This document shows positions 1-64,000 of a DNA stretch of 64,000 bases, piece after piece. The position numbers were made by a program, and so were the translations under genes. This stretch comes from a virus. Below the pieces are notes generated by a model that ran no database searches, was not told where the DNA came from, and saw nothing but the letters and a program-made list of their open reading frames with translations. Positions within the stretch are counted from its first letter, which is position 1; the number at the start of each line of letters is the position of its first letter. The stretch covers positions 25,907-89,906 of IMG/VR virus record IMGVR_UViG_3300037189_018318; one strand, written 5' to 3'.

Positions 1-292
1 TTTTAAATTTATTAGCAAACCTTTCTGAAGATTTATGATGATCTATAAAGGTTACATTTTCTTTATCTAAAAGAGGTATAAATTCATCTCTTAAAGCTAA
101 ATCTAAAACAAAAGTGGTAGGATTATTATGAGTATTAGAATAATGTTCCTTGATTTTATCTATTATCTCTAAATTATTTAAAGGAAAATAATGAAACGTA
201 GCATCTGGTCTTGACCACATTAATGCTAAAAGGCTTACTGCTCCATCTAAATCATTGTGCGTAAAAACATGATAGCATTTTGACATATTCAT
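1..292 (-). CDS. DHH-family phosphoesterase, C-terminus outside window
   Basis: The reading frame starts at ATG 292 and runs off the window edge after 97 codons, so only the N-terminal part is seen. It begins MNMSKCYHVF. It shows the DHH-family motif I, HNDLDGAVS (Asp pair for metal binding), near residues 13-21, a DLALRD motif around residue 70, and the name-giving FIDHH motif near residue 85. DHH enzymes are manganese-dependent phosphoesterases acting on short oligonucleotides, single-stranded DNA ends (RecJ), cyclic dinucleotides or polyphosphate; which one applies here cannot be judged without the DHHA1 half. A second in-frame ATG at 286 is an alternative start. It lies just downstream of the replicative helicase on the same strand. 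Confidence 0.75.
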   Translation of the reverse strand, partial: MNMSKCYHVFTHNDLDGAVSLLALMWSRPDATFHYFPLNNLEIIDKIKEHYSNTHNNPTTFVLDLALRDEFIPLLDKENVTFIDHHKSSERFANKFK

Positions 293-316
293 TATTTAAT
301 AGTATGTCACAAACTT

Positions 317-1705
317 TCACCCCTCATCATCTAAATTCTCTATAAGATTAAGTGTGTCTGCTATACTTTGAATACCACCACTAATAGATCCTGGTATATT
401 TCTCCTTTGAGAATTAAATGATTGTGCTACGCTGTCTGGGTCTCTAAGAGTAAGTGTAGGATAGTCAATTTCTAAAACCGTATGACATTCTCTAGGCCCG
501 AAGCGGTTTTTTGTAATACCCAAATGAATAATACCTAATTCAAAATCTTCTTCTTCCGTCCAAATAGAGAATTGAGCATCTGCAGTATGAGCAAGACCCA
601 TAGATTCAGATACTGTTTCCAATCCTGGATTATTTTGATCATATGCCGACCTATTAGCCTGTGTTGCAGAAATAACCGGACAGGAAAAATAATAAGACAA
701 TGCTCTAATCTGTTCTGTAATATGTTTGATTGCCTCGTAAGAATTAGTTCCTCTTTCTGGTGGCGCCACTAGATTTAAATAATCTAATACGATAGCATCT
801 GGTTTAATACCTTTCTTAACCAATCTCTCTAAGAATGCTTTGATTTGAATAGGAGTAATGGCTTTGGGAGGAAATTCTTTAATAATAAGCTTAGCATCTT
901 GATGTCTTAATTTATAAGCATTAAGTGAGTCTTTAAGAGGATCAATTTGCATAGGCAAATCATTCATAGCAATGCGAGACAATGAGGAACTAATGCGTTT
1001 AGCATAAACCTGCTCTGCCATTTCCAAAGTAATAAGGACAACGGTTTTATTTTGACTAAGAATGTTTGTAGCAATATTACCTAAGAAAATAGATTTACCG
1101 ACATTGGTGACTCCATAAAATACATAAAGTGCTCTACCTTCTGCCATAAAACCACCACCAATTTTATCATCTAACCATTTCCAACCAGAAGGAATAGTTT
1201 TAAATACCTTCTGGAGATCTTCGCAATGCTTATCAATTTGCTCTAGATAATCTAATCCAAAGCTTTCTACCAATGAAATACTACATGCCTTTTCAAAATC
1301 TTCTAAAATTTGAGAAGAATTAATAGTGCCAGATTGTACATCTACGGATGTTTTAAGAACTGTATTATATACAGCCTTTTCTTTAAGAAATTTTTCTGTG
1401 TTAACTAATAATACTTCTTTATCGTAATTTTTATCAATATCTGTAAAGCTTAAAGCTACACTTTTTAATGCGTCTCTTTTTTCTGGCTCTATTAAATGAA
1501 CTTTAAGTTCTGTAATATTTGGTATTTTATTATAAGTTGAATAAAAATTAGCTAAAGATTCAAATACAGTTCTTATATTCTTATTCTCAAAATAAGACGG
1601 TTTGGCATGTTCAATAATACTTTCCAAGTATATTGGATCAACCAAAGAATTGTATATCATGATCTTCTCAAAAAGATCATAATCTATAGGTAATGATTTA
1701 ATCAC
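317..1705 (-). CDS. 41: DnaB-type replicative DNA helicase (T4 gp41-like)
   Basis: 462 residues, the usual gp41 size. Hexameric 5'-3' helicase that unwinds the fork and partners with the primase (45390-46352). A small N-terminal domain is followed by a RecA-like ATPase core: the SGWKWLDDKIGGGF entry motif near 173-186, Walker A GVTNVGKS near 198-205, and a Walker B-like IVLDYLN around residue 305. The QANRSA stretch fits the DnaB H4-type motif. The start is a GTG (MIKSLPIDYD); the preceding in-frame triplets offer no ATG, and the next Met is at residue 16. It lies 11 bases downstream of the small gene at 1717-1899 and is co-directional with queD and uvsX. Confidence 0.93.
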   Translation of the reverse strand: MIKSLPIDYDLFEKIMIYNSLVDPIYLESIIEHAKPSYFENKNIRTVFESLANFYSTYNKIPNITELKVHLIEPEKRDALKSVALSFTDIDKNYDKEVLLVNTEKFLKEKAVYNTVLKTSVDVQSGTINSSQILEDFEKACSISLVESFGLDYLEQIDKHCEDLQKVFKTIPSGWKWLDDKIGGGFMAEGRALYVFYGVTNVGKSIFLGNIATNILSQNKTVVLITLEMAEQVYAKRISSSLSRIAMNDLPMQIDPLKDSLNAYKLRHQDAKLIIKEFPPKAITPIQIKAFLERLVKKGIKPDAIVLDYLNLVAPPERGTNSYEAIKHITEQIRALSYYFSCPVISATQANRSAYDQNNPGLETVSESMGLAHTADAQFSIWTEEEDFELGIIHLGITKNRFGPRECHTVLEIDYPTLTLRDPDSVAQSFNSQRRNIPGSISGGIQSIADTLNLIENLDDEG

Positions 1706-1716
1706 TCAAATAGAAA

Positions 1717-1899
1717 TTAACGACCCCAACTAGTGCCACCAAAAAGATTTGAAAATCCATTTGTAGTATTATTCCCCACAGATGCTGCTTTCGGCGCTGG
1801 TTTATGGATAATATTATTCAAATGCTGAATATTAATATCTTCTTCCAATTGATCTGGGTTCATTTTATTTAATTCGTCTCTTAATTGTTTGTATGTCAT
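1717..1899 (-). CDS. Small conserved-looking phage protein, unknown function
   Basis: 60-residue protein beginning MTYKQLRDEL at an ATG. The first half is a predicted amphipathic helix rich in Asp, Glu, Asn and Leu. The second half is low complexity, with an Ala-Pro-Lys stretch and a Gly/Asn/Ser-rich tail ending SWGR. No catalytic or zinc motif is visible. It is packed between queD (4-base gap) and the gp41 helicase (11-base gap) on the same strand, so it is probably co-transcribed with replication genes. I do not recognise the family. Tight packing and an ATG start make it likely real. Confidence 0.6.
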   Translation of the reverse strand: MTYKQLRDELNKMNPDQLEEDINIQHLNNIIHKPAPKAASVGNNTTNGFSNLFGGTSWGR

Positions 1900-1903
1900 A
1901 ATT

Positions 1904-2425
1904 TTATACTCCTGGTCTATTACTAATTATAGGTGAAGATGTTTGGGAGGTCACGGATGGATGTATTTTTAAAGAAATATCTTCTTTAGAATAAATTGCT
2001 GAATTATTTTCGTGTTCAAATACCTCAACCTTGTCTACCCAACATCTGTCACCGTATTGCTCTTTAATAAAATCCGATGCTGTTTTAAAACACCATTCTG
2101 CTGCTCTTTCTATACCAACACCTTCTGGCATGATTCTTAAAACTGCAGCTCCCCTTTCTTCAAGTTGCTTCCAAAGATCAAGACAAGGATCATCTGCTGC
2201 AACACAAAGCGTATGATCAAATTGATTTTGTAATATATCTTTAAGAGGTTTAAGACCCCCGAAATCTACCGCCCAATTACGAAAATCTAATTCTTTGCAA
2301 CCAAACCAAAATTTGGCTTTGAGTTGATATCCATGTACATATTGACAATGACTATGTTGTGCTCCGTATTGTCTAAAAGCACATGATCCTAATTCTATTA
2401 CTTTTGTTGATGTATAATTACTCAT
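1904..2425 (-). CDS. queD: QueD-like 6-carboxy-tetrahydropterin synthase
   Basis: Second step of preQ0 synthesis: converts 7,8-dihydroneopterin triphosphate to 6-carboxy-tetrahydropterin. The chosen ATG at 2425 (MSNYTSTKVI) gives 173 residues and overlaps the end of uvsX by 8 bases. A longer frame reaches 2467 but would run inside uvsX. QueD/PTPS features are the HSHC then VHGY block (zinc His plus catalytic Cys) near residues 24-33, LDFRNWAVDFGGLK near 46-60, and FDHTL with a downstream Glu-rich EVFEHEN. The usual HGH zinc motif reads HGY here; from memory this is common in phage QueD-like proteins. Works with QueE (10125), QueC (47021) and DpdA (4714). No GTP cyclohydrolase (folE) is seen in the window. 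Confidence 0.85.
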   Translation of the reverse strand: MSNYTSTKVIELGSCAFRQYGAQHSHCQYVHGYQLKAKFWFGCKELDFRNWAVDFGGLKPLKDILQNQFDHTLCVAADDPCLDLWKQLEERGAAVLRIMPEGVGIERAAEWCFKTASDFIKEQYGDRCWVDKVEVFEHENNSAIYSKEDISLKIHPSVTSQTSSPIISNRPGV

Positions 2426-3584
2426 TTTCTTCGTTATTATTTTCCTCTGATAAAAAATCGTCTTCAATATCTACTTCTTCTGTTATAGAAGCATTATTAA
2501 AACAAAGTTGGGTCTTAAGTTTTTCTTCTAAAGATGGAAGAATTTTATTCCAAACTTCTTCATCATCCTTCCAATCTTTGAAGAAGCCTAATATTTCTCC
2601 ATTAAAAGAATGTCGGTGACCCACTTTCTCCAAGACACCGTATCCTTCACACATTTCAAGTAGACCGGAATATTTGTTAAGACCCGTTCTAAAATTCAAA
2701 TACATTTCTGTTTCTAAATAAGGAGGAACAAATCGATTTTTAGTAGTAAGAGCTCTAAGAGTCAATCCATTAATATCTTTGGATAAAGGAGTAACGTCTG
2801 TATTAGCATCTTTATTTTTACTATCGCTTGACCTTTCTGCCTTCTTAGCCATTTGAACAATAACTGATGCCATATATAGAGGTCCAGATCCTCCTGCTTG
2901 TTTTTTGATAGCTGAAGGATGAAGCTGGGAAGGATCCTCATAGATATGATTAGTAAAAACTACTGGACAATTAGCCTTAGCAGCTGAATGTGTAATAGCC
3001 CTCATCATACTCTTTAAAGCCTTGGCTCTGTTTCCCATGTCTGGAGTGTCAGAACCTTCATCAATCTTTTTCTTTTCTTGGGTTGTAATAAGATTACCTA
3101 AAGAATCAATAACAATAAGTACCTTACCTTGTAAACCTTTTTGTATAACATTGTCTAAAAATTTAACAATTTGATTGCGACAATTTTCTGTTATCTCGCT
3201 TGGAACGTGTTTGATTTTAGAAGAATCACATCCTAAACGTGAAGCTGTTGCTTCATCCAATGCACCTTCTGTATCAAAATATGCAACATGCATACCTTTC
3301 ATAAATTGTGCATTAGCCATTACTTTATTACACATAAGAGTCTTACCACAAGATTCTGGCCCAATAAATCCAGTCAATCTTCCCATAGGAATTCCACCAT
3401 AAAGTGAACCTGAAATAATTGCATTTAAAGCATAACTTCCAGTGTCAATCCAATCTTTTACAGTTGAAAGACTATTTTTATCAAGATATGCTGCTTCAGG
3501 ATTTAAATCCTCTAAAACCTTAAAGGCATCTTCAATAGTGCCACCGGTTACTTCTTCTGTATCTGTTTTCTTTTTGTATGCCAT
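2418..3584 (-). CDS. uvsX: UvsX, RecA-like recombinase
   Basis: Strand-exchange recombinase for recombination-dependent replication and repair. With ATG 3584 (MAYKKKTDTE) it has 388 residues, the normal size. A longer frame to 3611 begins with a non-ATG codon and hydrophobic residues and is unlikely. Walker A GPESCGKT is near residues 75-82 (RecA has GPESSGKT), the Walker B strand VLIVIDS near 150, and a FTNHIYEDP segment matches the RecA L2/motif region. The C-terminus is acidic (NNEENE). It is followed by queD with an 8-base overlap. A terminator at 3597-3636 separates it from the upstream gene, so uvsX probably has its own promoter or depends on read-through. Confidence 0.95.
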   Translation of the reverse strand: MAYKKKTDTEEVTGGTIEDAFKVLEDLNPEAAYLDKNSLSTVKDWIDTGSYALNAIISGSLYGGIPMGRLTGFIGPESCGKTLMCNKVMANAQFMKGMHVAYFDTEGALDEATASRLGCDSSKIKHVPSEITENCRNQIVKFLDNVIQKGLQGKVLIVIDSLGNLITTQEKKKIDEGSDTPDMGNRAKALKSMMRAITHSAAKANCPVVFTNHIYEDPSQLHPSAIKKQAGGSGPLYMASVIVQMAKKAERSSDSKNKDANTDVTPLSKDINGLTLRALTTKNRFVPPYLETEMYLNFRTGLNKYSGLLEMCEGYGVLEKVGHRHSFNGEILGFFKDWKDDEEVWNKILPSLEEKLKTQLCFNNASITEEVDIEDDFLSEENNNEENE

Positions 3585-3596
3585 ATAATATATAAT

Positions 3597-3636
3597 AACA
3601 AAAAAGCTCAACTTGTCAATGACAAATTGAGCTTTA
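3597..3636 (-). terminator. Rho-independent terminator upstream of uvsX
   Basis: Arms 3603-3617 and 3621-3635 form a 15-pair stem with a 3-base loop. One position pairs G-U on the minus strand (C-A if read on plus). On the minus strand the stem is followed by a T-rich run (TTTTTTGTT). It ends transcription of the highly biased gene 3658-4047 before uvsX. Orientation follows from the wobble pair and the U-tract. Confidence 0.8.
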
Positions 3637-3657
3637 AAGTGTTAAACTAGATCTTTT

Positions 3658-4047
3658 TTACTCATCAAAAAGATTAATCACTCCGCCCTTACCACCAGGG
3701 GAAGCTGGTTCAGAAGGTGGAACAAAGATGTTACTCTTATTAAACATCTGGCTGTATTGTGCCTGAAGTCGGAAATCAATAGCTTCAATACTGGTCTCTG
3801 TAATGTTAGCCTTCTTGTAGAAGAAGGTGACATCATCCGTCTTATCAGGAAGGAACTCCCTGAAAAAGATTGGAAGCAACTGAACAGACATTCTACCGGA
3901 TTGATCCTGTGGTACTACATTAAGTACAACTGGATTCTTCAAGGCAAGAACACTGTCAGTGGTCTGATCAGCAACGACTTCACCCAAAAGGGTGCGGCCA
4001 ACTGTGTCTAGGATGGTTGTTAGGTTTGTTGTTGTTGTTTCGCTCAT
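3658..4047 (-). CDS. Unknown 129-residue protein, probably highly expressed
   Basis: Begins MSETTTTNLT at an ATG and ends in a short acidic tail, NLFDE. A likely all-beta body (VVLNVVP, MSVQLLPIFFREFLP) is followed by a Pro/Gly/Ser-rich linker and the acidic tip. No enzyme motif is visible. Its codons are richer in G/C and in C-ending codons than its neighbours, in a style close to the major capsid gene, and it has its own strong terminator downstream. Both suggest an abundant product. Neighbour to uvsX, so a single-stranded-DNA or recombination accessory role is possible, but an abundant structural protein fits as well. I believe similar proteins occur in other marine T4-like phages, without a known function. 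Confidence 0.8.
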   Translation of the reverse strand: MSETTTTNLTTILDTVGRTLLGEVVADQTTDSVLALKNPVVLNVVPQDQSGRMSVQLLPIFFREFLPDKTDDVTFFYKKANITETSIEAIDFRLQAQYSQMFNKSNIFVPPSEPASPGGKGGVINLFDE

Positions 4048-4057
4048 AAAATATTAT

Positions 4058-4723
4058 TTACTTGGTTTCTTTTATAGGCAACGGATTCCATTGCAAAGCT
4101 TCTGAAGTATTTGGAAAGATTTCTGCAAAAATATTTCTAATAGCTAATGCTATTTCTCTATGTTCTTTTTGCGTATCTTCTTTAGTTCTTAAATCTAAAT
4201 AATGTATCCAAGATCTTAAAGTACCACTCATATATAAAGTAGTTTGTGTACAAAGAGGTAAAATCATTCTAGCGGTTTCTCTCGCAGCTCCTCTTTCTAA
4301 GAGATTATCATATAATTTAGCAGATTCTATTAAATGATTTTGTATTAATTTTAAATCTTCTTCGCCCAGTGGAAGAGTATCTGTGCTGGATTGTCTATTT
4401 TTTTCAGATTGTATTCTCAATTCAAAAGGTTCAAAATCTGTAACAGGACTATATCTTTGACTAAATTCTTGAAAAGAAAAACTTCTGTGACGAAGAATTT
4501 GAGCTGCTATAGCTCTGGATGTTTTAATTTCAACTGTAACACTAACCATTTCATATGGAGACCAGTGTTTATGTTCAATTAAATATTTTAATAATTTAGG
4601 TGCTGTCTGTGTATTTAATTGATTAGAAGGGTTGGATACCCTTGCACAATAAACCACAAAATCTTCTGGTGATAAAACACCTTCTATTATAGGTTCTGTA
4701 ATACCAACTATTCTTACTTGCAT
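4058..4723 (-). CDS. thyX: ThyX, flavin-dependent thymidylate synthase
   Basis: Makes dTMP from dUMP using methylene-tetrahydrofolate, FAD and NADPH. 221 residues, normal size. The ThyX signature RHRxxSxxxxSxR is intact (R78 H79 R80, S83, S88, R90), followed by RYSPV. A downstream TARMILPLCT segment fits the substrate-binding helix, and SWIHYLDLR the conserved C-terminal block. ATG start at 4723. It overlaps the end of the DpdA-like gene (4714-5583) by 10 bases, so the two are translationally close. With dUTPase at 60865 it supplies thymidine nucleotides to phage DNA synthesis. Confidence 0.95.
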   Translation of the reverse strand: MQVRIVGITEPIIEGVLSPEDFVVYCARVSNPSNQLNTQTAPKLLKYLIEHKHWSPYEMVSVTVEIKTSRAIAAQILRHRSFSFQEFSQRYSPVTDFEPFELRIQSEKNRQSSTDTLPLGEEDLKLIQNHLIESAKLYDNLLERGAARETARMILPLCTQTTLYMSGTLRSWIHYLDLRTKEDTQKEHREIALAIRNIFAEIFPNTSEALQWNPLPIKETK

Positions 4724-5583
4724 AAAAGGATCTCTTTAAAAAGATTAATATTCTCTTCTACATATTCTAATTGAGAATCTGATATTTCATTTTCAAAAAT
4801 ATCTACCATCTTCTCTGTAATTTTATGTTCTAAATTAACATTATTTTCATAACTCTTAAGATTATATCCCATTAATACTGGATGTGAGGTATCAATTGTT
4901 TCTATAAAAGAATAAAGTTCTCCTTTATAATTTATAAATTCAGTCGGCAAACCACATCCAAGTAAATGATGTGGTTTGGTATAATCTATAATACCATCTT
5001 CAATAAATTGTTGTAAAAGAATAGGTCTAAAAACTGAATAAGCAGTTGGTTTCCACACTTCTTTTATTCTTTTTTCATTATTAAGAGGACTAGAAGTAAT
5101 AGCTGTGAAAACATCTCTGTCCATTTTTTCTAAAGCTTGCTGCCAAAAATAATCATAACCAAAGCTAATAGCTATTTTATCTGCATGTTCTCTCATGAAT
5201 AAATAGGAATCCTTTAATTCCTGGTAATTTTTTCCTTGGATAACTCCTATAGCCTTTCCGCGGAAAGTTCCTCTATCAAATTTTACTAGGAACTCTTCAA
5301 AACTCTTAATATTTGCTTCATAATTCTGAAAAACATCTGGTATTATATACTCATCCGGCTCTAATTCATAGAGCCAATTAATAAATTTATCATGGTTATA
5401 AGCTTCACCAAGTTCATAAAGACTATTATCTAAAATAATTTTGCGTCCTAACTTTTTTGATTTAAAGAAAAAATCTCTATATTCTTTATTTTCTTCCAAT
5501 AAATGAACTAATGCATAGTCATAATCGGTTAATCCTCTGACTCTTTCCATTATTTTTAATGGTGCTTCGTGTGCTACTAACAT
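4714..5583 (-). CDS. dpdA: DpdA-like DNA 7-deazaguanine transglycosylase (TGT fold)
   Basis: 289 residues from ATG 5583 (MLVAHEAPLK); a TTG nine bases further upstream is an alternative. The residues follow the tRNA-guanine transglycosylase pattern in order: ILDNSLYE (Asp near 52, like the TGT base-pocket Asp), PDVF (Asp near 83), GVIQG (Gln near 116, as in TGT AIVQGG), GCGLPTEF (near 209-216), and IDTSHP (Asp near 231, the likely nucleophile). The tRNA-binding zinc site of bacterial TGT is absent, and the protein is shorter, as in phage DpdA. DpdA exchanges guanine in DNA for a preQ0-type base. QueD, QueE and QueC in the same window support this over a tRNA role. Downstream thyX overlaps by 10 bases. 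Confidence 0.8.
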   Translation of the reverse strand: MLVAHEAPLKIMERVRGLTDYDYALVHLLEENKEYRDFFFKSKKLGRKIILDNSLYELGEAYNHDKFINWLYELEPDEYIIPDVFQNYEANIKSFEEFLVKFDRGTFRGKAIGVIQGKNYQELKDSYLFMREHADKIAISFGYDYFWQQALEKMDRDVFTAITSSPLNNEKRIKEVWKPTAYSVFRPILLQQFIEDGIIDYTKPHHLLGCGLPTEFINYKGELYSFIETIDTSHPVLMGYNLKSYENNVNLEHKITEKMVDIFENEISDSQLEYVEENINLFKEILLCK

Positions 5584-5605
5584 ATATTTCAATTATTATA
5601 CTCTA

Positions 5606-8179
5606 TTAAGAAAATAAATCAAACAAATCTGTTTGAACTTCTGTGCCTAAAGCTGGTATATCCCATCCGATACACTCATAAACTCTTTGAATAGGAGGTG
5701 CAACCATCTTATCGAACATCATTTGGTGATTAATTTTGATGTGCTCGTTGAGTTCATCTGGGTATAAATCTATAAATGCCATTACTTTATAATTAAATGG
5801 ATTTTTAGATGCATAAAAATATTTCATTTTCATACCGCTTGTAATAGATTCATGCAAATGGTCAATCTTATAATGCTTTAATAAGTGATTATAATGAATA
5901 GCTGCCTTGGCATGAATAGGAGTTCCTTTACCAATCTTGCCAAAATCATCCATTTTAGCTTCTTGTTTTTCTAAATCTGAAATTTTACTTCTAATAGAAA
6001 GCTCTTCAGCTTTCATTTCTTTAAATTTGTTATAAGATTCTCTAAAAATTTCATTAGACTTCTTTTTATCCTCTGAAAGCATTGCTAATTCAATAACATT
6101 TTTAATTAATTTTTTAACAGTATCTGATATAGATGAACGAGCTACTTCAACACCTACATATTTAAAAGGGTCTTTCGGTATATAACCTTCTTTATCTAAA
6201 ATATGGAGTATATACCTTTTCTTTTCCATGAAGAGACCCACGTCACAAATGGTTTCTTGTTTAAATACAAATCTAGGATCTGAAGATTTTAATTGTTCTC
6301 TAGCCCAAACTAGAATTTCTGTATTGAGATAGGTATCAATTTCTTTTGTTATTTCCCTTGCTTCATCTGTCAATTTACCATCTTCAACAAGTTTTATATT
6401 TAAATGTGTAAGAATAGGTTGTATGGAGAAATATGCTGAATCAGTGTCACCATAAAGATATATTTTTTCTTTATCAACTTTGCAACCTTTCTTTAAGGCA
6501 TATTCATAAACGATCTCAGCTGCTTGTTTAACTACAGACTGACCCGTTAACGTAATACTAGCTGAATGATCTATATCAAATAATGGTGAATATTTTTGAG
6601 CAAATACTCCATAGATGGAATTCAATACAAGTTTATAAACATTTTGTTGTGTATCTAAATTAAGAATTTCTTGTTCTATTTTATTTTTTTCATCTTTATC
6701 TTTAATAGAACGTATCAATTTCTCTCTTTTAATCATTTCATTCTTAGCCTCGACACGCTCTTTATATAAGCGATCAATCAGATTAGGAATGACTCCTTTA
6801 AACTTTTGTGTATATAATACGTTATATTTTGATATAGAAAGATTTTCTTTTTGTACAAGTCTATTAAATTTCTCTTCTGAAAGAGTTACGGTTTTTTCAT
6901 TGGCTAATTTAATAGTATATTGTTTATCTTCTATAGTGGTTATTTTGCCTATTTTTGTCTCTGGAGATATATTAAGAGTAATGATAGTGTTGGGATATAG
7001 ACTATTTGCATCATAACTTACAACAGATTTACTCAAACCGCGTTCCGGTTCATGCACATATCCTCCAACATATTCATCTCGTTCTCCTTCATTTTTAAAA
7101 GTTGGTATTTTATATCCCTGTATAAAGGCTTGATGTGCTACAGCTCCGGTAATCATGGATACTTTGCCCATGGCCTGTTCAAAAGGAATAAAACCTTTAT
7201 AAGAAAGAGTACGAATCAATTTAATAAATTTTAATTTTTCATCAAGCTTAACTAAAATTCTTACGTCCTGAATATTATAATCAACAAACAACTCCCAATT
7301 ATCAATTGATAATTGGGCAAGATTGGATCCACCTGTATCAATCTTTCCTTCTTTTAATTCATATTCACCTACATAATTAAGAGAATAAGATTCTCTATCA
7401 CCTCTTGAAAAGGTTTTATAAACTTCCATGTAATCAATGTTACTCACACCTCGGATGTACCAACGATTGATCATTTTACCAAATTTATTCATGGCCACAT
7501 TCTCTCTATAATAGAGAGAATTTACCGGTGAAAGTCTAGCTGCATCTTCTTCTCCAAATAGATTATGTAATCTATTCATGATATAAGGAATATCAAATCC
7601 TTCTCCATTCCAAGTACAAAGCATATCTGGAGGATCTTTCTCCCAAAATTCTAAAAATGCTTGAAGCATTTCTGTTTCTCTTGAATGGCAAAAATAGGTT
7701 ATATTTTTTTCTTTAGGTTTATAAGGTTTCTGCCCCCAAGAATAATAATGATTGTTTATAGAATCATAAAGAGTAATAAGATTAATAGGATCCTTAGCTA
7801 ATTCTGGAACCGGAAATTCATTAGGAGAATAGGTTTCTATATCCAAAAAGTAAACCTTTAACGGATGCTGACCAAAGTCTAATTTGTGAATTTCATCTTT
7901 ATAAGTTGAAAGAAGAAAATCCTGTTCGCAACTAAGATTATTAAATAATCTTTTAATAGGTGTCTCATTGACAAATTTACTCCTATCAAACTGATTTTTA
8001 AATGTAACTTTCTTTAACGGTGTGTTAAAGATCGAAGTAGCATCATGAGCTGATGAAGACTCAATATAAAGATGAGGTTCGTAATCAGCCACAAGCTTAA
8101 TGCGATTACCTTTTTCATCCCAAGTCCAAAGATGAATAACTCCTTGTCTTCCATCATAAAAAATATTTCTCCATGCCAT
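5606..8179 (-). CDS. 43: Family B DNA polymerase (T4 gp43-like)
   Basis: 857 residues, ATG start (MAWRNIFYDG). Replicative polymerase with proofreading. The N-terminal 3'-5' exonuclease has FLDIETYSP (Exo I, Asp/Glu near 113-115), WNGEGFDIPY (Exo II, near 190) and YNIQDVRILV (Exo III, near 300). The polymerase palm has YDANSLYPN (motif A, near 390), an LNSIYGVFAQ motif B, and YGDTDSAYFS (motif C, near 575). The C-terminus ends LFDLFS, a plausible clamp-binding tail. It sits between the DpdA-like gene and an unknown 178-residue gene on the same strand. All catalytic motifs are intact and there is no intein. Confidence 0.96.
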   Translation of the reverse strand: MAWRNIFYDGRQGVIHLWTWDEKGNRIKLVADYEPHLYIESSSAHDATSIFNTPLKKVTFKNQFDRSKFVNETPIKRLFNNLSCEQDFLLSTYKDEIHKLDFGQHPLKVYFLDIETYSPNEFPVPELAKDPINLITLYDSINNHYYSWGQKPYKPKEKNITYFCHSRETEMLQAFLEFWEKDPPDMLCTWNGEGFDIPYIMNRLHNLFGEEDAARLSPVNSLYYRENVAMNKFGKMINRWYIRGVSNIDYMEVYKTFSRGDRESYSLNYVGEYELKEGKIDTGGSNLAQLSIDNWELFVDYNIQDVRILVKLDEKLKFIKLIRTLSYKGFIPFEQAMGKVSMITGAVAHQAFIQGYKIPTFKNEGERDEYVGGYVHEPERGLSKSVVSYDANSLYPNTIITLNISPETKIGKITTIEDKQYTIKLANEKTVTLSEEKFNRLVQKENLSISKYNVLYTQKFKGVIPNLIDRLYKERVEAKNEMIKREKLIRSIKDKDEKNKIEQEILNLDTQQNVYKLVLNSIYGVFAQKYSPLFDIDHSASITLTGQSVVKQAAEIVYEYALKKGCKVDKEKIYLYGDTDSAYFSIQPILTHLNIKLVEDGKLTDEAREITKEIDTYLNTEILVWAREQLKSSDPRFVFKQETICDVGLFMEKKRYILHILDKEGYIPKDPFKYVGVEVARSSISDTVKKLIKNVIELAMLSEDKKKSNEIFRESYNKFKEMKAEELSIRSKISDLEKQEAKMDDFGKIGKGTPIHAKAAIHYNHLLKHYKIDHLHESITSGMKMKYFYASKNPFNYKVMAFIDLYPDELNEHIKINHQMMFDKMVAPPIQRVYECIGWDIPALGTEVQTDLFDLFS

Positions 8180-8188
8180 ATTAAGATA

Positions 8189-8725
8189 TTATACTACCTT
8201 AATACCATTTTCAATGAATTCTTTTACTTCATCATCAATAATAGGATTACCTTCGTGGAGGATATCTGAAACCTTTTTATACAAATCAAAGGCTTTACGC
8301 TCGAAGAAATTTGTAGCTTTCACAAAACCTAAGGTATCAATCCAACAATTCATCTGTGGATATTGTGGTGCTGCATGAAAAATACAACCATTGTGAAAAT
8401 TACCAATCCAACAAAGAAGAAAAATAGCACCTTTAAGCTCTTTGTCTTTAACCATATATTCAAAAAATACAGCTCTTTCTTCTGGAGCTTTGCCTACATA
8501 TCTATTTAATTTGGTAATATATTCTCCGTCTAGAAAGATAATAGAACGTCCTTTAGTAGTCACATGCTCTTTAAGAACTTTGACATTATTATCATTCATA
8601 TAAACCTTTCTCAAAGTAGGCCATTTTACATTTACACCTCTTGTAGAGAAAAAGGGAGACTCCTGCAAAGGCTGTCTATTCATGGACACTTTTTTATTTT
8701 GACGAAGGTCTAATGTATTACTCAT
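8189..8725 (-). CDS. Unknown 178-residue phage protein
   Basis: Starts at ATG 8725 (MSNTLDLRQN); an internal ATG 14 codons later is an alternative. It has alpha/beta character with Trp, Cys and aromatic residues, for example LLCWIGNFHNGCIFH in the middle, and an acidic C-terminal helix. The HNGCIFHAA stretch with paired His and Cys could bind metal, but I recognise no family. It lies just upstream of the polymerase gene (9-base gap), so it is probably in the same transcript. A replication-linked role is only suggested by position. Confidence 0.7.
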   Translation of the reverse strand: MSNTLDLRQNKKVSMNRQPLQESPFFSTRGVNVKWPTLRKVYMNDNNVKVLKEHVTTKGRSIIFLDGEYITKLNRYVGKAPEERAVFFEYMVKDKELKGAIFLLCWIGNFHNGCIFHAAPQYPQMNCWIDTLGFVKATNFFERKAFDLYKKVSDILHEGNPIIDDEVKEFIENGIKVV

Positions 8726-8769
8726 ACATTAATAGTATGATAAAACATTAGGAAAACCAACAAAATAAT

Positions 8770-10089
8770 TTACACCTTTTGATCCAAGTTATTTGCTATA
8801 AGAGTTGGGCTCTTTTCATTTCTTTCTTTAGATCCAAAATCTGTAAAATACAAAGCCTCATATTCATCTAAATGATCTTCTAACCAAAGACCTTCTGTAA
8901 ATTTACGAGACTTATCTGAGAATTTCATATATCGATCAAAATCTGATGTGAGATATTCTAATTGCTGAATAAGATCTGATCCGTTTTTGAATGAAAAATC
9001 TGCACCCTCATATGTGCAAATATCTTGATAAGCGCCTGGCATACCAAAAGCTCCGGCTTCAATCATTTTAATATTGCTCTTAGATTTATTAAAAACATTA
9101 TCTTGGAGAGGTGCAAATGAAACATTACAGTCTGTGTCATACAATGCTTGAGGTAAATCCGGAAGAGGAGACCATTCTAGGTATTCCATTTCACCATTAT
9201 CAATATAAGGTTTAACAGCAAGAGGGAAACATCCCTTCCAAACAAATTTAAATTTCTTGCGAGCTTTAATAATATCTTGTACTACATGCTCAAAATCATC
9301 CTTCATTCCAGTTTTATTGACTACATCTATATGTGTGCCAGAACCTGCATAAAGAACGCGAGGACGCTTTTTATTTTTTTCAAAAAGCTCTATAATTCGA
9401 TTTCTATTGTAGTAGCGATCAAGCCAAGATTTAGGCGCATAATTTGGAATAACTGTGATATTTTTATTGCCTGTCTTATCTATATAATAATCTTTCATAT
9501 ATTGACAAGTGACGGATATTTCATCCATCATACTCATAATATCTAGAATACTAGAGATAATATCTTGACTTACAAAAGCTTCTTTACAACGATTATAATC
9601 TGGAATATCATCTTTAAAAACTATATCGTCTACTTCATAAATCATGCGAAAACCCATATCCTTTTTAACTCTCGTAAGTTCTCTAATAAACTCTCTCTGA
9701 ACTGGAGTTGCTTGTCTTTGCATTCTAATAGCCTTAATGCCTTGATAAAATCTAAGATCCAATACCATGCATGTAAGACCTGAAATACAGGCTTTCTGAT
9801 ATTGATTTAAATTAAGCTCCGGCCAAATCATTCTCCAAAACCCGCATCCACCATAATCAGCATAATAATTTAGGGCTCTAGGTAAATTACTTTCTGGCAT
9901 CTCAACTGGTGGCGGAGATGGCATACTAATGGGATTGGCTGCTACATAAGAAAAATTGGGTGTTCCGTGAGGTAATGCAGGAGCATTGGGTATACCTGCA
10001 CTAAATGCTTTGTATTCATAAACTATACGATTACTAGTATCAATACTATTTGAAGCAGGAGAAGCATTATTCTTAATTTTTAAAGCCAT
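8770..10089 (-). CDS. GT-B fold glycosyltransferase (GT4-like)
   Basis: 439 residues, ATG start. The N-terminal 70 residues are low complexity, rich in Pro, Ala and Asn. Next comes a Rossmann-type domain with DLRFYQGIKAIRMQRQ and MIYEVDDIVF. The C-terminal domain has RVLYAGSGTH, FVWKGCFPLA, a DCNVSFAPL motif and IKMIEAGAFGMPG. That last motif matches the E-x7-E-type nucleotide-sugar site of GT4 enzymes, as does the spacing. The acceptor is unknown. It lies downstream of queE and outside the two sugar islands, so a role in DNA or virion glycosylation are both open. C-terminal Asn/Lys-rich tail is not part of the fold. Confidence 0.75.
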   Translation of the reverse strand: MALKIKNNASPASNSIDTSNRIVYEYKAFSAGIPNAPALPHGTPNFSYVAANPISMPSPPPVEMPESNLPRALNYYADYGGCGFWRMIWPELNLNQYQKACISGLTCMVLDLRFYQGIKAIRMQRQATPVQREFIRELTRVKKDMGFRMIYEVDDIVFKDDIPDYNRCKEAFVSQDIISSILDIMSMMDEISVTCQYMKDYYIDKTGNKNITVIPNYAPKSWLDRYYNRNRIIELFEKNKKRPRVLYAGSGTHIDVVNKTGMKDDFEHVVQDIIKARKKFKFVWKGCFPLAVKPYIDNGEMEYLEWSPLPDLPQALYDTDCNVSFAPLQDNVFNKSKSNIKMIEAGAFGMPGAYQDICTYEGADFSFKNGSDLIQQLEYLTSDFDRYMKFSDKSRKFTEGLWLEDHLDEYEALYFTDFGSKERNEKSPTLIANNLDQKV

Positions 10090-10124
10090 ATAGTTAAATT
10101 TATCTATCTACTATCTAAAATCAA

Positions 10125-10883
10125 CTAGACTTTAAGGGCTTTATCCCAAACAAGAAGGTGTAATCTAGGACTAAAATTTACATGCATTGCTTTAGCATAC
10201 TCTGCAACAACTGGAGCCTTTTCTATATGCTCTTCTCTAGAACCACAGCAAGGCATAAACCAAATACGGTCTCTAATTGCATTAATATGATGCTTATCGT
10301 CAACATACTTTTCCCAAATTTCATTAATATCTTCTGATTTGTTAATAACAAATTTAAACCCTGATCCATTTCTTGCATGCCATTTAAGAACCTCTGGCTT
10401 GTAGGTTTTATCTTCTGGATCCCCGTTTGATCGGAGTTTAGGTGACGTTGTAAAAGTGGCATTAAAAGCATCTTTCCAAACTGGATCTGGCATTAAAGTA
10501 GCATTGGTTTCAAAATCAATACGCGGAACAATTTTATATTTCTCTATAAATGCTTGAATGAATTTAATTAATTGCTTCTGTTGAATAAGCGGTTCACCGC
10601 CTGTAAGCTTAAGAATAGCATTATGTGCTAAATGATTGATATAACCATTATCTTCCATAAGTTGAAAGATTTCAGCAAATGTCATTTTATTCTTAACTGT
10701 CCAAGAAATAAATGAATCACATCCATTAGGAGAATCTTCTGAAGCAAATCCAATACACGTCAAATTACACATTGACATGCGCATAAACACTGAAGGTTGT
10801 CCTACAAATTCACCTTCACCTTCAATAGTATAAAAAACTTTATCATCCGACAAAAATAATGTCTCTGTATTAATATCAATCAT
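10125..10883 (-). CDS. queE: QueE-like 7-carboxy-7-deazaguanine synthase (radical SAM)
   Basis: Third step of preQ0 synthesis: radical ring contraction of 6-carboxy-tetrahydropterin to 7-carboxy-7-deazaguanine. 252 residues, ATG start. The N-terminal FYTIEGEGEFVGQPSVFMR is a hallmark of QueE. The cluster cysteines are in MCNLTC followed eleven residues later by GCDSF, so the spacing is Cx3C-x11-C rather than the compact radical-SAM CxxxCxxC. LTGGEP (near 94-99) binds SAM. A C-terminal FSPRLHLLVWDKALK block matches the family end. Located between gp46 and the GT-B gene. It completes QueD, QueE and QueC in the window. Confidence 0.9.
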   Translation of the reverse strand: MIDINTETLFLSDDKVFYTIEGEGEFVGQPSVFMRMSMCNLTCIGFASEDSPNGCDSFISWTVKNKMTFAEIFQLMEDNGYINHLAHNAILKLTGGEPLIQQKQLIKFIQAFIEKYKIVPRIDFETNATLMPDPVWKDAFNATFTTSPKLRSNGDPEDKTYKPEVLKWHARNGSGFKFVINKSEDINEIWEKYVDDKHHINAIRDRIWFMPCCGSREEHIEKAPVVAEYAKAMHVNFSPRLHLLVWDKALKV

Positions 10884-10913
10884 ATGATCATATTATATTA
10901 AAAAGAATTTTAA

Positions 10914-12740
10914 TCAACTCTCCTTTATTTGAGTTTTACCGTTATGCTTCTCTAGGGTAATAATATTGCTTACACCGGCTCCAGATATGTGGGTCTTATT
11001 ATGTGAGATAATATAGACCGATTCGTTATAATCTGCAACCCTTGTGTTTAAAATCTCCATTATCTTATTGGCCCCTCTTTCATCAATAGCTGAATCAAAT
11101 AATTCATCGTACATACTAAGAGAAAAAGAAGAACCTGTTTGAGTTCTTAATAAATCTTGAAACATAAACAGCACAGCTAAATCTATTCTCTTTCTTTCTC
11201 CTCCACTAAAGTTAAAATATGAACATTCTTTACCTTGATCATTATGAATAATTTCTTCAAACATTTCATTGAATTCACATTTACAGGGCGCTTCCAAGGC
11301 ATTCAAATAGTAATTAAGTCTAGCATTTAAGACGCCTAACATTTTTTTGATAATATAAGTCTTAACACCTTCTTCGGAAACAATATATTTTGCATTTTCA
11401 AGAATGTTTAATTTCTTTTGCAATTCTTGAATTGTCTTTTCTGTCTCAATAATTTCTATTTCAATATTATCTATAAGCTCTAATACCCCATCTTTTTCAT
11501 TTCTTAATTCATTAATTTCTTCTTCGATTTCTCTATTTCGTTCTTGTAATTGATTCAATTCTTGAGAAGCCAATTCTAAGGATGATTTTTCTGTATTAAG
11601 ATTTTTAATAGACAGTCTGGTGGAAGTAATAGCATTGTTTATTAACTTTTCTTTAGAAATTAATTTTTGTAAATTGGATTTTACAGGTTGTTTACTATCT
11701 TCAAGAGGAGATATTTGATCATCTATTTCTTTAATACATTTATCTAAATCCAGGCTTTCATCATATTTCCTTTTGCATGTAGGGCATGCTGCACCTTTTT
11801 TTAAATCTCCTTTTTGTTTTTCTAATTGCTTGATTTCATAATCAATTTGTAATAAAACCCCATTTTCACCGGAAATTTTATCTTTAATTTTAGTATGCCC
11901 CTCTTCTAAATCATTTAAATCTTTTTCTTTAGACTCAATGCTTAGTTTTAAGCTGTCTATTTTAGACGTTACAGAGCTATTATTAGATACTCTATCAATT
12001 TTTTCTTGATTGTTCTTAATTTTATCTTTTAAATTAAGAATTTTATTGTTGCGATTTTCTGTATTTTTATTAACTTGGTTTTTATACAATGTTAAATTTT
12101 TTTGTTGATCAATAAATTTACTAGCTACAATATCATTTTCTTTTTTAGTATCGTTATAATCAGCTCTAACTTTAAGTAATATTTCACCAAAAATGCCTAA
12201 ATTTAAAATACCTTCTACAAATTTTCTTTTATCTATTTTTTTCTGACCCATAAAGGGTGTGGTGTTATTAGCTGTCATGATAACAGCGTTTTGAAAAACT
12301 TCTTCGTTGGCACCTATTAATTCTTTAATATAATCATCTGTCTTAGGCATAGAAGACAAAGAAATATCTTCTACTCGATCTTCTACTCGATCTTCTAAAT
12401 GAACTTCTAATTTAACAGAAGAAGGTTCTAGTGTTCTGGTAATAGTATATTGTGTATTTTGTATTCCATCATTAATATCAAAATTTAATATTACTTCACA
12501 TCCTTTTTTAACTTGATTGTGAATAATCCTATCTTTTTTAATATCCCTCATGGTGCTACCAAATAAACACCAGAATAAAGATTCTACTAACGTACTCTTT
12601 CCTACACCATTGCGTCCACCCTTATCCCTGTTTTCTCCTGTGATAAGATTAATACCAGATTTAAAATTTAAAGAAACTTTATTTTCTCCAATAGAAAGAA
12701 AATTTTTAATTTGTATTTTCTTAAAAATAATTCTTTTCAT
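10914..12740 (-). CDS. 46: gp46-like SbcC/Rad50 recombination ATPase
   Basis: 608 residues, ATG start (MKRIIFKKIQ). ATPase partner of gp47 (24897-25949); together they process DNA ends for recombination. Walker A GRNGVGKST is near 42-50, the Q-loop region VIMTANNT near 153-160, long coiled coils run from about 200 to 450, and the zinc hook CPTC is at 319-322. The signature FSGGERKR is near 510 and the Walker B region MYDELFD is in the C-terminal part. A short tandem EDRV repeat lies at residues 116-124. In T4 genes 46 and 47 are neighbours, but here a 12-kb sugar island separates them. Confidence 0.93.
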   Translation of the reverse strand: MKRIIFKKIQIKNFLSIGENKVSLNFKSGINLITGENRDKGGRNGVGKSTLVESLFWCLFGSTMRDIKKDRIIHNQVKKGCEVILNFDINDGIQNTQYTITRTLEPSSVKLEVHLEDRVEDRVEDISLSSMPKTDDYIKELIGANEEVFQNAVIMTANNTTPFMGQKKIDKRKFVEGILNLGIFGEILLKVRADYNDTKKENDIVASKFIDQQKNLTLYKNQVNKNTENRNNKILNLKDKIKNNQEKIDRVSNNSSVTSKIDSLKLSIESKEKDLNDLEEGHTKIKDKISGENGVLLQIDYEIKQLEKQKGDLKKGAACPTCKRKYDESLDLDKCIKEIDDQISPLEDSKQPVKSNLQKLISKEKLINNAITSTRLSIKNLNTEKSSLELASQELNQLQERNREIEEEINELRNEKDGVLELIDNIEIEIIETEKTIQELQKKLNILENAKYIVSEEGVKTYIIKKMLGVLNARLNYYLNALEAPCKCEFNEMFEEIIHNDQGKECSYFNFSGGERKRIDLAVLFMFQDLLRTQTGSSFSLSMYDELFDSAIDERGANKIMEILNTRVADYNESVYIISHNKTHISGAGVSNIITLEKHNGKTQIKES

Positions 12741-12786
12741 TGTTTATAGATTATAAAGTATTTTTATAATTTATCAACTATGGAAA

Positions 12787-13314
12787 TTAATTATTAATGA
12801 TTAAAAAACTTGTGCAAATATCTTCTGTTGTAGTATTTAAAGTTAAATTATTGTTTGATACAAATTCATCTACTGCTCTCATAACAGCAGTAAACATATT
12901 ACAATAATCATGACCTGCTATTATACCGTTTTTTTTAACCTTTGTTTTTGCTAAATTTAAATCTATTTTACAGCCTTCGTAAGAATGATCACCGTCTATA
13001 TAAATAAAATCTAGATAATTATCTGGTAAAGAATTTAAAAAAATTTCGCTTTTTCCTTTAAAAAAAGATATTCGGTTTTCTTCTTTGTATTTTTCTGTTA
13101 AAATTTTATAAGCATCTTCAAGAATGATATGCTTCATATTGCCCCCGTTTTTGTCTCCCGAACACATTGGACCTTCAAATAAATCAACAAGATATAATTT
13201 TTTTGGATCTGTTGTGGAATATATAATTTCACTAAATGCTCCTTCAAATACTCCTATTTCTGCTCCAATGCCATTTTTTGGTATTAATGTTAATAATTCT
13301 TCTCTAGTTTTCAT
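12787..13314 (-). CDS. Class I SAM-dependent methyltransferase (Methyltransf_24-like)
   Basis: 175 residues, ATG start sharing an ATGA overlap with the upstream gene's stop. The AEIGVFEGAFSE motif near residue 18 is the SAM-binding loop I, LYLVDLFEGP is the motif with the acidic ribose-binding Asp, and DFIYIDGDHSYEGC plus GIIAGHDY are typical of the Methyltransf_24 family found in sugar clusters and cephalosporin-hydroxylase-like proteins. It is the last gene of the 12787-24900 island. The substrate is probably a sugar or nucleotide sugar, by context only. Confidence 0.75.
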   Translation of the reverse strand: MKTREELLTLIPKNGIGAEIGVFEGAFSEIIYSTTDPKKLYLVDLFEGPMCSGDKNGGNMKHIILEDAYKILTEKYKEENRISFFKGKSEIFLNSLPDNYLDFIYIDGDHSYEGCKIDLNLAKTKVKKNGIIAGHDYCNMFTAVMRAVDEFVSNNNLTLNTTTEDICTSFLIINN

Positions 13315-14030
13315 AATTCAGATATAATGCTATTTATATAATTTAAATCTTTTCCAGTATAACAAGCACCTAAAAAATGTATTATACTAGAATCTTTAAT
13401 TGAAATTTTATTTATACTATCCCACGCACCTCCTATATTTTTTAAATAAACAAAATCTGAAAGTGTTGGTTGTATTAAATTTAAAGACGAGAAAAATTCA
13501 TTAAAAATTGGTTGATCACATACAGCTTTATTTTTTACTGAATTTATGTATTCTAATAAAATATTAAAACTATTTAAATTAATTTTATTAAATCCAAAAG
13601 TACCTGCATTAAAACCTTTAATAGAAAGATCGTAATTTGTATCACTAAATTTAAAATAGCCAATATTAGTATTAAGGCAGTCTACTTCTTTAACTCCGTG
13701 TATAATATTTTTTTGATTTTCTATACACTCAAAAACAGATTCGAGGGATTTAACTGGTATAGCATCTACATCTAAATAAAGAAAATTTTCATAATTAGAT
13801 GCTAAATTTAATTTATTTATAATAAATTTAGCTGTATATTTAAAATCAAAATTATCAACTTCTATAATATGTGTTGGTTTTAAATCATTTTCTAAAAACT
13901 GAAACCCTTTAGGTACAATACAACATGTATCAATATCTTTGTTATTATTTTTATTAAAACATTTTAAATTTATTTGAAGAATATCTTTATATGCATTATC
14001 ACATATATAGTAAATTAAATTTTTTTTCAT
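13311..14030 (-). CDS. Probable glycosyltransferase, GT-A type (GT8-like)
   Basis: 239 residues, ATG start. The FLYLDVDAIPVKSLESVFE stretch near residue 103 has the DxD metal and nucleotide-sugar motif of retaining GT-A enzymes. A later FNAGTFGFNK and VCDQPIFNEFF (near 188) match the GT8-like NxG and DQ acceptor motifs. The rest is Asn/Lys/Ile rich, as expected in this very AT-rich island. It overlaps both neighbours by 4 bases (ATGA type), so it belongs to one co-translated operon. Donor and acceptor are unknown. Confidence 0.65.
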   Translation of the reverse strand: MKKNLIYYICDNAYKDILQINLKCFNKNNNKDIDTCCIVPKGFQFLENDLKPTHIIEVDNFDFKYTAKFIINKLNLASNYENFLYLDVDAIPVKSLESVFECIENQKNIIHGVKEVDCLNTNIGYFKFSDTNYDLSIKGFNAGTFGFNKINLNSFNILLEYINSVKNKAVCDQPIFNEFFSSLNLIQPTLSDFVYLKNIGGAWDSINKISIKDSSIIHFLGACYTGKDLNYINSIISEL

Positions 14031-14893
14031 AAAGCATTAAATCTAGCATTAATTTTTTTTTCTAAAACATAAAATTTAGACCCTTCTTCTATTTCATCAT
14101 CCCATCGATTGTGCCAATGCCATGCGAATGCACCATCAAATAATTCTACAGATTCTTGTTTTTTAAATGGATTTAAATTTGTTCTTTCAAATCCCCATTC
14201 AGAATCAAACCAAATTCCGGGCAATACAGTTAAGTCGTTTTCAGAAACTTTACTATATAGATGATTTCCCCATATGTTTGTATTTTTATTTTTAGGAGAA
14301 GTAAGAAGGTTTTGTAATAATTCAATAGATAATGAAGATTCTTTATCTAATTTCATTATAGCACCATTCATTGTTATTGAAGGCTCGTCTGAATTGAATC
14401 CAGAAGTACCCCATTGATATAAAAATTCTAAATCAGATAAAGGAGATAGATTTCTCAAAACTAATACATCCATATCTATATAAAATCCACCATATTTATA
14501 TAATACTAAAAGTCTGAACAAATCTCCTTCAAGATAACAAAGATCATCTTGTATTTCTTGAATGTTTATTTTACCTTCTAGTAAAGTATTTTTGGTTTCT
14601 TCTAACAAATCCCATATTTTAAAATTTACATATGAAGAAACTTCTTTAAAATATTCGTTTTCTCTTAAATCTACATTAGACCAAAGATTTATTTCTACAT
14701 CTCTATGATTTACTATTATAGATTTTAAAACAGCAAGCTGTTTTCTTCCAAAATCTTTTGGTACTCTCCAAAAACAGTGAAAAACCATCGGAATTTCTTT
14801 TTCCTTTAAAGTTTTAGCATGTGCTAAAGATTTTAAATAGGAATTTCTGTCTGGTCTATAAAGATCTAAATTATTATTTAATATTTTAATCAT
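14027..14893 (-). CDS. Glycosyltransferase with DXD motif (GT32/Gly_transf_sug-like)
   Basis: 288 residues, ATG start. It has the capsular-polysaccharide/OCH1-type signature: IPMVFHCFWRVP near residue 36, VEINLWSN, then DLFRLLVLYKYGGFYIDMDVLVL near 145-168 with the DxD. The pattern W-x-FERTNLNP and AFAWHWHNRW near the C-terminus matches the family's conserved aromatic/His end. Enzymes of this class use UDP- or GDP-sugars with retention of configuration. It overlaps the upstream methyltransferase by 8 bases and the downstream GT by 4. Confidence 0.8.
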   Translation of the reverse strand: MIKILNNNLDLYRPDRNSYLKSLAHAKTLKEKEIPMVFHCFWRVPKDFGRKQLAVLKSIIVNHRDVEINLWSNVDLRENEYFKEVSSYVNFKIWDLLEETKNTLLEGKINIQEIQDDLCYLEGDLFRLLVLYKYGGFYIDMDVLVLRNLSPLSDLEFLYQWGTSGFNSDEPSITMNGAIMKLDKESSLSIELLQNLLTSPKNKNTNIWGNHLYSKVSENDLTVLPGIWFDSEWGFERTNLNPFKKQESVELFDGAFAWHWHNRWDDEIEEGSKFYVLEKKINARFNAL

Positions 14894-15539
14894 TTAATGC
14901 TTCGTTTTTAAAAACCATTAAAGTGTTTTTAACATGCGAACCGTTTGGTAAAAACGGATCTAAAACATTTTCAAACTTACCAACCTCTCCATGTTCATTC
15001 TCAAATCTATTATTTCTATAAGCAAAAATAGGTAATAAACTTCTTAAATTTAAAGATAAACTCTCTTCATAGGAAAAATTACTTTTCTTAAACTTATCGA
15101 TCCAAAAATCAGCTACTTGGCAATTTACATGATGAAATCCGGGTTGCCCGGGTAATGCATGTGTCATTGCTACTAATTTACAACCTTCAAAGGTTTTCAT
15201 AAAATTAGCACTATATTGTTCTTCTACATGTTCAACAAATTCACAACACCAAGCTAGATCATATGTTTTTTCTAAAATATAAGGAGCTTCCGTATAATCA
15301 TGAATTTTAATGTGAGATTTTACAGGAGAACTTTCTATAGCATCAATAAAACCTTCTATACCTATACCTTCAATATTTTTATCTATAAAATATTTTAAAG
15401 AATGTCCCGCACCACAACCAACATCTACCATGCTTTTGATTTTAAACTTTTCTATTAAAGCATCCCAAACTTGTGGAGCCCATGTTCCGATATCATTTGA
15501 TATTATACATCCTCCTAAATGTGATTTTTCTGTACTCAT
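14886..15539 (-). CDS. Class I SAM-dependent methyltransferase
   Basis: 217 residues, ATG start (MSTEKSHLGG). MVDVGCGAGHSLKYF near residue 37 is the SAM motif I (GxGxG type), GIGIEGFIDAI holds the ribose-binding acidic residue, and YDLAWCCEFVEHVEE near 97-111 is the motif II/III region of small-molecule methyltransferases. A late HVNCQVADFW and NTLMVFK suggest a substrate cap. Likely modifies a sugar in the glycan made by this operon. It overlaps the next gene by 8 bases. Confidence 0.8.
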   Translation of the reverse strand: MSTEKSHLGGCIISNDIGTWAPQVWDALIEKFKIKSMVDVGCGAGHSLKYFIDKNIEGIGIEGFIDAIESSPVKSHIKIHDYTEAPYILEKTYDLAWCCEFVEHVEEQYSANFMKTFEGCKLVAMTHALPGQPGFHHVNCQVADFWIDKFKKSNFSYEESLSLNLRSLLPIFAYRNNRFENEHGEVGKFENVLDPFLPNGSHVKNTLMVFKNEALND

Positions 15540-16315
15540 TGGTTATTTGTTTTTTCTAATATAAAATTTCTATATGTTATTGGCTTTCCGTCGAGTTGAT
15601 GTCCACTATTACCTTGCCTTTCATTAACAAATGGTTTAAATTTATTATTAATAAATTCTATTTGTTTATCTGTATCTAAAGAATAGATAGGCTCAAAATC
15701 TGCATTATAAAAGAATATACTAGGTCTTTCGGGTCTATTAAGATAACCATCATTATAAACATCAATTAGATTTTCCGTTTGCTGCCCCGGAATTAAAATA
15801 ACATTATTAAAATCTAATACTTTTATTTTATAATTATATTTTTTAAGTATATCTTCTAGCATTCCTAGTGAATATCCGAAATAATGACTACCATCCCAGA
15901 AATAATCTTCATCATATTTTACTGAAAATTTAATATTGGCTGGAATCTTTTCGTTTATTTCACTTACTATTACTGAAGGTTTATATTCACTTAATATTTT
16001 ATCTAAAACAAAAAAATCATATCCATCTATATCTAAAGTTAGATAAAACCCGTCTGGAACATTATTTTCTCTTAAAATTTTTAAAATATTTTCGGGATTT
16101 ACTTTTGTATTTAAAACTTTAACTTTAGTATTTTTTAACTTTTCTTCTTGTATAGGAAATTTTGCAGGGTCGCATTCAAACATTAAACCTTCCCACCCAT
16201 TACGAAATAGTAATTCAGATTCTGAAGCTTCTGTATAACATGAAGCGCCTATATCAACAAAGTACTTTACAGGAAGAGTTAAAACACTATCTTTAATTTT
16301 ATCAATGGTTGTCAT
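15536..16315 (-). CDS. FkbM-like methyltransferase
   Basis: 259 residues, ATG start. KYFVDIGASCYTEASESELLF near residue 18 is the SAM motif I, GLMFECDPAKF the acidic motif, and GFYLTLDIDGYDFFVLDKIL near 90-110 the FkbM hallmark (the 'D-x-E/D-G-x-E' type block, here DIDGYD). It is the first of four FkbM-type domains in the window. O-methylation of a sugar is the expected reaction. Translation is coupled to both neighbours (4-base overlap downstream, 14-base overlap upstream). Confidence 0.7.
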   Translation of the reverse strand: MTTIDKIKDSVLTLPVKYFVDIGASCYTEASESELLFRNGWEGLMFECDPAKFPIQEEKLKNTKVKVLNTKVNPENILKILRENNVPDGFYLTLDIDGYDFFVLDKILSEYKPSVIVSEINEKIPANIKFSVKYDEDYFWDGSHYFGYSLGMLEDILKKYNYKIKVLDFNNVILIPGQQTENLIDVYNDGYLNRPERPSIFFYNADFEPIYSLDTDKQIEFINNKFKPFVNERQGNSGHQLDGKPITYRNFILEKTNNQ

Positions 16316-17105
16316 AATTTTTATTTTTAATAAAGTCCGTCCAATAACTTATTTTAAGTTTTTCAAAATTCCACTCTTTTTGAATAATTTCTGTATATTT
16401 TTCTTCCAAAAAATTTTTTTCTATTTGATTCCAATTTGTTATGAATAAAATTGGTAAATCGGTAAAAAGATGATGAGCATTTTCATACCTTACGATAGGA
16501 ATACTACCCATATAAAGTGTTTCCCATAGTCGGTGTGTATCAATACCATTTCCCTTTGGACAAAACACAAATTTTGATTTTTTTATATCCTTTAAATATT
16601 TTTTTCTACCTTCTAAAGAACAGTCCACCGTTCCTTTATTTACCCACGATTCGTTTGAGAATTTTTCAAAAATTAAATTTCTTTCGGAATGATTTGTTGA
16701 TGTATTAATGTTTAAATAAGATAACTCAATTTTCTGTAAACTACTATCATTAAAAACATCAAACATAATATTTGTATTTCCATAAATCGGATGAAGATTG
16801 GATTCGTTAGAATTATTGGTTATACCAAGTGGTATTCCAAAACAATTATCTTCTTTATTATCTTTATTTATACAAAAAATTTTTTTAAATTTTTTTGCTA
16901 TATTAGTAGTTATGGGATAATCTGAATGCCCAACTACACAAATATTATCTACTCTAGTAGGATGAATACTACCTCTCCAATCAAAAACTCCAGTATAAAA
17001 ATAATCAGTTTTTATATAACATATATTATTTTCTAAACAAAATTTTAAATATTTATCTGTTGTAATAATATCAGATTCATCATATGTAAAATTTTCTATT
17101 TTCAT
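16302..17105 (-). CDS. Exostosin/GT47-like glycosyltransferase
   Basis: The ATG at 17105 (MKIENFTYDE) forms an ATGA overlap with the upstream stop and is preferred over a TTG four codons earlier; the protein is then 267 residues. The C-terminal half has FVFCPKGNGIDTHRLWETLYMGSIPIVRY near 185-215, the exostosin-like donor-site motif (cf. 'SPxGxGxDTxRxWExLxxGxIPI'). The N-terminal half contains NICVVGHSDYPIT and a GIPLGITNNSN stretch, both seen in this class. The sugar and acceptor are unknown. It is part of the continuous glycan operon. Confidence 0.75.
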   Translation of the reverse strand: MKIENFTYDESDIITTDKYLKFCLENNICYIKTDYFYTGVFDWRGSIHPTRVDNICVVGHSDYPITTNIAKKFKKIFCINKDNKEDNCFGIPLGITNNSNESNLHPIYGNTNIMFDVFNDSSLQKIELSYLNINTSTNHSERNLIFEKFSNESWVNKGTVDCSLEGRKKYLKDIKKSKFVFCPKGNGIDTHRLWETLYMGSIPIVRYENAHHLFTDLPILFITNWNQIEKNFLEEKYTEIIQKEWNFEKLKISYWTDFIKNKNYDNH

Positions 17106-17776
17106 ACTAATATCCAATTTAATTTAATTTTATGATTAGAATCAGGTCTTGCGGGTATATTATGATAATATACTTTTATATCTATATCTAGGCTATCTAC
17201 AAAATCTTTGAAAGAAGAAGAAATACAATGAATTTCTTTTGCATTTTCTATTAATTTTCTATAATCAAACATTATATTTGTATGTTTTTCTACAAAAATT
17301 TTTTTTATTTTATCATCTATTAATTTGTATTTGATTCTATCGATACCGTCACTCCCTTTATTATGTATTAATACATAATCTTCTTTATTAGGATTTAATT
17401 TATTAAAAAGATCTTCTTCAGATTCTTTGTTTCTTTTTATATAGAAAGATTCCCATCTTTTATTAAAATCTATACCAGCTTCTATATAAAAAAGTTGATC
17501 CCATGTTATATTTTCTGGAGGAGACTTAAATCCAACTTTAATACATGGGATATTATTGTTTATAATAATTTGATCAGCTTGCGAATCATCATTAACAATA
17601 AAAAAAGATAAATTTTTAACATCTTCATACATAAACTTTACTGATGGTAAATTATGTTTTTTAACAATTAATTTGTAGAATTCAAATTGATTTTTTTTTA
17701 TAATTTCACGAACTAGTCCATTACATATTATATGATCTCCTAATCCCAAATGGTGATATATAATAAGTTCTTTCAT
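17102..17776 (-). CDS. GT9-like glycosyltransferase
   Basis: 224 residues, ATG start. The N-terminus LIIYHHLGLGDHIICNGLVREI is the GT9/heptosyltransferase-like loop, here unusually close to the start. C-terminal DYVLIHNKGSDGIDR and KEIHCISSSFKDFVDS match the GT-B donor site. It is shorter than typical heptosyltransferases (about 320-350 residues), so it could be a compact variant. Overlaps the epimerase gene upstream (ATGA) and the exostosin-like gene downstream (ATGA). Confidence 0.6.
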   Translation of the reverse strand: MKELIIYHHLGLGDHIICNGLVREIIKKNQFEFYKLIVKKHNLPSVKFMYEDVKNLSFFIVNDDSQADQIIINNNIPCIKVGFKSPPENITWDQLFYIEAGIDFNKRWESFYIKRNKESEEDLFNKLNPNKEDYVLIHNKGSDGIDRIKYKLIDDKIKKIFVEKHTNIMFDYRKLIENAKEIHCISSSFKDFVDSLDIDIKVYYHNIPARPDSNHKIKLNWILV

Positions 17777-18657
17777 TTTATTAAAAAATTTTTTAATGTT
17801 CTAGTTGCTTTCCATCCAAATATACAACACGTTTTTGATATATCTGCACAACTATGCTTTAGCTCTCCGATTTTTCCTTCTGTATATTCAATTTTATCAG
17901 AAATCCAAGAAGCTAATTGATTGATTGATATATCATTACCAGTGCCTACATTATAACAATCTCCATAAGAACTTAATTCTGTAGAAGATGCTTTTATATT
18001 GATGTCCACGACATCATTTACATCAACAAAATCTCGTGTTTGAGTACCATCTCCATAAATCAATAAAGGTTTATCTTGGTTTTTATTATTTAAAAAATTA
18101 ACAAGCACTGAAGAGTATGGACTAATAGAATTATTTTTTCCATATACATTAAAATATCTCAGTGAGATTGTTTCTATCCCGTAAAGATTATAATAAATCT
18201 TGCAAAGATTTTCTCCATATAATTTAGACACAGAATATAAATTTAAAGGATCAACTTCATCAAATTCTCTGTATACATATTTGTTATTTGATTGTTTATA
18301 TACTGCTGAAGTAGAAGAAAATATAAATTTTTTTACATCCATTCTTCTACAAGCTTCCAAAACATTTAATGTAATATTTGTATTATTTAAACCACTTTCT
18401 CTTGGAAATTTATTACAATAATCTATTGATATGTCAGCTGCTAGATGGAAACACCTATCTACTGCATAAAAGCAGCTGAGTATCTCATCGAAATTATTTA
18501 AATCATAATTATAATATATAGCACCATCTACAATATGATTATTTTTATTATTAGAGCTGTTATTATCGATAACGATTACGGTATCTCCAAGATCAACTAA
18601 TCTTTTTACCAAATTACTACCAATAAATCCTTTACCGCCAGTAACTATACTTTTCAT
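17773..18657 (-). CDS. NAD-dependent nucleotide-sugar epimerase/dehydratase
   Basis: 294 residues, ATG start. Short-chain dehydrogenase (extended SDR) with VTGGKGFIGSNLVKRL at the N-terminus (Rossmann GxxGxxG), VIVIDN closing the second strand, FHLAADIS, FSSTSAVY and YSVSKLYGE near 142-150 (catalytic YxxxK). SLRYFNVYG and RDFVDVNDV follow as in UDP-glucose 4-epimerases. It would supply a nucleotide sugar to the surrounding glycosyltransferases. Exact substrate cannot be set from sequence. Adjacent to an FkbM gene with no gap. Confidence 0.88.
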   Translation of the reverse strand: MKSIVTGGKGFIGSNLVKRLVDLGDTVIVIDNNSSNNKNNHIVDGAIYYNYDLNNFDEILSCFYAVDRCFHLAADISIDYCNKFPRESGLNNTNITLNVLEACRRMDVKKFIFSSTSAVYKQSNNKYVYREFDEVDPLNLYSVSKLYGENLCKIYYNLYGIETISLRYFNVYGKNNSISPYSSVLVNFLNNKNQDKPLLIYGDGTQTRDFVDVNDVVDINIKASSTELSSYGDCYNVGTGNDISINQLASWISDKIEYTEGKIGELKHSCADISKTCCIFGWKATRTLKNFLIK

Positions 18658-19314
18658 TTATTGTTTTAAAAAAACCATATCCCACTCTATAGTTTTTATG
18701 GGTTTATATCCTTTATTACCTAGGAATTTTACTATTTCGTTTGAATTATAATTTTTTTCTATTAAAAAACAATATATATTTGTTTTTTCAAAATTTATAG
18801 AATTTAAAACTTGAAGTTCTGCACCTTCTACATCAATTGATACTAAATCAATATTTAATAAATTGTATTTTTCTAATAAAGTTTGTAATTTAAATGTTTT
18901 TATTTTTATTTTTTTGTGTGTAGAATATAAATCGTGTCCTACTGGATAATCTTTATATTGATTTAATTCTCTATTAATTCTTTCTTTATGTTCTTGTGGA
19001 TAAAATTCAATTATTCCACTTAATACATTACAAGGACCTCCAATACTTAAAAATTCCACTTCTCTTTCTTCGTTAGAGATAGCACAATTTTCTTTAAATG
19101 ATAAAGGACGAGGATGTAGATCCATTTTATTAAATTCAATAGGATTTGGTTCTATTAATAAACCAGACCAATCCCTTTCTTTTTCAAAAAACCACGTATT
19201 AGATGCTCCAAATCCGTCCAATGCACCTACTTCTACAAAAGTTCCTTTTGTTTTTTTATTAAAAATTTGTTCATCTAAAATTATATCTTGATTTATTTGT
19301 GATTTACTATTCAT
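18658..19314 (-). CDS. FkbM-type methyltransferase
   Basis: 218 residues, ATG start. SQINQDIILDEQIF at the N-terminus, GTFVEVGALDGFGASNTWFFE near 30-50 and GLLIEPNPIEF near 56-66 are typical FkbM motifs, and LVSIDVEGAELQVLNSI near 155-172 is the family signature. Expected to O-methylate a sugar hydroxyl. It directly abuts the epimerase gene (stop and next start adjacent), so the two are co-translated. 12 bases separate it from the next gene upstream. Confidence 0.88.
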   Translation of the reverse strand: MNSKSQINQDIILDEQIFNKKTKGTFVEVGALDGFGASNTWFFEKERDWSGLLIEPNPIEFNKMDLHPRPLSFKENCAISNEEREVEFLSIGGPCNVLSGIIEFYPQEHKERINRELNQYKDYPVGHDLYSTHKKIKIKTFKLQTLLEKYNLLNIDLVSIDVEGAELQVLNSINFEKTNIYCFLIEKNYNSNEIVKFLGNKGYKPIKTIEWDMVFLKQ

Positions 19315-19326
19315 GTTTATTATTGT

Positions 19327-20007
19327 TTAATAAATGTTTAAAGATTGTATATATTCATCTGCTGGCCCAAAGAATTTATCATTTTCATCTATAGGTTGAC
19401 CAACAAACCAAATTTTATCTCTTTCTACATTTCTTGGAGTCGGAAAATCACAATCATGGGTAATATTATCATATTGTGCATATTTTTCGTATATATATTG
19501 CAAGAAATATTGATCCATACCATGCATATCACTGTTATGTTGGATATAATGTTTTATATGGTCTTCTATATCCGGAACTATACCACCTTTAGAACCAAAC
19601 ATACCACCTAAAATAGGATAATCTGGTGTTCTGTGATATTTTGGATGGTCTTTCATTATATGAAAAGACTTCCCAGATTCTAACCATTGATCCACTGCTT
19701 CTTTTTCTCTTATGCTTAATCTACAGTCTGTATCTCTAGACATAAAATAACTGATATCCTTTTCTCCAAATGGTAAAAACCTATACATCATAGAGTAGTG
19801 ACTACCTTTTCTTTTACATAAAATAACTTCTGTATTGGGAAATTTTTCTAATTCTGGAATTAAATCAAAACATTCTTTAAAAATATAAAATCTGCATGTC
19901 CAATCTGGAAATAATTTTAACGCTAATTCTGCATTTTTTAATGCTCCTATGCTATACATAGGATGTGTTCCATAAACACAAAAGGTTATTATTTTTTTAG
20001 TTTCCAT
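19327..20007 (-). CDS. Probable GT-A glycosyltransferase-like protein
   Basis: 226 residues, ATG start. KIITFCVYGTHPMYSIGALKNAELALKLFP and CRFYIF at the start, then YFMSRDTDCRLSIREKEAV near 85-103 with a DxD-like motif. HIMKDHPKYHRTPDYPILGGMFG and GMDQYFLQYI follow. This order (opening strand, DxD, HxxDHP, DQ) resembles a family of uncharacterised GT-A-like proteins in sugar clusters. Substrates unknown. It overlaps the upstream fusion gene by 19 bases. Confidence 0.55.
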   Translation of the reverse strand: METKKIITFCVYGTHPMYSIGALKNAELALKLFPDWTCRFYIFKECFDLIPELEKFPNTEVILCKRKGSHYSMMYRFLPFGEKDISYFMSRDTDCRLSIREKEAVDQWLESGKSFHIMKDHPKYHRTPDYPILGGMFGSKGGIVPDIEDHIKHYIQHNSDMHGMDQYFLQYIYEKYAQYDNITHDCDFPTPRNVERDKIWFVGQPIDENDKFFGPADEYIQSLNIY

Positions 20008-21311
20008 TTTGCATCAAATTCTGCCCATTCTTCTGGGACACTTTCAAATTTATTATCTTCTAAATTTCCCCATCCAGTTGCTACTTTAACATAATTTTCT
20101 TTTAAAAATTCATCAAAGTTTTTTTCTTTATTTTGGGTTTCTGTGTTTTCATTTACATAAATGCTAGGTTTTTCATTTTTTTCTACCTCGCATTGAATTT
20201 CTTCTATCATTTTATTATCAATTAAAGGTTTTAATGTTTTGAGAATAGCAAGGTCGTAGCCTTGTGTATCGCTTATATATGTTTTGATATAATTAATTTT
20301 ATTTTCTTCTAAGAAATTTTTTAAATTTACTGTCGGAACTTTTATGGTTTGATTACTTTCAATTAAATCATATAAAATAGATTCTTTATTAGCCTTTAAT
20401 ATAGAACTAGAATCTCCATTATTTTTAGAAATATTAAAATCAATAAAATCATTATGTTTTTCACATATTGCTGCGTTTATTATTGTTACATTTTTATTAT
20501 CTTTAAAGCGATTTTTTAAATGTTCACAAAAATTTGGATTCGCCTCAAATGCATATATTTCATCATATGAATTTACATAATTCTGTAAACTATTTCCAAC
20601 ATGAGCTCCTACATAAATTAAAACGTTTTTTCTAGAAATAATTTCAGGAAATTCTAATTCTTTTCTTTTTGTATAAGTCTGTTGATCTATCCCAAAATAA
20701 GATTCATTGCGAATATATAACTCATCAAAATTTGCTTTTTGCCAAGCTGGATGTTGGTGTTCAATTATTATTTTATTTGATCTATATACTTTATTGAGTT
20801 TTAATGAAACATCTGTAAATTCATTATCACACCAAAGACTAATATAATCTGGGTGATATATATAATTAAATCTATCATAATATTTTTTCCCTAAAATAGA
20901 AAGAGTGTTAATGTTGTTTTGCCCTCCATCATTATACCAAAGAACACCATCACTATCTTTAAAATGATCATTCATATCCTTTCTGATGATTTCATCATAT
21001 CCCTGTTCGATAGGAATCATATCATCTGATGCTAACATAATAATATCCCAACCACTAATCTTATCTATGTCAGCATTACAAGCTTGAATCTTTGTTTTGC
21101 TGTTTCCATAAAAATAGGCAATTTTTATATATTTTTTATAATCTTCAAATTTTTGCCTTACTATATTATTATTCATTTCAATATCATCAAGATCCATTGA
21201 AATTAAAAATGCTAGTCGAGATAAATCTGATGCTTTGGAAATATATTGATCTAAAACATTAAAAAATTTAATTGATCTTCCTCTGGTGGGAAATTTTATT
21301 AGTATTTTCAT
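19989..21311 (-). CDS. GT2-like domain fused to FkbM methyltransferase
   Basis: 440 residues, ATG start. The N-terminal half (1-210) opens MKILIKFPTRGRSIKFFNVL, and has FLISMDLDD near 36-44 and IIMLASDDMIP near 94-104, a GT2-like nucleotide-sugar domain. The C-terminal half (220-440) is an FkbM methyltransferase: NVLIYVGAHVGNSLQNYV, IYAFEANPNFCEHL, VTIINAAICEK and IKTYISDTQGYDLAILKTL. The usual 'D-x-E-G' motif reads SDTQGYD. One product may add a sugar and methylate it. An unusual fusion; no frameshift is apparent. Confidence 0.75.
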   Translation of the reverse strand: MKILIKFPTRGRSIKFFNVLDQYISKASDLSRLAFLISMDLDDIEMNNNIVRQKFEDYKKYIKIAYFYGNSKTKIQACNADIDKISGWDIIMLASDDMIPIEQGYDEIIRKDMNDHFKDSDGVLWYNDGGQNNINTLSILGKKYYDRFNYIYHPDYISLWCDNEFTDVSLKLNKVYRSNKIIIEHQHPAWQKANFDELYIRNESYFGIDQQTYTKRKELEFPEIISRKNVLIYVGAHVGNSLQNYVNSYDEIYAFEANPNFCEHLKNRFKDNKNVTIINAAICEKHNDFIDFNISKNNGDSSSILKANKESILYDLIESNQTIKVPTVNLKNFLEENKINYIKTYISDTQGYDLAILKTLKPLIDNKMIEEIQCEVEKNEKPSIYVNENTETQNKEKNFDEFLKENYVKVATGWGNLEDNKFESVPEEWAEFDAKWKLKK

Positions 21312-21329
21312 ATTATAAAAATAATTTTA

Positions 21330-21872
21330 TTAATTTGTTGACGGATAATAATAATATATCGGACCTTTTATAAAAACTTCTGTTTTAAGTTTGCCTTTTA
21401 ATCTTTGAGAAAAATCTTTATCTTCTTGCCAATATTTGTCTGGAAACTTTGCATCTAAAGCTATCTCTCTTTTAATAGGATTTAAATGATTAGGACATCT
21501 ATAATAAATTTCATTTTCTTCATACCAATCTGTATACTGCAAAGAGTGAATAAATTTCTTTGGTCCTATATCTTTTAAAGTTATTATGCCTTCTATTCCT
21601 ACACAATCCGGACTTTGTTGAATAGCATTCAGTATCCCAAAAACATAAAAAGGGGAAATCATATCATCATCATCAATAAAGACTACATAATCACCCTTTG
21701 CTGCTTCTAAAAGTTCATTTCTTTTAGCTCCTACACTCTTTTCACCGTTATCACAATTAGCTAACATTTCTATGTGTGAATTGGATTGAGCTTTTAAGAC
21801 TCTTGCTAGATTCTCAAATACAGGTTTTCTTGATTCTAATGTTGCAGTTAATATAGAAAGTTTTTTACTCAT
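21330..21872 (-). CDS. Family 2 glycosyltransferase (short)
   Basis: 180 residues, ATG start. LSILTATLESRKPVFENLARVLKAQ and GAKRNELLEAAKGDYVVFIDDDDMISPFYV near 48-78 are the GT2 opening strand and DxD. HLNPIKREIALDAKFPDKYWQEDKDFSQRLK near the end is the acceptor-side ED motif. Shorter than a typical GT2 (230+ residues) but both key motifs are present. It sits between the fusion gene and the two-domain GT gene with 1- to 20-base gaps. Confidence 0.82.
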   Translation of the reverse strand: MSKKLSILTATLESRKPVFENLARVLKAQSNSHIEMLANCDNGEKSVGAKRNELLEAAKGDYVVFIDDDDMISPFYVFGILNAIQQSPDCVGIEGIITLKDIGPKKFIHSLQYTDWYEENEIYYRCPNHLNPIKREIALDAKFPDKYWQEDKDFSQRLKGKLKTEVFIKGPIYYYYPSTN

Positions 21873-21873
21873 T

Positions 21874-23349
21874 TTAATTTACAATGTAATGACTTATATT
21901 ATTATTACTATTTTTCAATGTTATATTGTTTATTTTTTCAAGACAATTAGAAACACCATCTTTTTTATGGTAATTTTCTCCTAATTTACCTGATTCATAA
22001 TTTCTAAATCTTTCACCGTTTTTTAAATGAAGTTCATTTTCTATAGGATTATTTAAACGGTGCTCGTGTGGAATACTATAATATTTTCCATAAGGATGTT
22101 TGTAAGGTGTTAATTTTTCTTTGATACATCTTTCATAAAGATCATCATCTTCTTTACCCCATCCCACAAATTCATTACTATAACCATTTACTTGTCCATA
22201 ATGTTCTTTAGAGAAAGTTATAACTCCACCCATGATTTTATCTGGAATATTAATATAATTGAATTGACTACAATGACTGCTAAGATGAGCCGGCTTTTCT
22301 GGATAACTATAATCTGAAATTTCCGGTATTAAATCTACATCATGAAAACAAATATAATCACCAGTAGCTTTAGTAAAACCTATATTATTTAATAATCCTT
22401 TATTAAAGGCTTTTTTATCACCTTGTTCCACTATTATTATTTCAAAGTCTTCTACTTGTTTAGAAAGATACTTTTGCAATAAAGGAACCATGTTTTCAAG
22501 TGCTAATTCTCTATCTCTATAAGGAATTATAACTGATAATTTTTTGCCTTTATTAACTATTTTTTTTCTACTATAGTGAGTTTGTAATTCTATTAAACTT
22601 ACTAAGACTTCTTTAAGGCTTGGTTCTTGTATACTGCTCGTAAAATGTCCCCATTTTTTAACAAAGTAAATGGCTGATTTTTCTAAATTTTCATTATATC
22701 CAGGTTTATTAGTAATAGAAGAATTTTCATTACTACCTTCTATATCCGTAAGATATTCTTCACTATTTAATAAATCCGGAAAATACCAAAAAGGCGGAGC
22801 TACATTTTTCTTTATTAAGTTATAAGCAAAGTCTATATGCTCGAAAGCATTAGTATATCCTTCATCAAAATAACCTAATTTAGTTATAAGATTAGCATGA
22901 ACATACATAAATGCACCTTGAGGATTTTTATAAAATCCGATTTTTACACCATCTGGTTGCTCTAGAGTATATTTTAAAGTATCACCATTATTGTTTATTT
23001 TTTCAAAACATAGATGATGTATGCCAGTAGAATTTGCAGCTTTAATATAATGCTGAAATACTTTAGGATCTTTAATTAAGATATCATCTTCTATAAGAAA
23101 AAGATGCTTATATCCCTTTTCTATTAAAATTTTAAGAGCTTTGTTTTTAGTTTTGGCAATACCAAGTTGCTCATTATTTAATATAACCTCATCTGCATCT
23201 CCTTTTTGAACATAAGGATTAGTTCCATCATTTACTACAACTAAACAGCCAATTTCATTCCTAGGAATGGTTTTTAATACCTGGGAATAGTAGTCTGGTC
23301 TGTTATAGGTGAGTATTGCTACTCCTATTTCTGATGGTATTGTTTCCAT
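21874..23349 (-). CDS. Two-domain glycosyltransferase: GT2-like plus GT7-like
   Basis: 491 residues, ATG start. N-terminal domain (1-235): VAILTYNRPDYYSQVL, LGIAKTKNKAL, HLFLIEDDILI, a GT2-like domain. C-terminal domain (260-470): LSVIIPYRDRELALENM, ICFHDVDLIPE and MGGVITFSKEHYGQVNGYSNEFVGWGKEDDDLYERC. That last stretch is the WGxEDDD block of the beta-1,4-galactosyltransferase (GT7) family. It suggests a bifunctional enzyme adding two sugars. The N-terminal domain is a clear paralog of 23325-24155. Overlaps that gene by 25 bases. Confidence 0.85.
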   Translation of the reverse strand: METIPSEIGVAILTYNRPDYYSQVLKTIPRNEIGCLVVVNDGTNPYVQKGDADEVILNNEQLGIAKTKNKALKILIEKGYKHLFLIEDDILIKDPKVFQHYIKAANSTGIHHLCFEKINNNGDTLKYTLEQPDGVKIGFYKNPQGAFMYVHANLITKLGYFDEGYTNAFEHIDFAYNLIKKNVAPPFWYFPDLLNSEEYLTDIEGSNENSSITNKPGYNENLEKSAIYFVKKWGHFTSSIQEPSLKEVLVSLIELQTHYSRKKIVNKGKKLSVIIPYRDRELALENMVPLLQKYLSKQVEDFEIIIVEQGDKKAFNKGLLNNIGFTKATGDYICFHDVDLIPEISDYSYPEKPAHLSSHCSQFNYINIPDKIMGGVITFSKEHYGQVNGYSNEFVGWGKEDDDLYERCIKEKLTPYKHPYGKYYSIPHEHRLNNPIENELHLKNGERFRNYESGKLGENYHKKDGVSNCLEKINNITLKNSNNNISHYIVN

Positions 23350-24155
23350 ATTTCTTTTAAATTATCCAATACTTCTGATTCTGTAGCTATTTTTTCAGCT
23401 GGTCCATAGCCTTGTGATACTGAAAAATTATTTTTTTCTATAAAATAATCAAGAGCTATCTTAAAAGTCTTCATAAAATCCTCTTGTGACCTTATTTTGC
23501 TATCTTGGTGATTAGCTTTAATATCTGAAATACAATCTGAGGAACCATTTATATCCGCAAACCATCTAAAAGGAGGGTGATAACCTGCTTTGATAATTTG
23601 ATAAGTATGATCAACATGCTCTAAAGCATTGTAATACTTTTCATCCATATAACCACAATCGGTAATTGTGTCTTTGTGGTAGTAACTAAGGGCTCCTAAT
23701 ACATTTTCATAGAGGTCAATTTTTAAATCTGATGGGTAATTTATAGTCTTTTTAATATTAGGAAGTCCGTATCCGTTTAGATTATGGTGTCCGTGTAATG
23801 CAAAATTAAAATGTTTAATACCAGTAGCTTCAGATGCTTCTATGTATTTCTGAAATATTTTACCATTGGTTATGGTAATATCGTCTTCCATTAAAAAGAT
23901 ATGCTTACAATTATTTTCTAATAGGTATTTTAAAGCTGCATTTTTGGCTTTACCAACACCTTGATAACCTATTGTGTCTATAATCTTTAATGAATCATCT
24001 TTTATTTTTATAGATCCGTCATTAATAATGATTATTTCATAGTCAGGATAATCCTTTAAAGCTTTAACCAAACTATCTTTGGCTTGATTAAAGAACTCTA
24101 TTCTATCACAGGTTATAAGACCTACACCAATTTTAGACGATGTTTTTTTTGGCAT
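23325..24155 (-). CDS. GT2-like glycosyltransferase, paralog of the next gene's N-terminal domain
   Basis: 276 residues, ATG start. GVGLITCDRIEFFNQAKDSL, GVGKAKNAALKYLLENNCKHIFLMEDDITI near 66-95 and GALSYYHKDTITDCGYMDEKYYNALEHVDHTYQI near 155-190. These line up segment by segment with the N-terminal half of 21874-23349. The EDD motif fills the DxD role. The C-terminus (QGYGPAEKIATESEV) is a tail without an obvious fold. Overlaps the next gene downstream by 25 bases and the upstream gene by 23. Confidence 0.8.
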   Translation of the reverse strand: MPKKTSSKIGVGLITCDRIEFFNQAKDSLVKALKDYPDYEIIIINDGSIKIKDDSLKIIDTIGYQGVGKAKNAALKYLLENNCKHIFLMEDDITITNGKIFQKYIEASEATGIKHFNFALHGHHNLNGYGLPNIKKTINYPSDLKIDLYENVLGALSYYHKDTITDCGYMDEKYYNALEHVDHTYQIIKAGYHPPFRWFADINGSSDCISDIKANHQDSKIRSQEDFMKTFKIALDYFIEKNNFSVSQGYGPAEKIATESEVLDNLKEIWKQYHQK

Positions 24156-24900
24156 AATTCTTTTGAATGTCTTCCATATGTTTTAACAATTCTTCTTGTG
24201 TAACACCTGCTGGGTCATTCTGACCTGGAATATATTGATGGTTATGCATAAAAAATGCATAAGAAATTTGTACACTTTTATCTAAATCGGGGATATCTTT
24301 AAACCCTATTTTTTGAATAGGAGTATTTGATTTTTGTAAACCCTTTTCTATAGATGGGTGATAATGATTAGGAGGATATATACCCTTCTTTCTCATTTTT
24401 AATATATAATCTAAAGTATCTAAATTTTTTGAATTACAATATCTTTCATCAAAATAACCATTATTTTTGATAACTCCGGTATATAAGAATATAAATTCAT
24501 CATTTAATTCCGGAGTAAGATATAAAGTAACACCAGCTTCGTCGTCTTCTACTGGCAAAGATTTAGTTCCTGGTCCCAACATAAACCAAGTGCCAAAGGT
24601 TTCTGCTGTTTTAATAGTATTAGTAAATAGTTCAGGATCTGTTACTACTTGATTAGAATGAATAAGAAACAAAAATTTATAATCTTTGATTCTTAATTGA
24701 GATATTAACCAATTTTTAAGTGTAGCAAAAGAAACATCCTTATCATAATTTCTACTGTTTTCATTTTTCAAAAATTTATTTTTAGTATTTGATACTACAA
24801 AAACATTATTTTGCAAATCTTTGGGTATAGAAGAGTAGCAATTTTGCAGATCTTCCGGTGAATATATATCTAGAATACCTATGCCTATTTTATCATTCAT
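24133..24900 (-). CDS. Degenerate GT2-like glycosyltransferase paralog
   Basis: 255 residues, ATG start overlapping the gp47 stop by 4 bases. It aligns in layout with the two downstream genes: GIGILDIYSPEDL, KFLFLIHSNQVVTDPELF (in place of the EDD strand), ETFGTWFMLGP, and FIFLYTGVIKNNGYFDERYCNSKNLDTLDYILKMRKKGIYPPNHYHPS. The expected acidic EDD motif is replaced by HSN, so it may be inactive or have another acceptor role. First gene of the island after gp47. Confidence 0.65.
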   Translation of the reverse strand: MNDKIGIGILDIYSPEDLQNCYSSIPKDLQNNVFVVSNTKNKFLKNENSRNYDKDVSFATLKNWLISQLRIKDYKFLFLIHSNQVVTDPELFTNTIKTAETFGTWFMLGPGTKSLPVEDDEAGVTLYLTPELNDEFIFLYTGVIKNNGYFDERYCNSKNLDTLDYILKMRKKGIYPPNHYHPSIEKGLQKSNTPIQKIGFKDIPDLDKSVQISYAFFMHNHQYIPGQNDPAGVTQEELLKHMEDIQKNYAKKNIV

Positions 24901-25949
24901 GTTAATTTATTATAAATTTCGTTAAGATAATTTATTATCTCTGGTTTATGTTGCACTTCAAGAGAAGATACAAAATCTTCTATACTTTGCAAAATATCTA
25001 TAGCAGTATATTCTTTAGAGGATTGTGATAAATTATCTAAATCATCTTTAATTTTGTAATCTATACGAAAAAATTTAGGATTTAAATTTTGTATTTTGCT
25101 GGATAATAAAGGCACTTTATCTGAAGATATATTTTCATCTATAATAAAGCTTACCATATTATTAGGAACATTATTTTTTAAATAATAAGCATCTTGAGTA
25201 CCATTCTGTAATTGACTTAAATTAATTTTAATATGTTTGGGTGATATATTATTTTCAAAAAAATTGATTTCTTCGGTTTCTAAATTAAGAATATACACAC
25301 CTCTCTCATCACCTACATCACCAAAATTTTGCTGATAGGGGCTACCTACGTAATAAATTTTACCTTTATCATATTTTCTTAATTCTCTTTTATGAAAATG
25401 ACCTGATAAAACAAATGGTGCTTTGTCTAATAAAGAACATGATTCAACGCCATGATCACAAACCTTAAAAGAATTCATATAAAATGAATTAATTTCAAAA
25501 TGACCAAAACAGATATCACTAACAGGAATATCTGTTATATCTGTTCCCCATGGAATTAAAGAAATAGTCTTGTTACAGCCTTTAATTAATAAAGGTTCTT
25601 TGTCAACAATGATTATGTTATTCCAACCACTAAGCATGTTAATAGAATTAACATCTGAGCGATCTTTATAATAACAATCATGGTTACCTGTAGAAATAAA
25701 AATACGAAAATCTTTTAAAATAGTAAAGAATTCTTTAGCAATGGTTAAGGTATTGACTGATATTTCATTGCGATTATGAAATATATCACCAGGTATGATA
25801 ATATCATTAATGCCTTTAGAAATATAAAGGTCTCTTACCCAGGTAGCAAATTCCAAAACACACTTATGCCAAATAGAACTATCTTGACCTAAGCCAATAT
25901 GAACATCAGAAAATATTCCTATTTCCTTACTCTTTATATTATACTTCAT
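24897..25949 (-). CDS. 47: gp47-like SbcD/Mre11 nuclease
   Basis: 350 residues, ATG start. Calcineurin-like phosphoesterase with the full metal-site order: FSDVHIG near residue 14 (motif I), IIPGDIFHNRNEIS near 49-60 (motif II), FISTGNHDCYYKD near 90-102 (motif III), and VLSGHFHKRE near 180-190 (GHxH motif). Nuclease partner of gp46; they process ends for recombination-dependent replication. It is followed by the sugar island, which separates it from gp46. Upstream it directly abuts the gp55-like gene (stop next to start). Confidence 0.93.
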   Translation of the reverse strand: MKYNIKSKEIGIFSDVHIGLGQDSSIWHKCVLEFATWVRDLYISKGINDIIIPGDIFHNRNEISVNTLTIAKEFFTILKDFRIFISTGNHDCYYKDRSDVNSINMLSGWNNIIIVDKEPLLIKGCNKTISLIPWGTDITDIPVSDICFGHFEINSFYMNSFKVCDHGVESCSLLDKAPFVLSGHFHKRELRKYDKGKIYYVGSPYQQNFGDVGDERGVYILNLETEEINFFENNISPKHIKINLSQLQNGTQDAYYLKNNVPNNMVSFIIDENISSDKVPLLSSKIQNLNPKFFRIDYKIKDDLDNLSQSSKEYTAIDILQSIEDFVSSLEVQHKPEIINYLNEIYNKLT

Positions 25950-26645
25950 TTACTCCCTATTTTTTTCTTTCATTATTTTGATCTGATTGTTTTTCATTAA
26001 ATTGTTATAATTTTCAGACATCATCATAACTTCTGCTTGATACTTTTCATGAGTATCTCTCATATGTTTTTCTTTTTTAATACGGTTTCTAAAAGCATTA
26101 AAAGCTATACGAGTAAAATAAGAAAATGGATTTGTTCCCTTGTCTCTATCATATTTTTTTGACATTAAAGCTTTAAACATTCTTATAATACCATCTCCCA
26201 CCATCTCTTCTCTGTAGGTGTAATTAATAAAATTAGGTGCATAACTAAGTTTATGAGAAATTTTACTGACCATTTCCGCTAAATCATTAGACATAATTCC
26301 GGAGTCATAATATCTAACAATTTCATCATCAAAATGCTTAGGATCTACATAGAATTTTTCTTTGTCTGCAGGTTTCTTCCCTCTTTTCTTTTTAACAGGT
26401 TCTTCTGGAACCACAATAGCTTTGATAATTTCTTCTGCTGGAATTTCATCTATGTTTTCCAGCTCTTCAATTTCCTCTTCGTCTATATCCGTGTCATCTT
26501 CTAAATATCCTATATTTTCACCATCTTCATCGATAATATCATCTTCCATAGATAAACCGAGATGCTCGGCTTCTTCTTCTGAATAATTGATATTGTCATC
26601 ATTGTCTAATAATTTTTTACGATAATTCTTTTTCCGTGTATTCAT
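25950..26645 (-). CDS. 55: Late sigma factor, gp55-like
   Basis: 231 residues, ATG start. A highly acidic N-terminal half (30-70, Glu/Asp runs) is followed by a KKRGKKPADK basic linker. The C-terminal half has sigma region 2 character: FINYTYREEMVGDGIIRMFKALMSKKYDRDKGTNPFSYFTRIAFNAFRNRIKKEKH near 140-190. That block matches T4 gp55 in order and spacing. gp55 directs host RNA polymerase to late promoters (TATAAATA); matching octamers occur at 55141 and 36452. It sits beside gp47 as in T4. Confidence 0.85.
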   Translation of the reverse strand: MNTRKKNYRKKLLDNDDNINYSEEEAEHLGLSMEDDIIDEDGENIGYLEDDTDIDEEEIEELENIDEIPAEEIIKAIVVPEEPVKKKRGKKPADKEKFYVDPKHFDDEIVRYYDSGIMSNDLAEMVSKISHKLSYAPNFINYTYREEMVGDGIIRMFKALMSKKYDRDKGTNPFSYFTRIAFNAFRNRIKKEKHMRDTHEKYQAEVMMMSENYNNLMKNNQIKIMKEKNRE

Positions 26646-28041
26646 ATTTTTCTAAAGTATAAAGTTTTTTTCTTTCCGATAAGTGTATTTTACCATATTT
26701 TGTATTATCTGCAATATCAAATATAGTGGCTATTTTTTTTGTAGGGTGTAAACGTAAAGCTCTGCCTATAGATTGCATAATTTTAATTTTAGCCTTTCCT
26801 GCTGATGCAAAAATAATATTATGAAGGTTAGGAATATTGATTCCTGTACTAAATATCTTTGAGACGGCAATGACAATAACGTCGTTTCTATTATCCATCA
26901 ATGATCTTATTCTTTCCCTTTCCTGTATATCCGTTAACCCTTGTATAAAATAGATAGGTCTAGAAGTATCACAAACTCTTCTAAGTTCTCTTTCTATGGA
27001 TTCTCCGTGAAGAATTCTATCAACCATAATAAGGGTGTTTTGATTTAACTTGTTAGCCAGGTTGGATATAATATTATTGCGCCTTGCATGCCCCATTAAG
27101 AATTCCAATTCTTGTTGATAAGCTAGAGCTGGAGTTTCACTAGAAACTCTTAAAGAAGGTAAGGACTCATGTTTAATATTGAGTATTATTATTTTAAAAT
27201 TAGAGACATAAGTTTGTTTCTTTAAATCATCCGTCTTCTGTTCATAGGTAATGGGTCCTAATTTGCCGACAATGTTCCATTGATCTATCTCAGATGATGG
27301 CATAGTTCCTGTAAAACCAAATTTATAAGGTGTATCTATAAAGTTTAAAATTTTATTAAGTTTATTACCCCTCTTTAAAGAATGAGCTTCATCCATTAAC
27401 AAAATTTTAACATCAGCTAATTTAGATAAATCTGAACTTTCACTTAATAAAATCTGTGTACCTGCTACTATTACGGTAGCTGTTGGATCTGGTTTATTAT
27501 TTCCAGACCATTTAGTAACATTTTTTAATCCATAAGAAGTAAAATCATTTGCCGTCTGTTCTACCAATTGAAGTGAAGGTACGGTAACTAACACTAAAGC
27601 ATTAGGATCATTTAAATTTTCTCTCAGACTTTCAATAAGAGTCGCACAAATTAATGTTTTACCACCAGCAGTAGGAATTAAGGTCACACCTCTTCCTTGT
27701 TTTATTGCTGATATAACAGATTTTTCCTGATAATCTCTTAATTGTAAATTTAAAGATTTTATTTTTGGGTTACCAAAACCAGGATTAAATTCTTTTTTAA
27801 TATTATTATCTAATTCATATTCATAATGATTTAATTCTACAAATTCTAAAACATCTCTAAAAAGTCCTATATCAAATTTTCCAGATGGGGTTATGCAATA
27901 AAGTCTTGGTTGCATAAAGGGCACGTTTTTTCTATACGCTGGATTGGCTATAGAAAACTTCTCCCTTATCAAAGAGATACTTTTTAGATCTCCTTGAATC
28001 TGAACTTGTTTATTTTTACTTGTTAAACTAAAAGATAACAA
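26617..28041 (-). CDS. uvsW: UvsW-like recombination helicase
   Basis: 474 residues from a TTG at 28041. An in-frame TAA (28042-28044, the stop of uvsY) lies immediately upstream, so no earlier start is possible, and the next Met is 43 residues in, within conserved sequence. SF2 helicase: LRDYQEKSVI (Q-motif region), IPTAGGKT (Walker A, near 124), LLMDEAHS (DEAH-type motif II), GFTGTMPSS (motif III), and IGRALRLHP (motif VI). UvsW unwinds branched DNA and R-loops. Overlaps the gp55 gene start by 29 bases. Confidence 0.92.
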   Translation of the reverse strand: MLSFSLTSKNKQVQIQGDLKSISLIREKFSIANPAYRKNVPFMQPRLYCITPSGKFDIGLFRDVLEFVELNHYEYELDNNIKKEFNPGFGNPKIKSLNLQLRDYQEKSVISAIKQGRGVTLIPTAGGKTLICATLIESLRENLNDPNALVLVTVPSLQLVEQTANDFTSYGLKNVTKWSGNNKPDPTATVIVAGTQILLSESSDLSKLADVKILLMDEAHSLKRGNKLNKILNFIDTPYKFGFTGTMPSSEIDQWNIVGKLGPITYEQKTDDLKKQTYVSNFKIIILNIKHESLPSLRVSSETPALAYQQELEFLMGHARRNNIISNLANKLNQNTLIMVDRILHGESIERELRRVCDTSRPIYFIQGLTDIQERERIRSLMDNRNDVIVIAVSKIFSTGINIPNLHNIIFASAGKAKIKIMQSIGRALRLHPTKKIATIFDIADNTKYGKIHLSERKKLYTLEKYEYTEKELS

Positions 28042-28440
28042 TTAGGTAGTCTCCAATTTATTAATTTCTATGATATTTTTTAAATCATAAGTCATACTTC
28101 TAAAGATAGACTCCACTTTTTCCAAGTAGACTATAGCAATTTCTGTATCTTGTATTTCTTCTTCTATGTCTAAAAGAGATTTAGTATTTTCAATTTTTTT
28201 ATCTAAAGAAGATTTAGGTATTCCGGGAGGTATACCGTCTTTTTCTAAAGTAGCTATTACTGCTGCTCTAATAGTTTTCTTTTTTCTATTAAGGTTATTA
28301 AGATGTCTCTTAGAATCTATAAGACGAGCCACCCATTTATGTTTAATAGCTGGTAATTGTAATTGTTTTTGTAATAGATTTAATTCATCTACTTGAGTAT
28401 CTATTTCTAATTCTTCTTTGAATTTATCAATTATAACCAT
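28042..28440 (-). CDS. uvsY: UvsY-like recombination mediator
   Basis: 132 residues from ATG 28440 (MVIIDKFKEE); a TTG at 28452 is possible. T4 UvsY has 137 residues. It shares the helical, charged layout and local matches: a KHKWVARLIDSKRHLNNL segment near residue 35, a following basic KKKTIRAAVI helix, and a C-terminal MTYDLKNIIEINKLE similar to the T4 FAIKHIQDMRAFE end. UvsY loads UvsX on gp32-coated DNA. Its position directly against uvsW is as in T4. Identity is weak, so context carries much of this call. Its stop abuts the uvsW start in the same frame. Confidence 0.7.
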   Translation of the reverse strand: MVIIDKFKEELEIDTQVDELNLLQKQLQLPAIKHKWVARLIDSKRHLNNLNRKKKTIRAAVIATLEKDGIPPGIPKSSLDKKIENTKSLLDIEEEIQDTEIAIVYLEKVESIFRSMTYDLKNIIEINKLETT

Positions 28441-28462
28441 AAATATAAGCAAATTATAATAT

Positions 28463-28708
28463 ATGTCAAGTAAATTTCAACAAATAGTAGAAAAAATATT
28501 AGAAAATATGAACAGTGCTGCACCTGGTGGGTCTTTAGGCACTCCACAACAAGCTATATATAATCCTCCTTCTAATATAGATTCAGGTGATACTTATGCA
28601 CCTAACAATGCTATAAATGTTTTTGGATATTCCGGTGTAACTAAAAGGAAAAAACCAGAATTATTAGCTTTAGGGAAGTCTAAAAAGAGACCTAAAAAGA
28701 AAAAATAA
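28463..28708 (+). CDS. Small basic protein, candidate internal head protein
   Basis: 81 residues, ATG start, divergent from uvsY with 22 bases between the two starts. The N-terminus is MSSKFQQIVEKILENM, followed by a Pro/Gly/Asn-rich middle and a very basic tail (KRKKPELLALGKSKKRPKKKK region). The start peptide contains I-V-E and I-L-E, resembling the (L/I)-x-E sites cut by the gp21 prohead protease. It also resembles the starts of 44534-45358 and gp21. A DNA-binding internal protein is a reasonable guess. No family recognised. Its stop overlaps the next start (TAATG). Confidence 0.65.
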   Translation: MSSKFQQIVEKILENMNSAAPGGSLGTPQQAIYNPPSNIDSGDTYAPNNAINVFGYSGVTKRKKPELLALGKSKKRPKKKK

Positions 28709-29142
28709 TGGATACTGGACATTGGATTTTAGAAGAAGGTATACAAATAAAAGAAGATACCTTCGGATTTATATATGAGATAACTAATACAGTTACTAAT
28801 AAAAAATATATAGGTAAAAAACAATGCATTTCTCGCTTTAAACGCAAACCCTTAAAGGGTAAAAAGAATAAACGTATAGATTACAAAGAATCTGATTGGA
28901 GAAAATATACAAGTTCTTCTAATGAGTTAAATGCTGATATAGAAAAATATGGCAAAGATAAATTTATTTTTAAAATATTGAGAGCTTGTGGTTCTAAATG
29001 GGAAAATGCTTATTTTGAAATAAGGGAACAATTAGAACGTAATGTATTATTAAGAGATGATTATTATAATGGAATTATCAATGTAAGAATAGGCACTCCT
29101 CCAAAAGAAATTAAGACAAAGTTCTTATCTGAGGTTAAGTAG
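28708..29142 (+). CDS. GIY-YIG domain protein (SegE-type)
   Basis: 144 residues, ATG start in a TAATG overlap. FGFIYEITNTVTNKKYIGKKQC near 18-40 is a GIY-YIG signature (Tyr...Tyr-Ile-Gly). Arg residues follow in SRFKRK, and the catalytic Glu candidate lies in YFEIREQLE near 108. It resembles the Seg-type endonuclease family of T4-like phages. Those cut DNA to spread themselves, but many large phages carry conserved, non-mobile copies. It is not in an intron and sits in an operon of small genes, so a domesticated role is plausible. Confidence 0.8.
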   Translation: MDTGHWILEEGIQIKEDTFGFIYEITNTVTNKKYIGKKQCISRFKRKPLKGKKNKRIDYKESDWRKYTSSSNELNADIEKYGKDKFIFKILRACGSKWENAYFEIREQLERNVLLRDDYYNGIINVRIGTPPKEIKTKFLSEVK

Positions 29143-29146
29143 TAAA

Positions 29147-29704
29147 ATGGCTAGAACTGAATGTATATATTGTGGATCTTCAACCTACGGAAGACCTTGT
29201 ATTTTTTCCCCTACTAATACTCATGTTCATATGGATGAACCTGGTAAATGTATTTATTGTGGATCTCAATATCAAGGTGGCGGATGTATATGGAACCCTT
29301 ACGGCAAAAATCATGTAAAGGGGCCAGAATATCTTAATAGAGCTGTGGTAAAAACCGAAAAAGCTATTGTTTTAAATTATGTTTTAAATAAAATAAAAAC
29401 ACCTTTAGTTGAAGAATCTTATATATCCCCTTTAGATAGATTTTATAAAAGAATAATAGGCATAATGGCTAATGTAGCTGAACCTTTATTAGAAGCTCTT
29501 TCTTTAAATAATACATCTGCTTATTCAAAGATATCTAAGACAGAGATGATTAAAGCTGTAGAATTTAAACAAAAATTGAAAACCCAGCTTTTAGAGATGA
29601 CCAAGACCTTACACGAAGCAGAATTGCAATTACCACCAGAAATAGTAGAAGAATATCTAATTGAGGCTATAATAGATAGCCAAGATGACAAATATAAGGA
29701 TTAA
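29147..29704 (+). CDS. Unknown protein with two tandem Cys3-His zinc motifs
   Basis: 185 residues, ATG start. The N-terminus has CIYCGSSTYGRPC-x7-H at 6-28 and CIYCGSQYQGGGC-x8-H at 36-58, two copies of the same Cx2Cx8C motif followed by His. They look like duplicated small zinc fingers. The rest (60-185) is predicted helical, with a Lys-rich stretch and an acidic end. No family recognised. It overlaps the next gene by 20 bases and follows the GIY-YIG gene by 4, so it is likely part of the same transcript. Confidence 0.75.
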   Translation: MARTECIYCGSSTYGRPCIFSPTNTHVHMDEPGKCIYCGSQYQGGGCIWNPYGKNHVKGPEYLNRAVVKTEKAIVLNYVLNKIKTPLVEESYISPLDRFYKRIIGIMANVAEPLLEALSLNNTSAYSKISKTEMIKAVEFKQKLKTQLLEMTKTLHEAELQLPPEIVEEYLIEAIIDSQDDKYKD

Positions 29705-30161
29705 AGATTATTTGGTGTATTATATGCATCAAAGGGTTATTATTTTCCCTATTCAAGAATACCAAGATATTTTAATTAGTAAAATTATAAAAAATTTTAT
29801 TGAGTGGGGTTTATTAGAAAATAAACAAATTACCTGTAAAGAAAAATATTTTAAATATTTTTTAGAAAAAGAATTAGATTCTATTTTAGATACTTTTAGA
29901 ATGATGTTTTCTGATTTAAATATTAAAATATTAACAATTTATAAAGACAAAGAAATGTCTTTAGACTATCAATCTTTTTTTGTAACACCAACAGATTTTA
30001 ATAAAGCCTTGACAAAATCTTTGAAGAAAAAGACAAAATATTTTAAGCATGTAAAAAAAGATAACTTGTTGTTTATCAACACTCAAGGTGCATTTAAAGG
30101 GATAAAAATAGGCAATCCGAACGGAGAAGAAATAGAATTTTTACAAAAAGCCCTTGCATAA
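29685..30161 (+). CDS. Unknown 158-residue protein
   Basis: ATG start inside the end of the previous gene (20-base overlap). The protein is hydrophobic and aromatic near the N-terminus (LVYYMHQRVIIFP), then Lys-rich alpha/beta, with LFINTQGAFKGIKIGNPNGEE near the C-terminus. No signal peptide, zinc or catalytic motif is visible. Codon and base use match the neighbours. I do not recognise it; the overlap with a likely real gene and same-strand packing support that it is expressed. Confidence 0.6.
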   Translation: MTNIRIKDYLVYYMHQRVIIFPIQEYQDILISKIIKNFIEWGLLENKQITCKEKYFKYFLEKELDSILDTFRMMFSDLNIKILTIYKDKEMSLDYQSFFVTPTDFNKALTKSLKKKTKYFKHVKKDNLLFINTQGAFKGIKIGNPNGEEIEFLQKALA

Positions 30162-30249
30162 TTGAATTCAAGAAGTAATTAGAGAGAAGACTCGGTACCT
30201 CTTCTATAAAAAAACTTACTCTTTATACCCAGAATCATAAGTATAAAAA

Positions 30250-30729
30250 ATGTATTATCCTAATAACTCGCTTAGTGATGAATTAACAAATAATAAAGAT
30301 TCTTTTACTATAAAAGCTAAGCCTTTTTTAAAAAATGCTACACCATTAACGATTAATTCTTCGTATAATAATGTATCATCTTGCAATTTGACGGTGTATG
30401 GGAAAAATTTCTTTTCATTAAATAATGTATATATTAGTGCATCTAATAGTAATATGTTAGATAATGTTACATTATTTAACCCTTTTTCATCTTTTAATAA
30501 TTTATACCCAAATAATCCCCCTTTTCATGCTCAGGTAATTCCATCTTTTACACAGATAGATAATATAATACAATTTTATCTACCTAATATACATCATACT
30601 GGCTTTTTAGATATCATTATACAAAATGACGCTGGATATGCATTGTTAACAAGAGATTGTAAAAATTTAAGCTTAAGTTCTAATAACCCCTTTTTATTAC
30701 TTTGTTTATCTGGTATACGAATCATTTAA
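30250..30729 (+). CDS. Unknown beta-rich protein, possible structural (IPT-like) domain
   Basis: 159 residues, ATG start. Asn/Ser/Phe-rich sequence with short beta strands: CNLTVYGKNFFSLNNVYIS near 50-68 resembles the IPT/TIG pattern (xVxGxNF), and LDIIIQNDAGYALL near 125-138 is its final strand. Such immunoglobulin-like modules occur in phage structural proteins. There is no sign of a signal peptide. An 88-base gap (30162-30249) precedes it, without a clear gene or terminator. Function unknown. Confidence 0.55.
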   Translation: MYYPNNSLSDELTNNKDSFTIKAKPFLKNATPLTINSSYNNVSSCNLTVYGKNFFSLNNVYISASNSNMLDNVTLFNPFSSFNNLYPNNPPFHAQVIPSFTQIDNIIQFYLPNIHHTGFLDIIIQNDAGYALLTRDCKNLSLSSNNPFLLLCLSGIRII

Positions 30730-30765
30730 AGGTGATTTATTTTTAAATTGTATTAAGTTAGATTA

Positions 30766-31719
30766 ATGTCTGACAAATACGTAATTTTTCATATTGATGG
30801 TGGTTGTGGTAAAAATATTGTTGCTACATCTATAATAAAATCGATTAAACAAGCTTATCCGGACCATAAACTTATAGTAGTTACTGCTTGGCCTGAAGTT
30901 TTTGTTCATAATCCTAATATTTTTAGGGTTTATAAATTTGGAATGATTCCTTATTTTTATGATGATTATATAAAAGATAAAGAATCAGTTATACTGAGAA
31001 CCGAACCATATCATACAGGTGCTGTATTATATGGAACTAAATCCTTGGCAGAAGCTTGGTGTGATGTTTTTAGTATAGATGGTGTAAAAATTCCTTTTAT
31101 AAATAACAAACCAGAAATTTATCTTTCAGAAAGAGAATTATTATTTGCTCAAAACAATTTACAAAAGGACGGACCTGTTTTATTGGTGCAATCAAGTGGT
31201 GGAGCTGAACAGCAAAGCCATCCTTATTCCTGGTCAAGGGATTTGCCGCCTCAATTTGCAGCTGAAATAGTAAATGATATTAAAGATAATTTTTCTAAAA
31301 TACTTCATATCAGAAGAGATAATCAACCCGAGATACCAGGTACTATTAAAATAACGGATAATTTTAGAAATCTTTTTTGTTATATAGCTTTATCTGATAA
31401 ATTTCTCTGCATAGATTCTTTTACTCAACATGCAGCAGCAGCTTTTAATAAAAAAGCCACAGTAGGATGGATATCTAATTCACCCACGGTATTTGGATAT
31501 GATATTCATGATAATATTTTAGCTACAGGAACAGAATCTTTCCGCCACCGTATTGATTCGTATTTAGAACAAGATGATTGGACCGGAGGAAGATTTCATG
31601 AATGTCCTTATGATAATATTAATAATCTCTTTGATAAAGAAAAGTTTATTGAATCTATCTTAGGATCTAAGAATGAATTATTGTTTGATGCAAATCCAAA
31701 TTCAACATTTAATTTTTAA
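30766..31719 (+). CDS. GT9-like glycosyltransferase
   Basis: 317 residues, ATG start, normal GT9/heptosyltransferase size. The N-terminus VIFHIDGGCGKNIVATSIIKSIKQAYPDHKLIVVTAWPEVF is the typical GT9 opening (with GGCGKN at the loop). The C-terminal half has LLVQSSGGAEQQSHPYSW and YIALSDKFLCIDSFTQHAAAAFNK near 205-230, the donor site helix with the S/T-x-x-x-H-x-A motif. First gene of the plus-strand sugar cassette, co-directional with the FkbM gene 7 bases downstream. Acceptor unknown. Confidence 0.75.
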   Translation: MSDKYVIFHIDGGCGKNIVATSIIKSIKQAYPDHKLIVVTAWPEVFVHNPNIFRVYKFGMIPYFYDDYIKDKESVILRTEPYHTGAVLYGTKSLAEAWCDVFSIDGVKIPFINNKPEIYLSERELLFAQNNLQKDGPVLLVQSSGGAEQQSHPYSWSRDLPPQFAAEIVNDIKDNFSKILHIRRDNQPEIPGTIKITDNFRNLFCYIALSDKFLCIDSFTQHAAAAFNKKATVGWISNSPTVFGYDIHDNILATGTESFRHRIDSYLEQDDWTGGRFHECPYDNINNLFDKEKFIESILGSKNELLFDANPNSTFNF

Positions 31720-31725
31720 TCTTAT

Positions 31726-32403
31726 ATGATATCATATTTAGGAAATGATAAAGATCCTAATCATCTTTATCAGGAAGATTTGGGTAAACAATTATATAAT
31801 GAAATAATAACTTTAGATTCATATTATTTAAGAGAATTTTTTAAAAATGATAATAGAGAAATTAATACTATTATAGATATAGGAGCAAATATAGGTTACT
31901 ATACATTATTAGCATCTATTTTATATCCCTATGCTAATAAAATCTTACTAGAACCGAATCCGGAAAATGTAAAAGTATTAAATGCTAATTTCAAAGATTT
32001 CCAAAATATAAACATTATACCGAAAGCTTTAGGTGACAAGTCCAAGGTCAGTATGAAATTTGATCAAAGATGGAGTGGTTCTGATAGCGTTGTCAACGAC
32101 ATAAACGGTAATATAGATACTATAGAATTTAAAGATATTATACCACGTAATATTGGAAATTTTATATTAAAAGTAGATTGTGAAGGTGGTGAAAAATTTT
32201 TATTAAAGTCGGATCCTAGTTTTTTTAAAAACTGCGTTTATTTTACTTGTGAATTTCATGAAAATGAATATAATAATATTACAGAATGGGAGCACTGGTT
32301 AAAAAATACCTTTGCGTTCAATTACAATGTAATCAAAAAACCGCTTGGTAGGGATATGAATAATAATTTATATCTTTATTACGCTTACAAAAAAACAAAA
32401 TGA
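31726..32403 (+). CDS. FkbM-type methyltransferase
   Basis: 225 residues, ATG start. IIDIGANIGYYTLLASIL near 46-63 (SAM motif I), ILLEPNPENVKVLNANF near 75-91, NIIPKALGDKS and NFILKVDCEGGEKFLLKSD near 142-160 form the complete FkbM series, with the D-x-E-G-G-E signature intact. Probably O-methylates a sugar. It overlaps the sulfotransferase start by 4 bases (ATGA), showing they are co-translated. Confidence 0.9.
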   Translation: MISYLGNDKDPNHLYQEDLGKQLYNEIITLDSYYLREFFKNDNREINTIIDIGANIGYYTLLASILYPYANKILLEPNPENVKVLNANFKDFQNINIIPKALGDKSKVSMKFDQRWSGSDSVVNDINGNIDTIEFKDIIPRNIGNFILKVDCEGGEKFLLKSDPSFFKNCVYFTCEFHENEYNNITEWEHWLKNTFAFNYNVIKKPLGRDMNNNLYLYYAYKKTK

Positions 32404-33224
32404 AAAACATATTTTTTAATTCCTCAATGCCTCGTAGTATGAGTACATTATTTCAATGTATTCTCAATCAACATCCAGAAATTCAAGCAACACAAACCGA
32501 TCCAGTTTTAGAATATCTGTATGGGGCTAGAATAAATTATACAGATACCCCAGAAGCTAAGGCCATGGATAGAGACCTTGCTTTAAGGACATGGAGAGGG
32601 TTTTGTCTCGGTGGACTAAATGGATATGCGGAAGCCTATACAGATAAGCCCAATCTTTGTATTAAAACTCGAGGAGGCACTATTCACTATAAATGGTTTG
32701 AAGCCTTTTTGCCTTATAAACCAAAAATGATTTGTTTAGTAAGGAATTTAAAAAGTATTTTTGCATCTATGGAAAAGATCTATAGAAGAAATCAAGAATT
32801 CCATCAATCAATTCAAAATCATTCTGAAATGAGAGGTACCAACACAGCAAAAAGAATTGATACCTGGATTGCAGGACCACCTCTTGGACTTGCCTTGGAA
32901 AGACTTCAACAGACCTTTTTAGAAGGTATTAATAAAGATGTTCATTATATAAGAGCTGAAGATTTAACAAGCTATCCACAAAAAGAAATGGATAAGGTTT
33001 ATCAATATTTGGGTATTGAGTCATTTAAACATGACTTTGATAATGTTGAGCAGACCGTTAAAGAGGATGATTCAGTTTATGGTTTAACACCAGATTTACA
33101 TACTATTAGACAAAAGGTTCAACCTCTAACACCAGATTATAATACTATCTTAGGTAAGCAAGTATGTGATTGGATTGATAATAACTTTGCCTGGTATCAG
33201 CAAGGATTTGGCTATACAAAATAA
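32400..33224 (+). CDS. Sulfotransferase-family protein
   Basis: 274 residues, ATG start. The N-terminus NIFFNSSMPRSMSTLFQCIL is the P-loop-like 5'-phosphosulfate-binding site for PAPS. KMICLVRNLKSIFASMEKIYRR near 113-133 is the 3'-phosphate-binding motif (LVRxxxxxxxS). A C-terminal YDWIDNNFAWYQQGFGY helix fits the family end. It would transfer sulfate to a carbohydrate hydroxyl. G+C is a little higher here than in the minus-strand island. No PAPS-synthesis gene is seen, so the donor would come from the host. Confidence 0.85.
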   Translation: MKNIFFNSSMPRSMSTLFQCILNQHPEIQATQTDPVLEYLYGARINYTDTPEAKAMDRDLALRTWRGFCLGGLNGYAEAYTDKPNLCIKTRGGTIHYKWFEAFLPYKPKMICLVRNLKSIFASMEKIYRRNQEFHQSIQNHSEMRGTNTAKRIDTWIAGPPLGLALERLQQTFLEGINKDVHYIRAEDLTSYPQKEMDKVYQYLGIESFKHDFDNVEQTVKEDDSVYGLTPDLHTIRQKVQPLTPDYNTILGKQVCDWIDNNFAWYQQGFGYTK

Positions 33225-33230
33225 TGAGAT

Positions 33231-33899
33231 ATGGTAAAGGTGTTTCATTTTGGTTCTTGTAGAACAGTTTTAGCACCTAAATTTAATACTGATGAATATT
33301 ATTTTGATAAGAATTACGACTTAACACACTCTACTAGAGAGATATTTACCTATTTGGATTTATATGATGGAATCCAAACAATGGATGATATTCTCTTTCC
33401 GGAATGCTTAATGTATAATCCAGAAAAGTTTTCTATTCCTGGATATGCAAAAAGGTTAAAAGAGTCTGATGTTGTAATGATAGAAATCGCTACAGTTAAG
33501 CTTGTAGAGTATAAAGGTGTACACTATCAACAAAATAGAGTTAATCAGAATCCAAATGATTTTGTTAAGAACTATAGACAAACACGAGAAGAACTTATTG
33601 ATGATTTAGAATTATTAAAATATAGAATTAGAAAACCTATTATATTCTTTGGTCATACAGATTTAAATTTTTATGATGTTCCTAACATCTACGGTCATGT
33701 AGCCGAGAGACAAAGAATGGATGAAATTATAAGGAACAATACTGAACACCATATTATTATAGGGGACTTATTTGCAGGAAAGGACTACAAAGAAGTCTGT
33801 GAAACTAATTTAGAAAAAACAGATACACATCATATAACAGATAAATCAAAAGAAGTTATATATAATGCTGTAGTTCAAAAAATTAAAAGTATATTATGA
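33231..33899 (+). CDS. SGNH/GSCFA-like hydrolase or acyltransferase
   Basis: 222 residues, ATG start. Begins VKVFHFGSCRTVLAP, the FGSC block typical of GSCFA/SGNH-like proteins (the Ser is the nucleophile candidate). IIFFGHTDLNFYD near 142-154 fits the GxxH/N block, and KTDTHHITDKSKEVIYNAV near 200-217 the terminal D-x-x-H catalytic pair. Within a sugar operon an esterase or O-acyl transfer role is plausible. It overlaps the next gene by 4 bases (ATGA). Confidence 0.65.
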   Translation: MVKVFHFGSCRTVLAPKFNTDEYYFDKNYDLTHSTREIFTYLDLYDGIQTMDDILFPECLMYNPEKFSIPGYAKRLKESDVVMIEIATVKLVEYKGVHYQQNRVNQNPNDFVKNYRQTREELIDDLELLKYRIRKPIIFFGHTDLNFYDVPNIYGHVAERQRMDEIIRNNTEHHIIIGDLFAGKDYKEVCETNLEKTDTHHITDKSKEVIYNAVVQKIKSIL

Positions 33900-34663
33900 A
33901 AAATTTATCTATATGTACAGTTATAAAAAATGAAGCTCTTTATTTAGAGGAATGGATAGCTTATCATCGTCATATAGGGTTCGATCATTTTTATATATAC
34001 AATAATAATAGTAATGATAATCCATATCCTATATTTCAAAAATATAGAGACATTGTAACATTTAAAGAATGGGATTTAAATGATTGGCAACAAAAATTAG
34101 CTTATAAAGATTATTGTGAAAATTATAGCAACGATTCTAAATGGACTGCATTTATAGATGTAGATGAGTTTATTGTTTACAAAGGTAATAAAGGATTACT
34201 TCAACATTTAATTGAGGAGGAAGTAGATGTAGCTTATGCTCACTGGAAAATATTTGGAACTAATGGCCATGTTAAAAGACCAAATGGTTTAGTTATTCAA
34301 AATTATACAGCTACTCACTCTGTGTGTCCCAACCCACTATGGAAAACGATATGTCGTTCTAGTCTTATAGATTCTGATCTTATAGATTCTCCGCACAGAT
34401 TTAAATATAAAACTGATAAAATTAAATATCATTTCGATAAAGACATTTTAAATTTGTATCATTATATGCTAAAAAGTGAAGAAGATTTAAAATATAGATA
34501 TACAAAGGGTGATGTATGGAACGCTAAAAATGCTAAAATAAGATCTTCGTATGTTGATCAAAATGTTAAATCATCTTTGAACAAATATAACAATACAGAT
34601 ATAATAGATGATTATATGTTAAAGTATGTACCTTTGATAAAGAATAGAATAGCTGCTAAATAA
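33896..34663 (+). CDS. GT92-like glycosyltransferase (Glyco_tranf_2_4 type)
   Basis: 255 residues, ATG start. SICTVIKNEALYLEEWIAYHRHIGFDHFYIYNNNS near 4-40 is the strong family signature. WTAFIDVDEFIVYKG near 82-96 carries the DxD. AHWKIFGTNGH and WKTICRSSLID follow, with the late HFDKDILNLYHYMLKSEEDLKYR helix. GT92 members add galactose or related sugars. A small tandem repeat at 34371-34393 duplicates a LIDS segment. Part of the plus-strand cassette. Confidence 0.9.
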   Translation: MKNLSICTVIKNEALYLEEWIAYHRHIGFDHFYIYNNNSNDNPYPIFQKYRDIVTFKEWDLNDWQQKLAYKDYCENYSNDSKWTAFIDVDEFIVYKGNKGLLQHLIEEEVDVAYAHWKIFGTNGHVKRPNGLVIQNYTATHSVCPNPLWKTICRSSLIDSDLIDSPHRFKYKTDKIKYHFDKDILNLYHYMLKSEEDLKYRYTKGDVWNAKNAKIRSSYVDQNVKSSLNKYNNTDIIDDYMLKYVPLIKNRIAAK

Positions 34664-34667
34664 TGTA

Positions 34668-35540
34668 TTGAAAACAAAACCTATATATTTTTTAATAGAC
34701 CCTAGATTTGGTTCTTCATACTTACGAGGGGAGCAAATATGTAATGCTTTAAAAGCTAAAGGTTATAATTGTAAATTAGCAACCAGAATTGATCCCAATA
34801 CTAAAAGATCTATTATATTCATTATTAAAAATATGATGGGTACAAGATCTTGGCTTACACCTAAATTCCATAAAAGCAATTTTGTTATATGGGATGTGGT
34901 TGATTATGTTTATGATGGAGACACACATGGTTTATTTTTAGAGAAGTACGATTATGCAGATTTGCTTATATTTCATAATAAAACATTTCCTTTATTTCTT
35001 GAAGAAGAATATAATGTTAAAAAAGATTATGCTGTAATACCTCACCATTGGGATAAAAGATTAAAGATATTTGATGTACCAAAAGATAAATTTAGATTTG
35101 GCTATATTGGAGATTTTAATTCGAGTATATTTTTAGAATTAGTAGACAGAAAGTACAACACAGGCTCACCAAATATCAATTGTAGGACTAGTAATTTCTT
35201 AGCTCATTTTGAATTATATAATTGTCATTTTGATATAAAAGACCCAGACTGTTTAAAGTTTAAAAGTTGTTCTTCTATGAAGTTATCAACAGCAGCAGCT
35301 TTAGATTGTGGAATTATATTGAATAAAACTTGGTCCAATATTGAATTATTACCAGAAGACTCTATTTTCTATTGTGATGAAATATCTGAGAAAGGTATTA
35401 AGAATAAAATAAAAGAGATAAAAAGTATATATGGTACAACAGAATGGGATCTAGCAATGAAACCTATTCAAAAAATTAAAAAGAGAACTCATATAGACAA
35501 TATTATAAAACTTTACGAAAATATAATCAATGAATATTAA
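34668..35540 (+). CDS. Probable GT-B glycosyltransferase
   Basis: 290 residues from a TTG (MKTKPIYFLI); no ATG is available before residue 50 and the N-terminus is the expected first strand, so TTG is accepted. RGEQICNALKAKGYNCKLATRID near the start, NFVIWDVVDYVYDG, DLLIFHNKTFPLFL, and FRFGYIGDFNSSIFLELV then SSMKLSTAAALDCGIIL near 200-217 resemble the donor half of GT4-like enzymes, where the last block takes the K-x-x-x-A-x-x-x-G role. Family assignment is moderate. It overlaps the next gene by 11 bases. Confidence 0.6.
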   Translation: MKTKPIYFLIDPRFGSSYLRGEQICNALKAKGYNCKLATRIDPNTKRSIIFIIKNMMGTRSWLTPKFHKSNFVIWDVVDYVYDGDTHGLFLEKYDYADLLIFHNKTFPLFLEEEYNVKKDYAVIPHHWDKRLKIFDVPKDKFRFGYIGDFNSSIFLELVDRKYNTGSPNINCRTSNFLAHFELYNCHFDIKDPDCLKFKSCSSMKLSTAAALDCGIILNKTWSNIELLPEDSIFYCDEISEKGIKNKIKEIKSIYGTTEWDLAMKPIQKIKKRTHIDNIIKLYENIINEY

Positions 35541-36186
35541 AGTAGTTACATCCATTGTAGGTAATGGAAGGGATAGATTAACAGATAAAATTATTAAGGA
35601 AGATAATGTTGAATATGTTGCTTACACTGAACAACATTCAGATTTGTGGACAGTTAAACCTCCCTGTAACATCTTTAACGAAAATAAAAAGAATGCTAAG
35701 ATACATAAGATATTAATTCATCAGTACGAACCTTGTGATGTATCTATTTGGATGGATGGAAATGTAGATATTTTAAAACCCCCTACTCAAGTAGTAAATG
35801 AATTACTAGGCGATGCGGATATAGCAATTTGTAGACACCCTAAACGAACTAATGAATTAGAAGAAGGCGCTCATATCATAAAAGAAAAAGTAGAACGAGA
35901 GGGTATAGTTTTAAAACAACTTAAGAAGTATAAAGAAGATAAACAATATATGCTTTATACTCCAGACTTACTTTGTTTTGCTACAGTTCTAATAAGAAGA
36001 CATACCAAAGAAGTTGAAGCTTTTAACAATCATTGGTGGTCTGAAATAACAACAGGGTCATTCAGAGATCAAATATCACTTCCTTATGTTATTAGCAAAC
36101 ATAAGTTAAAGTATAATATTTTTAGCAATAATGAACTTAATGAAAACTTTTTAAGAGTTCATCACGAACCTATTAGATATTCTTAA
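35530..36186 (+). CDS. TOD1/MUCI70-like glycosyltransferase (DUF616-type)
   Basis: 218 residues, ATG start. IKVVTSIVGNGRDRL at the N-terminus, YVAYTEQHSDLWTVKP, KIHKILIHQYEPCDVSIWMDGNVDIL near 55-81 (the DxN-type motif after a long helix), and DIAICRHPKRTNELEEGAHII near 99-120 are typical of this family of uncharacterised glycosyltransferases. The C-terminal HHEPIRYS is the last structured piece. Last gene of the plus-strand cassette. Its 3' end overlaps the convergent gene at 36173-36442 by 14 bases. Confidence 0.7.
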   Translation: MNIKVVTSIVGNGRDRLTDKIIKEDNVEYVAYTEQHSDLWTVKPPCNIFNENKKNAKIHKILIHQYEPCDVSIWMDGNVDILKPPTQVVNELLGDADIAICRHPKRTNELEEGAHIIKEKVEREGIVLKQLKKYKEDKQYMLYTPDLLCFATVLIRRHTKEVEAFNNHWWSEITTGSFRDQISLPYVISKHKLKYNIFSNNELNENFLRVHHEPIRYS

Positions 36187-36442
36187 CCCAAGGAATAGAA
36201 GAAAGAGAAAGAACTTCTACCAATTTAGCAGAAGCTGTTTCATTAGTCCAATTACCTGCTGAGGTATATTCATCATCACCTTTCCAGAGATAAACACTTA
36301 AAGGTAATTCAGGTATTTTAGCTATAATCTCTTTATCAGAAAAAGAATCTATAATTTTTACATCAGTAATTGAACTAATATCTAAATTAATTTTTTGTTC
36401 TGGTTTGACAACAATATATTGTGTTGGTATTGTAATTTCCAT
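36173..36442 (-). CDS. Small unknown protein, possibly structural
   Basis: 89 residues, ATG start. Beta-rich: MEITIPTQYIVVKP, INLDISSITDVKIIDS, LPLSVYLWKGDDEYTSAGNW. No enzyme motif. It follows the repeat-rich fibre-like gene on the same strand by 17 bases and has a TATAAATA late-promoter match just upstream (36452-36459). Its context and beta content suggest a small virion or fibre-tip component. Its end overlaps the plus-strand glycosyltransferase by 14 bases. Confidence 0.6.
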   Translation of the reverse strand: MEITIPTQYIVVKPEQKINLDISSITDVKIIDSFSDKEIIAKIPELPLSVYLWKGDDEYTSAGNWTNETASAKLVEVLSLSSIPWVKNI

Positions 36443-36451
36443 ATTTTTTAA

Positions 36452-36459
36452 TATTTATA
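36452..36459 (-). promoter_or_regulatory. T4-type late promoter element (TATAAATA)
   Basis: The minus strand reads TATAAATA exactly, 9 bases upstream of the ATG at 36442. It is the octamer used by gp55-type sigma factors. Chance matches occur in AT-rich DNA, so placement near a late-type gene is the main support. Confidence 0.45.
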
Positions 36460-38121
36460 CTAGCTAGGATAATATGGCACCATTCCAAGATAATAACCGT
36501 TAGCATCGTAAATAGGAAATTTGCCTATTGGTCCGCCATTTGGATAACTAGAATAATATGTACATACACCAATATTTCCCATAACTCTTAAATTGTTTAC
36601 ATAGGTAACATTACATTCACTACCAACCGACATATTACTACCTATAACAAATATATTTTCACCAGAACTAATTGTATTATTACTTCCTAATATACCGGTA
36701 TTAGTTGAGAAATGTATATAATTATTTTCTCCTCCTAATATGGTAGACTTATCCCCTCCTGTATGATTATTTTTTCCACCAAGAATACTTGAATAAGTGG
36801 CTATTATTCTATTTTTTCTTCCACCACCTACAAAAGAATAGTGCCCATAAGCTTCATTATAACATCCGCCTACAACAGCTGAATGTCCCAACCAGGTTTT
36901 ATTATATTTTCCCCCTCCGATAAAAGAATAATCTCCTGTAGCAATATTACATCTACCTCCAAATACAGATGAAGCCCAGGTGCAAGCAACATTTCCAGCT
37001 CCACCTCCTATAGTTGAAAATCTACCATAAGCGGTATTATAGGCTCCACCACTTATAGTTGTTTCATATCCACAAGCATTATTACAATAGCCCCCTTGAA
37101 TAACAGAATATTTTCCGTCATAACAATCACACCCACCTATTATACAATTATATTTACCTCCACCTATTATGCTGCAATTTCTCCAAATAGCATTATTTCC
37201 TCCACCAATAATAGCAGACCCAGCACCCTCACCAATAGTATTGCACATACCTCCTAATATTATAGATAAAGGATCTGTACATATATTGTTACAACATCCA
37301 CCTCCAATATATGAACAATCCGCGTGTGTACAGTTAAAAGCTCCTCCTCCTATAAAAGAGTACCAACCAGAAGCGCTATTAGCTGTTCCTCCGACAACAC
37401 TAGAATAATCTCCAGAAACTGTATTACCCCCTCCACCTCCTGCATGTGATGCATATCCCAGAGCACTATTGGTATTGCCACCTGCTACAGTAGCAAAACT
37501 TATACAAGCCCTGTTATGTGCCCCTCCCCCAACACTAGCAAAATCACCAAAAGTAACATTATTATATCCGCCCGCAATATTAGAATAACATCCATCAGCA
37601 GTATTAGAGTCCCCTCCTCCTATACTAGCATAATTACAACAGGCTTTATTATAAGATCCTCCTGCTATATTAGATACACGCCCATAAGTAGTGTTGCGAC
37701 AACCACCAGATATATTAGAATATTCTACAGAAGCATTATTAGAAGCTCCACCAGCAACATTAGAATAATCGCAAGTAGTATTACCGAAACCCCCGGCAAT
37801 ATTAGAATAAATTCCAGAAGCGGTATTAACAACCCCACCTGCAATATTAGAATAACACCCACTAGTTGTGTTGCTTCCATATATTGGTAATATTCTTGTG
37901 TTATCAGCACCATATTTATAAACTATACTACTTAGTCTAGCAAATATAGATCCTGTGATTTTAGTATCTGCTAAAGATGTAATCCAAGAAGGATTAGAAT
38001 AAGAATTGTTGGTATAAACATTATTAGATCCTAATAATACACCATTAGCATATACAGCAGTTGCTGCAGAAATAGTACCAAATACAGTTAATGCTTGAGG
38101 TATTTTAAAAGTAAGTGCCAT
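36460..38121 (-). CDS. Repeat-rich beta-helix fibre/adhesin-like protein
   Basis: 553 residues, ATG start. After an N-terminal 90-residue region (MALTFKIPQALTVFG..), residues 90-470 consist of about 26 tandem repeats of roughly 15 residues with the core S-x-I/V-x-G-G-x-x-N, a pattern of left-handed beta-roll or trimeric YadA-like heads. A short C-terminal domain (480-553) follows, with INNLRVMGN-like strand sequence and YPNGGPIGKF. It is also unusually Cys-rich. Located among fibre-like genes, so a tail-fibre or host-binding protein is likely. The repeats are coding, not a DNA repeat element. Confidence 0.75.
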   Translation of the reverse strand: MALTFKIPQALTVFGTISAATAVYANGVLLGSNNVYTNNSYSNPSWITSLADTKITGSIFARLSSIVYKYGADNTRILPIYGSNTTSGCYSNIAGGVVNTASGIYSNIAGGFGNTTCDYSNVAGGASNNASVEYSNISGGCRNTTYGRVSNIAGGSYNKACCNYASIGGGDSNTADGCYSNIAGGYNNVTFGDFASVGGGAHNRACISFATVAGGNTNSALGYASHAGGGGGNTVSGDYSSVVGGTANSASGWYSFIGGGAFNCTHADCSYIGGGCCNNICTDPLSIILGGMCNTIGEGAGSAIIGGGNNAIWRNCSIIGGGKYNCIIGGCDCYDGKYSVIQGGYCNNACGYETTISGGAYNTAYGRFSTIGGGAGNVACTWASSVFGGRCNIATGDYSFIGGGKYNKTWLGHSAVVGGCYNEAYGHYSFVGGGRKNRIIATYSSILGGKNNHTGGDKSTILGGENNYIHFSTNTGILGSNNTISSGENIFVIGSNMSVGSECNVTYVNNLRVMGNIGVCTYYSSYPNGGPIGKFPIYDANGYYLGMVPYYPS

Positions 38122-38181
38122 AATAATATTTAAGTATATTTACAACCCATTTAGAAGTTAACACTAAACAGGTTGCAAATA

Positions 38182-39870
38182 TTATACTAAAGTTGAGACT
38201 AAAACACTGCCGTAATATAAATTAGAACCCCCAACAAAAGGTACATATATTGATAAAACATTCGTTGTATGGTTTGTAACTATATCAATAAAATTTGTAT
38301 TTAAAATATTAGAAGGGTCTATTACACCATATACCGTACCAACCCAATTGGTAGTTGCTGGATCATAATTAACCAACAATTCAAATAAAGCCGATGCGGT
38401 TCCACCACTAGCTCCCTGAGAAACTCTCACAACGTATTTTGCAGCTTTATAAATTGATGTAGAAAAATTAAAAGTATCTATATATAATGATGTACCAGAA
38501 GCAGTAGTACCACTATAGACCGCAGAATCAGATTTAGCTGTACCACTATTAATAGTATTTGGAGTCAATGTACCTACAGTAACATCACCAAACTGAGCAC
38601 TGCTATTTGTATTTAAATTTAATTGAGTAGCAATTGCACTAAATGTTACTGCAGCATAATTTACACCGGTACTAGCTGAATTATTACCAAGTACAGAATA
38701 GGCAGTAGTGGCATTGACTAATTTTGGTAATGTTACTGCATTATTAGCAATTGTTAATGGAAGAGTGACTGCAGCGGATCCATTAAATGCTTGTGCAGAA
38801 TCAGTTGTTACGTCGCCAGTAGCTGTAAAGTTACGAGAGGTTTGTAAAGTTGTTGCTGTTGTAGCATTACCAGTATGAGAACCAGATGTATTAGCAACAA
38901 GGGTGTCAATTGTTTTTGTATTTGACGCTACTGAATTTGCACTAGGCTCTGTAACCATACTACTGAAGAGATACCAATTTTTTGTACTATTACTTCTTAG
39001 TAAACCAGTATGAGCATAAGAACCAGAAACATAATGTCCAGCAAAACCGATGTCTAAAGAATCCGAAGGATTGGATTCTCCCATATAAACTATTGGAGCG
39101 TTAATTACAAGTTCTCCTTGTACTAATTGTATTGCTGAGCCTCCAAAATATAAACTTCCGGCAACACTAAGATCTTGCCCAACACTAACACTTCCAGTAA
39201 AATTAGCAGATGCTGCTTGGAATGATGCGGCGGTTGTAACAATACCTGTTCCATTGGGACTTAAAGTAATATTACCATTTGATGCAGTTGAAATTGTAAT
39301 ACCAGAAGAACCTGTGATATTACCAACGCCTGTTAAATTTCCTATAATATCTTGAGTTCCATTAAATGTTTGTCCCCATAATGTATGAGAAGTTGTAAGA
39401 GATGCAGCACTGCCTGTTGTATTTTGGTTTAATGTTGGAACATCTGATGCTTGAATTGCAGACATTGTTACATTTGTACCATTACCTCTTAAATAATAAG
39501 TATTTGTTGTTGCACCTGCTAAAGCATTAATAGCACCTTGAGCTGTAGTAGCACCCGTGCCACCATATCCTAAACCGATTGTATTACCATTCCATGTACC
39601 AGAAGCAATTGTACCAACTGTTGTTAAACTGGAACTACCAGCAAGCGGAGACGCTCCAATTGTATTATAAGATACAGTTTTCGCAGAAGACCCATCAAAT
39701 GTTAAACCCGATGCTCCACCACTACCTCCATTGTTAAAGGTAATTGCATTTGGAGTCGCAGCACCAGCACCAGCAGCTGCAAATATACTTGTAAGATTAG
39801 TGCCAGCAGATAGTATATTTCCTAAAGTGTTAAAATTATTTTTAACTAAGAAAGTTTGATTTAAAGCCAT
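38182..39870 (-). CDS. Tail fibre-like protein
   Basis: 562 residues, ATG start. Ala/Gly/Thr/Ser-rich, without cysteine enzymes. It contains the fibre-shaft motifs GTIASGTWNG and GYGGTGATTAQGAINAL near 88-115 that are widespread in phage tail fibres and collar-region proteins, plus repeated NLTGVGNITGSSGI and LSPNGTGIVTTAASF stretches. The N-terminus (MALNQTFLVKNN) resembles in style the start of 36460-38121, suggesting a shared attachment module. The C-terminal 120 residues (YIDTFNFSTSIYKAAKYVVRV on) look globular. Confidence 0.8.
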   Translation of the reverse strand: MALNQTFLVKNNFNTLGNILSAGTNLTSIFAAAGAGAATPNAITFNNGGSGGASGLTFDGSSAKTVSYNTIGASPLAGSSSLTTVGTIASGTWNGNTIGLGYGGTGATTAQGAINALAGATTNTYYLRGNGTNVTMSAIQASDVPTLNQNTTGSAASLTTSHTLWGQTFNGTQDIIGNLTGVGNITGSSGITISTASNGNITLSPNGTGIVTTAASFQAASANFTGSVSVGQDLSVAGSLYFGGSAIQLVQGELVINAPIVYMGESNPSDSLDIGFAGHYVSGSYAHTGLLRSNSTKNWYLFSSMVTEPSANSVASNTKTIDTLVANTSGSHTGNATTATTLQTSRNFTATGDVTTDSAQAFNGSAAVTLPLTIANNAVTLPKLVNATTAYSVLGNNSASTGVNYAAVTFSAIATQLNLNTNSSAQFGDVTVGTLTPNTINSGTAKSDSAVYSGTTASGTSLYIDTFNFSTSIYKAAKYVVRVSQGASGGTASALFELLVNYDPATTNWVGTVYGVIDPSNILNTNFIDIVTNHTTNVLSIYVPFVGGSNLYYGSVLVSTLV

Positions 39871-39903
39871 ATATGTATATATTTATGTATTAAAAGGTCT
39901 TAA

Positions 39904-40896
39904 TTATGATTTATAATGATTAGTTCTTAAACCCTTTATAATAAGGTAATCTGTATTGTTATTGTTATGTTCTGCTATATAATTTATATATAAATATAAT
40001 ATACCAGCACTTACCTGTACACTATAACCTAATACGTTATTAAGATCATTGATTTGCCCGTATTCACTTACAACCCCATTTTGGTTAATCGTAGACCCTA
40101 CCACATTTAATTCAGAATAATATATACTTTGATCAAAATTTGTTCCCACCTGCAATGTATATTTTGATGTAGCAAAATCAGATAAGAAAAAATGATCAAC
40201 AATCATAGAATTACCAGAAGATAAAGGCACAGTAACGTATATAGGAGAAAACGGATTTGCATTTATTTCTAAATAATGATCTGGATTAGATGTATCAGTT
40301 CCAGCAAATGTATAAACTTTCCCATTATATAAGGTAACATTAAAACCTTTAGCTAAACCACTTGGATGTGAAGCGGCAAATTCTTTAATAGTAGTATAAA
40401 CATTCGAAGCGGATATATTGGAATAAGATAAGCTTGAAAGTGAAACTGTATTAGAATTAGATATACTTAAATTATTAGTTACATTATCAAAATTTAATGT
40501 TTGTGTAGCAACAGTTTGCCAATTAGCGCTCAGAGTGTTTACACTATTATAAACAGAATTCCAATTACCACTTAAATTATTAACTATAAATGAAACACTA
40601 TCCCAATTTCCGTATTTTGTTAATATAAAATTATTTAAAACATTAAACGCAGAAAGATCTGCCTTTAATAATAGGGCTGTTAAAGTAGCATGAGAAATGG
40701 GTTTATTATAATCACTGGTGTTATTAACTAAACCCAAACCCAAATCATTAGGTGTTAAAACAACAATACCGATTTTTCCATTAACACTTAAAACAGCTGT
40801 TCCCTGGTTAACAAAAATTTGATCATTTGTAGTGTTTTGATTTATATTTAAAAATTGACCATTTACAATTTCATTTATGGTTATCTGATCACTCAT
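39904..40896 (-). CDS. Fibre-like structural protein
   Basis: 330 residues, ATG start. N-terminal VNGKIGIVVLTPNDLGLGLVNNTSDYNKPIS near 35-66 is the common phage-fibre pattern 'VNGKxGxVxLxxxDxGLGxVNNTxDxxKPxS'. The middle (90-165) is a Trp/Asn/Ser-rich repetitive coil-like segment (GNWDSV, GNWNSV, ANWQTV). The C-terminal part is beta-rich. Likely a tail fibre or baseplate attachment. It follows 40901-41239 with a 4-base gap. Confidence 0.78.
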   Translation of the reverse strand: MSDQITINEIVNGQFLNINQNTTNDQIFVNQGTAVLSVNGKIGIVVLTPNDLGLGLVNNTSDYNKPISHATLTALLLKADLSAFNVLNNFILTKYGNWDSVSFIVNNLSGNWNSVYNSVNTLSANWQTVATQTLNFDNVTNNLSISNSNTVSLSSLSYSNISASNVYTTIKEFAASHPSGLAKGFNVTLYNGKVYTFAGTDTSNPDHYLEINANPFSPIYVTVPLSSGNSMIVDHFFLSDFATSKYTLQVGTNFDQSIYYSELNVVGSTINQNGVVSEYGQINDLNNVLGYSVQVSAGILYLYINYIAEHNNNNTDYLIIKGLRTNHYKS

Positions 40897-40900
40897 TTTA

Positions 40901-41239
40901 TCATGTGTATTTAACTACTGGCCAAATTCCAGTTACAAAAGTATCTTTTTGTCCGGAAGATAATGTTACTTTTATTGTATAAACGTAATTTGCTGGAGGT
41001 ATATCTACTATTTGTGGTGGTACCACAATTATTCCTGCTGATGCAGGTTGAGAAATAACCATAGTACCATTTGAAGTACTAAAAAAAGCAACTGTAGGAG
41101 CATCTAATTGAAATTTTACTTTCATTTCAGCATAAGCACCTGTAAGATCCAATGCTGAATTATCTCTAGTTATCGTAACTCCGCTTATACCATTCCAAGT
41201 ATCTCCCGCTATATATTGAGATAAATTATACGTTTCCAT
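40901..41239 (-). CDS. Small beta-rich structural protein
   Basis: 112 residues, ATG start. METYNLSQYIAGDTWNGISGVTITRDNSALDLTGAYAEMKVKF is an N-terminal pattern seen in small baseplate or BppU-like modules of phages, with SLT-type strands VYTIKVTLSSGQKDTFVTGIW near the end. The context is fibre genes downstream and the portal upstream. A near-consensus late promoter (GATAAATA on minus strand at 41247-41254) lies 7 bases before the ATG. Exact role unknown. Confidence 0.65.
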   Translation of the reverse strand: METYNLSQYIAGDTWNGISGVTITRDNSALDLTGAYAEMKVKFQLDAPTVAFFSTSNGTMVISQPASAGIIVVPPQIVDIPPANYVYTIKVTLSSGQKDTFVTGIWPVVKYT

Positions 41240-41246
41240 TACGTAA

Positions 41247-41254
41247 TATTTATC
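41247..41254 (-). promoter_or_regulatory. Near-consensus late promoter element (GATAAATA)
   Basis: One mismatch to TATAAATA on the minus strand, placed just upstream of the structural gene starting at 41239. The short leader makes this uncertain. Confidence 0.25.
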
Positions 41255-41259
41255 CTTAT

Positions 41260-41287
41260 AGAAACTTTATTTTACTTTTAAGTTTCT
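41260..41287 (-). repeat. Inverted repeat over the portal stop codon
   Basis: Arms 41260-41267 and 41280-41287 form a perfect 8-pair stem with a 12-base A/T-rich loop. It spans the portal stop (41278-41280). On the minus strand no U-tract follows, so it is not a standard terminator; it may stabilise the transcript end. Confidence 0.4.
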
Positions 41288-43143
41288 GGTGGTGTTTCTG
41301 GAGTATTAGGGGCTGGAGTTGCTTCTGGTGTACCTTCACCTGTCTCTGGAGTTTCTGGTGTCTCTGGAGTTTCTGGTGTTTCAGGTGTTGTTTGGCCAAA
41401 TTCCGGAATTTCTGAAGATGTTGAGCCACCTCCTCCTTCACCGCCTTCACCACCACTATTTTCCACATTAGCAGCGGTAGCTTCTGCAGCTTCTAAATGT
41501 TCTCTCCAATTAGGACCATTAGATTCAATTTGACTTAATTCCCAATTAAGAGCCGCATCTTTGCGCAACCATTCCATGTTTTCTGAAATTTTAGCATCAG
41601 AATAATCGAGATAATGACGCTGTGCAAACGTATTAGAAATGCTTTCATTATTACTCAAATCACTAAAATTCTTTTGTTTTAATTCAAAAAGTTGTTGTTG
41701 ACGTATAGCAAAGAAATTAGAAGGAGGATTGAAATCTAAATTAATATAAGACTCATGCAACCTTAATTCTTTCCACCAACCTCTTAATTTTAAATGTGAT
41801 ACGAAAGCATTCTTTAATCCTTGTGCAAATTGATATTGCAAAGAAATAATAAATTTAGCAAAACGTAATTCTTCTCTAAGAATTTCCGATCCGTCCTTAA
41901 ACGGTTCATTGGGATTAAGTCTTGTAAGAGGTACTTTAAGACTCTTGTATAATTTATTAACAAAATACATTAAATCATCCAATTGACCTAAATTTTGACC
42001 TCCTTGCATTACCTCAACATCAGAACCCACTTCTCCGTTTCTTCTTGCAAACCAATAACCATCCAACATAGATTGTGGATTATATATATTACCTGTTTTA
42101 CTCGATGAAGAAGTGTCTTCATAAGTTTGTTTAGACCAAAATTGTTGCATAAGCTGTTTGAGATAAGCTTCTGCTTTTGCTGGAGGCATATTACCCACAT
42201 CAATTTTAAATTTAAGACGCTCCGGAGCTCTAACTAATCTATAGATAATAATAGAATCTTCCAATAATGATAATTGTTTGTATGCTCTACGACAATTCTC
42301 TAAAAAGGGAATACGAATAGACATATCTTCATTCCACATACCAGAATTAATATAGGTAACCTGATTCCCTTGCAGAGTTAATATTTGCATATGCAACGAA
42401 TTAGTTTGACTAACGTTGCTTTGTTGTTGTGAAAGAGCTCCAGCAGGATTATTCAAGAGACTTGTAGGCTTCTGAAAAATAAAATTTTCTATAACATTAT
42501 TTTGTACATTATCATAAACTGGATTAATAAGTTCTCCTGGAATGTTAAGAACACCTATAATACCATAATCCTTCTTTTCATTATGAGTTATATTTTCAAA
42601 AAATACTTCACCTTCTGTTAATAATTGTCTGCAATACCCTCTACCCTTATGTTCTAGATCGTAAATATTGATAAATTTAGCAAATTCTTTTCTTAATTCA
42701 TTTTTTTCTTCTTGTGATAAATTTGCAAAAGTAGAAAATCTTAAATGAACAATTTCATGATTTTCATCCTTAACAATGAATTCATCACAAATTTCATCCA
42801 AACAATCTGCCACTTCAGCAAAGGCACCCATTCGACGATATTCAGCCAGGCGTCGTGTTTTGTCAGTATCTACATTAGCATAGATATAACGATGATAAGC
42901 TTGGTCTGAACCAAATTTACCCGGTTGATAATAATCTGCATTTAAAGCTGGGCCCGTAATAACCGACTGCTGCATTAATCTAAGATCAGTTCTTTTTGCT
43001 AAACGATCAAAAAGTTCATATTTAGGATTGCCCTGATCTGCACTAACAGCTCCTGCCACGTAAGGTAATCTTTGTAAAATTGAAGCTACGAAATTTCTAC
43101 TAGCATCTGGAACTCTATTTGCTGTTGGAAGAAGGTCTGCCAT
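41278..43143 (-). CDS. 20: Portal protein (T4 gp20-like)
   Basis: 621 residues, ATG start (MADLLPTANR). Dodecameric head vertex through which DNA is packaged. Features of T4-like portals: ADYYQPGKFG and RLAEYRRMGAFAEVADCLDEICDEF near 70-125, LVRAPERLKFKIDVGNMPPAKAEAYLKQLM near 305-335, and LNPNEPFKDGSEILREELRFAKFI near 410-435. The C-terminal 60 residues are low complexity with a tandem P-E-T repeat, longer than a typical portal tail. It is on the opposite strand and 12 kb from gp21-gp22-gp23, unlike in T4 where 20 precedes 21. Confidence 0.95.
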   Translation of the reverse strand: MADLLPTANRVPDASRNFVASILQRLPYVAGAVSADQGNPKYELFDRLAKRTDLRLMQQSVITGPALNADYYQPGKFGSDQAYHRYIYANVDTDKTRRLAEYRRMGAFAEVADCLDEICDEFIVKDENHEIVHLRFSTFANLSQEEKNELRKEFAKFINIYDLEHKGRGYCRQLLTEGEVFFENITHNEKKDYGIIGVLNIPGELINPVYDNVQNNVIENFIFQKPTSLLNNPAGALSQQQSNVSQTNSLHMQILTLQGNQVTYINSGMWNEDMSIRIPFLENCRRAYKQLSLLEDSIIIYRLVRAPERLKFKIDVGNMPPAKAEAYLKQLMQQFWSKQTYEDTSSSSKTGNIYNPQSMLDGYWFARRNGEVGSDVEVMQGGQNLGQLDDLMYFVNKLYKSLKVPLTRLNPNEPFKDGSEILREELRFAKFIISLQYQFAQGLKNAFVSHLKLRGWWKELRLHESYINLDFNPPSNFFAIRQQQLFELKQKNFSDLSNNESISNTFAQRHYLDYSDAKISENMEWLRKDAALNWELSQIESNGPNWREHLEAAEATAANVENSGGEGGEGGGGSTSSEIPEFGQTTPETPETPETPETPETGEGTPEATPAPNTPETPPET

Positions 43144-43244
43144 GATATTATAATTTATTTATTATAGTTTACTTACTATCAACCATCAACTTATTATATA
43201 AAATAGTTTAAAAATACAAATTTTAACCCTAAATAAATTATATT
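43144..43244. promoter_or_regulatory. Divergent intergenic region, probable promoters
   Basis: 101 bases, strongly AT-rich, between the portal (minus) and a small plus-strand gene. The minus-strand side reads AATAAATA, a one-mismatch late element before the portal start. The plus-strand side has CTAAATAAA before 43245. Both are plausible late elements but neither is exact. Confidence 0.3.
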
Positions 43245-43577
43245 ATGAGTAAATTTTTAGATTTAGTTTATGCAACCCATCCTTTATTAAAGGAAGAAGA
43301 CGAAACAAATATTGATAAGGTTGATGAACCCCTCCCTACATCAAGCAAAGAAGATTCAGCACTTCCTTCACCTAAAGATAAATCCACAGAAGTTCAATTA
43401 GTAGGATTAGCTAAGACTGCTTTATTCATTGATAAATCTCATTTAGAAGAGAGTAATCCATCAGCTCGTACTATTATTAACAGAATATCTCAAATAGATC
43501 CTATAGATATTACTAATGTAGATCAAGTACAAAAGTTATTAGAAGAATTAATAGCTCTGGTAGAAATGCCATCGTAA
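43245..43577 (+). CDS. Unknown 110-residue protein
   Basis: ATG start, divergent from the portal. Begins MSKFLDLVYATHPLLKEEDE, then an acidic Ser/Pro/Glu/Lys linker (30-50) and a helical C-terminal half (FIDKSHLEESNPSARTIINRISQI). No family recognised. The start peptide resembles those of other candidate head-associated proteins in this window (44534, 28463). Position next to the portal suggests a head-assembly or core role, but that is inference. Confidence 0.65.
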   Translation: MSKFLDLVYATHPLLKEEDETNIDKVDEPLPTSSKEDSALPSPKDKSTEVQLVGLAKTALFIDKSHLEESNPSARTIINRISQIDPIDITNVDQVQKLLEELIALVEMPS

Positions 43578-43592
43578 TATAGTTGATATTAA

Positions 43593-43616
43593 TACCTACT
43601 ACCATAAAGTAGGGTA
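43593..43616 (+). repeat. Small hairpin before the gene at 43616
   Basis: TACCTACT (43593-43600) pairs with AGTAGGGTA (up to 43616) apart from one bulged base. It covers the ribosome-binding region and the first base of the next ATG, so it could regulate its translation. Confidence 0.35.
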
Positions 43617-43891
43617 TGACCGAAAAGGTTTATAATCTTAATAATTTAACTCAAAACCAAATTAAATTAATTCTTGAAGCTTTGCTTTATGCTGGTTCTG
43701 TCGACATTAACAGTGCCTGGTATAAAGAAGAAATAGAAAATATGGTTGATTTGGCTATTGATATTAGAAAAATTTCTTCTAATATTCCTTTAGAAAGTAT
43801 ATACGCCTTTGAAGAAGAATATTTTGATTCAACTACTAAAAAAATTGTTGAATTCTTTCCAGAGATTTTATATAATAAACCAAATTTATGA
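43616..43891 (+). CDS. Unknown 91-residue protein
   Basis: ATG start. MTEKVYNLNNLTQNQIKLILEALLYAG then an acidic helical body ending FFPEILYNKPNL. No metal or catalytic motif. The opening helix pattern 'LTxxQIxLILxALLY' is common in small regulatory or accessory phage proteins. It overlaps the P-loop kinase start by 4 bases, so the two are co-translated. Confidence 0.65.
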   Translation: MTEKVYNLNNLTQNQIKLILEALLYAGSVDINSAWYKEEIENMVDLAIDIRKISSNIPLESIYAFEEEYFDSTTKKIVEFFPEILYNKPNL

Positions 43892-44520
43892 AAATAGCTG
43901 TTTCAGGTGCTCAAAATACTGGTAAGTCAACTTATATTAAAGACTTTTTAAAAAAATGGACCATGTATGAAACTCCTAAAGAATCCTACAGAGATCTTCT
44001 TAAGGAAAAAAATTTACCTCATAGTACAGAAGGCAATGAAGAATCTCAAAGAATTATATTAGATTTTCTTATTGATCAGTGTCAAAAATATTCTAAAGAA
44101 GATAATGTAATTTTTGATAGATGTGTATTAGATAATTTAGCATATTCATCTTGGTTAAATCTTAATGGAAAGGTTTCTGATAAATTTCTAGATGAATCTA
44201 GAATTATTGTAAGAGAAACATTAAGCATGTTTGATATTGTTTTCTTTGTACCTTTAACTAAAGTAGCCCCTATTGATATAGAAGAAGATGGATTAAGAAA
44301 CACAGACCCTGTGTTTAGAGAAGAAATTGATAATATCTTTAAAGTATTTGAACAATCTTACCATCAAGGTGATGGGAGAGTGTTTCCTAAAAATGACAGT
44401 CCTCCTATTATAGAAATTTATGGTAATCCAGAACAAAGAATAATGCTTACAAGTCTTTATATCAATGAAGACGGTAAACAATACGGTGAAGAAGAAACTT
44501 TAATTAAGCCCGCCTTCTAG
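43888..44520 (+). CDS. P-loop NTPase/kinase, AAA_28-like (NadR/Ttd14-type)
   Basis: 210 residues, ATG start. Walker A SGAQNTGKST near 6-15, an NVIFDRCVLDNLAYSSWLN block near 71-90 (DR-type motif), and IVFFVPL near 113-120 as the Walker B-like strand. The family includes nicotinamide-ribose and nucleoside kinases. A paralog lies at 58683-59228 with the same three blocks, which is unusual. Substrate unknown. Co-translated with the upstream gene. Confidence 0.8.
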   Translation: MKIAVSGAQNTGKSTYIKDFLKKWTMYETPKESYRDLLKEKNLPHSTEGNEESQRIILDFLIDQCQKYSKEDNVIFDRCVLDNLAYSSWLNLNGKVSDKFLDESRIIVRETLSMFDIVFFVPLTKVAPIDIEEDGLRNTDPVFREEIDNIFKVFEQSYHQGDGRVFPKNDSPPIIEIYGNPEQRIMLTSLYINEDGKQYGEEETLIKPAF

Positions 44521-44533
44521 GTAAGTAAAAGAA

Positions 44534-45358
44534 ATGTCTAAATTTAATCTTCTTGTAGAAAATATCTTAACCGATCTTAATGAGGGTCGTATCCCTAAAT
44601 CTGCTCAATATTCTAATATTGAAATAGATGCATCTTCATTTGCTTCTAAATTAGAAGCAGGAGACATGAATGAATTTATTGAAGCATGGTCTTCCAAAAA
44701 ATGGCTTGGCGGATTGTCTCAAGAAAGAATTAAAGACATTCTTAAAAATATAGCAGACGATTTAACAGAATATCCCCCACGTTCATTTACAGAACTTTGG
44801 TCTCAAATTGAAACTAAAGTCAGAGATGCTATTCCTACACGCAAAGATCTTGTAGAAAAAATTACAAGACAGATTTCCAATCTATTAACTAATCCAGCAT
44901 TTGGATTGACAAAAACAGTAGAAGCTCCAGCTGCAACAGAACATGAAGGTGAAAAGGAAGAAACTTCAAAGACAGTAACAGATGAAAGTGAACTTTCAGA
45001 AGTTGCAGAAAAAACTTTGGAATATATTCGCCAAGCAGAGGAACCTTCGGAGGAAAGTGATGTTGTAAAATATATTACAAGTTCTTTCGGAAAAGAAGAA
45101 AATGAAGCAAATGATGTTATTAAAGAATTAATTGCTAAGAAATTAGTAGAAAAACAAGGTAATACATTGGTTGCCAAAGAAGAAGAAGGCGGAGCTATCT
45201 TGGATACAGACGAGGAACCAGAAGAAACAGGTGACCCAGTACATGATGCCGAATTACGCAGATCCAGAGCATTAGAATATGATCCAGATGTAGAAGCTGC
45301 TTATAGAGAGTATCTCTCTACGGATTATTCTTCCGATAATTATAACTACAACGATTGA
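44534..45358 (+). CDS. Acidic head-associated candidate protein
   Basis: 274 residues, ATG start. N-terminus MSKFNLLVENILTDLNEG, containing L-V-E, similar to a gp21-cleaved leader and to the gp21 start itself. Residues 30-115 are helical (SKLEAGDMNEFIEAWSSKKWL). Residues 125-205 are strongly acidic, with a small winged-helix-like stretch (DVVKYITSSFGKEENEANDVIKELIAKKLVEKQGNTLV). The C-terminus is acidic and Tyr/Asp-rich. Could be a scaffold or internal head protein. No family recognised. Confidence 0.7.
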   Translation: MSKFNLLVENILTDLNEGRIPKSAQYSNIEIDASSFASKLEAGDMNEFIEAWSSKKWLGGLSQERIKDILKNIADDLTEYPPRSFTELWSQIETKVRDAIPTRKDLVEKITRQISNLLTNPAFGLTKTVEAPAATEHEGEKEETSKTVTDESELSEVAEKTLEYIRQAEEPSEESDVVKYITSSFGKEENEANDVIKELIAKKLVEKQGNTLVAKEEEGGAILDTDEEPEETGDPVHDAELRRSRALEYDPDVEAAYREYLSTDYSSDNYNYND

Positions 45359-45389
45359 TATTCCGTTTAATTTATAATATAATATACAG

Positions 45390-46352
45390 GTGAGACAATT
45401 ACCTGGTAGTTATATTTTAAATAAATTTTACACCTATTCAGGTGCGCCTGTGCATAACAAATATACAGGCATATATAATGCTTCGTGTCCAGTTTGTAGA
45501 GAAGGCAAAAGTTTTTTAAAAAAGAAAAGACTATACTATTATCCTACTACTAATACATTTTATTGTTTTCATTGTAGCAAATCTTGGAATGCATTTAATT
45601 GGATAGAAGCTGTAAGTGGTATGTCTCGAGAGGAGATAGAAGCAGAAGTCTTATCAGGCAATACTTCTTTAGATATAACAGATGATATTAAAAATATTAA
45701 GACAAAGAAAAGAGAATTACCTTCTTTGCCTTTAGATTCTATTAATCTTTGTGACCCCTTACAAAAACAATATTACGGAACTAATGTTTATTTTCAAAAA
45801 GCACTAGAATATATTACAGAAAGAAAATTAAACACAGCAATTAATCGTAGTTCTTCTTATTTTATAAGTCTTACAGATTATTTTCATAAAAATAGACTTT
45901 GTATACCTTATTATAATAGAGATAAAAAAATTGTATTTTATCAAACAAGATCTTTAGATGGTTCAGAACCTAGATACCTTAACAAAGTAGGATATGATAA
46001 AACTATTTTTGGAATAGACAGGGTAGATACTTCTTTAGATTATTTATTTTTATTCGAAGGTCCTATGGATGCCATGTTTGTAACTAACGGAGTATCTGTA
46101 GCCGGTCTTGTATTAACCAATGAGCAAGAAAAACAATTAATAGAGTTTCCCTTTCATGAAAAAATCTGGGTTTTGGATAATCCTAGATTTGATGAAGCTG
46201 CCAAAGATAATATTTATAAATTAGTATCTAACAAACAAAAAGTCTTTAAATGGCCTGCTAATAAACCATATAAAGACTTTAATGAATGGTGTGTTAAAGA
46301 AAATGTAAATTCAATAGATTACAATTTTATTTTAAAAAATTTGTATTCTTAA
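45390..46352 (+). CDS. 61: DnaG-type DNA primase (T4 gp61-like)
   Basis: 320 residues from GTG (an in-frame stop lies just upstream and no ATG fits). Makes RNA primers for the fork, partner of gp41. N-terminal zinc finger: CPVC near residue 31 and CFHC near 55. Toprim domain: LFLFEGPMDAMF near 215-226 (Glu) and WVLDNPR near 258-264 (Asp). RLCIPYYNRDKKIVFYQTRSLDG lies between. Size and layout fit T4-like primases. Its stop overlaps the convergent gene's stop in a TTAA. Confidence 0.9.
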   Translation: MRQLPGSYILNKFYTYSGAPVHNKYTGIYNASCPVCREGKSFLKKKRLYYYPTTNTFYCFHCSKSWNAFNWIEAVSGMSREEIEAEVLSGNTSLDITDDIKNIKTKKRELPSLPLDSINLCDPLQKQYYGTNVYFQKALEYITERKLNTAINRSSSYFISLTDYFHKNRLCIPYYNRDKKIVFYQTRSLDGSEPRYLNKVGYDKTIFGIDRVDTSLDYLFLFEGPMDAMFVTNGVSVAGLVLTNEQEKQLIEFPFHEKIWVLDNPRFDEAAKDNIYKLVSNKQKVFKWPANKPYKDFNEWCVKENVNSIDYNFILKNLYS

Positions 46353-46993
46353 GAAGTGACAGATTGTTCTTGATCTCTTAACTTTTTAGGAGCTGTAATA
46401 ATAAATGAATTTAATACTTCTTTTAATTTATCCAATTCACCTGTGGTACGAGTAATATTGTCAGAAGATTTACGCATGATACCACGAAGTAAACTTCCAG
46501 CCTTATCATTATCTGATAAAAATTTGTGTAAAGAATCTATTTTAGGATCATTTAATCTAGCAGTAAATTCATCTAATATATTTGACCACTTTTCAATTTC
46601 TTCAATATTTTTGCTTATAACTTCTGCCGGAATACCTTCAATTTCATATGCATCTTTTGGTGTTTCTGGTTCTAATGATTTTTCAAAAGCTTCTTTGTCA
46701 GATTCTGGAGTAAACTCTTCTGGAGTTTTTTCATCCGGTTCAGATTCTGGTGTAATTTCTTTTTCTTCTGCTTCGCCGATTAAATAAGATAAAAATCTGC
46801 CAGCAAATGGAATTTCATAATTTTCCTCATGACAACAATTGCAATCTCCTATACATTTGCACATGGGTTTGTAATTTGAATCTAGTATTCTTTTTACATC
46901 CTTTTCCACCTTTGAATTCTTAGCTGGTATAACATTTTTTACAGAATATTTTTTCTGTGCTTTAGGTTTAAATTTGACTTTCTTGTTGTTCAT
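46349..46993 (-). CDS. Unknown protein with a Cys cluster and acidic middle
   Basis: 214 residues, ATG start. The N-terminus is basic (MNNKKVKFKPKAQKK). CKCIGDCNCCHEE near 44-56 carries five cysteines and a His, suggesting zinc binding. Residues 75-120 are acidic with repeated P-E/E-S-E segments. The C-terminal 90 residues are helical. No family recognised. The only minus-strand gene here, divergent from queC with 27 bases between the starts. Confidence 0.7.
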   Translation of the reverse strand: MNNKKVKFKPKAQKKYSVKNVIPAKNSKVEKDVKRILDSNYKPMCKCIGDCNCCHEENYEIPFAGRFLSYLIGEAEEKEITPESEPDEKTPEEFTPESDKEAFEKSLEPETPKDAYEIEGIPAEVISKNIEEIEKWSNILDEFTARLNDPKIDSLHKFLSDNDKAGSLLRGIMRKSSDNITRTTGELDKLKEVLNSFIITAPKKLRDQEQSVTS

Positions 46994-47020
46994 CGTTAGA
47001 ATATATACTATATTTACCTT

Positions 47021-47737
47021 ATGAGTGTCAAAAAACCAAAAGCAATTGTAATTTATAGTGGTGGTTTAGATTCTACGTGTCTTTTATATAAAATTCACAA
47101 AGATAGAGAAGTTATAGCATTAATCTTTAATTATGGACAAAGGCATTCCATTGAAATAGACAATGCAATTAATAACTGTAAGAAATTAGAAATACCATAT
47201 AAGGTATTAGACATTTCTTTCTTTAAAGATATAGCATCTTCCTCTGCTTTATTGGATTATAATAAAGAAATTCCCAATATCAGGGATATAGCAGGTCATG
47301 CCCAACCTCCGACCTATGTCCCTAATAGGAACATGATGTTTTTATCAATTGCCACAGCAGCTGCAGAGTCAGCAGGGGCAGATAAAGTTTATTATGGAGC
47401 AGCTGAGGTAGACACCCATAGTGGTCATTGGGATTGTTCTTTAGATTTTTTAAAATATATTAATGAAACTATTTCTCTTAATAGAGAACATCAAATCAAA
47501 ATAGAAGCACCTTATATAACATATTCTAAGGCAGATATTATTAAAGATGGTATTAGTAATAATGTAGATTTTAATAACACCCATACCTGTTATAAGGGTG
47601 AAGAAATTGCATGTGGCACTTGTACAGCATGTTCTTCTCGTATTCAAGGTTTTCTTGAGGCTGGATATATTGATCCTAAACAATATGTAATATCAGATAA
47701 AATACCATGGAAAGATCACAACTGCCAAATCGTATAA
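47021..47737 (+). CDS. queC: QueC-like 7-cyano-7-deazaguanine (preQ0) synthase
   Basis: 238 residues, ATG start. Converts 7-carboxy-7-deazaguanine to preQ0 with ATP and ammonia. PP-loop YSGGLDST near 12-19, NYGQRHSIEI near 39-48, PNRNMMFLSIATAAAES near 101-117, and C-terminal zinc cysteines in CYKGEEIACGTCTACSSR near 190-210. All key residues are intact. The next two genes (StrF-like glycosyltransferase, Gat) follow tightly, so they form one operon with queC. Confidence 0.95.
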   Translation: MSVKKPKAIVIYSGGLDSTCLLYKIHKDREVIALIFNYGQRHSIEIDNAINNCKKLEIPYKVLDISFFKDIASSSALLDYNKEIPNIRDIAGHAQPPTYVPNRNMMFLSIATAAAESAGADKVYYGAAEVDTHSGHWDCSLDFLKYINETISLNREHQIKIEAPYITYSKADIIKDGISNNVDFNNTHTCYKGEEIACGTCTACSSRIQGFLEAGYIDPKQYVISDKIPWKDHNCQIV

Positions 47738-48396
47738 AAACACAGCATATTGTTTGTGCTACACCTCTTTCTCTAGAAGATTTTTATGAGAAAAGCCAAT
47801 TGGGTTTATTTATAGACAAATATAATTTCCAAAAACAAAGCACAATAGTAGCTAACAACAAAGAAGGATTGCCTAAAGTTTACAATTCTTTTATAACTGA
47901 AGAAAACAGAGACAAAAATATTATATTTGTTCATGATGATGTTCTTATAGAAGATCTTTTCTTTGCCGAGAAATTAGAAATTGCTTTTGAGAAATATGAT
48001 ATTATAGGATTAGCTGGTTCTAAGGTTTGTGATTTAGATAGCATTAACCCGGCTTGGCATCAAATGTGTGAAAAGAAAGACATGGTCGGAGAAGTAGCAC
48101 ATGCTCATAATAAAAAAGTATGGACTTCTGTATTTGGACCTACAGATTCTAGAGCCCTTATTCTTGATGGATTGTTTATAGGTGTCAATGTTGCTCGCTT
48201 ATTAAAAACACAAACATTTTTTGATGAGGATTTTGATTTTCACCATTATGATATTTCTTTTTGTTTAAAAGCCAATGCTAATAAATTAAAAATGGGTGTA
48301 GCTCCGATCAGGGTTATTCATTTTGGATTAGGTGATAGTATGAATACAAAAGAATGGAGAGAGAGTGCAGCTCGTTTTAAATTAAAGTATAATTGA
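47707..48396 (+). CDS. StrF-like family 2 glycosyltransferase (Glyco_tranf_2_5)
   Basis: 229 residues, ATG start, overlapping the queC end by 31 bases. GLPKVYNSFIT near 58-68, IIFVHDDVLIED near 76-87 (the DD metal site), IIGLAGSKVCDL, ALILDGLFIGVN, FFDEDFDFHHYDISFCLKANANKLKMGVAPI near 176-206 (acceptor-side block) are typical of the StrF/GT2_5 family. It lies between queC and gat, which is unusual for a glycan-island-type gene. A role in decorating the modified base is possible, but not shown. Confidence 0.8.
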   Translation: MERSQLPNRIKTQHIVCATPLSLEDFYEKSQLGLFIDKYNFQKQSTIVANNKEGLPKVYNSFITEENRDKNIIFVHDDVLIEDLFFAEKLEIAFEKYDIIGLAGSKVCDLDSINPAWHQMCEKKDMVGEVAHAHNKKVWTSVFGPTDSRALILDGLFIGVNVARLLKTQTFFDEDFDFHHYDISFCLKANANKLKMGVAPIRVIHFGLGDSMNTKEWRESAARFKLKYN

Positions 48397-48399
48397 TTT

Positions 48400-49053
48400 A
48401 TGTGCGGAATATACGGAAATATAAATCATGCTGAATTTTATAGACTTTACAAATTAAATAAATCTCGTGGCAGTTATAGTACTGGGTTTCTTTTTATTGA
48501 TAATAAAGAATATGAAGTGAAGAAAACCAATGAAGATGTTTCTTATTATCCTATAGCTTTAAAAAAATATTATTTAGGACATAACAGAGCCCCTACTACA
48601 GATGAAAATGGCAAAGGATTGACTGGTTGTCACCCTTTTATCTATGGTAAAGCTATAGCAGCTCATAATGGTATTATTTCCAATACAGATATTTTAGAAA
48701 ATGAATATAAAATTAAATTTGATGTAGATAGTCAATGGATACCTTTTCTTTATGATTATTTTAAAAGGAATAATAATCAATCAGAAAATGCATTCCGTCT
48801 CGCTTTATTGGAATTAGAAGGAACATATGGAATTTGGCTTTATGATATAGATGAAGAAATTGTATTTGTATCAAGAAGTGATAATACAGTTTACTGGGAT
48901 GATGAAAAAATATCCTTTACATCCATTAGAGATGATATGCATAAAAATTTAATGCCGCAGGGCGCTATTTACAAAAAAGAAAATAATGAACCGTTTAAAG
49001 ATATAAACGAAAACAATAGGTTGAATATTAAACAGAAGTATTTTATTATATAA
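48400..49053 (+). CDS. gat: Gat-type class II glutamine amidotransferase
   Basis: 217 residues, ATG start. The N-terminus MCGIYGNINH gives the nucleophile Cys2 after Met removal. RGSYSTG near 27-33, GHNRAPTTDENG near 66-77, AAHNGIISNTD near 92-102 (glutamine site) and DSQ near 114-116 complete the class II (Ntn) set. The glutaminase domain stands alone; no synthase domain follows. In dG+ phages a Gat domain is fused to QueC. Here gat is separate, two genes downstream of queC, which supports amidation of preQ0. Confidence 0.85.
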   Translation: MCGIYGNINHAEFYRLYKLNKSRGSYSTGFLFIDNKEYEVKKTNEDVSYYPIALKKYYLGHNRAPTTDENGKGLTGCHPFIYGKAIAAHNGIISNTDILENEYKIKFDVDSQWIPFLYDYFKRNNNQSENAFRLALLELEGTYGIWLYDIDEEIVFVSRSDNTVYWDDEKISFTSIRDDMHKNLMPQGAIYKKENNEPFKDINENNRLNIKQKYFII

Positions 49054-49056
49054 GTT

Positions 49057-49626
49057 ATGAGTTATTTTAAACAAGATTACAATGGTGATTTAATCCACAA
49101 GAGATTTGGATACGAGCATTTTAAAAAAGATTATAATCCCTTAGGAGTTATTATTGCCTTTAGAGGCAATATGGATGTTACAACCAATCTCATTGATTTA
49201 GAAGATAAAATTAATAATGATTTTATTTATTCAGATGATGCTTTAAACTTTTGCTGGGAAATCCCTAATATTTGTCCTATCGGTGCAGTTTTCTTTCAGA
49301 GACTTTTTGCTCGTTATATCGGAGATGAATTAGCTAGCGGTCGTTATGGAAAATTAAATGTTAAGGTAGATGGAGATGATATAATGATCATTAGACCAGG
49401 CGACGCAAAGTACGGCAAAGCTAGTGTTAGTATTACTATGGTTACTAATAATGCAGCAGTAGGACATCTTGGTTTAAATATTAAAGCAGGACCTAAGGCT
49501 CCTACCTTTGCATTTTCACTCTTATTAGATGATGCAGATACTGCTTGGCTAACCAATAGAGTTAAAGAAATATTTTATGAGACTATTAAAGATTGTTTCA
49601 CCGCCACTACAAAGGTTTGTGTTTAA
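49057..49626 (+). CDS. DUF366-like protein
   Basis: 189 residues, ATG start, 3 bases after gat. GVIIAFRGNMDVTTNLIDLEDKINNDFIYSDDALNFCWEIPN near 31-72 and QRLFARYIGDEL followed by SVSITMVTNNAAVGHLGLNIKAG near 125-148 resemble the DUF366 family of archaeal proteins. This match comes from memory and is not confirmed. Its place in the queC-gat operon suggests a step of base modification or salvage. Its stop overlaps the next start (TAATG). Confidence 0.6.
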   Translation: MSYFKQDYNGDLIHKRFGYEHFKKDYNPLGVIIAFRGNMDVTTNLIDLEDKINNDFIYSDDALNFCWEIPNICPIGAVFFQRLFARYIGDELASGRYGKLNVKVDGDDIMIIRPGDAKYGKASVSITMVTNNAAVGHLGLNIKAGPKAPTFAFSLLLDDADTAWLTNRVKEIFYETIKDCFTATTKVCV

Positions 49627-50018
49627 TGGTTAAGAAAAATATCATAGACGGATTATTTCCATTATTGGATTGGATTCTTAAAAAGAAAGGTAAATTACCT
49701 ACAGACGTTAATTTACCAGGAACATTTATTATTAATAGATGGTTATCTATGGCAGATTCTTCATCTGCTCAAATTATTAATGCAACCACTAATAGATGGA
49801 TTAATAAAACAGAATTAACTAAAGAAAATATTTTATTATATAAATTTTATTATTCAGTTTTACCCAAATCGTTTAAAAAAATTTTTTATATTAAAAAGCC
49901 TACCAAAGAGCAACAAGCAGAAGATTTAACAGGAATAGCATCAGCCATGGAATGCTCCACCAGAGAAATAGAATGTTATAACAAAACCCTTGCAGAATTA
50001 AAGAAGAATCTTAAATAG
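49626..50018 (+). CDS. 62: Probable clamp-loader small subunit (gp62-like)
   Basis: 130 residues from ATG 49626 (MVKKNIIDGL), where the previous stop overlaps it. FIINRWLSM near 38-46 matches the 'FxxNRxLS' block of gp62 in marine T4-like phages. LLYKFYYSVLPKSFKKIFYIKKP and a C-terminal REIECYNKTLAELKKNL helix fit the family layout. T4 gp62 is longer (187). It would pair with gp44 (61314-62252). Similarity is moderate and context-based. Confidence 0.6.
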   Translation: MVKKNIIDGLFPLLDWILKKKGKLPTDVNLPGTFIINRWLSMADSSSAQIINATTNRWINKTELTKENILLYKFYYSVLPKSFKKIFYIKKPTKEQQAEDLTGIASAMECSTREIECYNKTLAELKKNLK

Positions 50019-50025
50019 ACAATAT

Positions 50026-50421
50026 ATGATAGAAAGACCACAACAAGAAGATAGAATTCATGGACTAGTACAAATAGATAATTACAAAGGTAATTCCTTA
50101 GAATTGGATGACTGGACTTTGACCAAAGTCATGGATGATATCATTATGGTGCAATATATTGATATTAGTGAGGACGGCACTGAGGTCAATCGCAATGGTA
50201 TTTGGTTGCCTATTAATGCAGTCAATCATGTTTGGAGAATAGGCAGAGTTATATTAGCAGGACCTAATTGTAAAACAGTAAAAGAAGGAGATAATATTGT
50301 ATTCCCAAATGATAAAGGCATACAAGTTTCGAGTTTAAATGATTTGAAGCATATTGTTTTCTTGAATGAAGCTCGCATATTTGGAGTATGCGAACCTAAA
50401 AAGCGTAAGAAAACTAAGTGA
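50026..50421 (+). CDS. GroES-like co-chaperonin (gp31-like)
   Basis: 131 residues, ATG start. Beta-barrel pattern of a 10-kDa chaperonin: DDIIMVQYIDISEDGTEVNRNGIWLP near 37-62 (opening strand then mobile-loop position), WRIGRVILAGPNCKTVKEGDNIVFP near 70-95 (G-x-V then the EGD turn), HIVFLNEARIFGVCE near 108-122 (last strands). T4 gp31 replaces GroES for gp23 folding. The high-expression capsid gene in the same region makes that role plausible. It overlaps the next gene by 4 bases (GTGA). Confidence 0.6.
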   Translation: MIERPQQEDRIHGLVQIDNYKGNSLELDDWTLTKVMDDIIMVQYIDISEDGTEVNRNGIWLPINAVNHVWRIGRVILAGPNCKTVKEGDNIVFPNDKGIQVSSLNDLKHIVFLNEARIFGVCEPKKRKKTK

Positions 50422-50801
50422 AACTTTCTTTAGGTGGTTTAAAAACTTTATGTGAAACTAATGTGGTTGAAATTAAATTTCAACGCCGCTTAATAGTTTC
50501 AGGAAAACCGCCTACAAGAAGAATATTAGCAACTTTAGATCGAAAGATTTTAGATTCTAAATTAGGTAGAGATATTTTACATTTCAAACAACCAACTCAA
50601 TCACCAGCCTACAACACAGCTGCAAAAGGGTTATTAACTGTTTGGGATATTTTATATCAAAATTGGAGAAACATACCTGTAGCTAATTGTGACGTTGTTT
50701 CAGTTATACCTTCCACGCCACCAGAAAAATTTTGGGAATATTTTAATAAAACAATAGCTAATATGTCTGCGGCACAGAAAGCTGCGTTTATGGATAAATA
50801 A
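50418..50801 (+). CDS. SH3-barrel WYL_2/DUF2693-like protein
   Basis: 127 residues, start GTG in a GTGA overlap with the previous stop. TNVVEIKFQRRLIVSGKPPTRRILATLDRKIL near 14-46 fits a small beta-barrel of the WYL_2 (DUF2693) type. YNTAAKGLLTVWDILYQNWRNIP near 62-85 matches the VWD-x-W-R end. Members occur in many phages, with no firm function. Family assignment is from memory. Confidence 0.55.
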   Translation: MKLSLGGLKTLCETNVVEIKFQRRLIVSGKPPTRRILATLDRKILDSKLGRDILHFKQPTQSPAYNTAAKGLLTVWDILYQNWRNIPVANCDVVSVIPSTPPEKFWEYFNKTIANMSAAQKAAFMDK

Positions 50802-50802
50802 A

Positions 50803-51159
50803 ATGAATATCAACGGAACAATTATAGAAGATGCTTGTAAATTTTTATTACAAAAAAAGATAACATTAGAATTTGGAAACAAAATTTATAAACAAGGTAA
50901 ATTTATTCTTTTTTATCAAAAGAATTTTTATATTATGTTTATAATAGATACACAACGCAAAGAAAAAGAAAAAATTGAAATCCCCATTCCCTATGACGTT
51001 GAAATTCACAAGGAGGACGGATTAATATATTTTGATTACCGAATTAAAACATTAGCAAAACATGCACCAGAAATTGAAAATTATCTTAGAGTATATCCAA
51101 ACAAAACTTCTGGTAATAGGTTTTGGGATTCGATTTTAACCATTAATACCAATGAATAA
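50803..51159 (+). CDS. Unknown 118-residue protein
   Basis: ATG start, one base after the previous stop. Alternating beta strands and Lys-rich turns: MFIIDTQRKEKEKIEIPIPYDVEI, then DYRIKTLAKHAPEIENYLRVYPNK and a Trp-containing tail. No motif recognised. It overlaps the next gene by 8 bases, and so is co-expressed with the helicase operon. Confidence 0.65.
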   Translation: MNINGTIIEDACKFLLQKKITLEFGNKIYKQGKFILFYQKNFYIMFIIDTQRKEKEKIEIPIPYDVEIHKEDGLIYFDYRIKTLAKHAPEIENYLRVYPNKTSGNRFWDSILTINTNE

Positions 51160-51397
51160 AATATTAATATATAGTGCCTTTTCTGGAACCTATTATGAGA
51201 TTCTAGAATCAGACATTTCTTTATTAGATATCGGTCAAATACCACTTCTTAATAAACCTAAATCAAATTGTAATAAATGTCAAGGCCGCGGTCATACAGG
51301 CAGAGACACTCAAAATTACACTTATGCAGTATGTTCCTGCGTGAGAAAAGTCATAAACTTTAATATAATTAAGAGTGCAGAAAATATTAAACTCTAA
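51152..51397 (+). CDS. Small protein with DnaJ-like zinc motif
   Basis: 81 residues, ATG start. CNKCQGRGHTGRD near 40-52 is one DnaJ-type CxxCxGxG repeat, followed by CSCVRKVINF near 61-70 supplying two more Cys. It may form a single four-Cys zinc site. Overlaps the next gene by 23 bases. Function unknown; a nucleic-acid or chaperone accessory role is possible. Confidence 0.6.
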   Translation: MNKILIYSAFSGTYYEILESDISLLDIGQIPLLNKPKSNCNKCQGRGHTGRDTQNYTYAVCSCVRKVINFNIIKSAENIKL

Positions 51398-53045
51398 ATT
51401 TCTTCAAACCTTTTCAGGTACACCTCGTCCCCAGCAGATAGAGGCTTTAGGAAAAATAGAGAAAGCTTTTGAAGCCGGTAAAAAATATGTAATAGCTTGT
51501 TTGCCTACAGGATCTGGTAAATCTCATATAGGAGTTGCAGTAGCGGCTTCTGCAAAAAAAATAGATAAAGAGCGTAAAGATATTTTAGAAAATTATGGTA
51601 TCTATAAAAGAGATCGTAATGGTGGATATCTTTATGAATCAGATTTCTTAGACAAGCCATCTTATGGAAGTTTTATTTTTACAGTTACCAAATCCCTACA
51701 AGATCAATACCAAGAACTTTTTAAAGACATTGTTTTAGGTAAAGGTAAAAATAATTACATTTGTGATGTAGATCAAAACCTTACAGTAGACTTTGCTCCG
51801 TGCATGTTCTCTGCCAATTTAAGAGAAGATTGTTTTAGCAAAAATAGATGTCCTTATTACAAGAGCCGCAATGAGTCTCTAATGTCACAATACTCGGTTT
51901 TAAATTACAAGTACCTGATAAATCTTCCCCCTTATTTAAGAAAAAGAGAGATTTATATTTGTGATGAAGCTAGTGAAATAGAAGATGAATTGGTAGGACA
52001 ATATTCAGTAACTATTTCTTATGCATTTCTTGCAGCAGAAAATATAATGTTTAAGAAAATTATTTCAGATGACTCAGATGAAGCTGGTAGGTGGTTACAG
52101 GATATTTATATTCAGCTTAAAAATGAATTAGCAGATTTGAAACATAAAGTGTCTTTAATGTCACAAAAGAAAAATTCTTTTTCTGGTCTACAATTTAAGC
52201 AAATGCAAAGGCTTAGTAAAATGACTGGTATGGTTAATACTATAGGAGATGCAGTTGAGTCTTGGCATGAATGTGAATACATGATTGAAAAGAAAGATTC
52301 AGAATCAGTTACTTTTACACCTTATGATATTAAACCTCTAGCAAAAAGAATATTTGATGGTGCAGACAAAGTTTTAATGATGTCCGCCACTATTAGTAAT
52401 CCAAAAGAATTTGCAAAAAGCTTGGGTATTAAAGAAAATGATTTTGAATATATTGAAGTAGCTTCAACCTTTGATCCTAAAAAATCCCCCATTTACTGTT
52501 CTACAAAATATAGTCTTTCTTACAATAATATGGTCAAGGACCTCCCGAAGGTTTTAGATATGGCTTTAACTGTTTGCGACAACCACAAAGGGGAAAAAGG
52601 CATTATTCATACTCATACAAATCAAATTACAGAATCTTTAAAAAAGAAAAGTAAAAATAAAAATAGACAATTTCTTTTTAGGGAAGTCGGGTCATCCAAT
52701 GAAGATATAGTTAAAGCTCATAAAGATGATATTAATAACGACACAATTTTAGTAAGTCCCTCCTTAGATACGGGTCTAAGTCTTGATGGAGATCTGGGAA
52801 GATTTCAAATTATAATCAAAGCACCTTATTTGCCGTTGGGCTCAAAAAGAATTAAAAAGCTCTTTGAAAAGAATAAAGAGCATTATTCCATGAAGATGTT
52901 AGATTCTTTGATTCAAATGTCAGGTAGATGCACCAGATCCATAGACGATCATTCAACTACCTATATCTTAGATGGGGTTGCAGTCAAGGCTATTATGGCC
53001 AATAAAAGAAATTTACCTAAACATTTTCTAGATCGTTTCGTCTAA
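51375..53045 (+). CDS. DinG/XPD-like iron-sulfur DNA helicase
   Basis: 556 residues from GTG (MQKILNSKFL; no ATG before residue 150). SF2 helicase. PRPQQIEAL (Q-motif) near 17, Walker A LPTGSGKS near 43-50, four cysteines for the iron-sulfur cluster (ICDV, APCM, EDCF, NRCPYY) near 129-160, YICDEASE (DEAH variant) near 195, LMMSATISNP (motif III) and MSGRCTRS near 515 (motif VI). XPD/DinG enzymes unwind 5'-3' and displace proteins or R-loops. Separate from UvsW. Confidence 0.87.
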   Translation: MQKILNSKFLQTFSGTPRPQQIEALGKIEKAFEAGKKYVIACLPTGSGKSHIGVAVAASAKKIDKERKDILENYGIYKRDRNGGYLYESDFLDKPSYGSFIFTVTKSLQDQYQELFKDIVLGKGKNNYICDVDQNLTVDFAPCMFSANLREDCFSKNRCPYYKSRNESLMSQYSVLNYKYLINLPPYLRKREIYICDEASEIEDELVGQYSVTISYAFLAAENIMFKKIISDDSDEAGRWLQDIYIQLKNELADLKHKVSLMSQKKNSFSGLQFKQMQRLSKMTGMVNTIGDAVESWHECEYMIEKKDSESVTFTPYDIKPLAKRIFDGADKVLMMSATISNPKEFAKSLGIKENDFEYIEVASTFDPKKSPIYCSTKYSLSYNNMVKDLPKVLDMALTVCDNHKGEKGIIHTHTNQITESLKKKSKNKNRQFLFREVGSSNEDIVKAHKDDINNDTILVSPSLDTGLSLDGDLGRFQIIIKAPYLPLGSKRIKKLFEKNKEHYSMKMLDSLIQMSGRCTRSIDDHSTTYILDGVAVKAIMANKRNLPKHFLDRFV

Positions 53046-53055
53046 GTATTAGACG
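53039..53055 (+). repeat. Perfect hairpin at the helicase stop codon
   Basis: CGTCTAA (53039-53045) and TTAGACG (53049-53055) form a 7-pair stem with a 3-base loop. It covers the helicase stop and lies just before the gp15 ATG at 53057. No U-tract, so it may tune gp15 translation. Confidence 0.4.
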
Positions 53056-53056
53056 G

Positions 53057-53755
53057 ATGCAAAATTATACCTTTGGATTTGAAATACAAACCATATTAGA
53101 ACAATTTGTAGGAGCTTTTAATGATATTATTATTAAAAGATATGATAATACAAAAACCTTAACTACACCTACATCTGGAATTGGTGTAAAATTTGTATAT
53201 GCCCCTAAACAAAGAGTCTATGAAGCAATTAACACTCCAGCTCCTGGTGGTATAACACTTCCAGTAGTATCTGTTAATATAACTAATTTATCCAGAGATA
53301 ACTCTAGAGTTTTTAACAAATTAGAAGGATTTGCTATAGAAACTGGATCTCATTATAATAGATCTGGTGTATTACAGCATATACCGCAACCAGTACCGGT
53401 TAATATCGGAGTTAATATGACTATTGTCACAAAATTTCAATCAGACATGGATCAAATTATTAGCAATTTTGTTCCATACTGTGATCCTTATATTATTATC
53501 TCTTGGAAATTGCCATCCCCTTCTAAATCGACAGTTCCTTATGAATTAAGAACTGAAGTATTATGGAATGGAACCATCAATACGACTTATCCAACAGAAT
53601 TAAATAATACACAAGCTCAAAGATTGGTAGCAGAAACTTCATTTACTATTAAAGGCTGGTTATTTAAGAATGTTAACGAAACAATAAATCGTATATATAC
53701 TATAAATTCAGATTTTACTACAGATAATAATACTTCTATTTTTGATACTCTTTAA
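53057..53755 (+). CDS. 15: Tail terminator/sheath stabiliser (T4 gp15-like)
   Basis: 232 residues, ATG start; T4 gp15 has 272. Pattern matches in order: FGFEIQTILEQFVGAFNDIIIKR (opening helix and strand), VKFVYAPKQRVYEAIN (the YASK/YAPK block), LPVVSVNITNLSRD, VPVNIGVNMTIVTKFQSDMDQIISNFVPYCDP near 115-145, and LVAETSFTIKGWLF near 195-208. gp15 caps the tail tube and sheath and joins it to the head. Next gene is gp13, in T4 order (13, 14, 15 neighbourhood). Confidence 0.78.
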   Translation: MQNYTFGFEIQTILEQFVGAFNDIIIKRYDNTKTLTTPTSGIGVKFVYAPKQRVYEAINTPAPGGITLPVVSVNITNLSRDNSRVFNKLEGFAIETGSHYNRSGVLQHIPQPVPVNIGVNMTIVTKFQSDMDQIISNFVPYCDPYIIISWKLPSPSKSTVPYELRTEVLWNGTINTTYPTELNNTQAQRLVAETSFTIKGWLFKNVNETINRIYTINSDFTTDNNTSIFDTL

Positions 53756-53778
53756 TTTTAAGGATAAGTAATATTATA

Positions 53779-54657
53779 ATGGATCCAGTATTACCTAATA
53801 GTTTTCACGGTTCTTCTACATTTGCACCTAAAATCACCACATATGATGCTTTAGCTCAAAGAGTAAGAAGATCTTTAGGAGAACCTTTAATTCAAATAGA
53901 AGTTAGTAGTGAGCAAATGTATGAAAACATAGATTATGCTTGCGAGTATTTTACTAAATTTGCAGGTACTACGGAAGAATTTTTAATTTTTAGATCAGAT
54001 CTTTATGTCCCTGGAGTAGGACTTCCGGTAGGAAGATTAATGAATATTACTCCTCAATTATATAATTCAGCTAATCCAGATTCTGCCACCGCAAGTGTAA
54101 GTGCTGGATGGGATATGGATAGAAATGCTTATAGACCAGTTGTTGATGTCTATTCATTCGCAGAGGGTAATAATACAGGTGTTAATACTTTGTTTACTAT
54201 AGAGCATACAATTGCTCAACAAGCATATTTTGGTCATCTTCTCGGTAATGTTGGTTATGATCTTATTACTTGGCAAGCTCTCAAAGGATGGTTGGATACA
54301 AGAGACAAAGTTTTAGCCTTAACACCTTATATGCGTTTTGATCCTTATAATCAAGTATTAAAACTCATACCAGAACCACAAACACTTCCTCCTTATTACG
54401 GATTAATTGGTTGTCATATGCAATTACCTATTAAAGACATTGTCAGCCAATTATGGGTTTATAGATATGTGTTAGCTTTGACTAAAATAAGTGTAGCTCA
54501 TGTAAGAAGCAAATATGCCGGAACTAATATTTTTGGCGGACAAACAGTTAATGCTACAGATCTTTTCAGACAAGGAGAAAAGGAAAAAGACGAATTAGAA
54601 GCAGAACTTAAGAAGGAAATGGTTGATACCTTGCCTCCTAAATTCTTTATTGGATAA
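53779..54657 (+). CDS. 13: Neck protein (T4 gp13-like)
   Basis: 292 residues, ATG start; T4 gp13 has 309. TTYDALAQRVRRSLGEPLIQIEVSSEQMYENIDYACEYFTKF near 20-60 is the typical N-terminal block. QQAYFGHLLGNVGYDLITWQALKGWLDTRDKVL near 146-178 and PYMRFDPYNQVLKLIPEP near 180-197 fit the gp13 core. IKDIVSQLWVYRYVLALTKI near 218-237 and the acidic C-terminal helix before PPKFFIG follow. It connects portal and tail. Followed by a TTG start gene (gp4). Confidence 0.85.
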   Translation: MDPVLPNSFHGSSTFAPKITTYDALAQRVRRSLGEPLIQIEVSSEQMYENIDYACEYFTKFAGTTEEFLIFRSDLYVPGVGLPVGRLMNITPQLYNSANPDSATASVSAGWDMDRNAYRPVVDVYSFAEGNNTGVNTLFTIEHTIAQQAYFGHLLGNVGYDLITWQALKGWLDTRDKVLALTPYMRFDPYNQVLKLIPEPQTLPPYYGLIGCHMQLPIKDIVSQLWVYRYVLALTKISVAHVRSKYAGTNIFGGQTVNATDLFRQGEKEKDELEAELKKEMVDTLPPKFFIG

Positions 54658-54659
54658 TT

Positions 54660-55124
54660 TTGAAAATTCCAATTAAAAAGAAAAATAGAAAGTTTCTGCA
54701 AGGAACTTTTAATGCTCGTAATATAAACAAATACAAAGGTTCTTTACCTATTATATATAGAAGTTCTTTGGAACTAGCAGCTTTTCGTTGGATGGATAAT
54801 AACCCTAATGTAATTTCTTGGGGTTCAGAATCTGTGATTATACCTTATCAATCACCTTTAGATGGAAGAGTTCACAGGTATTTTGTTGATTTAGTTGCCT
54901 TGTTAAAAGATAAAGATGGAATTGATAAAAAACTTTTGATAGAAATTAAACCTTCTAAACAAACAGTCAAACCAATTGTTTCTGATCGCAAGAGTAATAA
55001 AACAATGATATATGAACAAACTCAATTTGTTCTTAATCAAGCCAAGTGGTCTGCAGCAGAGCAATGGGCTAAAAATAAAGGTTATATCTTTTTAATTTTA
55101 ACAGAAAAAGATTTAATTCAGTGA
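54660..55124 (+). CDS. 4: Head completion protein (T4 gp4-like)
   Basis: 154 residues from TTG; T4 gp4 has about 150. RSSLELAAFRWMDNNPNVISWGSESVIIPYQSPLDGRVHRYFVDLVAL near 35-80 and LLIEIKPSKQTV near 94-105 are the gp4 hallmarks (nuclease-like TnsA-type N-terminal fold with D and E-x-K). Late in T4, gp4 finishes filled heads. It starts 3 bases after the gp13 stop. A later ATG would remove the conserved block, so TTG is preferred. Confidence 0.87.
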   Translation: MKIPIKKKNRKFLQGTFNARNINKYKGSLPIIYRSSLELAAFRWMDNNPNVISWGSESVIIPYQSPLDGRVHRYFVDLVALLKDKDGIDKKLLIEIKPSKQTVKPIVSDRKSNKTMIYEQTQFVLNQAKWSAAEQWAKNKGYIFLILTEKDLIQ

Positions 55125-55140
55125 TTGTGACGACTCGGAG

Positions 55141-55148
55141 TATAAATA
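55141..55148 (+). promoter_or_regulatory. T4-type late promoter (TATAAATA)
   Basis: Exact octamer, 16 bases before the gp21 ATG (55165), ahead of the gp21-gp22-gp23 capsid genes. Spacing is right for a T4 late start just before the gene. A gp55-like factor is encoded at 25950-26645. Confidence 0.65.
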
Positions 55149-55164
55149 TTTCCAGTAAATTATT

Positions 55165-55839
55165 ATGAGTCAAAATGTTTATCGTCTTTTAGTAGAGGAA
55201 CCCACCTATGAGGTCAAGTATCTTATAGAAGAAAAAAACAGAAACACTCCTTCCATCCTCCATATTGAAGGAGATTTCTTAATGGCCAATGAGCCTAATA
55301 GAAATAAAAGAGTTTATCCGTTAGAAGAAATGGCTAAAGAAGTTTCTCGTTATGAAAAAGATATGATTTTAAATAACAGGGCTACCGGTGAATTAAATCA
55401 CCCTAATGAACCAGAAATTAATTTAGAGAGAGTTTGTCATATGGTGACCTCTCTTAGACAAGAGGGAAATATTTTTAAAGGTAAGTCTCGTGTGCTTTCC
55501 ACACCTATGGGTCAAATAGTCCGTTCATTAATTATGGATGGTGTTAAACTCGGTGTTTCCAGTAGAGCTCTTGGGCGATTAGAGCCAGATGGCAACGGCA
55601 CCAATAGAGTTGCTGATTTTAAATTAGTTGCAGTCGATGTTGTAGCCGATCCTTCTGTACCATCTGCTTTTGTAAATGGTATTTTAGAATCCAAACAATG
55701 GATTTTAGCCGATGATGGTAAATTTGCTCCTGTATATGATAAATTTGAAAAGAGCATATCATCTTTGCCTAAGAAACTCACAGATCAATACCTCAGAGAG
55801 CAAGTCATTAATTTTATTAATGCATTAAAAACTCTTTAA
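55165..55839 (+). CDS. 21: Prohead maturation protease (T4 gp21-like)
   Basis: 224 residues, ATG start. Serine protease of the T4 type that cuts scaffold and capsid proteins at (L/I)-x-E sites. ILHIEGDFLMANEPNRNKRVYP near 31-52, GELNHPNEPEI near 74-84 (catalytic His), GVKLGVSSRALG near 125-136 (catalytic Ser), and DVVADPSVPSAF near 157-168. The N-terminus YRLLVEE itself has an L-V-E site, consistent with self-cleavage. First gene after the late promoter at 55141. Confidence 0.93.
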   Translation: MSQNVYRLLVEEPTYEVKYLIEEKNRNTPSILHIEGDFLMANEPNRNKRVYPLEEMAKEVSRYEKDMILNNRATGELNHPNEPEINLERVCHMVTSLRQEGNIFKGKSRVLSTPMGQIVRSLIMDGVKLGVSSRALGRLEPDGNGTNRVADFKLVAVDVVADPSVPSAFVNGILESKQWILADDGKFAPVYDKFEKSISSLPKKLTDQYLREQVINFINALKTL

Positions 55840-55873
55840 TTTACATTGTCTAAGGGTAAATAAATAATATAAC

Positions 55874-56137
55874 ATGAGTATTCGTTCCATTATATCAAAA
55901 TTTGTAGCACAGATTTGTGAAAAAAATTACAAAGCTGCTAATTCTACTTTAGATCAAATAGTTTCCGAAAAAGTTACGGCTCGTATCAAAAAAACAGCCG
56001 AAACACAAAAAGCCAAAAAACAGAAAAAAATTGGCAAAGTAATCGAAAAAGAAGTTAAGAAAGGTCATCCTGTAAAGCAAGCTGCTGCCATTGCTTACAA
56101 AAAAACAGAAAAAAAGGCCCCTAAGAAGAGTAAGTAA
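55874..56137 (+). CDS. Small basic head-core protein candidate
   Basis: 87 residues, ATG start. MSIRSIISKFVAQICEKNYKAANSTLDQIVSEKVTARIKK then a Lys-rich helix and KGHPVKQAAAIAYKK near 61-75. Position between gp21 and gp22 is where T4 places small core proteins near 67/68. T4 gp67 is acidic, so this is not a simple ortholog. It may be a prohead core or DNA-binding component. Confidence 0.7.
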   Translation: MSIRSIISKFVAQICEKNYKAANSTLDQIVSEKVTARIKKTAETQKAKKQKKIGKVIEKEVKKGHPVKQAAAIAYKKTEKKAPKKSK

Positions 56138-56154
56138 TTGCACAATTAAATTAT

Positions 56155-57033
56155 ATGGATCTCTCATCTATTCTCAAAAATATCGACAGTAATGTTTTAA
56201 ATGAAGAAACAGCCACAGCTATTGCCGAGGCGTTTAAAAGTGCAGTTGATGAAAAAGTCAATAATAGAGTAACTCTTGAACTTGAAAGTGCTCTTAGCAA
56301 ACAAGATGAAGAGCATGCCACAAAATTAGAAAATCTTTTAGAAGCCATTGACACTGATCATTCAGCTAAATTAGAAACAGTTGTTAATGCTATTAATGAA
56401 AATCATACAGCCAAGTTAGAAAAGCTTGTTGAATATTACCGCAAGGCTCTTAATGAGAAAGCAGAAAACTTCAGCAACAAGGTTGTAGAAGAGCTTAGTA
56501 ACTTTATCGATCTTTATATAGATAAAGCCATTCCTCAAACCCAATTAGAAGAAGCTGTTGCTAATACAACAGCTCGTCAACAGCTCGAGCAAATCAAAAA
56601 CATTTTAGCCTTTGATCCATCTCACTTAAATGAAGATGTTAAAAAGATTATCACCCAAGGTAAAAACAAAGTTGATGAATTACAAAATCAATTAAATGAA
56701 TCTTATAGGGAAAATTTAACCCTTAAAGAACATCTTATCCATACACAATCAGCCCTTCTCTTAGAGGAGAAAACTAAGGGCATGCGTACAGCTAAAAAGA
56801 ATTTTATTACAAAAATATTGAGCGACAAGTCACCTGAGTATATTTCAGAGAACTTAAATTATGTCGTTGAGATGTTCGAGAGAGAAGAGAAGGAAACTTC
56901 AGCTTCCCTTGTAGAAGAAGCAAAAGAAGCTTCCTTATCCAAGGGTGTTAAAGTACCTGCCGCTGTAATTTCTGAGAAAAAAGAAATTGACAGTCCAGTC
57001 TCCGGATATCTTACAGCTTTAAAGTCGGTCTAA
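56155..57033 (+). CDS. 22: Prohead scaffold protein (T4 gp22-like)
   Basis: 292 residues, ATG start. Almost entirely helical and charged, with coiled-coil heptads from 30 to 100 (repeats of AKLExLxxAI-type segments: HATKLENLLEAID, HSAKLETVVNAIN, HTAKLEKLVEYY) and again 135-220. The internal core that the gp21 protease cleaves and removes during head maturation. Flanked by gp21 and gp23, as in T4. Several L-x-E sites are present. Confidence 0.88.
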   Translation: MDLSSILKNIDSNVLNEETATAIAEAFKSAVDEKVNNRVTLELESALSKQDEEHATKLENLLEAIDTDHSAKLETVVNAINENHTAKLEKLVEYYRKALNEKAENFSNKVVEELSNFIDLYIDKAIPQTQLEEAVANTTARQQLEQIKNILAFDPSHLNEDVKKIITQGKNKVDELQNQLNESYRENLTLKEHLIHTQSALLLEEKTKGMRTAKKNFITKILSDKSPEYISENLNYVVEMFEREEKETSASLVEEAKEASLSKGVKVPAAVISEKKEIDSPVSGYLTALKSV

Positions 57034-57090
57034 GGCCGCTTTTATACGTTGGAGAAGAGCAATTAAGCACTTCCCGAATTCTATTCAAAT

Positions 57091-57097
57091 AGGAGAA
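57091..57097 (+). promoter_or_regulatory. Strong Shine-Dalgarno of the major capsid gene
   Basis: AGGAGAA lies 7 bases before the ATG at 57104. Few genes in the window have such a site, so it probably drives very high capsid translation. No other gene lies in the 70-base leader 57034-57103. Confidence 0.7.
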
Positions 57098-57103
57098 CTA
57101 TAT

Positions 57104-58582
57104 ATGAACAATGTCAAACCAGCCCCTGGTTTCATCGATCGCTCTCGCGCCACTCAACTCTTAGAGAAGTGGGCCCCTGTTCTTGATTATTCAAGTGACA
57201 AGGTTTCCCCAATCCAAGATGAGCATGCCCGTCTTTCAACAGCAATGTTGATGGAAAACCAAGAGCGTTGGTGCTTAGAGGAAGGTAGTGCTAATTCTTA
57301 TGGTGGCAGTGCCTTTGGCTCTGTCCCAGCAGGAGCTAACATCTACAATCCAGCTAATACCCAATATGCTTCTAGTGATAATTATGCGCAGAATGATGCT
57401 CGCTTACCAAAGGTATTAATCCCAATGGTTCGCCGTACATTCCCAGAACTTATCACTAATGAGATCGTCGGTGTACAACCAATGAGTGGCCCAGTCGGAC
57501 TTGCGTTCGCATTACGTTATCGCTATGAGGCAGATAGTTTAGGCTCAACGGGAGTTGATGGCTGGACCAGTGGTGTTTCACAAACCAGCAACACAGGCAT
57601 CAGTCGTACAGGTGCAAACCCAACGACAGATGGCTCAGAACTTGGCTATAACTATCTTGATACTCGCTTTACTGGTACTTCAGCTGCCGCCCTTACAGGT
57701 AACACGGATTTTTACTTCCCTGATTCCGATAAAGGTGTCGCTGCATTACTCAGTCAATTCGAGTTATCTGGAAACATTCCACAGGTCACTGTAGAGTTCA
57801 GTAAGACAGCAGTTGAAGCCGGCACACGCCGTCTCGCAGCTCGCTGGTCTGTTGAGCTCGAGCAGGATCTTAAGAACATGAACGGTCTCGATATCGACTC
57901 TGAATTAACAAATGCCATGAGCTATGAAATTCAAGCCGAAATCGATCGTGAAATGGTCATCAGAATGATCCAGACCTGTCTCAATGCCGGTTCTACAAAT
58001 GGATATAGCTTCTGGTACGCTGCTTCAGCCGACGCTCGTTGGCTCGGAGAGCGTAATCGTGACTTCTACAGCAAGGTAATCGTACAAGCCAATCGTATTG
58101 CTATCCGCAATCGTCGTGGTAGCGCTAATTTCATTATCGCTACACCTAAGGTTTGTGCTATCCTTGAGATGTTACCCGAGTTCCAGTGGATGCCTGTAAA
58201 TGGCAACATCAACACCCAACCAACTGGCATTGCCAAGGTTGGCACACTTGGTGGCCGTTTCAACGTCTACCGTGATACTCGTACAGATGCTCAATTCCTC
58301 GCAGGACAACGCAGTGCAGCTCAAGCTATTGACTATGCCCTCTTAGGCTACAAAGGCACAGAGTACTACGATACAGGTATCGTATACTGCCCATATATCC
58401 CTGTCATGATTCAACGTACAATCGGGCCTAATGACTTCTCACCTCGCGTGGGACTCATGACCCGTTACGGTGTCGTAGATTATATCTTCGGTGCTAGCTT
58501 GTACTATCACGTAATCATCGTTAGCGGATTGGGTACCTCTTTTGCCGGCGGAGCCAATGGCCAGAGTACAATTTACATCTAA
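57104..58582 (+). CDS. 23: Major capsid protein (T4 gp23-like)
   Basis: 492 residues, ATG start. LPKVLIPMVRRTFPELITNEIVGVQPMSGPVGLAFALRYRY near 101-141 is the conserved gp23 segment. AARWSVELEQDLKNMNGLDIDSELTNAMSYEIQAEIDREM near 245-285 is the backbone helix region. A C-terminal YYDTGIVYCPYIPVMIQRTIGPNDFSPRVGLMTRYGVV near 424-460 completes it. The N-terminal 60 residues contain L-x-E sites (LLEK, LMEN) for gp21 cleavage. Codons are clearly more GC-rich and C-ending than elsewhere, with a strong Shine-Dalgarno. Confidence 0.97.
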   Translation: MNNVKPAPGFIDRSRATQLLEKWAPVLDYSSDKVSPIQDEHARLSTAMLMENQERWCLEEGSANSYGGSAFGSVPAGANIYNPANTQYASSDNYAQNDARLPKVLIPMVRRTFPELITNEIVGVQPMSGPVGLAFALRYRYEADSLGSTGVDGWTSGVSQTSNTGISRTGANPTTDGSELGYNYLDTRFTGTSAAALTGNTDFYFPDSDKGVAALLSQFELSGNIPQVTVEFSKTAVEAGTRRLAARWSVELEQDLKNMNGLDIDSELTNAMSYEIQAEIDREMVIRMIQTCLNAGSTNGYSFWYAASADARWLGERNRDFYSKVIVQANRIAIRNRRGSANFIIATPKVCAILEMLPEFQWMPVNGNINTQPTGIAKVGTLGGRFNVYRDTRTDAQFLAGQRSAAQAIDYALLGYKGTEYYDTGIVYCPYIPVMIQRTIGPNDFSPRVGLMTRYGVVDYIFGASLYYHVIIVSGLGTSFAGGANGQSTIYI

Positions 58583-58600
58583 TCTTTAGTTGTAAATTGT
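58568..58600. repeat. Perfect inverted repeat over the gp23 stop
   Basis: Arms 58568-58577 and 58591-58600 are a perfect 10-base inverted repeat with a 13-base loop including the stop codon. No U-tract follows. It could protect the mRNA end or slow transcription before the terminator at 58609. Confidence 0.45.
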
Positions 58601-58608
58601 TAAAAGAT

Positions 58609-58645
58609 TTGCCTACCTTGATTGCTCGGGGTAGGCAATTTTTTT
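58609..58645 (+). terminator. Rho-independent terminator after gp23
   Basis: Arms 58609-58617 and 58630-58638 form a 9-pair, GC-containing stem, followed by seven T's (58639-58645). It closes the capsid operon and separates it from the kinase gene at 58683. Confidence 0.9.
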
Positions 58646-58682
58646 GCTTGTATTTTCCTTTACTATATATTAATATATTTGT

Positions 58683-59228
58683 ATGAAATATGCTTTAACA
58701 GGATCTCATGGAGTAGGTAAGACTACTATTATTAATGAGCTATATGATTATCTAGAAGAATCTAAGATTAAACCTATTATTAATAGCAGTAATGCTCGTA
58801 AGATTGCTTTGTCTGGAAGAACAATTAATGATACAGGAGATGATATTGTTCAAATGATTGTTGAATGTAGTCATGTTAGTAAATTCTGTGAGGATAATTG
58901 GTTTGCAGATCGAAGTGTTTTAGATGGTTATGCATATACGAAATATCTTCATGCTACTGGAAAGGTATCAGATGAAGTAATGAATGTAGTAGGTAAGCTT
59001 ATGTCTACATTTGTTAAGCTTTATGATAATATCTTTTATATTCCAGTGGAGTTTGATATGATTAAAGATGGTGTTAGAAAAGAAGATTCTAAATTTCAAA
59101 AGAATATTGATAATATTATTTTTAATACGATGTATGATAATAATGTTCATTTTAATACTATTAGAGGTTCTGTGACAGAAAGAGTGGAAAAGATTAAGAG
59201 TATTATTCACCCTCACTTTGACTTCTAA
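58683..59228 (+). CDS. P-loop NTPase/kinase, paralog of 43888-44520
   Basis: 181 residues, ATG start. Walker A TGSHGVGKTT near 6-15, WFADRSVLDGYAYTKYLH near 74-91 (DR motif), NIFYIPVEFDMIKDGVRK near 115-132. AAA_28 (NadR/Ttd14-like). It repeats the layout of the gene at 43888, with extra lysines and a slightly shorter tail. Possibly a nucleoside or nicotinamide-riboside kinase. Followed by a gene beginning within 12 bases, whose apparent start is an ATT. Confidence 0.78.
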   Translation: MKYALTGSHGVGKTTIINELYDYLEESKIKPIINSSNARKIALSGRTINDTGDDIVQMIVECSHVSKFCEDNWFADRSVLDGYAYTKYLHATGKVSDEVMNVVGKLMSTFVKLYDNIFYIPVEFDMIKDGVRKEDSKFQKNIDNIIFNTMYDNNVHFNTIRGSVTERVEKIKSIIHPHFDF

Positions 59229-59240
59229 GCCTTAAAAATT

Positions 59241-59696
59241 ATTCAAACTTTCGTCCCATACCCTGATTTTGTAGAGTCTGTTAAGTGCCTAGACATGAGA
59301 CGTCTAGGGAAACAAAGAGCTGAAGTATACGGATTGCTTCGGTCTTTTGAAATGGATCCAGAACAAGACAAGAAGCTTGGATTTAGAGATCCTAATAAAT
59401 GGATGTGGTGGGGTCATTTCAATCAATTGATTGATTATGGTATTGCCGCTTGTGATGAATGGATCTCTCGAGGATATAAAGATACCTGTAGAGAGAAGAT
59501 AGCAGCTTACAGAGATGTTTTTTCAAAGAATAATGAACTTCCTTTTTGGTTTGGTAATGCCAAAGTGCATTATTCACATCAATGTGTTTTGTTGAAAAAG
59601 GATCCGGAACATTATAGTAAACATTTTCCCTTTGCAGACCCTAATCAAGGTTATATTTGGCCAGACTGCAGACATAACTTCTATTGGTATAAGTAA
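59241..59696 (+). CDS. MSMEG_6728-like protein (DNA glycosylase-related), probable ATT start
   Basis: The first ATG (59295) would cut off a conserved N-terminus. The same frame is open back to the upstream stop at 59226-59228 and encodes IQTFVPYPDFVESVKCLD before MRRLGKQRAE. That fits the family start pattern 'MQTFxPYPDFxxSAxxLDxxRLGKQRxE' exactly if translation begins at ATT 59241. No ATG, GTG or TTG lies before it. T4 gene 26 is known to use AUU. The protein is then 151 residues, with WMWWGHF, EWISRGYKDT and HSHQ-type His residues. The family is linked by name to pyrimidine-dimer glycosylases; activity here is unproven. Confidence 0.65.
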   Translation: MQTFVPYPDFVESVKCLDMRRLGKQRAEVYGLLRSFEMDPEQDKKLGFRDPNKWMWWGHFNQLIDYGIAACDEWISRGYKDTCREKIAAYRDVFSKNNELPFWFGNAKVHYSHQCVLLKKDPEHYSKHFPFADPNQGYIWPDCRHNFYWYK

Positions 59697-59702
59697 TAGA
59701 CA

Positions 59703-60152
59703 ATGGATTTTAAGAGTTATTATAATTTGAATGAAAATGTAAACAAATTTGATATTAATTGGCAAATAGTTCGCACTGATGCCAGAGATATTAAAGACGT
59801 ATCAGAAAAAATTTCTTTTGTTATGAAATTTTTAAATGGTCATCCTACAAAAGAAAACTACGGAAGAGTTCATAATTGGCTCCGAATGACTAAACTTGGT
59901 TATAAATCAGAACCAGAAAAAGCTCAAGAATTTGAACACGCTCTGGATCACATAGAAAACAATAAAGAAAAATATTCCTCACAAGAGGAACAAGGTGATA
60001 TATCTTCTATTGATACTTCAAAACTTTTAAAAGTTTATAAAGATTTAAAGAAAAGAAAATATGGATTTCAGATTAAAACAGTACCCAAAGCACATACAGA
60101 TTTTCTTCTAAAATTAGAAGATGAACTTAAAAAAAGAAAAATTAATCTTTAA
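59703..60152 (+). CDS. Unknown 149-residue protein
   Basis: ATG start (MDFKSYYNLN). FDINWQIVRTDARDIKDVSEKISFVMKFLNGHPTKENYGRVHNWLRMTKLGY near 18-70 reads as a helical domain. An acidic linker and a Lys-rich C-terminal helix (KRKYGFQIKTVPKAHTDFLLKLEDELKKRK) follow. The first peptide, with Tyr/Asn-rich start, resembles T4 internal-protein leaders but is not convincing. No family recognised. Convergent with the gp16-like gene. Confidence 0.65.
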   Translation: MDFKSYYNLNENVNKFDINWQIVRTDARDIKDVSEKISFVMKFLNGHPTKENYGRVHNWLRMTKLGYKSEPEKAQEFEHALDHIENNKEKYSSQEEQGDISSIDTSKLLKVYKDLKKRKYGFQIKTVPKAHTDFLLKLEDELKKRKINL

Positions 60153-60163
60153 TATTATTTCTG

Positions 60164-60643
60164 TCATAATTGAGGATCTGTACCCTCAATTAGTTCTATC
60201 TTTTCTCTTTTAGACGTTTTGTCATATAATTTAGACATTACTTCGTCTCGAGTTGCTATTAATACGTTGGTAGTAGCCGGTTTAAGACTTTTAACAGCAG
60301 TAACTTCCATCTGTTTAAGTTCTTTATCACTTTTAATTTGTTTATTCTGAAGATTAATTTTATTTAAGCTATCTAAAGCCTTGGTAGTAGCATTAATTAA
60401 AGATGCTAGCGCAGCAATTTCTTGAGGATTTTGTCCTGTAATGACGATGTCTTTCAAAGAATTGACCGCATCTAACCCAGCTTCTATATTTTCTGTAGTC
60501 TTTTTAAGAATATATTCATTAACATTATCATCAGTAACCTGTTCTTGTGGAACTATTTCTCTGCTTTGTATGTGTGGAGTGCTTGGTATAGAATCTGCTC
60601 TTAACTGCTCTACAATAGCATCTATTTCATTATTAGAATCCAT
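60164..60643 (-). CDS. 16: Probable small terminase subunit (gp16-like)
   Basis: 159 residues, ATG start; T4 gp16 has 164. An acidic N-terminus, a long central helical pair (NVNEYILKKTTENIEAGLDAV, then PQEIAALASLINATTKALDSLNKINLQNKQI near 80-110) and a C-terminal TDPQL. The central two-helix layout and the position of 'NATTKALDSLNK' correspond to the T4 gp16 oligomerisation core. Similarity is low; a large terminase (gp17) is not in the window. Divergent from 60679 with 35 bases between starts. Confidence 0.55.
   Translation of the reverse strand: MDSNNEIDAIVEQLRADSIPSTPHIQSREIVPQEQVTDDNVNEYILKKTTENIEAGLDAVNSLKDIVITGQNPQEIAALASLINATTKALDSLNKINLQNKQIKSDKELKQMEVTAVKSLKPATTNVLIATRDEVMSKLYDKTSKREKIELIEGTDPQL
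60167..60192. repeat. Inverted repeat in the convergent gene ends
   Basis: Arms 60167-60175 and 60184-60192 form a 9-pair stem with an 8-base loop, at the end of the gp16-like gene and 15 bases beyond the stop of 59703-60152. The plus strand afterwards is T-rich but not a clean U-tract. Possible weak bidirectional terminator. Confidence 0.4.
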
Positions 60644-60678
60644 GTTGATTTATTATACACTTATATTAAAATATAGCA

Positions 60679-60855
60679 ATGACAACGAAAATACTTATTG
60701 AAAACGGTGGAGAATTTCATATTCCCCATGAAAAAGTTGCAGAATTGATTAATTGGTTAAATCACGCTCAGGCAATTCGCACGACACCAAAAACAGAGCA
60801 AGTCAAAGAAATTATTAACAATCAATTTACTGGAAAAGAATTGATTAATGGTTAA
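60679..60855 (+). CDS. Small protein, unknown function
   Basis: 58 residues, ATG start, read directly from sequence. MTTKILIENGGEFHIPHEKVAELINWLNHAQ then a Lys-rich helix and FTGKELING. No metal or catalytic motif. The HIPHEKVAELINWL segment suggests a small helical adaptor. It lies between the gp16-like gene (divergent, 35-base gap) and dUTPase (9-base gap), in the same direction as dUTPase, so it is probably co-transcribed. Confidence 0.55.
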   Translation: MTTKILIENGGEFHIPHEKVAELINWLNHAQAIRTTPKTEQVKEIINNQFTGKELING

Positions 60856-60864
60856 AATACCTTT

Positions 60865-61314
60865 ATGGACGAATTTAAAATAGAACCGATAAAGATACAC
60901 TTTATCAAAACACATCCCGATGCAGTTCTTCCTTCCAAGAAGAATGTTAACGATACGGGATATGATCTTACAGCAGTTGAAAATGTTACCATTCCAGCTA
61001 AGGGTGCAGCTGTAGTTCCTACAGGATTACAAGTAGCAAAGACGGAAAGAGGTTTATGGTATTTAATTTTACCAAGATCTGGTATGGGATTCAAACATAG
61101 CATTCAACCGCATTTAGGTGTTATTGATAATGGATATAGAGGAGATTTAGCAGTAAAGCTTTATAACTTTTCAGACATTGATTATAATGTTAATAAAGGA
61201 GATCGCATAGCGCAGATAGCTTATTTTCCTTTATTGTGTATTGAATCATTTTGGGCTACAGAAACAGAAACAACAGATCGCGGAGATAACGGATTCGGCA
61301 GCTCAGGAAATTGA
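60865..61314 (+). CDS. dut: dUTP diphosphatase (dUTPase)
   Basis: 149 residues, ATG start. Hydrolyses dUTP to dUMP, keeping uracil out of DNA and feeding ThyX. All five motifs are visible: GYDLTA near 32-37, PRSGMGFKH near 72-80, GVIDNGYRGD near 87-96, KGDRIAQ near 113-119, and RGDNGFGSSG near 139-148. The catalytic Asp in motif 3 is present. Its stop shares bases with the gp44 start (TGATG). Confidence 0.95.
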   Translation: MDEFKIEPIKIHFIKTHPDAVLPSKKNVNDTGYDLTAVENVTIPAKGAAVVPTGLQVAKTERGLWYLILPRSGMGFKHSIQPHLGVIDNGYRGDLAVKLYNFSDIDYNVNKGDRIAQIAYFPLLCIESFWATETETTDRGDNGFGSSGN

Positions 61315-62252
61315 TGACAAATCATTACGAAAAACTTTGGGTTGAGAAATATCGTCCTAAAACATTAAAGGATATTATTCTCTCAGAAGAGAATAGAAAG
61401 CATTTTGAAACCCTCGGAGAAGATACTCCTAATATTCTTTTCCACGGTTCGCCAGGAACTGGCAAAAGTACTTTAGCAAAAATTATTGTTAATGACATTC
61501 TTAAATGCCAATATCTTTATATTAATGCTTCGGATGAAAGTGGAATTGATACTATTAGAAACAAAGTCATTAGTTTTGCCCAGACACGTTCAGTAGATGG
61601 TAAGAAAAAAGTAGTAATATTAGAAGAAGCAGATGGTCTTACAGGAGATGCATTACGCATTCTTCGCAATGTTATGGAAGAATATGTCGACACTACTCGT
61701 TTTATTCTTACAGCTAATTATCTTAATAAGATAATAGAACCTATTAGATCCCGTTGTTTGCTTTTCAAATTACAACCCGATGTTTTAGACTGCGTATCAA
61801 GAGTAGTTGATATTATCAAAGCAGAAAATATAACACTAGACGCTAGTGTTAAGTCTAAATTAGTAGAATGGACAAGTAATAGATATCCAGATCTTAGAAG
61901 AATTATTAATGATCTTCAAAAATGTTCCGTCACAGGAACCTTAACATTCTCAGAAGAAAATTTAGTGTCAGATCTCGCTGGGTTTATTATAAAGGGATTG
62001 ACAACTGCTAAGATATCAGCTTTAGATCTCAGGAAGAAAGTTATTGAATCTGAAAAAACGTTTAATAATGATTACCAAACACTTTTAAAACAAATATTTG
62101 ATTATATCTATGATTCTGATTTACCAGAGAAGGAAAAGAAAATACTCCTCGTAGACACTGGAGAATATCTTTATAGAGATAACTTTGTTCTAGACCATGA
62201 AATTAATTTCTTTTGTTGTCTTCTTGCTATGGAAGCTTCTTTAAGAAATTAA
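61314..62252 (+). CDS. 44: Clamp-loader large subunit (T4 gp44-like)
   Basis: 312 residues from ATG 61314 (MTNHYEKLWV), overlapping the dUTPase stop. A TTG three bases earlier is an unlikely alternative. AAA+ ATPase: WVEKYRPKTLKDII (box II), LFHGSPGTGKST (Walker A, near 42-53), VVILEEADGLT (Walker B, near 95-105), ILTANYLNKIIEPIRSRC (sensor 1 then SRC). Loads the gp45 clamp. gp45 itself is not in the window. Its end shares a TTAA overlap with the convergent gene at 62249. Confidence 0.93.
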   Translation: MTNHYEKLWVEKYRPKTLKDIILSEENRKHFETLGEDTPNILFHGSPGTGKSTLAKIIVNDILKCQYLYINASDESGIDTIRNKVISFAQTRSVDGKKKVVILEEADGLTGDALRILRNVMEEYVDTTRFILTANYLNKIIEPIRSRCLLFKLQPDVLDCVSRVVDIIKAENITLDASVKSKLVEWTSNRYPDLRRIINDLQKCSVTGTLTFSEENLVSDLAGFIIKGLTTAKISALDLRKKVIESEKTFNNDYQTLLKQIFDYIYDSDLPEKEKKILLVDTGEYLYRDNFVLDHEINFFCCLLAMEASLRN

Positions 62253-62812
62253 GCGTAACGTTTTTCAAATGCTCCAGAAGCTGGAATAGAAGTATTTTTA
62301 GTAGGTAAAGATTGATCTTTCGGTCTATTGCCTAAAGCCCCAAAATCATTTTTTAATTCCTCCGGTTTAGACCCAATGGGTTGTTCATATTTATTAGGAA
62401 CACCTTGGACCGGTGGTAAATTATTACCAAAACGCAATACTTCAATATATTTTAAATCTCCAGGAACCTCAAATTCATTAAATTCTGTAGGATATTGAAC
62501 AGTTCGAGGATCACATTTTAAAACTAATACAACATTATTAGAACCGGCAATACTATTTGCATCTTTAGCATTAGCATTATTGGAATTGCCATTTACTTCA
62601 CTAATAAAGAAAAAGGTATCAGGGTTTTGTTGTAAAATGTTTTGAATCCAAGAATGGAACAATTCATCTGTTTCATATCTTTGTTTATAGAAATCAGACT
62701 TAAAAAACTCTGGTCTGAGTTTTACTGGTGTTCCGGTGCGAAAACCTCCGTTTGTATAGTGGGCAAAGGCTCTTTCACATAAGGTTTCGAATTTATTGAA
62801 TTTTTGACTCAT
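62249..62812 (-). CDS. Conserved-looking phage protein, unknown
   Basis: 187 residues, ATG start. FETLCERAFAHYTNGGFRTGTPVKLRPEFFKSDFYKQRYETDELFHSWIQNIL near 8-60 is a compact alpha/beta block seen, from memory, in other T4-like phages. A disordered N/A/S-rich loop (78-90) follows, then VVLVLKCDPRTVQYP and a Pro/Lys-rich tail. No function known. It is divergent from gp25 and convergent with gp44. Confidence 0.7.
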   Translation of the reverse strand: MSQKFNKFETLCERAFAHYTNGGFRTGTPVKLRPEFFKSDFYKQRYETDELFHSWIQNILQQNPDTFFFISEVNGNSNNANAKDANSIAGSNNVVLVLKCDPRTVQYPTEFNEFEVPGDLKYIEVLRFGNNLPPVQGVPNKYEQPIGSKPEELKNDFGALGNRPKDQSLPTKNTSIPASGAFEKRYA

Positions 62813-62849
62813 AGATATTGTATGTTAGACCTAAATATTTACCTCCGAC

Positions 62850-63356
62850 ATGGCAACTATTCACATAGATAATTTAATTAACCCTCGTCAAGTTAATTCA
62901 AAGGCTACAGTTTTGACTCAACCTAATAAACCAACTGTAGCTGTTTATACAGATTTACACTTAGATTTATCCGAAATTTATAATATTGGAATAGGAACAA
63001 ATCCACAAAAATCTAATGATATTAAAGTAGATAATGATGCAGCTGCTATAAAAAATTCTTTATATAATATTTTTACAACTATTCCCGGACAAAAAATATT
63101 AAATCCTTCTTTTGGTTGTAATCTTAATCAATTTGTATTTGAAGAAGTATCTGAAATTAAAGGTAAAATAATAGGTGATACTATTTTAAATGCTATTAAT
63201 GTCTATGAACCCAGAGTTCAAGTCCTAAATATACAAGTATATCCTTTACCAGATCAACTGATGTATTACATTATTATGTCATATCAAATGGTTGGGATAG
63301 CTAGCACATTTTCAACGCAAATACAAATATTTCCAAATAATATCTTAATAGTATGA
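62850..63356 (+). CDS. 25: Baseplate wedge protein gp25
   Basis: 168 residues, ATG start. T4 gp25 is 132. The conserved lysozyme-like core NSLYNIFTTIPGQKILNPSFGCNLNQFVFEE near 67-98 and VQVLNIQVYPLPDQLMYYIIMSYQMVG near 127-152 match GPW/gp25. An extra N-terminal 35 residues are AT-rich. Part of the inner baseplate. Its stop overlaps the gp6 start (ATGA). Upstream sequence CTAAATAT is a weak late-promoter-like element. Confidence 0.93.
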   Translation: MATIHIDNLINPRQVNSKATVLTQPNKPTVAVYTDLHLDLSEIYNIGIGTNPQKSNDIKVDNDAAAIKNSLYNIFTTIPGQKILNPSFGCNLNQFVFEEVSEIKGKIIGDTILNAINVYEPRVQVLNIQVYPLPDQLMYYIIMSYQMVGIASTFSTQIQIFPNNILIV

Positions 63357-64000
63357 GTAACATCCCTTCCACACCAAATGATTATGTAGCCTTTGATGCT
63401 ACTAATATTAGCGATTTAATAATCAATCGTTTAAATCAAGGTCAGGTATTCACTGATCAAAATTATCAGGGATCTAATATGTCTGCTATTATAGACATTA
63501 TTAGTTATTCTTTTAGTACCTTATTATTTTATCTTAATAAAACAGCTTCAGAAAGTCTTTTTTCAGAAGCTCAGGTGTATGAAAACATGAATAGAATTGT
63601 TAAACTTTTAAATTATAATCCTCTTGGTAGAATTACACAAAACGTACCTTATACTTTAAACTCTTCATCTTCCTTACCAGCTGGGAACTATATAATCCCT
63701 CGTTACAGTTATATAAAAGTAGGAGCTGATACGTATTCATTTAATACAGACATAGCTTTTACAAATTCAGCAAACGGAGTAATTGAATTACAAAATGTAA
63801 ATTCTGATTTTTTCCTTTACCAAGGCCAATTTCAAGAATATCCTATATATTCGGCTCAAGGAATTAATAATGAAATACTTTATATTAGCTTGGGATCTGA
63901 CACTTATGTAGACCATTTTAATTTATTTGTTTATGTTAAAGATGTAAACACCGGATTATGGACTCAATGGAAACAAACTCCTAATTTATTTTTAAATAAA
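63353..64000 (+). CDS. 6: Baseplate wedge protein gp6 (N-terminal part)
   Basis: Read to the window edge (216 codons), ATG start in an ATGA overlap with gp25. FTDQNYQGSNMSAIIDIISYSFSTLLFYLNKTASESLFSEAQVYENMNRIVKLLNYNPLGR near 38-98 is the hallmark N-terminal block of T4-type gp6, which forms the baseplate wedge heterotrimer with gp7. The remaining sequence continues beta-rich to the edge. No frameshift seen. The C-terminal gp6 and further wedge genes lie outside. Confidence 0.9.
   Translation, partial: MSNIPSTPNDYVAFDATNISDLIINRLNQGQVFTDQNYQGSNMSAIIDIISYSFSTLLFYLNKTASESLFSEAQVYENMNRIVKLLNYNPLGRITQNVPYTLNSSSSLPAGNYIIPRYSYIKVGADTYSFNTDIAFTNSANGVIELQNVNSDFFLYQGQFQEYPIYSAQGINNEILYISLGSDTYVDHFNLFVYVKDVNTGLWTQWKQTPNLFLNK

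Follow-up and report, generated by a model that had tools for sequence, protein, structure and literature searches.

The virus analyzed here, an uncultured T4-like phage of bacteria, looks like it carries a complete, putative kit for making a modified guanine and then swapping it into its own genome. The genes for QueD, QueE, QueC, a class II amidotransferase (Gat) and DpdA are all encoded within the window, by which we mean the whole 64-kb stretch of DNA that was analyzed. Together with FolE2, which is encoded on the same contig, QueD, QueE, QueC, and DpdA cover the steps from the GTP cyclohydrolase through the transglycosylase. An earlier note on this DNA had named the five genes of the window and read them as a phage-encoded 7-deazaguanine DNA-modification pathway. 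Family matches, alignment, and predicted folds confirmed all five in place (Table 1), and the pathway reading is supported by a DpdA that lies outside the tRNA transglycosylase (tRNA-TGT) models and keeps its likely catalytic aspartates. This type of pathway is already known; several components of the version described here are unusual. A putatively complete guanine-swapping pathway can thereby be assigned to an uncultivated T4-like clade, some members of which start it with FolE2.

We consider it likely that the phage makes its own 7-cyano-7-deazaguanine (preQ0) or an amide precursor, that DpdA installs it, and that dPreQ0 or dADG is the end base. Gene content, families, folds, invariant residues, and synteny were established in the analysis, and the enzyme activities are predicted as follows. 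FolE2 would convert GTP to dihydroneopterin triphosphate, followed by the action of QueD, QueE, and QueC. QueC would yield preQ0 or the amide precursor, with Gat probably supplying ammonia from glutamine. After or during replication DpdA would exchange guanine already present in the phage DNA for the free base in a TGT-type reaction with a covalent Asp intermediate. The end base would most likely be 7-cyano (dPreQ0) or 7-amido (dADG), and it may occupy most G positions or all of them. The modified guanine is probably a camouflage against host enzymes, and judged from the literature an escape from restriction is plausible.

Table 1. Pathway genes and candidate accessory genes of the window
Feature	Position	Strand	Evidence
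QueD (6-carboxy-tetrahydropterin synthase)	1904..2467	-	Pfam PTPS 1.3e-13; PHROG QueD-like 6.6e-35; alignment
DpdA, predicted DNA-guanine transglycosylase, CP220/immuto class	4714..5592	-	tblastn, AlphaFold, conserved Asp
Second conserved glycosyltransferase, QueE/DNA polymerase interval, candidate accessory	8770..10089	-	PHROG 7162 4.2e-22
QueE (7-carboxy-7-deazaguanine synthase), radical SAM	10125..10883	-	PHROG QueE-like 8.6e-42; alignment
QueC (preQ0 synthase)	47021..47737	+	PF06508 1e-58; TIGR00364 above cut-off; tree
GT-A-type glycosyltransferase, QueC/Gat neighbor	47707..48396	+	PF13712 1e-8, above cut-off
Split Gat, a class II glutamine amidotransferase, likely ammonia donor to QueC	48400..49053	+	GATase_6; invariant active-site residues
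DUF366 protein, candidate accessory gene	49057..49626	+	PF04017 1.7e-21; AlphaFold pLDDT 90

FolE2, QueD, and QueE

The earlier note had seen no folE and had suggested that the host may provide the first step. Canonical FolE (PF01227) is indeed without a match anywhere in the whole contig. Just outside the window, however, 2.4 kb to the left on the same contig (G000:C1:22564-23472), FolE2 is encoded (PF02649, 2.9e-64), and it is also present in a longer record of apparently the same phage. The first step need not be host-provided because the contig itself encodes FolE2. The description of the genes as dispersed instead of forming one operon holds, yet they are arranged in two co-directional groups. 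In the TIGR/Pfam profile check that had been proposed QueC scored above the TIGR00364 cut-off and QueD above that of Pfam only, whereas QueE, Gat, and DpdA stayed below. Of the key residues said to be present, the Gat active site and the DpdA aspartates were found, but QueD has HGY where HGH is usual.

The NCBIfam QueD model gave just 27.5 bits (cut-off 89), in contrast to the Pfam PTPS score, which exceeds its cut-off. According to the alignment with relatives, translation of QueD probably starts at an internal ATG at position 2425. The change to HGY is shared by QueD of immuto and phiSM. We take HGH to be the site of a zinc-ligand histidine; because of the change one zinc ligand of QueD is not conserved. 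The missing zinc histidine was counted against the explanation given above. QueE displays a CX3C..C motif with an insertion in the alignment, and the matches to the NCBIfam QueE models, with E-values down to 1.4e-14, are all under the cut-offs.

QueC and a separate amidotransferase

QueC contains the motifs SGGLDS and CX7CX2CX2C and reaches 179 bits with TIGR00364 (cut-off 150). Gat and QueC are distinct, unfused genes. Although the match of Gat to GATase_6 (1.9e-5) is slightly below the cut-off, Cys2, Arg23, His89-Asn90-Gly91, and Asp110 are invariant in 20/20 aligned rows, and we take the Cys/Arg/Asn/Gly/Asp set to be the motif of the class II (Ntn) glutamine amidotransferases. In the tree the window QueC falls outside the branch of the fused Gat-QueC proteins (100/100). 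Its own clade comprises 22 rows, including the cultured phages nt-1, pf16, and Vibrio 2.275.O, and in all 22 a separate Gat is located about 2 kb or less from QueC. The pairing is kept at more than one genome position, and QueC and Gat can be described as a two-gene unit.

Pseudomonas phage pf16 and the Vibrio phages 2.275.O and nt-1 resemble the window phage in that QueC is followed by a separate Gat, which is labeled hypothetical or 'nucleophile aminohydrolase' in the records. They differ in that none of the three has the GT-A gene and that pf16 and 2.275.O encode QueF. In nt-1 (ORF392) and pf16 (pf16_77) the split Gat is annotated merely as hypothetical; the role of Gat can now be tested using these laboratory phages.

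The earlier note had suggested a preQ0- or dG+-type base, with deoxyarchaeosine (dG+) as the product of Gat-QueC fusions; in the dG+ case QueC and the separate Gat would constitute a two-protein archaeosine synthase. The split Gat retains the catalytic residues and stays near QueC, and a fused Gat-QueC is reported to make dG+ in phage 9g (PMC6884629). Against this reading stand the position of the window QueC outside the Gat-QueC branch and the scores obtained with a split-Gat profile, 2e-10 to 3e-15 for fused Gat domains versus 2e-37 to 4e-55 for nt-1, pf16, and 2.275.O, although the profile was itself built from split Gats. Moreover, a split Gat also lies beside QueC in phages with QueF, among them pf16 and 2.275.O. 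QueF consumes preQ0. As some QueC-Gat phages also possess QueF, Gat need not mean archaeosine. We regard the archaeosine synthase as rather unlikely; a role of Gat as donor of glutamine-derived ammonia to QueC seems likelier. The dG+ phages 9g and JenK1 of enterobacteria follow the same overall logic, combining preQ0 enzymes with an amidotransferase and a transglycosylase, but their Gat is fused to a distinct QueC lineage and similarity to their DpdA is undetectable.

DpdA and the predicted end base

DpdA does not reach the tRNA-TGT family models of Pfam and NCBIfam: there is no Pfam TGT match, and the match to NCBIfam tgt_general is sub-threshold (E 0.082, 11.8 bits, cut-off 47.6). With tblastn the 'DNA guanine transglycosylase' of the Flavobacterium immuto phages and Campylobacter phage proteins annotated as hypothetical were about 37% identical to it. 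Profile searches revealed homology to CP220 gp056 (1e-82) and immuto_64 (4e-111); the DpdA proteins of CAjan and JenK1 and ORF390 of nt-1 showed no detectable similarity. This class, which we take to be DpdA3, has matches in at least 563 stretches of IMG/VR. The AlphaFold model (pLDDT 93) is a TGT-type TIM barrel (Z 17.4, rmsd 3.1, 233 aligned), and the sequence search of solved structures gave zero relatives up to an E-value of 1. In 40 aligned rows D55, D86, D234, and Leu211-Gly212 are invariant and Gln119-Gly120 nearly so. D55 and D234 presumably correspond to D102 and D280 of TGT, matched by motifs instead of a residue map. The pathway had been said to fall with a DpdA that groups with tRNA transglycosylases and lacks the nucleophile Asp; the window protein stays short of the tRNA-TGT models, and its probable catalytic Asp residues are conserved.

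These properties also bear on the question whether the pathway boosts preQ0 or queuosine for host tRNA instead of modifying DNA, as Hutinet et al. propose for phages with preQ0 genes and without DpdA (PMC6884629). We judge this very improbable, since the window DpdA falls short of the tRNA-TGT families and belongs to the class of CP220, for which, as for CPt10, 100% of dG is reported as dADG (PMC8306585). Because CP220 has a related DpdA, the statement of the earlier note that part of the guanine is replaced may be too cautious. It is extremely improbable that QueC and Gat serve protein deazaguanylation rather than base synthesis, as Cap9 and QatC of defense systems do: such repurposing of the QueC family is described (PMC13329287), but the window QueC exceeds the TIGR00364 cut-off, matches QatC only with 7e-5, and co-occurs with FolE2, QueD, QueE, and DpdA.

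CP220 and CPt10 (Campylobacter, Firehammervirus; dADG for dG) share with the window phage the DpdA class (37% identity), QueD, QueC, and a T4-like gene content. In contrast, no Gat match was found in the 11-kb stretch around QueC of CP220, and DUF366, FolE2, QueF, and a QueC-linked glycosyltransferase are all missing from the whole record. Flavobacterium phage vB_FspM_immuto has a FolE/QueD/QueE/QueC/DpdA pathway with DpdA annotated as DNA guanine transglycosylase, but it uses FolE instead of FolE2, possesses QueF, and carries a PurN-like formyltransferase adjoining DpdA; Gat had no match in the 40.8-kb stretch read, and DUF366 was not found.

QueF is absent from the window contig and the 176.8-kb relative G001, and a DpdN-like (PurN-like) formyltransferase had no match in the fetched stretches of either. 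With neither QueF nor the formyltransferase of the sister phages found, the preferred pathway is best guessed to end at a 7-cyano or 7-amido base. In the literature that was searched no paper on the names DpdA3, DpdN, and DpdL came up. Minimal FolE-QueD-QueE-QueC-DpdA phages are reported to carry dPreQ0 (PMC6884629). For nt-1, which has the split Gat, merely traces of dPreQ0, dADG, and dG+ are listed (PMC6884629, Table 2), so that possession of these genes does not have to entail heavy modification. This counter-example is weakened by the DpdA type, since a report assigns nt-1 a DpdA2 (PMC6884629), which differs from that of the window phage. ORF390 of nt-1 and pf16_80 belong to the common phrog_10773, which may be the DpdA2 of nt-1.

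Two observations concern the relatives. The PurA-like protein of G001 was rejected as PurZ (92 bits, far under the PurZ cut-off of 300). In the 91-kb DpdA-positive record G021 neither QueC nor DUF366 was found, which counts against the preferred explanation; this record is possibly a fragment, as the completeness of the relatives' records is not given.

Glycosyltransferase and DUF366 genes

Missing from the earlier note are a glycosyltransferase gene and a DUF366 gene next to QueC and Gat. Both are conserved, on either side of Gat, and may extend phage DNA-base chemistry. The GT-A gene is near QueC/Gat in 25/25 loci of the clade of the window phage, and its HDD motif is invariant in 17 rows. 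Of 48 records, 19 matched it strongly, and every one of these has QueC. Its identification as a known queuosine glycosyltransferase was rejected, the profile search of solved structures being weak at best (2nxv, 0.0035). The second glycosyltransferase, without a Pfam match, is present in 12 of the 13 fetched loci showing QueE, a polymerase match, and DpdA, the exception being the immuto-like L163. In two near-identical records a nucleotide-sugar-epimerase gene lies between Gat and the glycosyltransferase; it is not bound to this position, since a third copy in L114 lies away from QueC.

The DUF366 protein scores 77 bits with PF04017 (cut-off 29.9), and its model has the fold of biotin/lipoate-protein ligases. 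The best match is 2ddz (Z 21.6), which we take to be PH1223; the E. coli biotin repressor/ligase follows with Z 13.0 and other biotin ligases with 10.6-12.8 among the matches listed. K121 and D108 are invariant in 40 rows and may be the counterparts of the catalytic Lys and Asp of the ligases, likened by motif only. The phage protein has the PF04017 family and the fold in common with PH1223, an archaeal protein with no function assigned; the phage DUF366 gene belongs to a block of core genes in the clade.

In this block (DUF366-g49593-g50026-g50418-helicase) the four partners accompany DUF366 in 71, 78, 77, and 75 of 80 loci, and QueC shares the locus in just 15/80. All 11 DUF366 records of at least 69 kb that were searched have QueC somewhere, a co-occurrence that shared ancestry alone could explain; in 5 of these 11, possibly fragments, DpdA was not found, a further point against the preferred explanation. 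Nor was DUF366 found in CP220, immuto, Youna2, and BSP7, all four with a related DpdA. DUF366 as a dedicated pathway enzyme was thus not established. Mutual exclusion of DUF366 and QueF was rejected as well, as seven records contain both (G009, G010, G019, G026, G030, G039, G040).

The GT-A and DUF366 genes allow, without showing, a further decorated base. We regard it as unlikely that phages of this clade produce a hypermodified 7-deazaguanine through further decoration, for example glycosylation and/or acylation, of the base that DpdA installs. Candidate glycosylators would be the GT-A protein and/or the second glycosyltransferase, for example, and DUF366 might activate or attach an acyl or amino-acid-like group. 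If true, the DNA would contain a 7-deazaguanine bearing a sugar or an acyl group, which is not known to have a precedent.

DUF366 has matches in at least 444 stretches of IMG/VR. The profile search of the genome contigs detected one locus only, and the control genomes of M. jannaschii and M. acetivorans contain DUF366. Among 50,697 records of known phages one has DUF366, MaAM05, with SecDF, GlyS, FabI, and OmpA as neighbors, a surrounding that looks bacterial from its gene content.

Pathway genes and their arrangement

Judged from its genes, the 7-deazaguanine DNA pathway of this phage is complete, and it is probably functional. The type of pathway is already known; what is unusual is FolE2 together with a split QueC/Gat pair and a CP220-class DpdA, accompanied by a conserved glycosyltransferase (GT) and DUF366. 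The virus has a T4-like capsid protein (about 35% identity to cyanophage gp23). Its IMG/VR record, G000, comprises 89,906 bases, of which the window spans bases 25907-89906. A larger part of this phage is probably represented by the 176,807-base record G001, which matches it at 99-100% over the compared genes.

Positions of pathway genes and of other genes mentioned in the text (window coordinates unless a record, G, or a stretch of one, L, is named)
Feature	Position	Strand	Remark
FolE2	G000:C1:22564-23472 (= L003:7564-8472)	minus	2.4 kb left of window; PF02649 2.9e-64
QueD	1904-2467	minus	
DpdA	4714-5592	minus	transglycosylase
Second conserved GT	8770-10089	minus	between QueE and DNA polymerase
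QueE	10125-10883	minus	
QueC	47021-47737	plus	
GT	47707-48396	plus	GT-A-type
Gat	48400-49053	plus	class II amidotransferase
DUF366	49057-49626	plus	PF04017 1.7e-21
Sulfotransferase-like	32400-33224		6.7e-10
P-loop kinase	43888-44520		
P-loop kinase	58683-59228		related to the preceding
Hypoxanthine-guanine phosphoribosyltransferase	G001:21725-22255 (L228:3225-3755)		outside window; TIGR01203 above curated cut-off
Adenylosuccinate synthetase, short	G001, L227:17381-18379		outside window; PF00709 8.6e-80
APS kinase	G001, L227:10330-10872		2e-45

The presence of QueD, QueE and QueC was borne out by PHROGs, Pfam and NCBIfam alike, with NCBIfam scores for QueD and QueE below the cut-offs. QueD reads HGY where HGH is usual, as it does in immuto and phiSM. 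QueC contains the SGGLDS motif, and its Cys motif falls one residue short of the C(x)8CxxCxxC described in PMC13329287.

The genes had been described as dispersed. They do lie on both strands, but in two ordered sets: QueD, DpdA, the second GT and QueE amid replication genes (UvsX, ThyX, DNA polymerase, gp46) on the minus strand, and QueC, GT, Gat and DUF366 together on the plus strand. The minus-strand order recurs in the related stretches L087-L091, as far as each reaches. This arrangement fits co-expression alongside replication. The window also holds two related P-loop kinase genes, and a thymidylate-kinase-like family adjoins DpdA in many sister loci.

The earlier note had also found no folE. 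Canonical FolE (PF01227) was indeed not found in G000, but FolE2 is encoded just outside the window; NCBIfam names it slightly below its cut-off (207 versus 215 bits). By family match, then, the first pathway step is encoded by the phage record itself. FolE2 was found in 11 of 44 searched records, including G001, and in three of the 50,697 records of the isolate collection, all three unannotated.

The separate amidotransferase and the expected product

Gat is a gene separate from QueC. Its Pfam match falls slightly below the cut-off, but all 20 sequences of an alignment keep the class II active-site residues unchanged. In a QueC tree of 35 sequences the window QueC belongs to a 22-member branch (100/97) with pf16, Vibrio 2.275.O, nt-1 and other environmental phages. 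Like the window, these three named phages have a separate Gat (pf16_77, NVP2275O_473 and nt-1 ORF392; 1.8e-37 to 4.1e-55), and all 22 members carry Gat within about 2 kb of QueC. Outside this branch are 10 unfused QueC, near which no Gat was found in stretches of 3.6 to 40.8 kb, and three fused Gat-QueC proteins, which form a distinct branch (100/100).

Gat had been taken as a pointer to dG+, a view we do not favour. QueF, whose substrate is preQ0, adjoins or is near the QueC-Gat pair in four environmental records (G027, G028, G031, G032), pf16 and 2.275.O; we therefore read Gat as supplying ammonia to QueC rather than marking dG+. No QueF (PF14489) was found in G000, G001 or the further record G005. 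A PurN-like formyltransferase (37 hits) comes after DpdA in many sister loci, and none was found in the window, other G000 stretches or the G001 stretches outside G000. Because both are missing there, we take the end product, from gene content, to be a 7-cyano or 7-amido base, barring further decoration.

In G031 two genes follow the QueC-Gat pair (L200:13477-14819): one is dCTP-deaminase-like, and the other, which is GT-like (phrog_1574), recurs in other QueF-type loci. Xanthomonas phage PhiXhv-15 (L239) may offer a parallel for bases decorated with sugars, since its fused Gat-QueC precedes a gene annotated as glucosaminyl-malate deacetylase and a glycoside transferase.

The DpdA protein

DpdA was named by none of the scanned family libraries (Pfam, NCBIfam, PHROGs), and phmmer against solved structures gave no match up to E 1. 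A structure model derived from 40 sequences (pLDDT 93) nevertheless resembles Z. mobilis TGT (Z 17.4 over 233 residues; Foldseek 1.4e-8). D55, D86 and D234 are invariant across the 40 sequences and Q119-G120 nearly so. The class to which the protein belongs is named DpdA3 and was reportedly linked to full replacement of G by Cui and colleagues (2023). By tblastn, 24 of 50,697 phage records contain relatives (hosts: Campylobacter 14, Bacillus 5, Flavobacterium 4, Weizmannia 1). The 40-sequence profile matches immuto (4e-111), CP220 (1e-82), Youna2 and BSP7 (both about 1e-24), and misses CAjan DpdA, JenK1 DpdA and nt-1 ORF390 (E 0.05-0.2). In CP220 and CPt10, dADG is reported to replace 100% of dG (PMC8306585). 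A survey of 2019 (PMC6884629) placed Campylobacter phages among those without DpdA, a placement that a CP220 homologue of the window DpdA would change. The phosphoribosyltransferase of G001 could, from its family, recycle guanine freed by DpdA exchange.

Glycosyltransferases and DUF366

The plus-strand GT has no match among the 50,697 isolate-collection records at E 1e-3. Strong matches occur in 19 of 48 records, all 19 with QueC, and G033 gave a weak further one (4.8e-5). The gene is near QueC/Gat in 24 QueC loci of the window clade, forming 16 groups at 95% QueC identity (one being G001, the window's own relative); in a 25th, G025, Gat lies 1.3 kb and GT 3.9 kb downstream of QueC. Gene order varies among the loci, and the set is found at two genome positions. 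The GT is absent from six QueC-bearing records (G027, G028, G029, G031, G032, G038) and from all nine cultured phages searched. A further GT-like gene follows Gat within about 1 kb in many QueF-type loci, and the near-identical L017 and L018 have an epimerase gene (Epimerase 4.9e-41, GDP_Man_Dehyd 9.4e-22) between Gat and GT.

Among the 13 fetched loci showing QueE, a polymerase hit and DpdA, 12 have the second GT in the same place; the sole exception is the immuto-like L163. Its isolate relatives are distant (22-27% among the matches listed). Glycosylation of the modified base by these enzymes is possible but unproved, and several other GTs of the phage may serve surface glycans. Between window positions 12787 and 34663, several of the scanned ORFs on both strands encode glycosyltransferases or methyltransferases (FkbM-type and others), and G001 has a UDP-galactopyranose mutase gene. 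The APS kinase of G001 and the sulfotransferase-like gene of the window form a possible sulfation route. The adenylosuccinate synthetase of G001 reaches neither the PurA nor the PurZ cut-off in NCBIfam; its PHROG name is 2-aminooxy adenylosuccinate synthetase.

The DUF366 model (pLDDT 90) matches PDB 2ddz (Z 21.6) and also biotin protein ligases, with scores reaching Z 13. K121 and D108, which by motif would correspond to the ligase Lys and Asp, are invariant across 40 sequences. DUF366 is part of a core block in the window phage clade and adjoins Gat in some members only, so it is less firmly tied to the pathway than the GT is. From 444 matching IMG/VR stretches 80 were kept; among the 20 longer records searched, 14 have QueC (among them each of the 11 that measure 69 kb or more) and nine DpdA. 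Conversely, DUF366 was found in 10 of 27 searched records, mostly DpdA-bearing ones. MW495066.1 (MaAM05; L005), filed as a Microcystis phage, has its DUF366 gene surrounded by SecDF, GlyS, FabI and OmpA and looks bacterial.
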